Virus record (IMG/VR): IMGVR_UViG_3300030412_000377
Span: 1-35,095 of that record
Direction: 5' to 3' (one strand)
Origin: a virus
DNA: 35,095 bases
Part shown: positions 1 through 35,095 of the stretch, piece by piece
How positions within the stretch are numbered: the stretch's first letter is position 1
Layout of the letters: each line of letters opens with the position of its first letter
Program-made: the position numbers and the translations under genes
The notes under the pieces: model-generated
What the model saw: the letters and a program-made list of their open reading frames with translations, nothing else
The model's database searches: none
What the model was told of the DNA's origin: nothing

Positions 1-489
1 AGTCGCACCTCTTTCACGCTCGCCAATCTCGACGCCAATCTCGGCTTTTGCCAACGTTGCTGTCGTCTCTCTCAATAGCAGTTCTGCATTCTCGGCCATA
101 AACCCAATCACCATCTTCGCTTCGCTAGACAAGTTTGTGAACGCACTCTCCAGCGCCTCCATCGTTTCAACAACCACTTCTTGCGAGGCGGATTGGTCTG
201 CAATGTTCAGGCGAGACTCATCTAAACTCAGTGCCTTTGTGTCCATTGAGTAGCGCTTCTCCCTGTTGATAAGCTTGTTAGCAAAGCTATAGGCGGCGGT
301 GAGATAGTAGGTTGAAAATAAAAACCCCTTAGACTCGTCAAACTTTTTGACCGCCTTCAAGAACACAATGGACATTTCCTGAAATATGTCGTCGTACTCG
401 ACACCAACGCGCATGGCGCTGGAGCGAGCAAAGACTTTTTTAGAAACGTAGTGGATAAGTCCAACATTTGCTTCGTATGTAAGGTTCAT
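1..489 (-). CDS. RNA polymerase sigma-70-like factor (3' end cut by window edge)
   Basis: The minus-strand reading frame starts with ATG at 487-489 and stays open for 163 codons to the window edge, so its C-terminus is missing. Residues about 30-80 look like sigma-70 region 2: YDDIFQE (32-38), then FDESKGFLFSTYY (50-62), an aromatic and basic stretch that in the family binds core polymerase and melts the -10 element. The last about 45 residues form a helix-rich segment compatible with the beginning of a region 4 DNA-binding domain. The start lies 4 nt after the stop of the AAA ATPase gene, so it is co-transcribed with the AAA-VWA genes. Its role would be to redirect host RNA polymerase to phage promoters; which promoters is unknown. 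An ECF-like or short phage sigma is the most likely class. Confidence 0.72.
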   Translation of the reverse strand, partial: MNLTYEANVGLIHYVSKKVFARSSAMRVGVEYDDIFQEMSIVFLKAVKKFDESKGFLFSTYYLTAAYSFANKLINREKRYSMDTKALSLDESRLNIADQSASQEVVVETMEALESAFTNLSSEAKMVIGFMAENAELLLRETTATLAKAEIGVEIGERERGAT

Positions 490-492
490 AAA

Positions 493-1638
493 TTACCCGA
501 AGATACGCTGTGCAATGCCGAGCGCTGTTTCACGATCTACAGAGCCAAGACGATTGATGAACGAGAGCTTAAGACCTGTTGTCCAACTTGCACGTCGAAC
601 CCCAATTCGTGAGGCATTTATTAGCTCACGTGGACCCACCGTCGCCGACATGTTGCCCTTGTCGAACGCTTTACGAATTTCAGTGGCGAAGTCAATGATC
701 TTCTCAGCGTCGGGACGCATTAAGCTGGCTTGACTCACCAAGACCGAAATTTCTTGCTCTTTCGGCATGTAATCGACGTGCTCTACAATCCCAAATCGAG
801 AGTAGTTGGCTGCATTACCGATATTCGTACCTACGTAGAGCGCATGTTCATCACCAGATCCATTTGTATTGCCTGTCGCGACAAAGCGAAAGTTCGGATG
901 TGGCTTAACAACTCGCCATTCAGGGGGCGCTTCTTTAATCACCAGTGACTTACCTTCCAACACAGGCTGATAGACTGCTAGAATGCTGGCATGTGCAAAG
1001 TCATACTCATCGGCGTTATACAACCAGCCATTCTTCATCGCTAGGGCAAGTGGACCTGGCTCGAAGTAAGTGCCTTCTGCGTTCGCCAGCGTTTGACCAA
1101 CGATGTGAGACTCTTCGGTGTTGGCTGTGTGCTGAACGCGAAAGTATGGACGGTTTGTGTAATGGGCAATTTGTTCAAAGATGGTAGATTTACCAACCCC
1201 TGCGTGTCCCCATAAATATGTTGGGATTGCGAACTCTAAGCCCAATAAGACCGTCTTCAAAAGCTCAATACTGAAAATGTAATTCTCATCGGCTTCTGGG
1301 ATCATATCGGCATCGCCAGCGGTTTTAAAGACTCTAATTGGAATCCCTTCGCCTTTGCCGTTGAGTGCTGCTTTAACCTTGCCAAGACCGAAGACTTGGT
1401 GCATCGGCTCCATATTGTGATCTTCTTTTGAGAAATCCATCACTTTAGCAGCAACGCTCATTTTGGTCTTTTCAGACTTGGCCGCAATTGCTTCTTTCGC
1501 CTTGTCGCTAAATAGCTCGGCTTCTGGATATGATAGCTTGTACTCTTCCAGACTGACTTCTGGATGGAGTTGGCTCAAGTGAAGTTGTACGCTGTGAATT
1601 TTCGCCCCACAAATCTCGCAAGTAATTTTTTCAGACAT
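493..1638 (-). CDS. MoxR/CobS-like AAA ATPase with N-terminal zinc finger
   Basis: 381 residues. A small zinc-finger-like motif opens the protein (C7, C10, H20, H25), a fusion also seen in phage proteins commonly labelled CobS or porphyrin biosynthesis protein. The AAA core has a Walker A GHAGVGKST at 144-152, a Walker B-like WLYNADEYD near 205-213, and a sensor-1-like segment with ATGNTNG. It should be a hexameric ATPase that remodels a target through a VWA partner, which is encoded immediately upstream (the 1757-3874 gene). The start ATG follows a clear GAGGGGAAC ribosome site. A cobaltochelatase role is unlikely because no cobalamin gene is present. The MoxR-VWA pairing is solid from sequence, but the cellular target is not known. 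Confidence 0.85.
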   Translation of the reverse strand: MSEKITCEICGAKIHSVQLHLSQLHPEVSLEEYKLSYPEAELFSDKAKEAIAAKSEKTKMSVAAKVMDFSKEDHNMEPMHQVFGLGKVKAALNGKGEGIPIRVFKTAGDADMIPEADENYIFSIELLKTVLLGLEFAIPTYLWGHAGVGKSTIFEQIAHYTNRPYFRVQHTANTEESHIVGQTLANAEGTYFEPGPLALAMKNGWLYNADEYDFAHASILAVYQPVLEGKSLVIKEAPPEWRVVKPHPNFRFVATGNTNGSGDEHALYVGTNIGNAANYSRFGIVEHVDYMPKEQEISVLVSQASLMRPDAEKIIDFATEIRKAFDKGNMSATVGPRELINASRIGVRRASWTTGLKLSFINRLGSVDRETALGIAQRIFG

Positions 1639-1708
1639 AGTGTTCCCCTCTATTTCTATTTAATGTGTTTGATAACGTTTTGTTATGTTGTATATGATAA
1701 GCGACTAG

Positions 1709-1735
1709 AAGCGGTAACACAATAAGTTACCGCTT
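1709..1735. repeat. Perfect 10-bp inverted repeat
   Basis: AAGCGGTAAC, a 7-nt loop (ACAATAA), then GTTACCGCTT, in the spacer between the VWA gene and the AAA gene. There is no T-run on either side, so it is not a standard terminator. Its right arm overlaps the 18-bp operator-like site at 1723-1740, so it may be a regulatory hairpin or an extended binding site. Confidence 0.6.
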
Positions 1736-1740
1736 ACTTA
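1723..1740 (-). promoter_or_regulatory. Operator-like 18-bp palindrome, site A
   Basis: On the minus strand TAAGTAAGCGGTAACTTA, followed in register by a -10-like TATTGT. It keeps the outer arms TAAGT...ACTTA of the repeated element but diverges in the centre. It lies about 85 bp upstream of the AAA ATPase start and could give that gene a promoter separate from the VWA gene. Confidence 0.45.
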
Positions 1741-1756
1741 TTTCAGGTAAGTTGAT

Positions 1757-3874
1757 TTAGTCGAGCATTACACGTCTTAGCTGCTCCATTAATGTAGTTG
1801 GTAATGAGGACACGTCATTCAATACCGCATAGTCTGGGTAGTATCGCTTAACCACGTCCGTCTCGATGCCAATCCCAAATATATCAATCCCAACTCTTAT
1901 GAACTTTTTAACAGTTTCCTTCAAGTGTCTGTCCTGCGCGTTCATATCCCCTCTTGCCGCTGGCTGTCCGTCTGACAGTACGAATAGAACTCGGCGCTCA
2001 TTGCTCTGCTGTAGAAGGCGCTCGCAAGCATACTCCACGCACTCCCCATCTAAGTTACTTGAAGCGTCGATGGCGTAAGGCGTCACAGCCATGCGCTTTT
2101 TCTGTTCGGGTCCGAACCGCTCGCCATACGACTTGAATACTGGCATGTAGATGCGATCACTGCGAGAGTAGGTTCTCCCCATTTTCATCTCTTCCTCGTT
2201 TATTCTCTTTCTGTCTTCCGCTCTTAAGTTGGGTGACTTAGTGGTAAACCCCAATATTTCAAAGTCCACATTGACGCGACTTAGCACCTGCGACATAGCG
2301 TAGCCAGCTTCCATCGCTCTATTGAGTCGTGAGTTCGACCGCATTGATCCCGACAAGTCAATTAACACAGTTACGGCGACGTCTTTGGTCTTGCCCATCA
2401 CTTCACGTTTGCGGAACACGCGATCATCACCTGTCTTAAGCTTGAACAAGGCGGATGAGTTGACGCGACCATTTCTTCGTCCAGGCTGCCAGCGTGAGCG
2501 CGCTTTGGCCAATATCATTCTTTCTAGGTTCTTTTGAAGTGGGCCGACCACGTGACGCACCTTGTCATCCAGCTCTTCCAACATGCCATCTCTAAAGGCT
2601 CTCATTTCATCGTCGTATGGCGCGATAACGTCAAATTCTTTCGTGTAGACCAAGTAATCCGCACTCTTTGTTTCATCGAGGGCGTCTCGACTGATCGCCA
2701 TGCCGGCGGTATCATCAAAACCCTCTCCACTCACTAACTTCTCAAAGTCCTCAACAGAAATGGACTTCACTTCTTCGGACTCATCTTCGCCCCCAGACTC
2801 AAATTCAGATTCTTCCTCAGATTCTTCCTCTTCATCGTCGGACTCAGATTCTTCCTCTTCATCGTCGGACTCACCTTCACCTTCATCGTCGGACTCAGAT
2901 TCTTCCTCTTCATCGTCGGACTCACCTTCACCTTCACCAGACCCACCTTCATCATCAGACCCTTCCGATTCGGGTTCTTCTTCCGATTCGGGTTCTTCTT
3001 CCGATTCGGGTTCTTCTTCCGATTCGGGTTCTTCTTCCGGCTCAGACTCGCCCTCAGACTCATCCTCGCCCTCAGACTCGTCCTTGTCAGATTTGGTAGA
3101 GATACTACCCTCCTCGTCTTCGCCCTTTTCGCCTTTGTCTTCGTCGGACTCACCCTTACTACCGCCGTCTCTCGTTGACTTGGTTCTTTCTTTTGGTTCA
3201 GGCTCAGACTCAGACTCAGGCTTCTCTGGCTTCTCTGGGGCGATTGCTTTGTGAATTTCGATGGCGACAGATAACGAATCGCTGGTAGACGACACGTCGG
3301 CTATTTTCTTGCGAAGGTCGTCGCCTATTTTGTCAGTAAACTCAGGAATCAGTGGCCACTTGTCACTCATATAATCAACAAATACTTTTTGGCCAGACCA
3401 CGCTCTGATCGCTGGCACAAGTAGCGAACCCAACACTTTGTCTCTATCGCCCGCTGCAATTGCGCCTTCGACCGTTGGCGTCGTGTACTTCTCTAAGAAG
3501 AAGTTACCGACATTGTCTAAGTTGGTTGCAGAACCTTTAAACCGCTTAATCATGCTCTTTTCAACAAACGTGTCTTCGACCATGTTTGTTATTTCTGCAA
3601 CGCCTTTTCCGTATTTAGCTGATTTGGATAGGACATCAAAGTCTGAGAACATCAAGTGACCAACTTCGTGATCTAAGAAGCCATTAATGGCATTAATTAA
3701 ACCTTCGCTTGCTGTGTCTGGTATGTACGGCAGATTGACGCGCTGTGGAACGCCTCTTATTGATTCAACGTAGGCTGATGAGCCGCGTTGCGTAACTACG
3801 ATACCTCTACCTGATAAGATTCTCGTTACTTTTGATATTGACTCTCTCAATACATTGATGTCTAACTCAGCCAT
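1757..3874 (-). CDS. CobT-like VWA-domain protein with long acidic linker
   Basis: 705 residues. Residues 1-210 form an N-terminal domain with an HEVGHL motif (about 69-74). About 215-380 is an extremely acidic, low-complexity linker of Glu/Ser/Asp repeats. The C-terminal 200 residues are a von Willebrand A domain with the metal-ion-dependent adhesion site DLSGSM at 506-511 and a later VLSDGQP. This is the architecture of CobT-type partners of MoxR/CobS AAA ATPases, and the AAA gene follows on the same strand. HEVGH resembles a zinc-metallopeptidase HExxH motif; whether it is catalytic is open. The start ATG follows a GAGGAGAT ribosome site. The substrate is unknown; a chelatase role is not supported by any neighbour. 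Confidence 0.82.
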   Translation of the reverse strand: MAELDINVLRESISKVTRILSGRGIVVTQRGSSAYVESIRGVPQRVNLPYIPDTASEGLINAINGFLDHEVGHLMFSDFDVLSKSAKYGKGVAEITNMVEDTFVEKSMIKRFKGSATNLDNVGNFFLEKYTTPTVEGAIAAGDRDKVLGSLLVPAIRAWSGQKVFVDYMSDKWPLIPEFTDKIGDDLRKKIADVSSTSDSLSVAIEIHKAIAPEKPEKPESESEPEPKERTKSTRDGGSKGESDEDKGEKGEDEEGSISTKSDKDESEGEDESEGESEPEEEPESEEEPESEEEPESEEEPESEGSDDEGGSGEGEGESDDEEEESESDDEGEGESDDEEEESESDDEEEESEEESEFESGGEDESEEVKSISVEDFEKLVSGEGFDDTAGMAISRDALDETKSADYLVYTKEFDVIAPYDDEMRAFRDGMLEELDDKVRHVVGPLQKNLERMILAKARSRWQPGRRNGRVNSSALFKLKTGDDRVFRKREVMGKTKDVAVTVLIDLSGSMRSNSRLNRAMEAGYAMSQVLSRVNVDFEILGFTTKSPNLRAEDRKRINEEEMKMGRTYSRSDRIYMPVFKSYGERFGPEQKKRMAVTPYAIDASSNLDGECVEYACERLLQQSNERRVLFVLSDGQPAARGDMNAQDRHLKETVKKFIRVGIDIFGIGIETDVVKRYYPDYAVLNDVSSLPTTLMEQLRRVMLD
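2967..3038 (-). repeat. Four perfect 18-bp tandem repeats coding the acidic linker
   Basis: The unit GATTCGGGTTCTTCTTCC (plus strand) is repeated four times and encodes the hexapeptide repeat EEPESE of the VWA protein linker. Looser repeats of an approximately 27-bp unit containing TTCCTCTTCATCGTCGGACT lie beside it at about 2810-2935. The region is coding and could change length by slippage. Confidence 0.9.
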
Positions 3875-3953
3875 ATTTATCTCCTCGATATATTCAAAGC
3901 TATTAATTACTATTCTGTGGGCTATTCAATTTCAATCAAATCACACGATTTAA

Positions 3954-3971
3954 TAGCTCACTGATTACTTA
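3954..3971. promoter_or_regulatory. Operator-like 18-bp palindrome, site B
   Basis: Plus strand TAGCTCACTGATTACTTA; read on the minus strand TAAGTAATCAGTGAGCTA. In the minus orientation the -10-like TATTAA occupies the same place, directly after 16 nt of the element, as TATAAT does at sites E, F and H. It is about 80 bp upstream of the VWA gene start and probably carries that gene's promoter. The element is in the divergent 3875-4230 interval, which also serves the XRE gene. Confidence 0.55.
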
Positions 3972-4048
3972 TTAATTATGATACAAAATAAATCGCGGAA
4001 ATTGAAGAGAAAGATTATCTTAGGTAATTAGATTGAGCTATCACTACT

Positions 4049-4081
4049 CTCAAGGTCTTTCTAAGATTATTCCACCTTGAG
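4049..4081. repeat. Perfect 8-bp inverted repeat with 17-nt loop
   Basis: CTCAAGGT at 4049-4056 and ACCTTGAG at 4074-4081. It lies in the divergent control region between the VWA gene and the XRE gene, just upstream of the XRE promoter. No T-run follows, so a terminator is unlikely; a second regulator binding site or chance are both possible. Confidence 0.4.
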
Positions 4082-4104
4082 GATCTGTGCGGGATGATAA
4101 GTCA

Positions 4105-4134
4105 TTGACTATTTAACTTTCTCAATACTATACT
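4105..4134 (+). promoter_or_regulatory. Sigma-70 promoter for the XRE regulator
   Basis: TTGACT (4105-4110), an 18-bp spacer, then TATACT (4129-4134). The -35 hexamer is embedded in ATAAGTCATTGACTAT (about 4097-4112), which carries the TAAGTCA half-site of the repeated operator plus an inverted TGACTA. This suggests the regulator controls its own promoter. It predicts a leader of about 90 nt before the ATG at 4231. Confidence 0.6.
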
Positions 4135-4149
4135 AATAATTACAAACCA

Positions 4150-4216
4150 CATAGCGAGTTGCTATGGGAATGTAAATCGACACTCTGAGAGTGCAACAAT
4201 GCCAAAGGAATTGGCA
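4150..4216 (+). promoter_or_regulatory. Three small stem-loops in the XRE leader
   Basis: Three consecutive short inverted repeats precede the ribosome site: CATAGC/GCTATG (4150-4166), CACTC/GAGTG (4181-4193) and TGCCAA/TTGGCA (4200-4216). All fall downstream of the predicted transcription start, so they could fold in the mRNA leader or serve as DNA binding sites. No known riboswitch is recognised. Confidence 0.4.
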
Positions 4217-4230
4217 AAGATAGAGGGGGA

Positions 4231-4653
4231 ATGAATAGCATGAAGGAAACTACCAAACAGAACAAAACTATTGAGCTTAGTAAATATTTAGGCAAACAAA
4301 TAGAAGTATGTGGAAAGACCCAGCGCGAAATCGCTACCGATCTGGGATATAAAAATCCAAACATCATTACCATGTTCAAACAAGCTCATACAAAGATGCC
4401 TTTGGACAAGGTGGCTCTGATGGCAGAGTCTCTAGGCGTTGACCCAGTCAATCTGCTTAGAATGACCGTGAAGGAGTATTATCCGGGAATGTGGGAGGTC
4501 ATTGAGGGAATAATGGGCCGAGCCGTCAGCGAGAATGAGTATAAGATGATCGAGATCATTCGAGCCAACAAACAAAATCCAGACGCAGACCCACACATTT
4601 CAACCCCAAGTCAGGAAAAGAAGTTGATCGACTTTGCTTCAACGCTCGACTAG
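4231..4653 (+). CDS. XRE-family (Cro/CI-like) transcriptional regulator
   Basis: 140 residues. A helix-turn-helix spans about residues 28-55 (KTQREIATDLGY then NPNIITMFKQ), followed by LDKVALMAESLGVDP, the typical XRE fourth and fifth helices. The C-terminal half is short and helical, without the Ser-Lys self-cleaving peptidase domain of lambda CI. It is one of only two plus-strand genes and is followed by a strong terminator. Its position beside the excisionase and integrase suggests a lysogeny repressor or Cro-like switch protein. It is the best candidate to bind the repeated 18-bp palindromes. ATG 4231 sits very close to the GAGGGGGA ribosome site; ATG 4240 is a possible alternative start. 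Confidence 0.8.
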   Translation: MNSMKETTKQNKTIELSKYLGKQIEVCGKTQREIATDLGYKNPNIITMFKQAHTKMPLDKVALMAESLGVDPVNLLRMTVKEYYPGMWEVIEGIMGRAVSENEYKMIEIIRANKQNPDADPHISTPSQEKKLIDFASTLD

Positions 4654-4673
4654 GTAGACAGTTTCAAAAGTTT

Positions 4674-4703
4674 AAAGGTCATCGATTGATGGCCTTTTTT
4701 TTT
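4674..4703 (+). terminator. Rho-independent terminator of the XRE gene
   Basis: Stem AAAGGTCATC / GATGGCCTTT (10 pairs with one G-T), loop GATT, followed by a run of T to 4703. It lies 20 nt after the XRE stop codon, separating XRE transcription from the excisionase promoter. Confidence 0.85.
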
Positions 4704-4713
4704 GGTCTTAATA

Positions 4714-4742
4714 TTGACGAAAAGTAAGTCACCACTTATCAT
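4714..4742 (+). promoter_or_regulatory. Promoter of the excisionase-like gene with operator in the spacer (site C)
   Basis: TTGACG (4714-4719), a 17-bp spacer, then TATCAT (4737-4742). The spacer contains TAAGTCACCACT (from 4725), the left arm of the repeated element, so a bound regulator would block this promoter. Confidence 0.6.
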
Positions 4743-4749
4743 TCGATAG

Positions 4750-4767
4750 TAAGTCACTAATGACTTT
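4750..4767 (+). promoter_or_regulatory. Operator-like 18-bp palindrome, site D
   Basis: TAAGTCACTAATGACTTT, located at the predicted transcription start of the excisionase promoter, 25 bp from site C. Two copies flanking the -10 is the arrangement expected for repression. Confidence 0.65.
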
Positions 4768-4783
4768 TATTTGGAGAGAAGAA

Positions 4784-4975
4784 ATGACCTATTCTGGCTT
4801 TTTCACAACGGAAGAATTATTGTCGCGATATAAGATCGCCGCGCGTACGCTTAATCGATGGCAGCATGTGAAGCGAAACAAAGTTGGCGAGCTATTTCCA
4901 AAGCCCACTCTTCCGGGTGATGGTGGATATAATAGATGGTCTTACGAAGACATCGAGTCTTGGGAACGGGGCTAA
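4784..4975 (+). CDS. Excisionase-like small HTH protein (AlpA/MerR-type)
   Basis: 63 residues from ATG 4784, chosen over the in-frame ATG at 4760 because GGAGAG sits at proper distance before it and because 4760 lies inside operator site D. The sequence TTEELLSRYKIAARTLNRWQ followed by YNRWSYEDIESWE fits a winged-helix AlpA/MerR-type fold used by phage excisionases and recombination directionality factors. It is next to the integrase but convergent with it; the two stop codons overlap by 3 bases. Likely role: directing excision at induction. A small transcription activator is the alternative. Confidence 0.68.
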   Translation: MTYSGFFTTEELLSRYKIAARTLNRWQHVKRNKVGELFPKPTLPGDGGYNRWSYEDIESWERG

Positions 4976-6180
4976 ATAACCTTCCCACTCCCCACAATGC
5001 CCTCAATCTGATAAAACAATCGCGTCAACGCCTCTCTCTGCTCCTTGACGTAGGTATATTGGTCGTACACATCCTTCATCCCACCCAGCTTGTGCGCCAA
5101 AATAATCTCACAAATGTCCGGCAGCGTGTGTTCGGACAATTTAGTTCTCGCCGTTCTTCTCAAGTCATGCGGCGTCCAAGGGCTCATCACCTCCCCCATC
5201 TTCTTCGTGATGTAGTTGTCAAAGCTATCCACAGCGTCTCGCACCGTTGGACCACTAAAAGGCTCGCCTGTGCTGTCCGACACAAACACCCACCTTTCCT
5301 TGCCAGATAGCGCAAAGGCCAACTTCAACAAAGGCACTATCTCATCGATGATTGGGCGAACAATCAGGCGACTGGTTTTGCTGATCTTCTCAGGCACAAC
5401 CCACACCTTTTCATCCAAATTAAAATGCTCTTTTTCGCTCAGCCGCAACTCAATCATCCGACACCCCGTCAGCAAGACCAGCTTGTACATGATAATCTTC
5501 TTTGTGGTGACCCTTGTGCCGCGAAATGCTTGCCAAAGCCAGCGAAGTTCGTCGTCGTTCAACGTTCGCCTTATCACGCGCTTCTCAATTTTAAAGTCGA
5601 CCTTTGCGGATAGCGTGGCGACAGGGTTATTCTGGACGACATTCATTCTATGCGCCCACATATAATACTTCTTGATGTTGGTGATGATTCTTTGGGCTAT
5701 GCTTGGCACTTTGGCCGCGATACGCTCGATCTCAGAAACCCAAGACAAAATTGGAATGTCCCCAGGTGGCACTTTCCCTATATATGGGAAAACGTGTATC
5801 TCAAACGAGGCGAGTTGCTCCGATGGTCTTATCACTTCGCCCCACCGGTTCTTCTTAAACCAGTTGGTGAACGATGTCTCGAAAGACTCGCGCGTCACGA
5901 CCTTATCCTTCTCCGCCGCCTTGACCAGTTTTGGGTTGTGGCCTTCGTCCAATAGACCGCGTATTCTCAGACATTCGTTCCTAGCCTGCTTAAGTGTGAA
6001 TCTGGGATACGTTCCCAGTTTTATTCTGCTGGGTTTGCCATCGTATCGATAGCGCATTTGAAATGTCAGCCTACCTTTCGGAGACACCCTCACACTCAGT
6101 CCATCTCTGTCTGACTTCACCAACTCGCCTTCTCTTGGTCTATTGGCGTTAGCCTTAAGCCAAGCGTCTGTTAATGCCAT
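4972..6180 (-). CDS. int: Tyrosine recombinase (P4-type phage integrase)
   Basis: 402 residues when started at ATG 6178-6180. The frame is open back to 6255, but MALTDAWLKA is the usual start of this family and a GGGGA ribosome site precedes it. The N-terminal part is a DUF4102-type arm-binding domain (GLSVRVSPKG, then KLGTYPRFTLKQAR). A SAM-like core-binding domain follows. The catalytic domain carries LTGCRMIELRLSE (first Arg), PHDLRRTART (His-x-x-Arg), AHKLGG (second His) and the nucleophile Tyr in DQYTY. It catalyses site-specific insertion and excision of the phage. Repeats upstream probably form attP. All catalytic residues are present, so it should be active. Confidence 0.93.
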   Translation of the reverse strand: MALTDAWLKANANRPREGELVKSDRDGLSVRVSPKGRLTFQMRYRYDGKPSRIKLGTYPRFTLKQARNECLRIRGLLDEGHNPKLVKAAEKDKVVTRESFETSFTNWFKKNRWGEVIRPSEQLASFEIHVFPYIGKVPPGDIPILSWVSEIERIAAKVPSIAQRIITNIKKYYMWAHRMNVVQNNPVATLSAKVDFKIEKRVIRRTLNDDELRWLWQAFRGTRVTTKKIIMYKLVLLTGCRMIELRLSEKEHFNLDEKVWVVPEKISKTSRLIVRPIIDEIVPLLKLAFALSGKERWVFVSDSTGEPFSGPTVRDAVDSFDNYITKKMGEVMSPWTPHDLRRTARTKLSEHTLPDICEIILAHKLGGMKDVYDQYTYVKEQREALTRLFYQIEGIVGSGKVI

Positions 6181-6194
6181 GTTACGTCCCCAAC

Positions 6195-6488
6195 GTGTAC
6201 CAAAAATTCTGTCGTTTCTGGTCATTCTACATTTGGTACACACTTTGGTACACAAAAAAATGGCTAGGGGTGTCTTGATGTTGCCGGTGGTTGCTGAGGT
6301 GGGTTTTGCTGAGGTGGGTTAGAGCGGGGGTTTGGGAGGGGTTTTGGCCGGTGATGGCTAGGGTTGATATTTCACCACGTCATTTACATGCGCAATGATG
6401 GCAATATTGCGGAGATTGGCTATGCTCCTTGTGTTGAGGGGTGTTGTCATTTTGTTCCTTTAAGATTTGGTACACAATTTGGTACACA
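6195..6488. other. Putative attP region with integrase arm-site repeats
   Basis: TTTGGTACACA occurs at 6232-6242, 6244-6254, 6466-6476 and 6478-6488: two pairs, each with 12-bp period, all in one orientation. An inverted copy GTGTACCAAAA lies at 6195-6205. The pairs bracket about 210 bp that contains an exact 15-bp tandem repeat (TTGCTGAGGTGGGTT at 6291-6305 and 6306-6320) and TGGCTAGGG twice (6261, 6355). The region is directly upstream of int and holds no gene. Paired direct repeats flanking a core are typical of arm-type integrase sites. The crossover core itself cannot be identified without the host attB. Confidence 0.55.
6316..6341 (+). other. G-quadruplex motif on the plus strand
   Basis: Four G-runs of 3, 5, 3 and 4 separated by 7, 3 and 1 bases match the canonical G3+N1-7 pattern. 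It is in the putative attP/int upstream region. The motif is a sequence fact; folding is not shown. Confidence 0.55.
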
Positions 6489-6500
6489 TTTATTTTTTGC

Positions 6501-7133
6501 CTAAAATTCGTTGATGAAGCTTTTCCAAAACGCTCGTCGAAATAACCAATAGTCTTCAACGCTCATTTCATTCTCTTCACCTTTCATATTTGACCGATAA
6601 TATTCAACGTCGCGGTTTGATATAAGTTTATATTGACGTTCTAGGTCGAATATATGTTTTACTCTTTTCCCGCTATATTCCCAAAATACATAATCTGTAT
6701 TTATACTAGCGGGAAAGTGCATGATTACTTCTAACGCCTTTGTGCTTATATTAAGTTCCCTTACGTCCTTTCTTTTTAACGTCGCTACTTGAGACAGCGT
6801 TAGATCGGACATTATACAAACAATTATAGCCGTTCTCCTAGCGATGGAAAAATCACTCAACTCATCGTGAAGGGAGCTGACGTTAAATTTTCTAGTAGGG
6901 AGGTTGTATTGGGCGATCTTATCATTTTTGATTGCGCCGCTCTCAAGCATCGGTCTAATTTTGGACAAAAGCATCTCAACGCTATCAAGACCCTCTTGAC
7001 CGAGTCCTCTCATGGCCATCACCTTAAGATAGGCTGATACCTCTTCTGGCGTGATCTTCTCTACGTCTTTATCCCACATGCGAGAGTTGCTGATTGCGCT
7101 GTTGCCAGCCATTAGTTCTTTGATTGCGGTCAT
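6501..7133 (-). CDS. Degenerate tyrosine-recombinase-like protein
   Basis: 210 residues. Residues 95-140 (ARRTAIIVCIMSDLTLSQVATLKRKDV) resemble the first part of the integrase catalytic domain, where the family has T-G-x-R-x-S/G-E-x-x-x-L; here the catalytic Arg is replaced by Thr/Leu. The C-terminus WLFRRAFWKSF vaguely recalls the His-x-x-Arg box, but no tyrosine nucleophile is evident. It therefore looks like an inactive recombinase-fold protein, perhaps an accessory DNA-binding factor. The gene is immediately upstream of the putative attP on the integrase strand. The relation rests on a short segment, and it could be an unrelated helical protein. Confidence 0.5.
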   Translation of the reverse strand: MTAIKELMAGNSAISNSRMWDKDVEKITPEEVSAYLKVMAMRGLGQEGLDSVEMLLSKIRPMLESGAIKNDKIAQYNLPTRKFNVSSLHDELSDFSIARRTAIIVCIMSDLTLSQVATLKRKDVRELNISTKALEVIMHFPASINTDYVFWEYSGKRVKHIFDLERQYKLISNRDVEYYRSNMKGEENEMSVEDYWLFRRAFWKSFINEF

Positions 7134-7141
7134 ACACCCTC

Positions 7142-7162
7142 CATAGGCTAATGCCGCCTATG
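7142..7162 (-). promoter_or_regulatory. 7-bp hairpin just before the 6501-7133 gene
   Basis: CATAGGC / GCCTATG with a 7-nt loop. On the mRNA strand its second arm runs directly into the GGAGGG ribosome site of the 6501-7133 gene. It could limit ribosome access or be part of the preceding termination region. Confidence 0.4.
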
Positions 7163-7175
7163 ATCGGACATATAA

Positions 7176-7200
7176 AGAGAGAGGTCAATGACCCCTCTCT
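7176..7200 (-). terminator. Rho-independent terminator after the guanylate-kinase-like region
   Basis: An 11-bp stem with one A-C mismatch (AGAGAGGGGTC / GACCTCTCTCT in the minus reading), a 3-nt loop and then TTTATAT. It lies just beyond the stop at 7209 and would end the leftward replication operon. Confidence 0.65.
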
Positions 7201-7208
7201 ATCCTAAC

Positions 7209-7484
7209 TTACTGCGCTGATTGAGCCAATAGCGGATTCATGGCGGTGACTGTGGCTTGCTTGACGTGATTTTGGATTACATTGATGACCATATCTTGGT
7301 TAAATTCATCAAAGCGCTCGATTTCAATATCCCATCGGTGCGCAAAAGGCCAGTTGACATGCTCCTCAACCAACGCACTCAATCTTTCAATCTTGTATTT
7401 TACAGCGCCTTCATCCAGCGCATTCAAGTCGGTCATCTCACGTCGAACAAACCGGCCTGCCAATGTGCTCAATATTGGTAACAT
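7209..7484 (-). pseudogene. Guanylate kinase-like, C-terminal part in a shifted frame
   Basis: This frame encodes LAGRFVRREMTD, then EGAVKYKIERL, which fits the C-terminal lid/core part of guanylate kinases (LxxRxxxRG, S/D-E-E-V-IxxRL), but lies +1 relative to the gene that encodes the P-loop half (7438-7851). The end given is an ATG inside the overlap; there is no clear ribosome site for it, so I take it as the broken-off tail of the upstream gene and not a separate protein. Cause could be a real mutation, a programmed +1 shift, or a base error. Confidence 0.5.
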
Positions 7485-7851
7485 AAAGTTGAAGAATGGG
7501 AATGCCGTAAGCTTTGGCGAATTGCTCAATTTGCTTTGCCCCGTTGGGTTCGCAAACAATTACCACACTCTTGTTCTGGTCGAATACTCTATCCAGCTCC
7601 TTTTTAGTTACCGCGTAGCCATTGCCGCTGTAATACACACATTCAACAAACCCACCATCCTCTCTTTCCAATGCAAATGAGGTGTCGCTGACAAAATGGT
7701 AATCTTCGCCATCTACTTCTCCATCTCGTGGCGCGCGAGTGGTGGTGCTGACAACCTTCTCAAACTCGCCTGTTTCGGCCAACTTTCCTTCTAGCGTTGA
7801 CTTCCCGCAGGCACTTGGTCCCGTTATTGTTACAATGCACTTACGATTCAT
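7438..7851 (-). CDS. Guanylate kinase-like protein, N-terminal part (frame broken)
   Basis: 137 residues. P-loop GPSACGKST at 11-19, then TTTRAPRDGE and GEDYHFV, the GMP-binding signature of guanylate kinases (TTR-x-PR-x-GE, G-x-DYHFV). The expected reaction is GMP or dGMP plus ATP to the diphosphate, supplying nucleotides for phage DNA. Family members are about 190-210 residues; this frame ends early after the unrelated tail GRPVCST. The missing C-terminal part continues in the +1 frame down to 7209. ATG 7851 follows AGAAGGGA and overlaps the stop of the preceding gene, showing operon coupling. Whether a full enzyme is made depends on the frameshift. Confidence 0.75.
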   Translation of the reverse strand: MNRKCIVTITGPSACGKSTLEGKLAETGEFEKVVSTTTRAPRDGEVDGEDYHFVSDTSFALEREDGGFVECVYYSGNGYAVTKKELDRVFDQNKSVVIVCEPNGAKQIEQFAKAYGIPILQLYVTNIEHIGRPVCST

Positions 7852-8086
7852 CTAATTTCCCTTCTACTACTACAACGTTTCCACGCTCTGCGCCATTGGC
7901 TGAATTATGTATTTCAACCAACTGCCCTCTAAGCGATCCCATTTCACCCAGCAAACCAGCAAAGTGTCGGGGGTTTTCCCCCTCGACCTTCACCTTTTGC
8001 TTAATTTGATTGGCTTGATAGTCGAGACAGTCGATTAGGATTCGACTTGAGCGACCGTCTAACAACAAACCATGCTTTGTTTCCAT
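7841..8086 (-). CDS. Hypothetical small protein
   Basis: 81 residues, not recognised. The middle (YQANQIKQKVKVEGEN) is helical and charged; no Cys motif, membrane segment or P-loop. Its stop overlaps the guanylate-kinase start by 11 bases, and its start directly follows the stop of the 8087-8380 gene, so it belongs to the ligase-kinase operon. Confidence 0.6.
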   Translation of the reverse strand: METKHGLLLDGRSSRILIDCLDYQANQIKQKVKVEGENPRHFAGLLGEMGSLRGQLVEIHNSANGAERGNVVVVEGKLDES

Positions 8087-8380
8087 TTATCGTCCTCTTA
8101 GTGACTTGACGTGATCTAACGCGTCAGTTAAAAATTTCTCCCAATCTTCTAAGGAGGCTACGCCGTCAATATCAATGGCGTGTTCGTCCGCAATGACAGT
8201 AACGGTGGCTCTTGGGGCGCCCAAGTCATCACGAAGATGGAAGCTACCGACTGTTGTCCCGTCATAAGTTTGTCCCGTACAGTGCTTGCCCACCTTGAAG
8301 TCATCGGACGACTCAGTGAAGCCCACGAGATCGCCACCCACATAAATCTCACCACTTCTTTTAAAGTTACCAAGCGTCAT
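8087..8380 (-). CDS. Hypothetical small protein
   Basis: 97 residues, not recognised. Predicted mostly beta-strands in the first 70 residues (GEIYVGGDLVGF, ATVTVIADEHAI) and a helix at the end (EDWEKFLTDALDHVKSL). Its ATG overlaps the ligase stop as ATGA, so translation is coupled to the ligase. Soluble; function unknown. Confidence 0.62.
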   Translation of the reverse strand: MTLGNFKRSGEIYVGGDLVGFTESSDDFKVGKHCTGQTYDGTTVGSFHLRDDLGAPRATVTVIADEHAIDIDGVASLEDWEKFLTDALDHVKSLRGR

Positions 8381-9771
8381 GACTGTGCCTTGTTCGCTTT
8401 GGCGGCTTCAAACTGCTCGATGACTTGCTTTAAGGAGTCGGCTTCGGTCTTGTCTGTGCGATACGCAGCTTCGACCATTCTTGGCAAGAACAATGAATGT
8501 AGCTTGTTGCTTGCTGTAGGCGGTGTAATCTCATTTGAGCGAACCACGATAATGCTGTCAATCCAACTGTCGGGGTTGGCTGAGACATCGTGTCGCATTG
8601 CTTCGTTTTTAACCGTCACATCGACAACCAATAGGCCATCGGATGACTGACAGACCAATGCACCTGGTTGACCTTCGATGCGAGAGCCCACTTTTCCTTG
8701 ATTGATTGAAACCACTTTTAAATCAACATCGACTTCCAACTTGAGCTTTAACTGGTCTAGGGATGTGCCATCTTTCCACATCAGCGATGGTTTCTTGACA
8801 ATCGTACCCTCTTTACCCTGCGCCAACATCTCAGCATAGTGGTCATAAGCCTCCTTGATGGAATACACAGCTCGCGTCGGGATCATATCGACGCTGGTCG
8901 CTTCGCCCGAATCTAAGTCAGCCTTGATGCCGGCAATGCGAAGAGCGTATGGGGCGTCGTATTTGCCCTTTGGCACCACTGAGGTTAGTGGAATTGCATC
9001 CCAGATTAAGTAAACAGGCGTCTGGTTTGGCTCGAAGCTTCCGCCCTGCGCAACGCTATTTAAAATGCCATTGCCAATCTCACGTGGGGCAATGACGCCA
9101 TCAATCTTAACCACAATCTCGCCGTGATACTGCAAACCCACTTCCATGTACTTCTTCATGTCCGCTTCAATAGTAGGTAGGTGTCCCGGCAGGAAGGGCG
9201 TGCCTTGACGTGAGGTGATACTGACGATGCCGCCCTTTTCGTTGTTGACGTTGGCAAACATGCCATCGGCTTTCTCTTGACTAAAGATGCCCGCTTCCCA
9301 ATTCCACTTTGATAAGTCAATCTTACTGACCAAAGAACAACGCATATAGGGGAATGTTTTAATCAAGCCCTTTTTTGCTTTGTTGATTGATGACTCGCCG
9401 AACCCAGCCTTGAGGTCTTTGGTAATGATGTTCCAAAACAACTCACGCGATAGTGGTGATAGGCGCGACATTTCAACGGCAACTCTGTTGATTGCGTCGT
9501 TGCCTGTCGCTTGTCTTTCACGTAAGGCGTCTAAGATCGCCCAAGTGCGCTCGTCAAACATACCATCACCCTTTGACTCGATTGCCGCTGGTCGCTTTTG
9601 AATGCCGTAAGTTGCGTATGGGTCATGTGATGCCAACAAGACTCGTTCAAAGTCTGGAATTTCAAGTCCAGCTTTGATCATACTAATCTTGTCATTTTTG
9701 CCTGACGTTTTGGCAATCAAACCAATGGTGTGCTGAATTAAATCACTACCTGTTAAATTTGTTTCTGTCAT
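8377..9771 (-). CDS. ATP-dependent DNA ligase (T4 gp30-like)
   Basis: 464 residues, close to the size of T4 ligase (487). The nucleotidyltransferase motifs are present in order: KADG at 167-170 with the adenylated Lys167, SRQG at 187-190, GEIVV near 217-221, EGTIVKKP, and KLKLE near the C-terminal OB fold. It seals nicks in duplex DNA using ATP, in replication and repair. The first 150 residues are a helical DNA-binding domain like that of T4 ligase. The start follows GGAGAGAC and overlaps the upstream stop by 4 bases (ATGA). Neighbours are a WGR-domain protein, primase and helicase, so it is part of the replication operon. Confidence 0.92.
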   Translation of the reverse strand: MTETNLTGSDLIQHTIGLIAKTSGKNDKISMIKAGLEIPDFERVLLASHDPYATYGIQKRPAAIESKGDGMFDERTWAILDALRERQATGNDAINRVAVEMSRLSPLSRELFWNIITKDLKAGFGESSINKAKKGLIKTFPYMRCSLVSKIDLSKWNWEAGIFSQEKADGMFANVNNEKGGIVSITSRQGTPFLPGHLPTIEADMKKYMEVGLQYHGEIVVKIDGVIAPREIGNGILNSVAQGGSFEPNQTPVYLIWDAIPLTSVVPKGKYDAPYALRIAGIKADLDSGEATSVDMIPTRAVYSIKEAYDHYAEMLAQGKEGTIVKKPSLMWKDGTSLDQLKLKLEVDVDLKVVSINQGKVGSRIEGQPGALVCQSSDGLLVVDVTVKNEAMRHDVSANPDSWIDSIIVVRSNEITPPTASNKLHSLFLPRMVEAAYRTDKTEADSLKQVIEQFEAAKANKAQS

Positions 9772-10454
9772 GCTTGTCTCTCCTTATTTAGCCTTTTGGC
9801 CATATCAATTAAACTCTCCCCTTCTAATCGCTTAGATGGCGCTGATTTTGTTTGTTGCGCGGTCACAATTGGTCGTTCTTCCTCGACGGCGACTTTCGTC
9901 ATCTTTTGCAAAGCGACCTTGCCTTCTTCATGTTCGTTTTTGGCCATATCCGTCACAAGCTTGGCCATATCCATCATGTCGTACGTGGGCTTTTCAGCGC
10001 GCGTAATGGGTTGACCTGTGGGTTTGGTTGTCTTGAGAGAACCGACGCCGCCTGTGTGTCTTCTGATGTCTCTCACGGGTGACTTACTAGCCTCAACACC
10101 AACAATCTTTCTAGCCGTGTCATAAGACCACTTCTTGGGTGGTTGATTTGCCCCCGTTTTGCCCGCGCTAACCTGTGCGTGATAACCGTCTTGCTTAAAG
10201 TGAATCGCTTCGCCTGCTGCCAATTCTTCTTTATGCATTTTCTTTGCTTCGCACTGACCGCAATCTACCGCTCGACCACAATCTTCGACTTGAGACTGTG
10301 GCTTTGCTTCGCCACGCTCGTATGAGTCGATAGTATGCAGGCAGACAAAATACTTTCGTCTAAAGCCCATTCGCTCACATTGTATGTAGAGTCCATTGTT
10401 CGCGCCTTTCGACGCTGACGCTGGCAATTTTTCAGTTATTGTTGTTTCGCTCAT
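9768..10454 (-). CDS. Hypothetical protein with Cys-rich segment
   Basis: 228 residues from ATG 10452-10454, preferred over upstream in-frame ATGs at 10472 and 10463 because it lies just after the neighbouring stop with GGGGAG ten bases before it. Residues about 10-70 hold a cysteine-rich part (CERMG, FVCLHT, VEDCGRAVDCGQCEAKK) that may bind zinc. The rest is charged and probably disordered, with Lys/Glu-rich stretches and a repeated-looking motif (LIDMAKRLNKE, MMDMAKLVTDMAKNE). It sits between the WGR protein and the ligase and may be a DNA-processing accessory factor. That role is inferred only from position. Confidence 0.62.
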   Translation of the reverse strand: MSETTITEKLPASASKGANNGLYIQCERMGFRRKYFVCLHTIDSYERGEAKPQSQVEDCGRAVDCGQCEAKKMHKEELAAGEAIHFKQDGYHAQVSAGKTGANQPPKKWSYDTARKIVGVEASKSPVRDIRRHTGGVGSLKTTKPTGQPITRAEKPTYDMMDMAKLVTDMAKNEHEEGKVALQKMTKVAVEEERPIVTAQQTKSAPSKRLEGESLIDMAKRLNKERQA

Positions 10455-10456
10455 AT

Positions 10457-10927
10457 CTACCATGCTCCCCATGTTTCGCTCTCGTAGCCCTCGCCACTTT
10501 TTACTTGCTCGACTTCGCTAACGGGCGGCGCCAAGACAGTCAGTGCAGGCTCTTCCATCTCAGAGAGCCCCATTAAAAGTTCAATCTCACCCGTCATGTC
10601 GTGAAGGTGCTCGCCAATCGCCATTCGCAGAAAGCTGTTCAGATTATCGACGGAGTTAAATACAGTGCTTTTTGTACCCACCTCCTCGTACCCATGCTTG
10701 ATTCTTTCTTGAGCAATTTTGAAAACTGAGCTACTCATTGCGATGCTACCGCCTCCATCTTTGCCAACGGCGAATCGCGCAATCAACATTGCCCCTTTGG
10801 TGCCAACCTTTCCCCAGCGACGAATCACAAACCCAGTCCCGCTGGTTGACGATAAGCTGACGATGTCATACTGCTTTTGCCCAGCCGTCTCATATCTATC
10901 CCACGTCGCTCTCACAATCTCACTCAT
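10457..10927 (-). CDS. WGR-domain protein
   Basis: 156 residues. Residues about 16-82 fit the WGR fold: KQYDIV strand, then VIRRWGKVGTKG (WGK at 38-40 where the family has WGR), a basic strand, and a helix ending in KIAQERIKHGYEEVG, matching the terminal K-x-GY of the domain. WGR domains bind nucleic acid ends in PARPs and related proteins. The C-terminal about 60 residues are acidic and appear flexible. The start follows GAGGGGGC. It lies two genes upstream of the DNA ligase in the same operon, so it may recognise nicks or ends for the ligase. That partnership is inference. Confidence 0.72.
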   Translation of the reverse strand: MSEIVRATWDRYETAGQKQYDIVSLSSTSGTGFVIRRWGKVGTKGAMLIARFAVGKDGGGSIAMSSSVFKIAQERIKHGYEEVGTKSTVFNSVDNLNSFLRMAIGEHLHDMTGEIELLMGLSEMEEPALTVLAPPVSEVEQVKSGEGYESETWGAW

Positions 10928-10995
10928 ACTGCCCCCTCTCTTTTCTTTAATATATGTATATCTTAGCGCTCAAACTTAGGTAAGTCTTGAGGGTG

Positions 10996-12087
10996 CTATA
11001 TGGCAGCTAGTCTCAGTTTGACCAGCGTTTTGCTATTCACCGGGATAGCGCCAAAAAAGGCTTCCCGAACTACATTCGGAGCCACCTCGTTCGGATCTTT
11101 TCCCGGTGGTAGTAGGGCTATTCTTGTCTTTAATCCTATCGATGAGACCGCTTGCGCTGCTATCGTCGCTGCCTTGATTGCTTCCTTCTCACCGTCCCAC
11201 ATAAACGTGACTGTTTTAAGTCCACGTTCTTTCAACACAATGAACTTATTAAGCTGGTCTTCGCCTTGCATGTCCTTAGCCGACAGATGCTTTCCGAACG
11301 AACCCACAACACCGATGTCTCTAAGTTGAATGTCCTCGTCCAATGCCATCTTTGTCGCCATTACGTCAAATACACCCTCGTTGACCACAATATGCTCCAG
11401 CCCCGTGACGTTATGTGCGTTATACAAATGTCTTCCCGTACTAGCGAATCCAGGTGGGAACAAATACTTCTTCTCCGAAGTTCCCGTGACGTCTCGACCT
11501 TGAAACGATACCAACTCGCCCTCTACATCGAAGATAGGGATAATGATGCGCTTCTTGTAGTCTTGAAACTGAACGTCACCATCTCTACCCCTATACCAAA
11601 ATACCCCCTTATGGCTGTATCTTAAGTTGAAGAACTTGGCCGTCTCGATGTCGATATTTCTATCAGATAGGTATTTCAAATTCATACCATCAACGGGAAT
11701 GGCGCGTGAGTCGGGCATCACCAAATCTGGTCTCTCCAATACCACTTTCGTCGACTCAACTCTCTTGGGTCGCCACCCTAGCGTTTTGGCTGTCAATTCA
11801 AGATGACGAACTAGCTCACCATTATTGTCAAAGCCCTTCCACGCCTGCACAAATGACCACTTGTTAAAGTTCTCATCTATGGGGTGATCACCCGCGAAGC
11901 AGTTCCCCAAGCCACTGTCGGCATTGAGGAACACCTTCCACTTTCTACTCCCACATACTGGGCATTCTCTAACGTTGAGTTGGGTGCCAGAGCTACCGGT
12001 ATTTATCCGATAGTCGACACCCTCCATATCGAAGTAGGACTCCATATCGATTGAGTCCAACAGCTCGCCTATATCTAGGTTTGCCAC
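10996..12087 (-). CDS. DNA primase (DnaG/TOPRIM type)
   Basis: 363 residues. The start is GTG at 12085-12087, overlapping the helicase stop as TAGTG, so translation is coupled. An N-terminal zinc ribbon is visible (C42, C45, C63, H68). A TOPRIM domain carries NEGVFD (Glu237) and the acidic pair near MWDGE (Asp298), the metal-binding residues that catalyse primer synthesis. LPPGKDPNEV near the end is the usual DnaG-family DP-x-E segment. There is no helicase domain; that is encoded separately just upstream. It is shorter than cellular DnaG (about 580), in line with phage primases. It makes RNA primers for phage replication with the neighbouring helicase. Confidence 0.88.
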   Translation of the reverse strand: MANLDIGELLDSIDMESYFDMEGVDYRINTGSSGTQLNVRECPVCGSRKWKVFLNADSGLGNCFAGDHPIDENFNKWSFVQAWKGFDNNGELVRHLELTAKTLGWRPKRVESTKVVLERPDLVMPDSRAIPVDGMNLKYLSDRNIDIETAKFFNLRYSHKGVFWYRGRDGDVQFQDYKKRIIIPIFDVEGELVSFQGRDVTGTSEKKYLFPPGFASTGRHLYNAHNVTGLEHIVVNEGVFDVMATKMALDEDIQLRDIGVVGSFGKHLSAKDMQGEDQLNKFIVLKERGLKTVTFMWDGEKEAIKAATIAAQAVSSIGLKTRIALLPPGKDPNEVAPNVVREAFFGAIPVNSKTLVKLRLAAI

Positions 12088-13541
12088 TATTCGGCCAATT
12101 CGTCGATAACTTCGGTAATAAACCGCATACGATCTTGTTGCTGTTTGATGTATATAGTTATGTCGCCTTTTTGGTTACGTGAGGCCGCGAAGAACAAGCG
12201 CGCTATCCCTTTATTTTGCTCGTCTTCTGACTTGTTGATTGAGATCATCAAGTCGGCGATACGTACCTTATTGAAATCCTCTGCGACGTGCTCCATTCGA
12301 GATACGGTTGACTTGGCACCCTCACGATTGGTTTGCGTTGCTGTTAGCATTGCAACGTCCTCACGCTGGGCAATCGCCCGCAAGTCGACATAAACAGACT
12401 TACTATTTTCCTGAATGTCCTGCGTTCTCACGTTGGGCGCCATAATATCGGCGTAATCGACCGCGATCAGATCGAAAATCAATCCCGCGTTCTTATGCTT
12501 TTGAATGATGCGATTTAATTCGTTGGGCGTCATCGTTCCAGATGGTCGCTCTTCAATGATAAATCTACCCAACTTGCCGGACGCTTCGACCGCCTTAAGC
12601 TTCGCATACACCTCGCTGGGCGAACTCGCCACTTCGCTGATAATAATATCGGCCAAGTTTGCATCGAGACGGTCTGACGTGATCTTAGCCGACACCTCTA
12701 ACGTGACGTACAAAACATTGTAACCACCTAGAGATGCGAACTTTGAAAAGTCGGCAAGCGCTGTAGACTTACCCTTTTTGGGGCCGGCCATAAATACGGT
12801 CAACTCTTTGCGACCCCAACCCTTGTGGAACAGCTCCTTGTCGAGCGCTGGAATCCCCGTAGAGATGCCTCGTCTCACAACCGTCCCAGCAAGAACGGCA
12901 AGGCGCTCATCCTTACGATTGACGGACTCTTCAAAGTAATCGTATGCCGCAATATCAGACTGCTTGCCCACCTCAGAAGCCTTTCTCACCACATCGGCCG
13001 CTTTGTCGAACTCCCTTTTATCAATTAAGGTCACGTATTCGAGCGCCGCAACCAACATAGCTTGGTGTCTTGCAAAGTCAGCCACACGGTCGGCTACATA
13101 ATCCCCATCCGTTATATCTTCTTTATAGATTGCGACAATGCTTCTACCCAGTTCCTCTTTCATATCGGCGCGAATGACTTTCTTATTGATTGCCTGCTTG
13201 ATCAATTCTAAAAAGGTCGATCTTGTGGGCGACACCTTATAAGCATTGAAGAAGTCAACGGCAATTGAAGTTAGCGTGGCGCTCATCGCATTCTCAAAAT
13301 ACTCCGGCCTAACCAAGCCCTCCACGCTTCTATTGAATGGGGTGCTTCTAACCGCAAGCGCCAAAATCTTTCTTTGAAAGTCTTCGTCGAAGTCGTATTT
13401 TTCCACCTCCACTGGCGTTGAAGACTCAACCTCTTCCACTACTGCCACAACTGGCACTTCTTTCTTGTCTGGCGCGGTTGCGCGCATTTGCTTTGCCATG
13501 TCCGCTGCAAAGCTTTCTTCTGTTACGGCTGATTCAGTCAT
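12087..13541 (-). CDS. Replicative DNA helicase (DnaB/RecA-fold)
   Basis: 484 residues. An N-terminal helical domain (about 50-200) precedes a RecA-like ATPase with Walker A GPKKGKST at 253-260 and Walker B LIAVDYADIM at about 358-367. ATQTNREG and SRNQKGD further on match the DnaB H3/H4 region. It should form a hexamer that unwinds DNA at the fork and recruit the primase encoded next. The first 45 residues are disordered and acidic. Its ATG at 13539-13541 lies 7 nt after the stop of the Hfq-like gene. The segment TAAGTAACCGATGACTGA across the start resembles the operator element (15 of 18 bases) and may be coincidental. Confidence 0.9.
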   Translation of the reverse strand: MTESAVTEESFAADMAKQMRATAPDKKEVPVVAVVEEVESSTPVEVEKYDFDEDFQRKILALAVRSTPFNRSVEGLVRPEYFENAMSATLTSIAVDFFNAYKVSPTRSTFLELIKQAINKKVIRADMKEELGRSIVAIYKEDITDGDYVADRVADFARHQAMLVAALEYVTLIDKREFDKAADVVRKASEVGKQSDIAAYDYFEESVNRKDERLAVLAGTVVRRGISTGIPALDKELFHKGWGRKELTVFMAGPKKGKSTALADFSKFASLGGYNVLYVTLEVSAKITSDRLDANLADIIISEVASSPSEVYAKLKAVEASGKLGRFIIEERPSGTMTPNELNRIIQKHKNAGLIFDLIAVDYADIMAPNVRTQDIQENSKSVYVDLRAIAQREDVAMLTATQTNREGAKSTVSRMEHVAEDFNKVRIADLMISINKSEDEQNKGIARLFFAASRNQKGDITIYIKQQQDRMRFITEVIDELAE

Positions 13542-13548
13542 CGGTTAC

Positions 13549-13827
13549 TTACTCTTCTGAATAGATAATTGCTTCGATGCCGTGCTTGTACAAACAAGCG
13601 GTCTCGGTGCCATTTATGTTCTTTGGCATCGCTACTGTAATCGTGTACTTGTCGAAATTGGTAACGATACCCTCAACAACGTTCTCACTGGTCATGACGA
13701 ACTTAACGCGGCGAGCATCTTCCTTCAATCGTTGTAACATGTGCTCGTGACCAACTAACTTGCGCTTGGTGCTAATCTGCTTATTCAAGCTCAATACTGG
13801 TGCTCTTTTGTTTGACTTTTGTTCCAT
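13549..13827 (-). CDS. Hfq/Sm-like RNA-binding protein
   Basis: 92 residues from ATG 13825-13827, which follows GGGGAC at good distance. The frame is open to an ATG at 13917, but that extension would run through operator site E and its TATAAT, so it is rejected. Residues about 38-66 (VKFVMTSENVVEGIVTNFDKYTITV) fit the Sm1 motif, and LYKHGIEAIIYS (79-90) fits Sm2, where bacterial Hfq has YKHAIS. A basic N-terminal tail of about 30 residues precedes it. Likely a ring-forming RNA chaperone that may imitate or compete with host Hfq. It is the first gene of the replication operon. Residues for a specific RNA face cannot be judged from sequence alone. Confidence 0.68.
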   Translation of the reverse strand: MEQKSNKRAPVLSLNKQISTKRKLVGHEHMLQRLKEDARRVKFVMTSENVVEGIVTNFDKYTITVAMPKNINGTETACLYKHGIEAIIYSEE

Positions 13828-13879
13828 TGTGTTTGTCCCCTTTTGATTTAAGTTGTTAGTCGTTTGACTGCGTGTATTA

Positions 13880-13897
13880 TAACTAAGTTGTGACTTA
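13880..13897 (-). promoter_or_regulatory. Operator-like 18-bp element with TATAAT, site E
   Basis: Minus strand TAAGTCACAACTTAGTTA; TATAAT (plus 13876-13881) overlaps its end. It is about 50 bp upstream of the Hfq-like start and is the likely promoter of the replication operon. No good -35 hexamer is seen. Confidence 0.65.
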
Positions 13898-13913
13898 CTT
13901 TTATACGGTAACA

Positions 13914-14705
13914 TCACACTACCTTAGAGACAATATCTTTCCCCACATATTTAATCGCGTTCTCAAGACTAATCATTGGTTTGATGTTCATATAGGAGTT
14001 CAAGCCGCGTTCTGGATTGGGTCTCATCATGATCTGGCCACAGAACCATTCTTGAAATTCTTCTTTCGCTTTGCCCTCGTACCCCGAAGACATCAAAAAT
14101 CGCTCGTCTATGGGCGCTTGAAGCGTCCATCGACATCTGTCTTCCCATGCTAGTATCATGTCGGCAATCAACTCGGCAGAATAGAGCTGGTTGGGTTTGG
14201 GTGGCATATTCCAAATTCGATCTTCTACAGCCCACTTCATTGCAAAGTCACAATAGAACCAATAAGGGATACCGTGTTCGTCCGCTCTCTGCCGTGCAAT
14301 AAGAAAGCCCGTCCTTACGGTTTTGCTGCCATTTAGAAAGTCGTGATTGGTTGCTGTGAATCCCATTCTATAGCCGGTATGGTCGATGGACTTTCTATAC
14401 ATGCGTCGATAAGCATCTATATAGTGTCGCGTGAACAAGTATGTGGATTCTACGAAGTGCATGAAGCGGTAATCGAACCATTTGGTGGTCATTAGCGCGG
14501 CTTCATTTGTCAGTCTGTCGAAGTGTACGTCCGATCCGAGAAACATTGCGTCATACTCTGCGGTCGTAAGGTCTGCATTTGGGTAGACGTCTTTGAGGCC
14601 GTCTGCGCTAGTGTATCTGAATGTTCCCTTTGGTTTCTCTACAATTGTGTCGCCGAAGAACTCCGCGAATCTTTCCGTGTTTGTTCTTGCTGTCTGTGCG
14701 GGCAT
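13914..14705 (-). CDS. Hypothetical phage protein
   Basis: 263 residues, not recognised. Unusually rich in aromatic residues (KWFDYRFMHFVESTYLF, YWFYCDFAMKW) and Arg; no membrane helix, P-loop or zinc motif. It is soluble and globular by composition. ATG 14703-14705 follows GAGGGGAGGGG. The upstream spacer (14706-14842) is A/T-rich with two copies of AATTACTTAT and a TATAAT (plus 14745-14750 as its complement), so it may have its own promoter. It lies between PhoH and the replication operon. No function is offered. Confidence 0.65.
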   Translation of the reverse strand: MPAQTARTNTERFAEFFGDTIVEKPKGTFRYTSADGLKDVYPNADLTTAEYDAMFLGSDVHFDRLTNEAALMTTKWFDYRFMHFVESTYLFTRHYIDAYRRMYRKSIDHTGYRMGFTATNHDFLNGSKTVRTGFLIARQRADEHGIPYWFYCDFAMKWAVEDRIWNMPPKPNQLYSAELIADMILAWEDRCRWTLQAPIDERFLMSSGYEGKAKEEFQEWFCGQIMMRPNPERGLNSYMNIKPMISLENAIKYVGKDIVSKVV

Positions 14706-14842
14706 ATTACCCCTCCCCTCTATGTAATAAGTAATTAGTTATAAGTAATTATAGTTAGATACTTTTTACGTAGAGACGCGGATTGAGCCCGCACATAGCC
14801 AGAGGAAAAGGAAGTAACCCCCGACTACATGCGGTAAACGGT

Positions 14843-15613
14843 TTAGTCTTCGTAGCGCTCAATAATGTCCTGAACGATGCCACTCCGCACTACGTCTTCT
14901 CTGTCGAAGCGCGCAACACGAACTTTGCCTAAGCTTTCTAAGCGGGAAACTGCATCAATTAACCCACTTTCACCACTGATGTCCTTCTGTCTTGGGTCGC
15001 CATTAACGACTACTGTACAGTTGGGTCCAATACGCGTCAGGAACATCTTCATTTGTGATGGTGTTACGTTTTGAGCCTCATCTAAGATAACGAACGCATT
15101 GCGGAACGTACGACCTCGCATGTGACCTAACACAGCGGGTTCGATCTTGCGGCTCTTTAACATGTATTCATACTGGGAGTGACCCAATCGCTGGGTGAAT
15201 ACGTCACGAAATGGTTGCAAATAAGGCTCAAATTTCTCATCCAACTCACCAGGTAAGAAGCCTAGCGATTCCCCGGCATCAACCGCAGGACGCGTGATGA
15301 TAATCTGTTCAATTTCATGGTTCGTCAGCATGTCCGCAGCCATCGCAGCACACACAAAAGTCTTTCCCGTTCCCGCGGGACCAATACCAAACGTCACCAC
15401 AGCTTCTTCAATGCTCATCATGTAGTGAGCTTGGGCTTCCGTTTGGGGAGCGAGTGGCTCCACTTTGCTCGCCTTTCCTAATTGACGGGCGGTGTGCAAT
15501 TCCATTTCTGCAATCTCGTGACCGCTATGATCTGCATTTGAGCCTCTTCGTTGCTCGCGTCGGTCTTTTCGGAACTGCTTTTGGTTGTTGCCTCTGTTGC
15601 GTTGCTTTGCCAT
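14843..15613 (-). CDS. phoH: PhoH-like ATPase
   Basis: 256 residues. Walker A GPAGTGKT at 78-85, RPAVDAGESLGFLPG (about 108-122) and FVILDEAQN (174-182, Walker B) form the characteristic PhoH signature, ending with VVVNGDPRQKD. Cellular PhoH is a P-loop NTPase linked to RNA metabolism and phosphate stress; phage PhoH proteins are frequent, above all in aquatic phages, and their role is unsettled. The first 50 residues are basic (RNRGNNQKQFRKDRREQRR) and could bind RNA. The ATG follows AGAGGT and lies 4 nt after the preceding stop, so it is co-transcribed with the repeat-stalk tail protein. Confidence 0.9.
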   Translation of the reverse strand: MAKQRNRGNNQKQFRKDRREQRRGSNADHSGHEIAEMELHTARQLGKASKVEPLAPQTEAQAHYMMSIEEAVVTFGIGPAGTGKTFVCAAMAADMLTNHEIEQIIITRPAVDAGESLGFLPGELDEKFEPYLQPFRDVFTQRLGHSQYEYMLKSRKIEPAVLGHMRGRTFRNAFVILDEAQNVTPSQMKMFLTRIGPNCTVVVNGDPRQKDISGESGLIDAVSRLESLGKVRVARFDREDVVRSGIVQDIIERYED

Positions 15614-15617
15614 TAAA

Positions 15618-16625
15618 TTAAACCTCTGAAACCTTAATTCCGGAAACGCTCCATCTGATAGTGTCTCCGTACCCTCTGTAGTCGAACTTGATATTTGAAT
15701 TGAACCTCACCTTGACGTCTGCGCCGCCGCTAGGGTCGCTAAAGGTGAAGGTCGATCCACTACCGCCATGATCGTTCCAAAACTCTTCCAGGATCTCCTT
15801 GTCGTCGTTATTCAAATCTGAAAACCCAACGGTAAAGTTGCGACGAGGACGCCTCAAATACTTAGGTCGGGTCATGGTGTAGCCACCCTCTGTAACCAAC
15901 TTAGATGCTGGGTCGTCAAGCTCCAAAGCGAAGCTCGAACTGTCGTAGTAGCGACTCATCTCCGCTGGAGGGAACGCTGCCGTCTGTGGTCTAGTTGGTT
16001 GATTTAAGCCAATTGAAATTGCGAGCTGGGTGGCCGTAGCGATGTAAGGCAGGTCGGCTAAACCCAAAATGGGAATAATTAGCTGCTCGGCCTCAAGCGC
16101 GACGCCCATTTCCCCAACTGGCTCATAAAAGCCTAGAGACACGACCCCTTGCGTCGCCACTAGGTTGACGCTCATTTCCCCAATTGGAGTGTGGAGGCCA
16201 ACTGGTATAGCTAGCTGTGCTGTTGTTGCGCTAACACCCACTGTCTGACTAGGTGCGTAAAGGTCAAGCCCAACAGCGAGTTGCGTTGGGGCAATCTCGG
16301 TGCCAATCTCCTGGTCAGGCGTGTGAAGGCCAAGCTCGACAGCGAGTTGCGTTGCAACAATCACAGCCCCAGCCGTTTGACTAGGCGTGTGAAGATCAAG
16401 CCCCACAGCAAGCTGCGACGAAATACCTTCGACACCAATCACCTGACTAGGCGTATGAAGGTTGAGAGGTATCGATAGCCGTGACGACGCAACCTCAACA
16501 CCCGTCACCTGACTAGGCGCGAAGAAGCCCAAAGTCACGGTCAATTGCGATGGCGTACCGTCGAAATAAACCGCGCCCGAAGATCCCAGCGTGGCTGAGC
16601 CTAAAGAGGAGCTACCTAGAGACAT
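15618..16625 (-). CDS. Tail protein: 22-residue repeat stalk fused to a lambda M-like domain
   Basis: 335 residues. Residues about 22-225 consist of eight or nine copies of an approximately 22-residue beta-rich unit with core TQLAVxLGLHTPSQ. The C-terminal 110 residues (VTEGGYTMTRPKYLRRPRRNF, FWNDHGGSGSTFTF) are a paralogue of the separate tail-tip protein at 29716-30081 (shared GGY, R-x-RRPRR, FWN, and a closing W-x-VSxxxVxEV/W-DIADVSLEEV). Both match the minor tail protein M family of lambda. The fusion suggests an exposed stalk carried on a tail-tip docking domain, or a duplicated adaptor. ATG follows GGGGCTTAGT. It is encoded away from the main tail-tip cluster, next to PhoH. Confidence 0.72.
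   Translation of the reverse strand: MSLGSSSLGSATLGSSGAVYFDGTPSQLTVTLGFFAPSQVTGVEVASSRLSIPLNLHTPSQVIGVEGISSQLAVGLDLHTPSQTAGAVIVATQLAVELGLHTPDQEIGTEIAPTQLAVGLDLYAPSQTVGVSATTAQLAIPVGLHTPIGEMSVNLVATQGVVSLGFYEPVGEMGVALEAEQLIIPILGLADLPYIATATQLAISIGLNQPTRPQTAAFPPAEMSRYYDSSSFALELDDPASKLVTEGGYTMTRPKYLRRPRRNFTVGFSDLNNDDKEILEEFWNDHGGSGSTFTFSDPSGGADVKVRFNSNIKFDYRGYGDTIRWSVSGIKVSEV
15960..16565 (-). repeat. Coding tandem repeats, about 66 bp per unit
   Basis: DNA counterpart of the 22-residue protein repeats: phrases such as GACTAGGCGTGTGAAG and AGCGAGTTGCGTTG recur about every 66 bp. Copies are diverged, so the array is old or under selection, and is not a recent slippage product. Confidence 0.7.
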
Positions 16626-16637
16626 ACTAAGCCCCTA

Positions 16638-17099
16638 TTAAATTCTCACCCAGCCATTAGCGGGCGCATTGATTTTGAATGCCGATGCGATAGAAGAAAC
16701 CTCAGCGCTCGTACTGTCAGTATTCAAGTCCACATAAAATAACAACTTGGATGTGCCTGCCAATGTGCCTGGCGTTGCTGGCTTAACAGCTACAAGGTAC
16801 TTCGCCGTGATAGACACCGCTTCGCCAAAATTGACCAAGGCTGAATCTAAGTAGGTTACGCCCGCTGTAGTTGCATCGTCGACATCCAACGATGTGGCGT
16901 TGATTGGTGCGCCGTCACCTGCCGAAATGTAATCCGAACTCAAATCAGCAACGGTGTCGTGCGTGACATCTGGCGTATAATCTTTCGTAGCTAGCAGCCA
17001 CATTACGTTGCCCGCTGTAGGATCGTCCCAATGTCTCTCTGGGTACTTAATTAAGTGAGATTGAAGCTTGTCGTACTTGGTTACTTGTCCAATTGCCAT
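16638..17099 (-). CDS. Hypothetical virion-associated protein
   Basis: 153 residues, not firmly recognised. Composition is that of a beta-rich structural protein with many Ala, Thr, Asp and Val; SITAKYLVAVKP and LLFYVDLN are strand-like. No signal peptide or membrane segment. It lies 12 nt before the repeat-stalk tail gene and is transcribed with it, so a tail-fibre or decoration role is plausible. ATG follows AGAGGGC. Confidence 0.6.
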   Translation of the reverse strand: MAIGQVTKYDKLQSHLIKYPERHWDDPTAGNVMWLLATKDYTPDVTHDTVADLSSDYISAGDGAPINATSLDVDDATTAGVTYLDSALVNFGEAVSITAKYLVAVKPATPGTLAGTSKLLFYVDLNTDSTSAEVSSIASAFKINAPANGWVRI

Positions 17100-17132
17100 G
17101 TTGTTTGCCCTCTGGGTAAATAGGTTGCTGTC

Positions 17133-17588
17133 TTATTGCGGTAATGCCACTTTTTTCAAATATGGCGACATTAGTAGGTGACTGGGTGCGATAAATTGAG
17201 CGTCGACATCTGGGTTAAGCAGGGGCATATTGGCCTCTTGAAAAACCCACGCGATTAGCTCGGAGCAAAACCACTTTTCGGTATTGCTAAACTTGTCTGT
17301 GCGCGAGATGAAGCCCCAGATAGCGCCGAAATCATAAGGCTTGCCAAGCTCACCCCTAATAATCGACTCAACAAGCTCTTGACTAACGCCCTCAACCACG
17401 TAACGCTCAATCCGCTCGTACTCCGAACGCTCATAAGGACGCTCGCTGACGCCGTTCTGCCACTCAGCGCCAATTAAGGTGCCTTTTGAGGTAACTAGGT
17501 CGACGTGACTCGCCCACGAGAACGTGCGAAATTGAACGCCCTTGGCTACTAAGCCGCCCGATGTAGAGAATTGAATAACTACCGACAT
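17133..17588 (-). CDS. Permuted NlpC/P60-like (papain-fold) peptidase
   Basis: 151 residues from ATG 17586-17588; the frame reaches 17705 but that part lies under the upstream membrane-protein gene, so the later start is chosen. SWASHVDLV places the catalytic His at 28, GKPYDFGAIWGF matches the G-x-x-YD turn, and EKWFCSELIAW places the nucleophile Cys at 108. His before Cys is the circularly permuted order of the YiiX/DUF830 branch of NlpC/P60. It may cut peptidoglycan peptides or another amide bond. It follows the holin-like gene with only 2 nt between, so a lysis or entry role is reasonable. The substrate is unknown. Confidence 0.72.
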   Translation of the reverse strand: MSVVIQFSTSGGLVAKGVQFRTFSWASHVDLVTSKGTLIGAEWQNGVSERPYERSEYERIERYVVEGVSQELVESIIRGELGKPYDFGAIWGFISRTDKFSNTEKWFCSELIAWVFQEANMPLLNPDVDAQFIAPSHLLMSPYLKKVALPQ

Positions 17589-17590
17589 GA

Positions 17591-17995
17591 CTACACCTGC
17601 CCTTGCATGAAATATTGCTTTGCCGCATACACAGTCACAGCCACAACGCTGGCGAGAGTCGCCCAAATAGTGCCGGTTGCAATATTCGACGCAACGCCAG
17701 TCCAAAACTCTTTGCGCGCGCGCTGCTCTGCGATAAAGTTGTCCATAAATTCATGATGCTTTGCGTGATCTTGGGGGTTGAGCCTCGCAATCGACAGCTT
17801 CAAATCGTCAATCAAATTAATCATTTCCTTTTGCATTATTTCTTCCGTGGCCATGTGTCCTTCTAAGATGCGAGATAGCCCGCCGTTCTCCATATCCATT
17901 CTTCGTTGCGACAAGCGGAGATCGCTCACTGCGTCGCTCAGCTCTCTAAGGTTTTTAAGAAGTGGGTCTGGCTTTGTTGCGTTAGGCAGTTCCAT
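17591..17995 (-). CDS. Single-pass membrane protein, holin candidate
   Basis: 134 residues. The first 90 are helical and probably coiled-coil (LLKNLRELSDAVSDLRLSQRR, MQKEMINLIDDLKLSIARL). One hydrophobic segment follows at about 97-122 (GTIWATLASVVAVTVYAA), then a short tail. This N-coil plus C-terminal membrane anchor layout occurs in phage holin-like or accessory lysis proteins. The gene is close to the M15 endolysin and immediately before the papain-fold peptidase. It is the first gene after operator site F with its TATAAT, so it likely starts a transcript. Alternative: a membrane anchor unrelated to lysis. Confidence 0.55.
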   Translation of the reverse strand: MELPNATKPDPLLKNLRELSDAVSDLRLSQRRMDMENGGLSRILEGHMATEEIMQKEMINLIDDLKLSIARLNPQDHAKHHEFMDNFIAEQRARKEFWTGVASNIATGTIWATLASVVAVTVYAAKQYFMQGQV

Positions 17996-18034
17996 GAGGT
18001 GTTCTCTTGATTAAATTTAATATGACGCCTATTA

Positions 18035-18052
18035 TAAGTCATTGGTGACTTA
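18035..18052 (-). promoter_or_regulatory. Operator-like 18-bp palindrome with TATAAT, site F
   Basis: Minus strand TAAGTCACCAATGACTTA, a near-perfect palindrome; TATAAT follows after 16 nt (plus 18031-18036). About 40 bp upstream of the holin-candidate start. Seventeen bases before TATAAT is TAGAAA, a poor -35. Confidence 0.7.
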
Positions 18053-18067
18053 TTTTCTATTCTGAAT

Positions 18068-19369
18068 CTAAGCTTTGGTGGTTAGGTAGCGCTCCGAATC
18101 CTCTCGGTAATACCATTTACCGCCACTTACCGCGAACTCCTCGCCTACTGTAATGTAGTCCCACGCGGTCGCCTTGGTGTGAGTGTCGACGTTCGCCAGC
18201 GCAAATCCAGTGTGCCACTTCTCGCCCTCGCAGTAGCTTGCAGACCGTTTGTGACCCGCACCTAACTGATGCCACTCGTACGCACCATAGACTGGTGAGA
18301 ACATTGGCCACACTTGATGCTGGTGATGATGACCGTTGGCACCGGGCAATCCCATGTTTCTAGCGTGAGGAAAGTGGTGGAACAAAATACTGTCCCAGTA
18401 GATTTTGTAATTGTTGGCCAATTGCTTGTTGTGCTCTGCCTTCGTGAAGGTGGCCAAGTCTGCTTTTGCAATGTAGTTGATCTCAAACTCATCTAGCCCA
18501 AGAAGCTTCCCGATAGTGAACCCGTGAAGATCGCTGAGAACCGCTCTAAGCGCGGGTGTCGCGTCCGCAAGCTGTCTGAGCAGTCTAGCTTCGTGATTGC
18601 CCTCAATGAAGTCAATTTGCGTCTCTGGGCAAGCTTCACGCAATGGTTTGAGGATGTGTTCGTGAGCGTACTTGATGCGACCGACTACATCCCACTCTCT
18701 TGGGTCAACGCCATAACTGCCGAACTCAGGTAAGTCAAATATGTCGCCATTCAAAACGATCACATCTGGCTGCACTCTTTTGGCTGTGTCAATCAGAACT
18801 CGAAGGAAGAATTGATCGATCTCAATGTCGTGCAAATCGGAACAAACCAAGACCGTCTTAAAACGCCTTGTGTTCTCTCTAATGTACTTATCCGACCAAT
18901 CACCCCGCGACGCTGTCAACTCTCTGTAGTGATCCACTGAGGCGTGCTTAGCAATGCTTCTTTCCATCGTTGCCTGCTGACGGGTCAAAACTAAGCCCGC
19001 CTGACGCTTGAACTCCATAAATGTACCGAAGTATCGATTCCAAGTGGCGTCTGAAATGCTTGAGTTGTTGCTAAAGTAGTTCCTTGTGATGAACTTCTCC
19101 GGGTCGATGTCTCTAACCCGATGTAGCTCCTCTATACAATCGTCAGCCGTCCACGATCCCATATATTTACGTTCGTTTTCCGATAGCGGAGATACTGCGC
19201 GATTGATAAGACTTGGTACGTCCTCTCCAAGCCCGAATCTAGCTCTAAGCTTTTTAGCTTTAATTCGTACGGTGCGGTCAACAATACCAAGCTCATCAGC
19301 AACGTCCGCAACGCGGGGGAAGTTTTCAAGATCGTTGTATACATTGGCAAATTTCTCTACTTCATTCAT
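18068..19369 (-). CDS. Metallophosphoesterase with N-terminal helix-turn-helix region
   Basis: 433 residues. Residues 10-45 form a helix-turn-helix (PRVADVADELGIVDRTVRIK). About 74-126 (DDCIEELHRV, ISDATWNRYFGTFMEFKRQAG) resembles the DNA-binding repeat associated with homing endonucleases. The catalytic domain has SDLH (D178, H180), NGDIFD (D209), EGNHE (257-260) and later His clusters (FHHFPHA and GHHHQH), the two-metal calcineurin-like phosphoesterase set. It should hydrolyse a phosphodiester, perhaps of nucleic acid given the DNA-binding modules. Its start overlaps the endolysin stop by one base (TAATG). Such proteins are known in phages, but the target here is open; a nuclease is my preferred reading. 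Confidence 0.8.
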   Translation of the reverse strand: MNEVEKFANVYNDLENFPRVADVADELGIVDRTVRIKAKKLRARFGLGEDVPSLINRAVSPLSENERKYMGSWTADDCIEELHRVRDIDPEKFITRNYFSNNSSISDATWNRYFGTFMEFKRQAGLVLTRQQATMERSIAKHASVDHYRELTASRGDWSDKYIRENTRRFKTVLVCSDLHDIEIDQFFLRVLIDTAKRVQPDVIVLNGDIFDLPEFGSYGVDPREWDVVGRIKYAHEHILKPLREACPETQIDFIEGNHEARLLRQLADATPALRAVLSDLHGFTIGKLLGLDEFEINYIAKADLATFTKAEHNKQLANNYKIYWDSILFHHFPHARNMGLPGANGHHHQHQVWPMFSPVYGAYEWHQLGAGHKRSASYCEGEKWHTGFALANVDTHTKATAWDYITVGEEFAVSGGKWYYREDSERYLTTKA

Positions 19370-19833
19370 TATTTGTTTATTCCAGAAACGTATTTAGTTG
19401 ACGTGCCTAGCTTGACCGCCGTCTTCTCTTTGTTAGTTGCGGTCATTTGAGGAATGGCAACGTGAACCCAGCGTCCGTACTCTTGAATGAGTTCGCTATA
19501 GCCATAGTCGCCCATGTTGTTCTTGATCCAGATCGCCAGTTGATAGGGCGTGAGGTGAGTGCAGGTTATGTCTGCTGCCATACCCTCCAGGTGAAACGAA
19601 GTCTTGCTGCCGCCTATCTTGGCGTTGAGCACTGAGTTTCTAAACCCAGACGAGACTCGAATTTTCACTTCGGTATTTAGCTCATTTGAGATACCGATCT
19701 TGATAGCCTGTAGAAACCAAGACAATCGAACTAGGTTTCTGGACTCTGATTCGTTTGGCGTGTTGTCGATGCCGTTCTTCACTGCAAAGTTGGAGTGAGT
19801 CAGTTCTTGTTTTGAGAAATTTGGCGCGTACAT
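19369..19833 (-). CDS. Endolysin, peptidase M15 family
   Basis: 154 residues from ATG 19831-19833, which has GGAG at correct distance; an in-frame ATG at 19845 lacks one. The zinc peptidase motif SFHLEGMAAD (H81, D88) and WVHVAI (H124), with SSGFR before them, are those of the M15_3 D-Ala-D-Ala-type cell-wall peptidases used as phage endolysins. It would cut peptide cross-links of the host cell wall at lysis. No signal peptide, so it needs a holin for export; a candidate lies downstream at 17591-17995. It is directly after operator site G. Confidence 0.85.
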   Translation of the reverse strand: MYAPNFSKQELTHSNFAVKNGIDNTPNESESRNLVRLSWFLQAIKIGISNELNTEVKIRVSSGFRNSVLNAKIGGSKTSFHLEGMAADITCTHLTPYQLAIWIKNNMGDYGYSELIQEYGRWVHVAIPQMTATNKEKTAVKLGTSTKYVSGINK

Positions 19834-19852
19834 TGAAAGCTCCATAGGTTAC

Positions 19853-19870
19853 TAAGTCACCGATTACTTA
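19853..19870. promoter_or_regulatory. Operator-like 18-bp palindrome, site G
   Basis: Plus strand TAAGTCACCGATTACTTA; minus TAAGTAATCGGTGACTTA. It lies only 20 bp before the endolysin start, leaving little room for a promoter plus ribosome site, so here it may act as a roadblock type operator. Confidence 0.6.
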
Positions 19871-19891
19871 TCTATCGTGACAAAAATATCT

Positions 19892-20617
19892 TTACTTGGT
19901 TTTGATTAGATTGATGAGATGTCCAGATAGATCGTATCTACCCATCACGATTTGTCTGACGTTTTGGTGGTGCGTGTTTTGGTAACTTTCGCCAAAGGTG
20001 AAGATATTTAACCAATGACTGTCTCTACTTTCGTCCCCATTGTCGTGCGGCTGACTGCCTACCATGTGACCGAAAGTTCCCGATATTTGCATGACCGCAA
20101 ATATCATCGCCACTGGTAACGCCCATGCCCAGAACACCAGCGGTGGGCTAATCGCAACCAAGGCTAACGCATATAGAAATGATATTTTATAGTAGTGCTT
20201 GTGTAGCCAATTGTGACGCTTATCTCGTATCAAGTCTTTTATCAACACCAACGGCGTCTTGAGCGACCAAGGTCCGAATATCCATGCCTTGATTGCGCTG
20301 TTGTGTGGGTAGTAGGGGTCTTTTCCCTCTATGTCTGAGAAAGCGTGATGCGCCCTATGCAGACCACACCAGCTAATAGAGCTGCCGACGCCCGACAGAG
20401 TACCGGCTATCATCAAAAACCACCACCAGAAACCACTGGTCTCGAACGCCCGGTGACATATCATTCTGTGAAAGCCAATGGACATTCCCACATTCATAAT
20501 GAAAAAGACCACCAGTGCCAAACCAACGCCAGGCCAGGAGAAGAAAAAGATCAGACCCACCGCGGCTATGATATGCGCCAAGCCAGCCATCAACTTTATC
20601 TTTCTAAATCCAAACAT
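19892..20617 (-). CDS. Fatty acid (acyl-CoA type) desaturase
   Basis: 241 residues with four or more hydrophobic segments and the three histidine boxes of membrane di-iron desaturases: HRMICH (50-55), HRAHH (87-91) and QNTHHQN (about 213-219) preceded by FTFGES; additional His at 184 and 201. It should insert a double bond in membrane fatty acyl chains. It is shorter than most bacterial delta-9 enzymes (300-380 residues) but keeps all boxes. Its ATG overlaps the stop of the upstream tail gene (TAATG), so it is translated with the late genes. This is an auxiliary metabolic gene, possibly altering membrane fluidity during infection or in the lysogen. Origin by transfer from a host is likely. 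Confidence 0.9.
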   Translation of the reverse strand: MFGFRKIKLMAGLAHIIAAVGLIFFFSWPGVGLALVVFFIMNVGMSIGFHRMICHRAFETSGFWWWFLMIAGTLSGVGSSISWCGLHRAHHAFSDIEGKDPYYPHNSAIKAWIFGPWSLKTPLVLIKDLIRDKRHNWLHKHYYKISFLYALALVAISPPLVFWAWALPVAMIFAVMQISGTFGHMVGSQPHDNGDESRDSHWLNIFTFGESYQNTHHQNVRQIVMGRYDLSGHLINLIKTK

Positions 20618-21138
20618 TAGACGACCTTGTAGAATAGCGCGAGGTGCGAATCTTCGGCGCCGCCAGTTATTTGAACGGAATCTTTGATGTCGAACTTGAT
20701 GATCTGATGTTTGTCGTAGGCCGTACCGTCGATGATCGTACCGTCTTGCGTCACCAATAGTCTTTTGCCGAGCACCTCCGTTAGCGTAATTGTTTCGCCC
20801 GCAGCCAACGGTACAACGCTACCGTCCCACTCCACATCGCCACCTTTGCTACCTATGCAATAGAATCTACTGGGTGCAAGGGAGGCCATATTCAACCTGC
20901 CTTCTGAGAACTCTGTGGAAAAGCCAACGCCAAAGCGCTCACCAACGCTATAGTTGGCCAAAAGCGTCATATCAAGCGTATAGACATTGACCGACCCATG
21001 AGTTAGAAACTGGACGCCGCCTGTGCGGTCGAGCATCGTCTGTACCGTATGTAGGTTACCCCTGTCAGAGTCAGCATAACCGACATAAAGACCCTCGGAC
21101 TCAACGCTGTATACGGTTTTAAAAGACCAGTTAGACAT
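20617..21138 (-). CDS. Hypothetical tail-fibre-region protein
   Basis: 173 residues, not recognised. Predicted beta-rich with many Gly, Thr and Val (GLYVGYADSDRGN, LLANYSVGERFGVGF); no membrane segment. It is joined by TAATG overlaps to both the preceding gene and the desaturase, within the series of tail-fibre genes, so a structural or receptor-binding role is plausible. Confidence 0.58.
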   Translation of the reverse strand: MSNWSFKTVYSVESEGLYVGYADSDRGNLHTVQTMLDRTGGVQFLTHGSVNVYTLDMTLLANYSVGERFGVGFSTEFSEGRLNMASLAPSRFYCIGSKGGDVEWDGSVVPLAAGETITLTEVLGKRLLVTQDGTIIDGTAYDKHQIIKFDIKDSVQITGGAEDSHLALFYKVV

Positions 21139-21494
21139 TACAACACAACCTCGCTACCTTGCTGAGTTTCAACCTCGGTCACAGATGTCCACTCAACACC
21201 AAATAGGGGAAGTAACTCCTCTGGCATTTCTGAGGCCCGCGAGTTCAATTCGCTATTCCACTCGTGCTGAGCTTGAGTAGAAGCGCCGATAATAAGCTGA
21301 CGCATCTCTGCCTTGAGTTCGTCGACCGTGCTAAGACCCGCCGCGTACTTCTCCAGAAGGGAGGTGTCAACCGACAACTGTCGAATGTGGTGAGGGCGAA
21401 GGTTGAGACCCTCGTCCGTCGCCGTGTAGGTAACGCTAATCGTGCTGTGCTTTAGCGTGTAACCATTAACTTTAAATGTAAATTCTATAAACAT
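21138..21494 (-). CDS. Hypothetical tail-fibre-region protein
   Basis: 118 residues, not recognised. A beta-rich N-terminal half (FIEFTFKVNGYTLKHSTISV) and a helical middle (LLEKYAAGLSTVDELKAEM). Possibly a small fibre assembly chaperone, to judge from its size and its place after fibre genes, but no family resemblance is claimed. ATG follows GGAAGCAGC. Confidence 0.55.
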   Translation of the reverse strand: MFIEFTFKVNGYTLKHSTISVTYTATDEGLNLRPHHIRQLSVDTSLLEKYAAGLSTVDELKAEMRQLIIGASTQAQHEWNSELNSRASEMPEELLPLFGVEWTSVTEVETQQGSEVVL

Positions 21495-21503
21495 GCTGCT
21501 TCC

Positions 21504-22088
21504 TTATGGTGTGAAGGTTACGGTGCTCGTACCCACACCATCCCATTGAGATATATTTCCTGTATTCCATCGCCATATTGTCGACGAACTGAACTGCGCG
21601 TGAGTGGCCGATGCTGAGTTTAGCGTTCCCTTACCTTGAACATTTATGCTTGTAAAGAGCGACTTGGCGTGAGTGCCTGCCAAAACAACGACGAACCAAT
21701 AGTCGGTACTCTTGGCCGCATAGTGCTCATACAAGCCCTGTATCGTTATGCCGTCAAAGGTGCTTGCCACCCGCGAGCCAATCTCTCCCCCACTGTCAAA
21801 ACCCGTTCTCGACAAATCTAGGTGCTTTCCGTTAGCCGCGTAACCTCTCAACGTCCAAATCGAACCGTTGGAGGCGGTGCCTTCTGTTACTGTGATAACG
21901 GGCAATCGCGTTGCGCGATAAAAGTCACTCACCCCAATGAGACCGCTAGTTGGAATACTCTCATTCTCGACAATATCCGGGACGTAGACGCCACCTCTAT
22001 AATATTCATCGATGCCGACGGGGTCGCTGCCACCAAACTCGCTTTGAATGTCGTTAAGGGAAATGATTCCAGAGAGTTGAAGTGCCAC
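21504..22088 (-). CDS. Tail protein with phage fibre-type N-terminus
   Basis: 194 residues, starting at GTG 22086-22088, which overlaps the S74 fibre stop as TAGTG. The N-terminal 60 residues (SGIISLNDIQSEFGG, EYYRGGVYVPD, IPTSGLIGVSDFYRA) match a motif common at the start of phage tail and baseplate-associated proteins. The rest is beta-rich with Ser/Thr/Gly. It is likely displayed at the tail tip with the neighbouring fibre. Confidence 0.65.
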   Translation of the reverse strand: MALQLSGIISLNDIQSEFGGSDPVGIDEYYRGGVYVPDIVENESIPTSGLIGVSDFYRATRLPVITVTEGTASNGSIWTLRGYAANGKHLDLSRTGFDSGGEIGSRVASTFDGITIQGLYEHYAAKSTDYWFVVVLAGTHAKSLFTSINVQGKGTLNSASATHAQFSSSTIWRWNTGNISQWDGVGTSTVTFTP

Positions 22089-23044
22089 TACCTGCCCTCC
22101 AAAACCTTGATGCGATCCGTCAACTCTTTAATAGCCTCTATCAGCAGACCAACCATATTGCCATAGGCGACGCCCAAGCAGTCTGGATTGGTATCGATGA
22201 CCGCCTCCGGCAGTACACTTTGAACCTCCTGCGCCACAACGCCCGTTTGTCTCTTTGTTTTGATGTCCGTTCTGTCAAAGGTGTAGCCATTGAGCTGACC
22301 GACCTTCCATAGCGCATCATCAATAATTCTAAGATCGGTCTTAATTCGTCTATCCGAGTTGCCCGACACGTTGCCAACGGCCAAGAAGTCGCCTGAGTCT
22401 GCATACATCGTCGCTATGGTTGCATTTGTCACAGCGCCCGTCGCGTCGTTAGACTTTCCAGAGAAAATCATAGTCGCTTCGGTAGTCGCATCGGTGTTGA
22501 CGGTTATGCCGCCCGTGTTGCCCGCCTGATCTGCCGAGCCACCCTTGTGATTGAAAGTTACACTGGCGCCGCCATCAAGCGTAAGTGCGACGCCACCATT
22601 TCCACGACCCGATTCCACAACGTCGTCTGTTGAAATTTCAGTATCCACACCTCCCCAAGTCACTCCGTCTAGTGATGCGGCATCTACACCCAGCGCGTCG
22701 ATAACGGTCTTCGTGGGCGTGGCGATCTCATCGAGCGACTCTTTCGTTAGGGAAACTCGTATCGTGTGTGTGCCGCCGCTGAGTGTGATGTTGGCGGCGG
22801 GGCTTATGTCGTAAGTCGTACCGTCCCAAGTCCACGTGTCGTTTCTAGTGATGGTATTGCCAGTCACATTGTACGTTCCCTTGCCGGATGCCTTTACAAT
22901 GTCGTTCCCGTCCTCAATGGCATAGTAGACGAATTGACCATCTGTATAAGCCTTGGCCACGTCGATGCGCCTCAACGTTGCTCCAGATAGCGTTATAAGA
23001 TCGCCCGTTCCCGTACACGTCTCTTCGATAAAATTTGCAAGCAT
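22088..23044 (-). CDS. Tail fibre with C-terminal S74 intramolecular chaperone
   Basis: 318 residues. The first about 210 are repetitive, beta-rich and Gly/Thr/Asp-rich, as in trimeric fibres. The C-terminal about 100 hold the peptidase S74 domain: SDRRIKTDLRIIDDAL, then LNGYTFDRTD, TGVVAQEVQSVLPEAV and a terminal helix ending in IKVLEGR. In this family the domain trimerises the fibre and then cuts itself off just before the Ser-Asp. Likely a receptor-binding fibre. It starts a transcript: operator site H with TATAAT lies 28 bp upstream, and GAGGAATAATAA precedes the ATG. Confidence 0.85.
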   Translation of the reverse strand: MLANFIEETCTGTGDLITLSGATLRRIDVAKAYTDGQFVYYAIEDGNDIVKASGKGTYNVTGNTITRNDTWTWDGTTYDISPAANITLSGGTHTIRVSLTKESLDEIATPTKTVIDALGVDAASLDGVTWGGVDTEISTDDVVESGRGNGGVALTLDGGASVTFNHKGGSADQAGNTGGITVNTDATTEATMIFSGKSNDATGAVTNATIATMYADSGDFLAVGNVSGNSDRRIKTDLRIIDDALWKVGQLNGYTFDRTDIKTKRQTGVVAQEVQSVLPEAVIDTNPDCLGVAYGNMVGLLIEAIKELTDRIKVLEGR

Positions 23045-23072
23045 TTATTATTCCTCTAATGTGGCGATATTA

Positions 23073-23090
23073 TAACTCATCGGTGACTTA
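23073..23090 (-). promoter_or_regulatory. Operator-like 18-bp palindrome with TATAAT, site H
   Basis: Minus strand TAAGTCACCGATGAGTTA; TATAAT at plus 23069-23074 in the same register as sites E and F. It would drive the fibre-desaturase operon. Confidence 0.7.
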
Positions 23091-23103
23091 TTTAATAGGC
23101 CGC

Positions 23104-23775
23104 TTAGGTGAGCGTCTCGAATACGTAAATCAACTTAAACGGCATTCTCCCAGCGAAGTAGCCAGCGCCACTGGCGGGGTCGGCACCAGTGCTTAAAAAC
23201 TTTAGGGTCGTTGGGGTTGGGAATGTGAAAAATGTACCAACAGGACCCCTGGTGTCGGTAGACGCCTCGTAATCCGACGACCAAGTGATGAAATTCCTAA
23301 GCTCGCACCACCTTCTGTTCCCTGAATCTGGCAACGTAAACGTTCTTGTGCTGATGCCAGCAGATTGTGGGCTGTACGCGGAGGCAATTGAGGCGACTAC
23401 GTTTAGCGGTTCAAAGTCGCTATGATAAACAGTCTTTCCACTCTCGTCGTACACCGCAAGACCGTAGTCGGAGGTCTGAATAAAATCACTACTGTCGAAT
23501 CTATAGCGCCTGAACTCCACAGAGCCCGCAACAAATTGAGCCGCCGAGTTTTGAAGGTACATTTTTTCTGTGGCGTTGAAGGCGATTATCCCAAAATACT
23601 TATCAGCGGGTGGCGATATGAGTATAATGTCCTTTGCCAAATCGTAGCTTGGCAGCGACAACCCTCCCCCACTTGGTATCGAGAAAGTCCCAGACTCGAC
23701 CATATAGTAGTTTTGACTTTCCCCGTCTATTTGAACAAAGTCATCTTCATTTAAAATCGATATTCCGTAGCCCAT
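23104..23775 (-). CDS. Hypothetical tail-tip protein
   Basis: 223 residues from ATG 23773-23775, which overlaps the preceding stop as TAATG; the longer frame to 23901 lies under the preceding gene and is rejected. The first 40 residues (GYGISILNEDDFVQIDG, SGTFSIPSG) resemble the start of the neighbouring 93-residue protein (SFGLETYNESGVKVLG, GTYTYSLPSNG), so the two are paralogous at their N-termini. Beta-rich; no catalytic motif. Probably an accessory host-recognition protein next to protein J. Confidence 0.62.
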   Translation of the reverse strand: MGYGISILNEDDFVQIDGESQNYYMVESGTFSIPSGGGLSLPSYDLAKDIILISPPADKYFGIIAFNATEKMYLQNSAAQFVAGSVEFRRYRFDSSDFIQTSDYGLAVYDESGKTVYHSDFEPLNVVASIASAYSPQSAGISTRTFTLPDSGNRRWCELRNFITWSSDYEASTDTRGPVGTFFTFPTPTTLKFLSTGADPASGAGYFAGRMPFKLIYVFETLT

Positions 23776-24056
23776 TAGTACCTCATCACCAATAAGTAGC
23801 CGCCGGGACTCATCGCCGACTGCTGAGCGGAGCGGGTCAGAGTGATAGAGCCAGTATTTATCACTATGGTAGCTGCGTTCTGGTTGTCCAAAATGACCCA
23901 AGTCCCATCGTTTGCAATGCCTGGAATTGTTATGGTTTGGGTCGATCCGTTGCTTGGTAGGGAGTAGGTGTATGTGCCAACGTGTCTCAATATCCTTTGA
24001 TTTGAGCCAAGTACCTTAACGCCCGACTCGTTGTAGGTCTCTAGTCCAAAGCTCAC
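23775..24056 (-). CDS. Small hypothetical tail-tip protein
   Basis: 93 residues. Start codon is GTG at 24054-24056, overlapping the stop of the J-like gene by 4 bases (GTGA), so translation is coupled. Beta-rich, with an N-terminus related to the 23104-23775 product. Position directly after J suggests a tail-tip component or an accessory receptor-binding factor. No known catalytic or binding motif. Confidence 0.6.
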   Translation of the reverse strand: MSFGLETYNESGVKVLGSNQRILRHVGTYTYSLPSNGSTQTITIPGIANDGTWVILDNQNAATIVINTGSITLTRSAQQSAMSPGGYLLVMRY

Positions 24057-27000
24057 GCGGTTAGATCTCCCATCTTCACGCGCAAGATACCTGCGGCGTC
24101 ATATACCTTAATCACATTATTCTTAACTTCGAGGCGCTCTCCCGACGTTCCAGATTTGACGTCAATCGTGCCTCTAAACACGGCGCTGTTTAGCTCCATA
24201 TTGCCGTTTTTATCTATCTTCCAGCCCGCAGTGTCGCTCACGTACGAATTTGACTGAATTACATTGCCAATCTTGGCATTGGTAATAGCACCGTCTACAA
24301 CGTGAACTTCGCCAATCGCGGCGGCTGCGATGTAGGTGGAGACGTTGGCGCTGGTGATTTGGTCGATCAACGCTATGGCGCCTAAACCCACTACATCCTC
24401 GGCATTGACCTCGCCCACACCCACAACACCAGCCCCCGACGATAGCAATATATTTCCTTCGCTATCTCGAATGGTGATGTTTGAAAACTCAGCCGAGCCG
24501 TCTTTGTTGATCTTCCAGCCGGTCGCTGGGGTGTAGTTGTTCGACTGAATGATGTTGCCAATTTTGGCGTTGGTTATTGACGCGTCCTCAATAAAGGCAG
24601 AGCCGATAAAGACGTTACCGCCCGATACTATAAAGGGCGACGCTGCATCTGCGGCCACATTTGAGCCCGACGCCAAAATTGCAAAGTTGTCCGCCTTGAC
24701 TAAGAAGTTCGACGATATTTCACCACTCTCGCCCTCCTCGACAGACAGACCGATACCCGCGATGTAGTTTGTGCCATCGCCAGTTGTTTGAGCCACTTTC
24801 ACGCTCCACTGCGAACCTATAACATCCAGTTCGCTTTCTAGGTCGGCCGCAAGCTCTGTTCTACTGATGGCATTCGACAATTGAGCTACAATTTCGGCGG
24901 TACTTGTTGCCTCTAGACTAACCTCTCCCGTAAATAGCATACCGTCCACACCCCAAACGTCATACGCGCCAACGACGACATACCACGTCTCACCGACACC
25001 CACTGGTATCGTTGCGCCCGGATTTCTACCATCTTGAACTATGTTCAGCGCGCTTGGCGTAAAGCCTGATGTTTCCGAGGCATAGATTTTGTAACCAGAC
25101 AGATCACTATCCAGTTTGCTATCGAAGTTGACCGTAATTGAGTTCCCGGTTGTTCCCAGGACAACGTTAGCCACTGGAGATGCTATTTGTGGGTTTGTTG
25201 CGACCACCGACACGCCTGCACCCACCGTATTGTTCAACAGTCTTGGCTTGACTGTGAATGTGATAGCGCGGTTTATATTGCTATCGTTTACCGCGTCTGC
25301 ATAAGAGTAGCTAAACTGCTCACCCACAACCGCAACAGCTCTGGATAAAATTGAGTTGGCATACACCTCGACAATGTAATCTTTTGCTTCGGGCAGCCCA
25401 TCCCATTGAATAGCAACTTCGGTGCCGACAAAGCTGCTTGTAACCACTAGATTTGAAACACTGCCTGGTATCGGTGCTGTAGTACCACCTGCGGCGCTCC
25501 ACTCGCCCAAGAGCCCATCGCTGTTGATCGTTCTGATCCAGTAATAAACCTGAACCCCTAGCGGCGCTGATGGATCGGTATACCCTTCGGCAACAATCGA
25601 CTCTATTTTTGTTGCAGTTGCAACATCGTTGGTTGTCGATCTCCAAATCTCTATCGACCTGAACGACTCTGATGGCGAGTTCCAACTTAACACGTAGCTG
25701 CCGCTCTGCGTTGTTACGGCCAAATTGGTCGGCGTGCCTGTTTGTGGTCTGGCTAATGCTGTAAAGGCAATTTCTGGCGCTGTGTCGTACGTTGCCTTTT
25801 GCCAGATGATGTCTTGCGCCACAACCTTAAATGTCACCTCGTCGCCCACCGATAAACCTGAGTGAGCATACGATGTCGTTTGAGCGCCGACCTCACTCAC
25901 CCTAACAAAGTCCCCATTGGCTCTGGCCATATAAATAAGTGCGCCGCCATAAAATCCAGTTGTTGGTATGTTCCACGATATATTTGCAATCGGTTGGTAA
26001 GCCCCACCCCACTTAGCCCAAGTATTCTCTTGAGTTAGGTCTTCGACCTGGCCGATGCCAACTGTTGGCTCTATTGTTGGTATAATCTCTGTATTTGAAA
26101 GGTCGTAAACCTCCTCGACGTACTCAATTGCCTTGATAGACCGCTCATACTCGTGAGATCCAGATATAGAGACGACGCGGAAGGGTCGCTTGACGGAATC
26201 CACTTCACCAAACATCCACTTCACCGCGAATTGTGGGGCTGAGCTAAAAGCCGCGTCTACGGTTATAGAGTCGTGCGACCCAACTGCATTGACAACATGC
26301 CTCTCTTCGATGACATCTGTATCAAAAATCTCATACAGTTGAGATGTTAGGATGGCGCTGGTATCTTCAAGCTCTACCCCAAAACCTCCAAAACCGTCAT
26401 TAACCACGCGCTCTATTGGATAGTCGTTTCCGTTTATAATTACCCTTTTTACATCCGTTTGGCCGGTATATCCGTCTAGCCAAACGATGTTCGACGAAAC
26501 GCCGCTAACGAAGCCCGCCGCTCTTCTTACCGAATCAAAGCTCACAAGCAGCTTATGGGTGTTGCCGTTTTCTATCGTCACTTCCCTATCTAGCTTTATG
26601 ACTGAGGCTGTGCTGCCCATAGCTGTGCGACCGCCCTGACCCCAGCTCGGCATTTCATGCTGAACTAGAATTTGGTCGCCCACAGTACAAGCAATTGCAT
26701 CTAATCCAGTATCGAACTCTATCGATCTGAGAATGTGCTTGTTGAGGTTGATTTGGAAAATAGCCTCGCTTAGCGCCTGCTCTGGGTTCGTCACCCCAAA
26801 CATCGTCATTCTCGCTGGACGAACTACATCATTGGGTCCCACGTCCGTGTCTCTCACCTTGATCATCGAGCGCTTATAAGAGTCCTCTCGGTTCCAAAAT
26901 GTCAGCTCAACCTCATTTGCGCGTTCAGCCTTCGGAAGCCAGTTAATCTTCATCGATTTTTCAATGATGCTGGAAGAGTTGAACATCATCACTGGTGAGT

Positions 27001-28693
27001 CGGCGCGCTCAATTGCAATACTATAGCGCGTGCCTTGATTGATGATTTGTGCGTGACCAACCCTAAACACGTGCGACAGAGAGTCCCACACGTTGTTTTG
27101 AGTGTCGAATACGCCATTGAACTCAAGACCCGCCTCGTCGCAGTAATCGGCCCAATCCTGCCACTTGGCCACATTGATGCGAGGCGGTGCAATCGCGCCA
27201 CCATATCTTGTATTCGTTAGGATGTCGTATGCTACCCAAGCTGGGTTTGATGAAGCCTCGTAAGTCCAGACCTCCGCATTGTCAACGACTCTTCTTACCC
27301 GAATCAACTTGCCGTGGTGTAGGAAAGTCACATTAGGTAGGGAAGTTAATTGATCAGACAGGCGAACTCGCAAACCCAACAGAGCAGTGTGTCTGTAGGC
27401 CACCAAGTCCGTTATTATTTCGTCAATCTCGACCAACTGTAGCCCATCAACCAGTTGACTGTCTGTGCTCTCCGGTGTGTTCCTTCTAATGCGAAGCTCG
27501 TAGATGCCCTCTGGCAGCTCTGGAGACTCGTACGATCTGCGAACAGTCTGTCGCCCCGACCCTCTGATAGAGTGCGATGTTGAATATACGTGCTCCTGCT
27601 GAACCGAGCCTACGATGGTCTCGCTCTCGTCCAAAATAATCTTACTGTCGAACCCAGTTAGCGTGTGTCCCGCTCGAAGAGCGCCCTCAAGCATCTCGAC
27701 ATCATTGTAGTAGTATTTGGTTACGCTCGAAATTCTCTTATTCGTGTCTTCCAGACCAATCCAGTCCTCATCGCCAGCTAGACGGTACTGAATTGTCAGG
27801 CCGACGGTTACCGCGTCGACACCACCCACGTCGTTGTAATAAGCCAAACCAGCCGGAGCGACGACATCAAACCTAAACTTATCAACTTCCGTCGACGTTG
27901 TGTGAAGCGTGTACGCCTCCGTCAACGTTACTCCCTTTGTCTTTGGGATTATATTGTCGTTAAACCAACCCATTGGAGATTGAGTGGCCGAGCCCGTTCT
28001 TTGCTGGTACTCCAAATCTCGAAAATTCTCGGCGGGCTGGTCGTTCAACTCAAGAGATGAGATTCCGGCAATTGGCCCCTCACCTGCGTTGTAGAGAAGG
28101 TAAGCGTCTTGCGTGTTGCCGACATTCTTCACAAAGGCGGCTATTCTGTTTCCCGCTATTCTATAGCGACCGTAAACGAGGGGGACGACCGTGTCCTCAG
28201 TTGATGTATTTTTAGCACCATCCACCCCGTATGAAGGGCTCTCCTCCTGACTCTGATTGTAGTTCTTGGCCGAGGGTAGAGACGGTGGTAGAATTGAATT
28301 GATGAGCATACTGCCTACCATCATTATACCCGTTTGGTATAGCGCTACCGTTCCCGCCGCTGCTCCAGCTCCCGCCATACCCGCTGCCGCGTAGGGTGCT
28401 ACAACGGCGAGTGCTATCATGGCGACTATTCTTAAAATGTCTTTGCCGCCGTCACCACCTCTAGGCACAGGAACGACAACCATCACATCCCCAGCCTTCG
28501 TAAGCGTGGTGGCGCGATTTTCTTTTTCTATGATCTTTCCGTTTAAGCTGACGGCGCAACTGTTGAGCATGGCTGGGACGAAACTAGCCACCGTCGAACT
28601 CTCACTCGGCTTGAGGTAGGTCACCTCGCGCTGTGATGGGTCGAAGGGGTTAGTAATGTTGATTAAAATCATTTTGTCGCTATTTTCCAACAT
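24053..28693 (-). CDS. Tail tip host-specificity protein (lambda J-like, with I-like N-terminus)
   Basis: 1546 residues. The N-terminal about 145 (KAGDVMVVVPVPRGGDGG, then a long Ala/Gly-rich hydrophobic segment at about 88-140) resemble lambda gpI, which is a separate gene in lambda. The next about 700 residues are the J-type hub region (GPIAGISSLELND, DILTNTRYGGA). Fibronectin type III-like units follow at roughly 880-1180. The C-terminal part has two related blocks (ITNAKIGNIIQSN and ITNAKIGNVIQSN). In lambda J forms the central tail-tip fibre that binds the receptor. ATG 28693 is preceded by GGGA; ATG 28672 (MILINITN) is an alternative. It follows the K-like gene with overlap. Confidence 0.88.
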   Translation of the reverse strand: MLENSDKMILINITNPFDPSQREVTYLKPSESSTVASFVPAMLNSCAVSLNGKIIEKENRATTLTKAGDVMVVVPVPRGGDGGKDILRIVAMIALAVVAPYAAAGMAGAGAAAGTVALYQTGIMMVGSMLINSILPPSLPSAKNYNQSQEESPSYGVDGAKNTSTEDTVVPLVYGRYRIAGNRIAAFVKNVGNTQDAYLLYNAGEGPIAGISSLELNDQPAENFRDLEYQQRTGSATQSPMGWFNDNIIPKTKGVTLTEAYTLHTTSTEVDKFRFDVVAPAGLAYYNDVGGVDAVTVGLTIQYRLAGDEDWIGLEDTNKRISSVTKYYYNDVEMLEGALRAGHTLTGFDSKIILDESETIVGSVQQEHVYSTSHSIRGSGRQTVRRSYESPELPEGIYELRIRRNTPESTDSQLVDGLQLVEIDEIITDLVAYRHTALLGLRVRLSDQLTSLPNVTFLHHGKLIRVRRVVDNAEVWTYEASSNPAWVAYDILTNTRYGGAIAPPRINVAKWQDWADYCDEAGLEFNGVFDTQNNVWDSLSHVFRVGHAQIINQGTRYSIAIERADSPVMMFNSSSIIEKSMKINWLPKAERANEVELTFWNREDSYKRSMIKVRDTDVGPNDVVRPARMTMFGVTNPEQALSEAIFQINLNKHILRSIEFDTGLDAIACTVGDQILVQHEMPSWGQGGRTAMGSTASVIKLDREVTIENGNTHKLLVSFDSVRRAAGFVSGVSSNIVWLDGYTGQTDVKRVIINGNDYPIERVVNDGFGGFGVELEDTSAILTSQLYEIFDTDVIEERHVVNAVGSHDSITVDAAFSSAPQFAVKWMFGEVDSVKRPFRVVSISGSHEYERSIKAIEYVEEVYDLSNTEIIPTIEPTVGIGQVEDLTQENTWAKWGGAYQPIANISWNIPTTGFYGGALIYMARANGDFVRVSEVGAQTTSYAHSGLSVGDEVTFKVVAQDIIWQKATYDTAPEIAFTALARPQTGTPTNLAVTTQSGSYVLSWNSPSESFRSIEIWRSTTNDVATATKIESIVAEGYTDPSAPLGVQVYYWIRTINSDGLLGEWSAAGGTTAPIPGSVSNLVVTSSFVGTEVAIQWDGLPEAKDYIVEVYANSILSRAVAVVGEQFSYSYADAVNDSNINRAITFTVKPRLLNNTVGAGVSVVATNPQIASPVANVVLGTTGNSITVNFDSKLDSDLSGYKIYASETSGFTPSALNIVQDGRNPGATIPVGVGETWYVVVGAYDVWGVDGMLFTGEVSLEATSTAEIVAQLSNAISRTELAADLESELDVIGSQWSVKVAQTTGDGTNYIAGIGLSVEEGESGEISSNFLVKADNFAILASGSNVAADAASPFIVSGGNVFIGSAFIEDASITNAKIGNIIQSNNYTPATGWKINKDGSAEFSNITIRDSEGNILLSSGAGVVGVGEVNAEDVVGLGAIALIDQITSANVSTYIAAAAIGEVHVVDGAITNAKIGNVIQSNSYVSDTAGWKIDKNGNMELNSAVFRGTIDVKSGTSGERLEVKNNVIKVYDAAGILRVKMGDLTA

Positions 28694-29060
28694 ATTTGTA
28701 CGTCCCGATTAGTCGTTGTTTCCAATTATTTTCAGACAGTCGTTCTACTGTGACGCCGCCGGTCTTTTCCCACGTGTGTACAAACCTGTCCTGATCTATC
28801 GCATAGCCAACATGAAGATTTCCCGGCACTCTAAATAAGTGAACGGCGCCGGGTCTTGTGCTAATTTTTTCCCAAAGTCGCAGCTCGCCAACGAAGATCG
28901 CCGTAATGCTGGCGCCGTCAGATGGGCTTTCGTAATCTGGAATCTCAATACCGTCGCGCCGTAGCATCTGCATGATGAATCCATAGCAGTCGAGAGCCCC
29001 TGAGTTCTCTCTGCCCCCGTACTTAAATGGCGTACCTATTAAATCTGCGTAATCAGCCAT
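28680..29060 (-). CDS. Tail assembly NlpC/P60 peptidase (lambda K-like)
   Basis: 126 residues. LDCYGF (Cys25), NLHVGYAI (His83) and FVHTW (His95) form the NlpC/P60 catalytic triad in the usual order. In lambda, K is a tail-tip assembly protein with this domain; the enzyme is thought to cut peptidoglycan or process the tail. It overlaps both the L-like and the J-like genes by several bases, as in the classical L-K-I-J cluster. The N-terminal JAB domain of lambda K is absent. Confidence 0.85.
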   Translation of the reverse strand: MADYADLIGTPFKYGGRENSGALDCYGFIMQMLRRDGIEIPDYESPSDGASITAIFVGELRLWEKISTRPGAVHLFRVPGNLHVGYAIDQDRFVHTWEKTGGVTVERLSENNWKQRLIGTYKYVGK

Positions 29061-29670
29061 TGTTTATCGCCGGAAAGCCGCCGTAATTAATTTGATTTAA
29101 GTGGACTGCGCAACCGTTGTCGCCCTGTAGGGTGAAGTCGCATGTGGGCAACGCTCCAGCATAGCCACACTCCACACTCTTATAAGCCCAAGGGCAGCGA
29201 TCACGCAGTTGACGTCGTCTTGGGAAGTTCAACAGCAAGTGAAGCTCGCCAGATAGTTGCCATTTGACGCTGTAGTCGTCCACGCTTGCGGACTTGACCG
29301 AGAACGTCTCTACTATTTCCGGAGGCAAGCTGAAATCACCTGAGTTCACGACCAAGATCCGAACTTCAAATCCGACCGCGCCCGCGTACTCATCCATTCT
29401 CTGTTTAATTGCCCCAGATACGTCCTCAATCGTGACGCTTACGCCAGGCTCCTGACCACCCTCAGACTTTATCTCCAGCGAGAATGGAAAGGCTGTATAT
29501 TCATTCCCGTCGTAGTCAATGTTTTCGGGGTTGTTCACCAAATATAGCGTCTCCACCAGTGTGCCAGCGGAGGTTTTGACGTCCACCTCAAGACACACCA
29601 GAAATGGAAATTCCGAGTCAATTTTGTTCTTTTCTGCGACCGACGCGACAGATAAATGGTTGCTATTCAT
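29053..29670 (-). CDS. Minor tail protein (lambda L-like)
   Basis: 205 residues. The N-terminal beta-rich domain (FLVCLEVDVKT, YDGNEYTAFPF, VSVTIEDVSG) and the C-terminal segment with four cysteines (C159, C168, C177, C187) fit the lambda L family, in which the cysteines bind an iron-sulphur cluster. It lies between the M- and K-like genes as expected and should sit at the tail tip. The start is only 13 bp from operator site I; GTGAAGAT before the ATG serves as a weak ribosome site. Confidence 0.82.
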   Translation of the reverse strand: MNSNHLSVASVAEKNKIDSEFPFLVCLEVDVKTSAGTLVETLYLVNNPENIDYDGNEYTAFPFSLEIKSEGGQEPGVSVTIEDVSGAIKQRMDEYAGAVGFEVRILVVNSGDFSLPPEIVETFSVKSASVDDYSVKWQLSGELHLLLNFPRRRQLRDRCPWAYKSVECGYAGALPTCDFTLQGDNGCAVHLNQINYGGFPAINNG

Positions 29671-29683
29671 ATCTTCACTATAG

Positions 29684-29701
29684 TAAGTAATGGGTGACTT
29701 A
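29684..29701 (-). promoter_or_regulatory. Operator-like 18-bp palindrome, site I
   Basis: Minus strand TAAGTCACCCATTACTTA, followed by TACTAT at the usual -10 place. The start codon of the L-like gene is 13 bp away, so a promoter here would give an almost leaderless mRNA. Acting as an internal roadblock operator is an alternative. Confidence 0.6.
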
Positions 29702-29715
29702 TTATACCAAAGAAG

Positions 29716-30081
29716 CTAAACCTCCTCAAGAGATACATCGGCTATATCCCATAGATGGGTGCCGCCCATTCCCTTGTAGCTGAATTTAAGCTCCTTTGAG
29801 AATCTAACCATAATTTCCTCATCATTGGTGGGAATGGTGTAGGTGAACGCTACACTGCCGCCCAATTTAGCATTCCAAAACGCTTCGATGAGGTCTTTGT
29901 TGTCGCTGGTGATGGCGGTGAACTTAGTTGTGATCGTTCTTCTTGGCCGTCTAGTGTAGCGCTTGCGTGACGTTGCATAGCCACCCTCGCCTTTAATCTT
30001 AACGCCTGGATCTGCGCTGGAGATGGAGAACCCTGATGAGTCCTCCTTCTGTGTGAAGCCCGCCGGTGGAAAATCGCTCAT
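29716..30081 (-). CDS. Minor tail protein (lambda M-like)
   Basis: 121 residues. GEGGYATSRKRYTRRPRRTI, EAFWNAKLGGSVAFTY and a closing WDIADVSLEEV fit the M family of tail-tip proteins and are paralogous to the C-terminal domain of the 15618-16625 product. It is placed between tape measure and L, the lambda order. Its ATG overlaps the tape-measure stop as TAATG. Likely part of the ring or collar at the tail tip. Confidence 0.82.
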   Translation of the reverse strand: MSDFPPAGFTQKEDSSGFSISSADPGVKIKGEGGYATSRKRYTRRPRRTITTKFTAITSDNKDLIEAFWNAKLGGSVAFTYTIPTNDEEIMVRFSKELKFSYKGMGGTHLWDIADVSLEEV

Positions 30082-33000
30082 TATCTTAGCGCTCCCTTCA
30101 TGCTGTCTCTAAATGGTCCCGGCGTTCCCGCCGCTGACATGACCACGTCCAATATCATCTTCTTGCCATCGAACTTCATCTGACCTTGGTTTGCTGTGAC
30201 CTCTTGAGACGTTTGGTTGATGACATTAACCTGGACGCTAGGCGCAGATTGACCACCGCCCGACATCGTTACCGGGATGGTTCTGCCATCTGGCAATGGC
30301 ACGTAGGCTTCTGCCATTCTACCTTCACCAAACATGGCCAATTGAGGGGTGTTTGCAACGCCGCCGTTTGCGTACATGTTCAACGGCATACTACCGCCAC
30401 TGGACATGATGCCGCCTTTGGCAAAAGCGAAAAGATCAAACATTGCGTACTCTAGGTCTGACCCAGCAAAGTTGCTACCGGTATTGCCGCCAATCAAACC
30501 ACCCAACGAACTTAAGAGACCGCTTCCACCCGAACCACCACCCGAACCACCAAGAATATCTGAGATGTTGCCTTGCAATTGAAGCTTAACGATGTCTCTC
30601 AAGATAGACTCGACCAACTCTGTAAAGCCGCCCTTGCCGGTGACGATAAAATCGGTCAACTTGTCGGTCGCGTCGTCTAGCCAGTCCGCTGTCGCGTCTT
30701 GCATACGACCAGTTGTATCTTCCCACTCTCTAAGTAGCCTGTCCGTTGCCGTCTCGGTGTTGCGCGCATACTCATCCTCAAGCGCTGCGATATAATCGTA
30801 GTACGCCGCCCACAGTTCCTTTTGGACATCGACAGACTTACTCTCGATACCAATGAGAATTTTAGCTGCATCATCCGACTTCTTCCTAAACTCATTGAGG
30901 AACTTCTGACGCTCATCGAGCGCTTCGGTATTCATCGTTTTGGTTTCTTCGATTAACTTGGCTGCGTCTAGTACGCCGCTAGTATCTCTGGCATGGGACT
31001 TGATTGCCTCGCCCATGTCGATGATCTCTTGCGTCGCGTTGGGCATGTTTAATAGCAGCTCGTCGACTCGACGTGCGGTTTTGTCGATAAAGGACTCATC
31101 GTCCCCAGTCAATAGAAGATTCTTGGCTGTGGCGAGCTCCTGGTTGGATTTGCGATACAGTGATTCAAGACTCTCGCCTGCGCGCTCAGCAACCCTAGCC
31201 TCCTTGACCGCCTCCTTGTACTTGTCCATCTCAACCAGCATGGCTCTGATTTGGCTTAAGTCTTTGCCACCCACAAAACCACCGGCCAGCAGTGACTCAC
31301 CATCTTCGCCATAAAAGCCGCCCTTTAGCATCGCTTCAAACTTGGCCACGCTTGTTGAGCCGTCTAGCAAATCTGCTTTTAGTTTGGCAATGTTGGCCGT
31401 CGTTTGTGTGACGAAATTCTCAATTTGTGAATTGCCGCCCTTTCTGGCCAACAACTTCGCTTCCCTGTCAGCATCAAGCACCTGCTCGTCTTTTCTTTTT
31501 CTAATGGCGTCTTCGATCTCTTTAAGACCCTTCAACTCACCCTGTAGCGCAACCATATCGTCTCTCGACGCGCCAATCATCTGCTCGGCAATTCTCAAGC
31601 CTTCGCCCGCAGTCGCCTCTATTTGAGACTCGTAGAATTTGGCAATAATTTCTTTCTTGCGCGTGGTGTACTGAACCAGCGTCACCTCCTCTGCATCAAG
31701 CGCCTTGGCTAATTTTTCGGACTCGTCGCTGTAGCTTGCCGTCAAATCGGCGTTCTTTTTGGCAAGGCTAATTCTAAGCACTTCTAGCTTGTGCTCGGTT
31801 AAATTTGTTTCGCGAGCAAGTTGACTTTCCGCGCTAAGCTTCTCAAGATCCGCCAACTCCTCGGCATTGGCTTCGTAGTGGGCTTTGAGCCCGTCCATTG
31901 ATGCTTTGGCCTGCGCAATCCGTTCGTCGCTAAAACCTGACGAGGACAAGAAGTCGAACTTACTTTGCGCACCTGCAAAATCCTTGCTCAAGACCTCGTT
32001 AAGCGCTCGTTTGCTGGCAATGGCCGACTCTAGCGTCTTTTTGCTGTCTTTGTCTAAGGCGAGTGCGTGCTTGTCGACCATCTCGGTCGCTCTATCCACG
32101 TCGTTGCCAAAATCAAAGAACGCAAGACCCGCTGCTGTCGCCAAACCAATGACGATACCCCAAGGACCCGCCAAGAATCGAAGTGAAGCTGCTAACACCC
32201 CAATAACCGTAGAGAGCTTGCTTGCTGCAACCGCGGTTGTGGTCATGCTTGCTGCTGCCGCAACGGTTGGCCCCATCATTGCTGCCGTCGCTGCGTTGGC
32301 TGCTAGTTGCGCTGCCGTGTACGTACCTAACGCTTTAGATGTGGTGCCAAGAAATGTAGCGACGCCGCCAATAACCTTGTAGGCAATAAACAAAGCGCCC
32401 AAACTCTTAATGAGGGAGGTGATGACTTCATTATGTTCGATAATGTATTCGGTCAATATAACCATGTTGGAGATTGCTTCGCCAAGGAAGTTACCCCACG
32501 CTTGGGCTGTTGCTTCGATGCGGTTTGGGTCTAGCTCGTCAATTAGCTTGCCCAAGGCGTCTTTGGCTGCCTCGAACATACCCGCATTACCCACAGTCAC
32601 CTGCAATCGCGTCCATCGCGTAGACAATCGACTGACCATACCCGACCAAGTGGCCATCATATTTTGAGCCGCGCCGCCCATCGTTCTATCCATCTCGGCA
32701 AACATTCGCTTAAGCGCGTCGTTGGCTTCAACTCGACCGGTTGCAATGTTGTCAACCAACTGTTGGTATGTGAGGTTCATTGAGCGCGCCATAAGCTTGA
32801 TAGCGGTCGGAACAGCCTCACCGAGCTGCTGACGTAGCTCTTCCATCGAGATGACGCCCTTACCGGCCATCTGTTGGATCGCTATGGTTGCTCTGTGAAG
32901 GGTTTCATCTGTACCACCGAACTGCGCTACCGCATTGGTGAGCGACTCTAGTCCAAATCGCGCGTCTTCTAGCCCAACAGAGCGCATCTTAACCAAGCTG

Positions 33001-33392
33001 TTTGTCATTTCGTTCAACGAGAACGGTGCGCGCTCTGCTTGATCAAATAGATACTCAAGATCGTCCGCCGCTTCTTTAATACGACCAGATTCAGTCGTCG
33101 CTTGAGACATACCCTTGAGTAAAAAGGTCATACGCTCGATCTGCGCATTCGTATCGATGATGGATTTTTGCCACAGGCTGTGAATGCCGCCCCTTAGAAT
33201 AGAGGCGGTGATAGCGAAGTCACGAAGCTTGGGCAAGATGCCGCCCACCGCTTTCTCGATGTTGCCAATGGACTTCTTAGTGTTGTCAAAGTCTCGACCA
33301 AGCTTTCTTACCGTCTCGCCCGCCTTAATGGTGCGTACGGTAAAATTCTTATCATTCAGCTCAAGCTCAACGCGGATATTGCCTAGACTCAT
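30081..33392 (-). CDS. Tail tape measure protein
   Basis: 1103 residues, the largest gene after J. Residues about 1-300 hold the tape-measure N-terminal domain (GQAVPT-like GEAVPTAIKLMARSMNLT, FAEMDRTMGG). Hydrophobic Ala/Gly-rich segments at about 305-430 are typical membrane-active parts, and long helical, charged stretches (430-950) form the coiled body. A Gly/Ser-rich part and an FAKGG-x-MSSGG end follow. The protein sets tail length; at about 0.15 nm per residue the tail would be roughly 165 nm, which is an estimate. It comes right after the G/GT chaperones, as in lambda. ATG follows AGAGG. Confidence 0.92.
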   Translation of the reverse strand: MSLGNIRVELELNDKNFTVRTIKAGETVRKLGRDFDNTKKSIGNIEKAVGGILPKLRDFAITASILRGGIHSLWQKSIIDTNAQIERMTFLLKGMSQATTESGRIKEAADDLEYLFDQAERAPFSLNEMTNSLVKMRSVGLEDARFGLESLTNAVAQFGGTDETLHRATIAIQQMAGKGVISMEELRQQLGEAVPTAIKLMARSMNLTYQQLVDNIATGRVEANDALKRMFAEMDRTMGGAAQNMMATWSGMVSRLSTRWTRLQVTVGNAGMFEAAKDALGKLIDELDPNRIEATAQAWGNFLGEAISNMVILTEYIIEHNEVITSLIKSLGALFIAYKVIGGVATFLGTTSKALGTYTAAQLAANAATAAMMGPTVAAAASMTTTAVAASKLSTVIGVLAASLRFLAGPWGIVIGLATAAGLAFFDFGNDVDRATEMVDKHALALDKDSKKTLESAIASKRALNEVLSKDFAGAQSKFDFLSSSGFSDERIAQAKASMDGLKAHYEANAEELADLEKLSAESQLARETNLTEHKLEVLRISLAKKNADLTASYSDESEKLAKALDAEEVTLVQYTTRKKEIIAKFYESQIEATAGEGLRIAEQMIGASRDDMVALQGELKGLKEIEDAIRKRKDEQVLDADREAKLLARKGGNSQIENFVTQTTANIAKLKADLLDGSTSVAKFEAMLKGGFYGEDGESLLAGGFVGGKDLSQIRAMLVEMDKYKEAVKEARVAERAGESLESLYRKSNQELATAKNLLLTGDDESFIDKTARRVDELLLNMPNATQEIIDMGEAIKSHARDTSGVLDAAKLIEETKTMNTEALDERQKFLNEFRKKSDDAAKILIGIESKSVDVQKELWAAYYDYIAALEDEYARNTETATDRLLREWEDTTGRMQDATADWLDDATDKLTDFIVTGKGGFTELVESILRDIVKLQLQGNISDILGGSGGGSGGSGLLSSLGGLIGGNTGSNFAGSDLEYAMFDLFAFAKGGIMSSGGSMPLNMYANGGVANTPQLAMFGEGRMAEAYVPLPDGRTIPVTMSGGGQSAPSVQVNVINQTSQEVTANQGQMKFDGKKMILDVVMSAAGTPGPFRDSMKGALR

Positions 33393-33402
33393 TACAAACC
33401 TC

Positions 33403-34043
33403 TTACGACAGAGCGGCTAACGATTTCAATCCCTCACGATCCAGCTTTTCCTCAATCGTTTGAATGTTGCCCAGCTCGGTTAATAAATCTTCCCGATAGG
33501 TCTTAAACCCATCTTCGCTCCCCACGCCCAACTGAAATCTCAGTCGTCTTAAATCTTTTGCAGCCGATATGCGACCCACATTTCCACTCATTAGCCAGAA
33601 ACGACGAAGAGGCATGGAAAGTACCTCTTCATCTGTCAGTCCGTAAAAATGGCAAACGTTGCAGTAAACGAAGCCGAAATCGATCTCCGTTACCAGCGCG
33701 CCACTGGCTTGCTTTACTTTTTTACACCTTCGCCTTCTGGGGCGCCTTCTGTTTCCGCCTCTGCTTCTGCGCGGATAAAGTCAACGATGAGTTTCAACCG
33801 TTGCAAGTCCATAGCCCGCAACTCTGCTTCTTTGATAGTTGGAAACGAATCTAAGATCGTGGCGACAAAGCGCTCAAACGACTCACTTACCTTCATTTCT
33901 TTTTCTGCGTATTCTTCGGCTTCGCGAGTTAGCTCAATAAAGCGCTGAACTGTGAGTGCCGCCATGACGTGCTCTTTGCCTTTCAAGATGATGACCTTCT
34001 CGTTAGCAGGTAGAACTTCGTCCAAATTTAATAATTTCGCCAT
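33403..34043 (-). CDS. Tail assembly chaperone, GT-type -1 frameshift product
   Basis: Made by reading the 33714-34043 frame to the slippery site and then slipping back one base at 33717. After the slip the frame continues without a stop for 104 codons to 33403 (begins VKQASGALVTEIDFGF, later LTDEEVLSMPLRRFWLMSG). Total 213 residues. The downstream frame has no ATG until 33615, which has no ribosome site, so it needs the shift. This is the exact organisation of lambda G/GT, whose product ratio is needed for tail assembly around the tape measure protein. Confidence 0.85.
33714..34043 (-). CDS. Tail assembly chaperone, G-type (unshifted product)
   Basis: 109 residues: beta-rich start (LLNLDEVLPANEKVIILKG), a helical middle (FIELTREAEEYAEKEM) and an acidic end. 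This size, acidity and place between the tube protein and the tape measure fit the G-type tail chaperone. The final codons GTA AAA AAG TAA include the slippery heptamer. ATG follows AAAAAAGGAA. Confidence 0.82.
   Translation of the reverse strand: MAKLLNLDEVLPANEKVIILKGKEHVMAALTVQRFIELTREAEEYAEKEMKVSESFERFVATILDSFPTIKEAELRAMDLQRLKLIVDFIRAEAEAETEGAPEGEGVKK
33717..33723 (-). promoter_or_regulatory. Slippery heptamer A AAA AAG for -1 frameshifting
   Basis: On the mRNA strand A AAA AAG lies in the right phase two codons before the stop of the G-type gene (zero-frame AAA AAG). It is among the most efficient bacterial -1 sites, the same heptamer as in E. coli dnaX. Confidence 0.88.
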
Positions 34044-34064
34044 TTCCTTTTTTCCTTTTTGGTA

Positions 34065-34088
34065 TAGACCCTCCGTGAAGAGGGTCTA
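34065..34088 (-). repeat. 9-bp hairpin between tube protein and tail chaperone
   Basis: TAGACCCTC / GAGGGTCTA with a 6-nt loop. No T-run follows on the minus strand (ATACCAAAAAGG), so it is a weak or factor-dependent terminator, or an mRNA 3'-end stabiliser for the abundant tube message. Confidence 0.6.
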
Positions 34089-34096
34089 AAGTTTGA

Positions 34097-34114
34097 TAAC
34101 TTGCTGGTGACTTA
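34097..34114 (-). promoter_or_regulatory. Operator-like 18-bp element, site J
   Basis: Minus strand TAAGTCACCAGCAAGTTA with TATCAA in the -10 place. It directly follows the tube protein stop and precedes the hairpin at 34065-34088 and the tail chaperone start. Confidence 0.55.
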
Positions 34115-34115
34115 C

Positions 34116-34955
34116 TTACGCGCCCAAATCGCCAACGGCAAATAACTTATCGCCGTTGTTGATGTCTGGATAGCCCGTAAACTCGATGTTGAAAATACGC
34201 TCTTCGTTTGTTTTGTACGCAAAGCTCAATGCACCTGCTGTCGCCGCTTTAAAGACCGTGAAGTCTTCTGATACGTCTGACTGCGCATTGTCTTTAGGGT
34301 GCAAAGACAATGTCTGAGCGGTTGACAATAGGTCGTGACCGATGCCGTTCGTTACATCAACACGCTTCTGGCTTGTTAAACCGCCAGTCAATAAAGCGCC
34401 CGACACTGTTGCGTCAGATGCCGCTAATGAGAACGCGTTGCCATCTACAGACTTGATTGCGAAAGTGACAGTCAAGACCGTTGCACTTGCCGAATACGTT
34501 GCCTGTGTGATGATAGACACCAACGATGCCGTCAACGCAGCTTCTAAGTTGTCTAATGACTCTTCCAAGTCAGCGCCAATTTCAACATCGTTAGTCAATG
34601 CTGGAGTCGTCTTGAATGTGAAGATCGTACCGCCCAATGTCACGGTTTCGCCGTCACTTGGATTGTCTGCGAAAGTGATTGTACCCGTTGCGTTAGCGCC
34701 GCCCGTTTCAACCATTGTTGAACCTGGCATGATGCGAACTAAGTTTTCCAAAGTTGTCTCAGCCATAGGTACGCTGACCTTAACCGAACGCTTTTGGATG
34801 TACTCATTGATCTCTGATTCACCAAATTGGTCAACCATAACAGCGTGTGTATCTGTAGTAACCTCAACGCTCACGCCACCTTTGGTATAACCCAAATCAA
34901 CGCCACCGAGAGACACATTACATACGCCTAATTTGACGTTTTGCGTGTTGCTCAT
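34116..34955 (-). CDS. Major tail tube protein with inserted beta domain
   Basis: 279 residues. The start (VKLGVCNVSLGGVDLGYTKGGVSVEV) and the end (FNIEFTGYPDINNGDKLFAVGD) form the tube-protein fold. Between about 83 and 190 lies an insert (GTITFADNPSDGETVTLGG, TNDVEIGADLEESLDNLEAAL), a motif that recurs as an added domain in phage structural proteins. It should project from the tail surface. The gene is followed by the tail chaperones, the standard order, and has a strong AAGGAGT ribosome site, in line with high expression. Confidence 0.82.
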   Translation of the reverse strand: MSNTQNVKLGVCNVSLGGVDLGYTKGGVSVEVTTDTHAVMVDQFGESEINEYIQKRSVKVSVPMAETTLENLVRIMPGSTMVETGGANATGTITFADNPSDGETVTLGGTIFTFKTTPALTNDVEIGADLEESLDNLEAALTASLVSIITQATYSASATVLTVTFAIKSVDGNAFSLAASDATVSGALLTGGLTSQKRVDVTNGIGHDLLSTAQTLSLHPKDNAQSDVSEDFTVFKAATAGALSFAYKTNEERIFNIEFTGYPDINNGDKLFAVGDLGA

Positions 34956-34979
34956 TGTTTTACTCCTTGCAAGAAAAAA

Positions 34980-35095
34980 CTAAGTTCTAATATAAAAAGC
35001 GTCATAATTGACGCTGACTTCTAGGTAATCGCCCTTCGATGATGGGTAGATGACCGGCTCATGCCTTGGCCTCATCTTTTTGATGAAGTCTCCAG
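34980..35095 (-). CDS. C-terminal end of an unidentified tail/head-tail gene (partial)
   Basis: 38 codons run from the window edge to TAG at 34980-34982 (ends DYLEVSVNYDAFYIRT). Position just upstream of the tube protein suggests a tail terminator or head-tail completion protein, but the fragment is too short to assign. Confidence 0.5.
   Translation of the reverse strand, partial: GDFIKKMRPRHEPVIYPSSKGDYLEVSVNYDAFYIRT
34992..35015 (-). terminator. Terminator-like hairpin before the tube gene
   Basis: Stem AGCGTCA / TGACGCT, loop ATTA, followed on the minus strand by TTTTTATATT. It overlaps the last codons of the upstream gene. It would separate or attenuate transcription entering the tube gene. 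Confidence 0.5.

Follow-up and report, generated by a model that had tools for sequence, protein, structure and literature searches.

In a virus record of 41.6 kb and in related phage-plasmids, an 18-bp palindrome with the consensus TAAGTCA-N4-TGACTTA is found upstream of many genes. Judged from sequence comparison, the palindromes probably serve as operators for a single repressor made by the phage, the XRE protein of 140 aa encoded at 4231-4653, which would silence many lytic promoters directly. We favour this reading because the sites are scattered, are mostly located just upstream of genes, recur with the XRE gene and vary with its recognition helix. The analysed stretch, referred to as the window, comprises 35 kb of the record.

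Repeated palindromes in the virus record

The repeated palindrome of the window is genuine and more extensive than first noted. With at most three mismatches to the consensus, 16 strand matches at 11 places were found in the window, compared to an expected mean of 0.11 (100 shuffles). A matrix scan of the whole record yielded 17 sites; the best score across 50 shuffles served as control and had a mean of 11.8 and a largest value of 16.7. An earlier note on this DNA had listed ten sites, A to J. Nine of them (A, B and D to J) are backed by the matrix, whereas site C falls into the shuffled range and the sites at 4098 and 13534 had been missed. The features are given below with coordinates, strand and description (matrix scores in brackets):

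935..952, unstranded, site within the CobS-like gene, function doubtful (19.0)
1723..1740, minus, predicted operator A, preceding the CobS-like gene (22.4)
3954..3971, minus, predicted operator B, preceding the CobT-like gene (18.3)
4098..4115, plus, predicted operator not listed earlier, between the CobT-like and XRE genes, about 140 nt upstream of XRE (17.2)
4231..4653, plus, 140-aa protein of XRE/HTH type, proposed as repressor; matches to PHROG and, weakly, to Pfam HTH, homologues in phage-plasmids
4721..4742, plus, site C, doubtful; two weak overlapping registers, at 4721 (11.6) and 4725 (10.7)
4750..4767, plus, predicted operator D, ahead of the excisionase-like gene or at its start (22.4)
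4760..4975, plus, excisionase-like protein, 71 aa, PHROG 1553 (E 3e-12), adjoining the XRE gene
4972..6255, minus, tyrosine integrase, Pfam Phage_integrase and Arm-DNA-bind_3
10069..10086, unstranded, weak in-gene match, probably chance (16.5)
13534..13551, minus, predicted operator not listed earlier, spanning the start codon of the DnaB-like gene (21.9)
13880..13897, minus, predicted operator E, TATAAT at +17 (17.6)
18035..18052, minus, predicted operator F, TATAAT at +17 (25.2)
19853..19870, minus, predicted operator G, upstream of a peptidase M15 (endolysin-like) gene (25.1)
23073..23090, minus, predicted operator H, with a tail fibre gene downstream and TATAAT at +17 (23.9)
29684..29701, minus, predicted operator I, with a minor tail gene downstream and its edge overlapped by TTGAGG-N17-TATAAT (23.1)
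33777..33794, unstranded, weak in-gene match, probably chance (15.8)
34097..34114, minus, predicted operator J, upstream of ORF 33714-34043 and 2 nt after ORF 34116-34955 (18.7)

Beyond the window, the record contains further sites at 36168, 38133 and 39108. Based on our own gene list, 14 of the 17 top-scoring sites are located within non-coding DNA or at its border, against a background of 7.3% (p 6e-14), which bears out the intergenic position claimed earlier. The matrix was seeded with the sites of the earlier note, and the fairer test is confined to the non-seed sites, five of eight of which touch non-coding DNA (p about 1e-4). Three sites are located within genes (935, 10069 and 33777), the latter two of which do not exceed the best shuffle.

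Promoter-like sequences around the sites

TATAAT starts exactly 16 nt past the first base of the site at 13880, 18035 and 23073, as had been stated for E, F and H, and also at 38133; at that offset, sites A, B, I and J match TATAAT in four of six positions. The exact +17 position at four sites of the record would suit activator boxes, also proposed earlier, at which a bound protein stands in for the -35 and switches genes on. Six records with 78 oriented intergenic sites showed two preferred offsets of -10-like hexamers, one on either side of the site, -4 (14 of 78) and +17 (11 of 78), each a minority; gene starts and intergenic counts derive from a crude longest-ORF caller, here as in the non-seed test above and in the site counts and matrix scans of relatives, the blind search and the membership test below. 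The spacing between site and -10 is therefore not fixed. Moreover, -35-like hexamers are present at several sites. The pairs TTGAGG-N17-TATAAT at 29684 and TGGATA-N17-TATAAT at 38133 match in 10 of 12 positions each, so that the claim of poor -35 hexamers fails there, whereas it agrees with 19853 and 34097, where no promoter-like pair overlapping the site was seen. Of the 78 sites, 18 are overlapped on the gene strand by a promoter-like pair of at least 9/12 and seven on the other strand, compared to an average of 3.5 with shuffled flanks; sigma-70-like promoters are thereby predicted to overlap sites on the gene strand. With a varying -10 offset and such promoters across the sites, activator boxes are very improbable.

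Bound XRE protein would instead block RNA polymerase at the promoters overlapping a site. The same ligand might also act mostly from sites inside transcribed units, where it would stop elongating polymerase. Sites in short gaps between same-strand genes point in this direction, as does the site at 38133, which stands after the capsid gene and immediately ahead of a terminator-like hairpin. We regard this as unlikely, given the promoter-like pairs on the gene strand and the palindromic form of the sites, since the L5 stoperators are asymmetric and orientation-dependent in the passages of PMC9283540 that describe them; of the likeness to L5 drawn in the earlier note, only the layout stands. The many copies per genome would fit sites for DNA replication, partition or packaging rather than transcription. 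This is hardly credible for sites which are distributed along the records a short distance ahead of genes (median 52 nt to the start codon) and whose occurrence goes with that of a gene encoding an HTH protein.

The XRE protein and its co-occurrence with the palindromes

The 140-aa XRE protein matches four PHROG families (best E 1.5e-5) and Pfam HTH_37 (E 3.7e-4, under its curated cut-off), and the profile of its family matches the PDB entry 8bny, 'Immunity repressor protein' (E 2.8e-5). An AlphaFold model built from the single sequence had a mean pLDDT of 51, too poor for use. Homologues were found in 932 of 72,556 plasmid records (E at most 1e-3), not all of which need be phage-plasmids, most commonly in Klebsiella, Escherichia, Acinetobacter and Enterobacter, and 132 of the matches cover at least 80% of the protein; this spread is why the reading matters. 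When viral contigs were scanned with the XRE sequence of the window alone, no relative was found; alignments of closer XRE sets did retrieve relatives among them. The Cyrano homologue CYRAN_45 is expressed in the lysogen 10-fold above the prophage background (PMC9928086). In six of 14 records an operator is located 136-150 nt upstream of the XRE gene, and in the other eight a good operator is absent from this conserved place. Operators beside the XRE gene would allow autoregulation.

Operator sequence alone retrieved 13 contigs. The three longest of these are virus records with 39, 29 and 21 palindromes, and an XRE homologue is encoded in all three. In a blind palindrome search, each of the ten large named records with an XRE gene that were examined showed dispersed palindromes related in sequence; no such operators were detected in the XRE-less relatives nickie, hairong and ANB28, with at most two intergenic copies of any palindrome. 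In three small plasmids of Thauera, Cereibacter and Lichenihabitans, which carry an XRE homologue, the search found no such operator either. The Cereibacter palindromes probably derive from repeats beside cas genes (cas3u), and a Thauera motif with 22 matches after matrix refinement was rejected, as it looks like drift to A+T-rich gaps.

Enrichment with operator templates was obtained for 32 of 52 XRE-bearing loci, for none of the 52 with reversed templates and for none of 15 XRE-less chunks; the 20 loci missing the cut include eight of the ten from genome contigs. Six of 58 loci had been removed beforehand: L177 and L194 are one contig and hence absent from the count, L193 and L197 duplicate contigs retained as L176 and L178, and L192 (short) and L200 were assumed to be near-copies. 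Close relatives apparently remain among the kept loci (L158/L159, L166-L168, L171/L174). Matrix scans of relatives, as proposed in the earlier note, again found scattered sites. In Cyrano, the 52 and 33 matches of two matrices collapse into 34 places, of which 31 lie outside annotated genes. The published expression data of Cyrano gave no support, an operator within 200 nt being present at two of nine expressed unit heads and at 23 of 67 others (p 0.71), and conservation of regulon membership was not significant overall (32 of 67 vs 43 of 118, p 0.16).

The operator type varies with the recognition helix of the XRE protein. Helix core MFK is paired with a GTCA operator in 16 of 17 cases and MLK with a GTAA operator in seven of eight, a comparison omitting seven of 32 loci which have other helix cores; pLM21S1 likewise has a homologue with core MLK and TAAGTAA sites. 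After clustering of related rows the association is weaker (p 0.046 and 0.029), in a test that adds 11 whole records with labels entered by hand. This covariation argues against another protein of the same elements as ligand, for instance the small protein whose gene usually adjoins XRE, so that both would be gained or lost together. Such a ligand could account for SSU5, from which the XRE gene is absent, yet which keeps 52 matrix matches (a count inflated, as in other relatives, where sites overlap in register). The place between int and XRE in SSU5 shows no similarity to the small gene of Cyrano either, and we consider the alternative quite improbable. Comparative evidence thus favours the dispersed repressor regulon of the earlier note, with the XRE protein as candidate ligand, over its activator box.

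Kinship with phage-plasmids and known dispersed operators

The capsid, DnaB and XRE proteins of the record have relatives in SSU5-type phage-plasmids, a group with related capsid and DnaB proteins (SSU5, Cyrano, pABTJ2, RHEph10 and pLM21S1); identity to the listed members amounts to 60-69% for the capsid and 40-46% for DnaB. Gene order around integrase, XRE, CobT and CobS, compared with pABTJ2 and Cyrano, agrees with this membership, and in pABTJ2 the DnaB, primase, ligase, guanylate kinase, integrase and HTH genes are arranged similarly. Plasmid replication or partition genes were not recognised among the scanned proteins, which represent part of the ORFs of a 41.6-kb piece (SSU5-type elements span 100-120 kb).

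Each 18-bp site may be occupied by an XRE dimer, whose two recognition helices would each contact one TAAGTCA half. In the prophage, direct silencing would then reach the replication, structural and lysis units one by one, beyond one early promoter and its cascade, and loss of repressor activity would release these units together. On balance, we lean towards the view that in SSU5-type phage-plasmids one small XRE protein keeps lysogeny by shutting dozens of promoters via palindromes that diversified with its helix, and that the lytic nickie, hairong, ANB28 and SSU5 are lineages without the repressor cassette, the loss in SSU5 being recent enough for the operators to persist. Immunity groups would be defined by operator/helix pairs. 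If this is true, repressor and operators become recognisable from sequence, superinfection immunity predictable and immunity groups readable, and the pairs constitute a natural series on how repressor specificity changes when dozens of sites must follow.

No description of dispersed operators was found for the SSU5-type group in the journal literature searched; they are already known in P1, L5 and SPbeta, where, as in the record, one site type is repeated between genes across the genome. P1 is likewise a phage-plasmid with a single repressor, C1, and 22 operators scattered over its genome, according to the portions of PMC8546580 on C1. These operators have 17 bp and are asymmetric, in contrast to the 18-bp palindromes described here, which are often more numerous and accompany a small XRE protein (C1 and XRE are likened without sequence comparison). 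Cluster A mycobacteriophages possess 20-30 stoperators per genome, mostly between genes, and share the intergenic spread and the sequence variants with matching repressor specificity. As far as described in sections of PMC9283540 and PMC6550527, a stoperator is, unlike the palindromes, an asymmetric 13-mer to which the repressor binds as a monomer by means of two DNA-binding domains, and most stoperators are not located at promoters. In SPbeta, the prophage master repressor MrpR binds an element repeated among promoter regions, and PMC10516654 names about ten such sites. MrpR has a tyrosine-recombinase fold, unlike the XRE protein, which matches HTH only. The SPBRE element of SPbeta was, by the same account, noticed in silico before its protein was known.

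Distribution of the palindrome in the record and its relatives

The earlier note had described an 18-bp palindrome (TAAGTCA-N4-TGACTTA) at ten sites of the window, and this palindrome is genuine, since 11 places in the window match it with at most three mismatches compared to 0.11 expected matches; within the list of ten, only the site at 4725 is doubtful. A symmetric matrix was used to scan the entire 41,583-base virus record, whose bases 1-35095 form the window, and yielded 17 sites with a score of at least 15.8. These are located mainly between genes: 14 touch non-coding DNA, vs 7.3% of random places, and for the non-seed sites only the ratio is 5/8 (p about 1e-4). In 50 shuffles the best score was 11.8 on average and 16.7 at most, so that the two lowest sites (16.5 and 15.8), both within genes, fall inside the shuffle extreme. 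The matrix scan contributed the following operators:

4098 (window), added to the earlier list
13534 (window), added to the earlier list
36168 (record), past the window end
38133 (record), past the window end
39108 (record), past the window end

Immediately beyond the window end there is a run of N (record 35096-35118; 1097-1119 of the fetched locus L001). A fatty-acid desaturase-like gene (window 19892-20617, minus strand; Pfam FA_desaturase, E 6.5e-18) adjoins an endolysin-like gene.

Relatives of the capsid protein (L001 4161-5063), of DnaB and of the XRE protein, the proposed repressor (140 amino acids, window 4231..4653, plus strand), are held by SSU5-type phage-plasmids. The gene order of pABTJ2 is much like that of the record: DnaB, primase, ligase, guanylate kinase, site-specific integrase, HTH regulator and a small protein, followed by a hypothetical protein at the CobT position and a MoxR-family ATPase at the CobS position. 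The record is a piece of 41,583 bases, whereas the large named members fetched comprise 103-122 kb. A blind search detected related palindromes in XRE-bearing records.

Commonest 7-base palindrome per XRE-bearing record in the blind search (intergenic/all copies; largest shuffle count per record 2-6)
TAAGTCA-N4: virus records G006 27/29, G008 24/27, G012 13/15
TAAGTAA-N4: pLM21S1 34/39, B1VFA 29/38, Shinella 15/20
TCAGTCA-N4: pAMS5a 13/37, Cupriavidus 12/19
TAGTAAG-N2: pABTJ2 16/17
AGTCAAT-N4: RHEph10 8/10
Weaker TAAGTA types: Cyrano, pJN2-26, pFSIS12033266-1

Many of the pAMS5a and Cupriavidus copies lie in predicted ORFs, and by this count the excess is modest in Cyrano and RHEph10. Refined matrices gave 36-81 matches per large named XRE-bearing record to which they were applied (a set without pFSIS12033266-1, B1VFA and Shinella), some counts being inflated by overlapping registers. 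A second palindrome, AAAACAA-N1-TTGTTTT, occurs in 9-12 copies, 7-10 of them intergenic, in each of four enterobacterial records (SSU5, Cyrano, pJN2-26, pFSIS12033266-1).

Association of the operator with the XRE protein

An exact-pattern scan of viral contigs with the operator sequence alone retrieved 14 stretches on 13 contigs. All three longest contigs (115, 96 and 64 kb) encode an XRE homologue (27, 44 and 41% identity) and carry 39, 29 and 21 sites scoring >17 with the window matrix, 34, 25 and 15 of them intergenic; no XRE match was present in the ten shorter contigs (4.5-42.7 kb), fragments which may miss the gene. In the opposite direction, scans with two closer XRE protein sets fetched 58 loci, of which 52 were counted. 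Of seven operator templates the best one was enriched in 32 of these (p<1e-3, raw for the best template; four shuffles, floor of 0.25 expected matches), compared to none of the 52 with reversed templates and none of 15 20-kb chunks from three XRE-less relatives. No XRE was found in the relatives nickie, hairong and ANB28, and the blind search showed at most two intergenic copies of any palindrome in each of them. Viral loci were enriched in 30 of 42 cases and genome-contig loci in two of ten; the latter are mostly without operators, which counts against the repressor reading. Among the 12 viral loci that were negative, seven hold three sites each (p 2.2e-3).

XRE is likewise lacking in SSU5, which nevertheless retains TAAGTA sites, 39 of its 52 matrix matches being intergenic. 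The sole SSU5-Cyrano nucleotide match in the compared stretch starts just past CYRAN_46, thus neither integrase nor XRE nor the small gene occupies that place in SSU5. SSU5 41776-42761 (L046) shows no integrase-XRE cassette where Cyrano has one, yet the operators are kept.

GTCA accompanies the recognition helix core MFK at 16 of 17 loci, and GTAA accompanies MLK at seven of eight (p 1.3e-4). This association is weaker once related rows are merged: with whole records included, clusters at 60% identity gave 16:1 vs 1:2 (p 0.046) and those at 50% gave 12:1 vs 0:2 (p 0.029). Loci L154 and L169 break the pairing.

Dispersed operators are a known kind of system, as the accessible text of the respective reports describes 22 asymmetric C1 operators in phage P1 (PMC8546580), 20-30 asymmetric repressor sites oriented with transcription in Cluster A mycobacteriophages (PMC9283540, PMC6550527) and SPBRE elements bound by MrpR in SPbeta (PMC10516654). 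The system here looks like a family-wide variant of that kind, one whose sites are palindromes and whose proposed repressor is a small XRE protein. No description of such sites in this phage-plasmid group was found in the accessible literature, preprints and most subscription papers aside, and "palindrom" is absent from the accessible text of two pLM21S1 papers (PMC5537653, PMC4447125).

Promoters and probable mode of action

The median site lies 52 nt upstream of a start codon. Promoter-like pairs (at least 9/12) overlapping sites amount to 18/78 on the gene strand and seven on the other (p 0.028), and to 3.5 on average and 8 at most with shuffled flanks; at a threshold of at least 8/12 the two strands do not differ significantly (39 vs 27, p 0.07). 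Two -10 offsets occur, one per site edge, which fits a repressor covering the promoter better than an activator needing a set distance and argues against the activator box replacing -35 that had been considered. The putative repressor would only need to cover the promoter, at no set distance between site and -10. The Pfam scan of XRE returned an HTH match only.

The window record, G006, RHEph10, pLM21S1, B1VFA and Shinella, six out of 14, have an operator 136-150 nt upstream of XRE, a position that suggests autoregulation; in Cupriavidus one lies at -205, and the remaining seven records have weaker or differently placed matches only. For Cyrano in E. coli LF82, the accessible text of PMC9928086 reports induction by genotoxic stress and expression of the XRE homologue CYRAN_45 10-fold over the prophage background. 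Two further results count against the repressor reading. In the Cyrano expression table, operators are found at two of nine expressed unit heads vs 23 of 67 others (p 0.71). Conservation of regulon membership overall is not significant (32/67 vs 43/118, p 0.16), although all 11 records tested carry an operator no more than 200 nt upstream of the CobS orthologue, with operator sequences differing among them.

Past the capsid gene, a terminator-like hairpin and its T run come directly behind the operator (record 38100-38150; L001 4101-4151). A promoter there would precede a terminator, and a roadblock to transcription explains this site no less well than an operator acting on a promoter. A like layout of operator and hairpin is visible at G006 8946 and G008 74002.

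Follow-up and report, generated by a model that had tools for sequence, protein, structure and literature searches.

A glutamine-box membrane desaturase homologue in a slot between tail-tip and lysis genes of a siphovirus and other phages

Why does a tailed phage carry a gene for a membrane fatty acid desaturase directly ahead of its endolysin gene, and what would such a protein do late in infection? The question is raised by positions 19,892 to 20,617 of a 35,095-nucleotide stretch of viral DNA, referred to here as the window (positions 1 to 35,095 of IMG/VR record IMGVR_UViG_3300030412_000377), which is part of a record of 41,583 bases. Genes for a tape measure protein, a J-like tail protein, an S74 tail fibre, DnaB, primase, ligase, PhoH, an integrase and CobS/CobT-like proteins are present on the record. 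Based on the J-like protein, tape measure and S74 fibre together with the replication genes, we regard it as a siphovirus with a lambda-like tail. The integrase gene (window positions 4972 to 6255; phrog_1, E 3e-50), which lies inside the replication/CobT region, suggests a temperate life style. The CobS- and CobT-like genes (phrog_249 and phrog_1576) occupy positions 493 to 3874, and their order is common to the window and to L075, a 108-kb relative. L075 has retained the gene order J/S74, M15, phosphoesterase, PhoH, DnaB, primase, CobT and CobS, and a 116-amino-acid protein with a hydrophobic N terminus is encoded before the M15 gene; this syntenic relative contains no desaturase.

The desaturase gene and its neighbours

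The open reading frame from 19892 to 20617 (minus strand, ATG start) was recovered at exactly these coordinates and is a real gene for a protein of 241 amino acids. Its product, classed from family match, boxes and model as a Q-type membrane fatty acid desaturase homologue, matches the Pfam family FA_desaturase (PF00487) with 65.9 bits (E 6.5e-18), above the curated gathering cut-off of 29.7 bits. Together with the SCD1-like fold of its model, this match supports, at the level of the fold, the identification as a desaturase made in an earlier note on this DNA. A Pfam scan of the protein returned PF00487 only, without a cytochrome b5 domain, and the score against the NCBIfam DesA family desaturase model NF049918 (35.4 bits) was below its curated cut-off of 400 bits. 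Four hydrophobic segments are apparent in the hydropathy profile. No electron-transfer partner gene was seen near the desaturase, and a second desaturase (an H-type partner) is absent from the 41.6-kb record, which is possibly a fragment.

Upstream of the desaturase lie tail genes (S74/long tail fibre, J protein and tape measure). The nearest of these on the minus strand encodes a tail fibre protein with a C-terminal S74 intramolecular chaperone (22088 to 23044; Pfam and PHROG). It is followed by g21504 (21504 to 22088), a tail-tip protein of 194 amino acids with the conserved N-terminal motif EFGGSDPVGIDEYYRGG, whose homologue in contig L116 matches a tail-fibre PHROG, and by g21138 (21138 to 21494), a small tail-tip module gene of 118 amino acids, both on the minus strand as well. 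The last gene before the desaturase, g20617 (20617 to 21138, minus strand, 173 amino acids), ends in TAATG, so that its stop overlaps the desaturase ATG, and an AAGG is found ~9 nt upstream of that ATG. The earlier note had described this start as coupled to a tail-region gene. The overlap stands; the label given to g20617 is one of position, as its product matched neither a Pfam family nor a PHROG and is predicted to be a bicupin. In a fold search, its model resembled HutD/PA5104 (Z 13). No conserved histidine for metal binding was seen in the alignment of g20617 proteins, and no relative in isolate phages was found in the phage collection. Despite lacking such histidines, this HutD-like bicupin is regularly encoded in the tail-tip modules of many phages.

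The gene following the desaturase, 46 bp after its stop, encodes an M15-family peptidase and putative endolysin (19369 to 19845, minus strand; PF08291, phrog_894). No other protein encoded between the tail genes and the endolysin in the window spans the membrane more than once. Near the endolysin, the only candidate holin seen, and a weak one, is the 134-amino-acid product of 17591 to 17995 (minus strand), which has one C-terminal hydrophobic segment and no family match. Scans for promoters and terminators gave signals at or below shuffle expectation. The late tail/lysis position claimed earlier is supported by the tail genes upstream and the M15 gene downstream, and it is conserved in other phages, as described below.

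Histidine boxes, predicted fold and relatives

The earlier note had considered all three histidine boxes intact. This is correct for box 1, HRMICH (H50 and H55), and box 2, HRAHH (H87, H90 and H91), but not for box 3, which reads Q213-N-T-H216-H217 (QNTHH instead of HxxHH), with glutamine 213 at an SCD1 histidine position. With the additional histidine H184, the protein retains eight of the nine expected histidines. All members of the clade share this glutamine (GESYQN[T/S/N]HH), which excludes a sequencing error, and the histidines at the eight other ligand positions are invariant among 23 viral homologues. An AlphaFold model of the protein (mean pLDDT, 92.6) could be aligned with mouse and human SCD1 (4YMK and 4ZYO) over 236 to 239 residues, with a Z score of ~24 and an rmsd of 2.7 to 3.3; the values for 4YMK were Z 24.0, 236 aligned residues and an rmsd of 2.7. 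The next matches in the fold search, AlkB among them, scored far lower (Z 8 to 9).

Viral contigs were scanned for the pattern GExYQNxHH, which yielded 37 stretches. The GESYQN clade, 40 to 56% identical to the window protein, accounts for ~25 of the contigs bearing the pattern, many of which are near-duplicates, so that these counts are not independent. Nearly all contigs of this clade contain at least one further desaturase adjacent to the Q-type gene, either a canonical GEGWHNNHH enzyme on the same or the opposite strand or, in T4-like contigs, the other members of a tandem array. Solitary copies were seen in the window record and in L131, whose contig ends soon after the gene. Several T4-like contigs carry tandem desaturases with differing third boxes: three in L113, four in L110, and five each in L115 and L136. 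These arrays of overlapping genes (L115, 6530 to 10187; L136; L110, 3395 to 6336; L113, 6924 to 9122) are located between a UvsW-type helicase region and a late sigma factor gene. In other contigs, desaturases were observed near Asp/Arg hydroxylase or radical SAM genes (L121, 114 to 2923; L002, 3986 to 7869; L135, 1 to 12489; and L003, which is Pelagibacter phage Mosig), and the gene cluster is only partly present in Mosig.

In a tree with FastTree support values, 13 nonredundant Q-type sequences formed one clade (support 1.0), and a second clade comprised the HNNHH sequences paired with them (0.999). With a single exception, the viral sequences clustered together (0.88), outside the sampled bacterial sequences. 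Given the small bacterial sample, "phage-only" here means that the clade was not found in cells in this analysis. A bacterial QNNHH group (L086 to L108), mainly from Bdellovibrionota and Myxococcota genomes, was also observed. It falls elsewhere in the tree, outside the viral clade, so that shared descent of the glutamine is unsupported; judging from this topology, the histidine-to-glutamine change in that group apparently arose independently.

Cellular relatives proved distant. Scanning 84,980 genomes with window peptides gave no relative. The pattern FGExYQNxHH was found in 23 bacterial stretches, mostly from Bdellovibrionota and Myxococcota, whose full-length matches were 24 to 34% identical; the best match in 284 genomes of one phylum was ~32% identical, and plasmid matches were ~25 to 32% identical. 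The closest bacterial homologues were thus ~26 to 34% identical, and no full-length bacterial homologue above ~34% was found in the genomes and plasmids searched. In the phage collection, only Mosig and two Acinetobacter phage records were matched. The latter two, labeled "Acinetobacter phage MD-2021a" (CAKLQH020000002.1, our L004, and CAKLQF020000003.1), were dismissed since they resemble bacterial chromosome contigs (trpB, trpC, btuB and baeS).

The slot between tail-tip and lysis genes

Relatives of g20617 were found at 28 viral loci, directly upstream of a desaturase or of lysis genes. At most of them, a tail fibre gene (S74 or other) is followed by g21504, a gene for 64 to 119 amino acids and g20617, and then by either one or more desaturases or lysis-type genes. 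Desaturases follow g20617 in L109/L132, L116/L129/L143/L141, L134, L123/L181, L124/L126 and L131, and also in L167 and L170, both of which are truncated loci. The same slot lacks a desaturase in L171 to L175, L177, L182 to L184 and L186 to L188. An internal virion protein is encoded in L109 and baseplate wedge proteins in L134, which indicates at least podovirus-like and myovirus-like backbones besides the siphovirus of the window. Across roughly half of the shorter sequence, L109 and L134 are 82% identical at the nucleotide level, a sign that the module has been transferred.

Presence and absence of the desaturases are cleanly separated. The interval between g20617 and a gene for a 77-amino-acid protein is 1507 bp in L116, where it holds exactly two desaturases, and 21 bp in L173, whereas the endolysins and the 77-amino-acid proteins of the two contigs are 100% identical. 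The same difference applies to L116, L132 and L134 (1507 bp) versus L172 to L175 (21 bp), with near-identical downstream genes. The g20617 proteins of L116 and L173 are only ~31% identical, which implies that the exchange included the tail-tip module.

The desaturase does not follow any single lysis system, as it precedes lysis genes of three or more kinds (a GH108 endolysin in L116, M15 in L143, and a holin with a T4-type lysozyme in L126), and is missing from contigs whose GH108 genes are nearly identical. A strict association with lysis genes was therefore rejected, and the proposal of the earlier note that the enzyme might tune the membrane for lysis is weakened. A strict association with one tail module was rejected as well: g21138 of the window is closest to its counterpart in L171 (58% identical), whose module has no desaturase, and the desaturase is thus not bound to a particular kind of tail. 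The most fitting description is that of an accessory gene with a preferred slot. The second use suggested earlier, lysogen fitness, is unlikely because the gene is translationally coupled to one expressed late, even though the phage carries an integrase gene.

Function and comparison with known desaturases

We favor, with a probability of roughly 0.6, the reading that the gene encodes a small diiron acyl desaturase of a phage-specific Q clade, made late and altering acyl chains in the inner membrane of the host. The product would be an integral-membrane enzyme of the acyl desaturase superfamily, synthesized late through translational coupling to the tail-tip module. It may insert double bonds into inner-membrane acyl chains, as acyl-lipid or acyl-CoA, with electron donors and oxygen supplied by the host, and membrane properties would then shift during virion assembly and release, with a possible benefit to lysis, assembly, adsorption or another step. 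In most relatives, the Q-type enzyme is probably paired functionally with the adjacent canonical HxxHH desaturase, and in the window phage it might work alone or with a host enzyme. The loss of one metal-ligand histidine counts against this reading, as do the lack of a nearby electron-transfer gene and of an H-type partner on the possibly incomplete record. An octopus front-end desaturase with HXXXH, HXXHH and QXXHH boxes is active in yeast (PMC3826146), and by this precedent a QxxHH box would be compatible with activity; it is, however, the only activity precedent for QxxHH and comes from a distant eukaryotic family with a fused cytochrome b5.

The altered third box might instead belong to an active enzyme that is not a simple desaturase, and that hydroxylates, conjugates or further oxidizes the acyl chain or uses a different lipid. 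The membrane diiron superfamily includes the alkane hydroxylase AlkB, the tandem arrays of up to five desaturases with differing third boxes are what a multistep pathway predicts, and L121 and Mosig have a gene for an Asp/Arg hydroxylase in the vicinity. We consider this unlikely, as the fold is far nearer to SCD1 than to AlkB, and the first box and the distance between it and box 2 are those of acyl desaturases. The lost ligand, the usual pairing with an HxxHH desaturase and, in the window, the lack of any other multi-pass membrane protein from the tail genes to the endolysin are also what might be expected of a catalytically weak or dead protein that serves as the subunit of a partner enzyme or as an accessory acting on the membrane (a desaturase regulator or holin-like helper). 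The eight invariant ligand histidines would be needless in a noncatalytic protein, however, and solitary copies exist in the window and, as far as its contig reaches, in L131. L116, L126 and L134 also have candidate holin or membrane genes downstream. We regard such a weak or dead accessory as quite improbable.

A host-derived gene hitchhiking with tail-module recombination, useless to the phage, would account for the presence/absence polymorphism of the slot and for the desaturase-free relative L075. It would hardly be expected to keep its position in several phage backbones or to form a phage-only clade 40 to 56% identical to the window protein. For Q-type pairs with unsaturated dS, dN/dS was ~0.10 to 0.13, showing purifying selection at the codon level among the relatives, where selection was measured (dS of the window gene is saturated). 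Neutral or transient cargo is therefore very unlikely. The earlier note had named assembly error with host-identical sequence as what would overturn its proposal. The gene overlaps the stop of a phage gene, its GC3 (0.574) equals that of its neighbors (0.54 to 0.58), and the g20617-desaturase junction recurs in other contigs; a host-identical origin was rejected, with the best bacterial and plasmid identities at ~34% or below. Junction recurrence, GC3 and low bacterial identity exclude an artifact or recent host capture in practice, and the chance of an assembly chimera or host contamination is negligible.

A tentative extension of the favored desaturase reading, which we think rather unlikely to hold in full, is that the Q-box enzyme and the canonical desaturase (in T4-like contigs, up to four others) act in series to make acyl chains that the host cannot, and that the pair moves with tail-tip modules as a late, surface-linked remodeling function. 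If so, the pair would shuttle between podovirus-, myovirus- and siphovirus-like phages, and a late lipid step could block superinfection or virion readsorption, or ease release. Contigs that differ in desaturase presence with nearly identical lysis genes make the role of lipid desaturation in late infection directly testable.

Among cellular enzymes, the window protein is closest in kind to SCD1 (4YMK and 4ZYO) and the cyanobacterial DesC delta-9 desaturases, with which it shares the fold (Z 24), the HxxxxH and HxxHH boxes, H184 and the distance of 32 residues between the first two boxes. It differs from them in its QNTHH third box, and so departs from the HxxxxH/HxxHH/HxxHH pattern; it is ~19% identical to SCD1 and, at 241 amino acids, shorter than its cellular relatives. 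The front-end (delta-5/delta-6) desaturases share the QxxHH third box (Q213NTHH). They have an N-terminal cytochrome b5 with HPGG, which the window protein lacks, and box 1 is HxxxH rather than HxxxxH, which places the window protein outside that family; its fold and sequence match the delta-9 enzymes.

Viral desaturases as such are known. Delta-9 activity has reportedly been shown for those of cyanophages. These cyanophage lipid desaturases (Roitman 2018, 10.1038/ismej.2017.159; cited in PMC7300359 and PMC11480375) resemble the window protein in being phage-encoded acyl-lipid desaturase proteins with a presumed effect on the membranes of the host. Desaturases also occur in a Nitrospirota virus from Lake Baikal (PMC7678222) and in freshwater pelagimyophages (PMC7029224). 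The only annotated isolate-phage relative recognizable in the phage collection, the FA_desaturase of Pelagibacter phage Mosig EXVC030M (MT647606), is 26.5% identical to the window protein, with a canonical HKNHH box and a different gene context. Arctic cryopeg and sea-ice viruses carry several desaturase genes in one genome, with two viruses having five apiece, and those from the cryopeg form clades without cellular members (PMC7300359). The histidine motifs are described as conserved, except in one protein with "other" motifs, and no Q-box clade or tail-lysis slot is described there, which sets them apart by description from the present group. In view of these published viral desaturases (PMC7300359; Roitman 2018, as cited there), calling the gene an unusual auxiliary metabolic gene, as was done earlier, is only partly right; within the searchable literature, what looks new is the clade with the Q box and its slot between tail and lysis genes. 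Among the top-ranked papers on lysis and tails, one mentioned desaturases, twice and in passing. Set beside the known systems, what began as a one-off annotation becomes a recurrent arrangement, in which a phage-only clade with a defined ligand substitution occupies one slot in otherwise different phages and offers a natural set of cytochrome b5-free QxxHH enzymes for probing the role of the glutamine.
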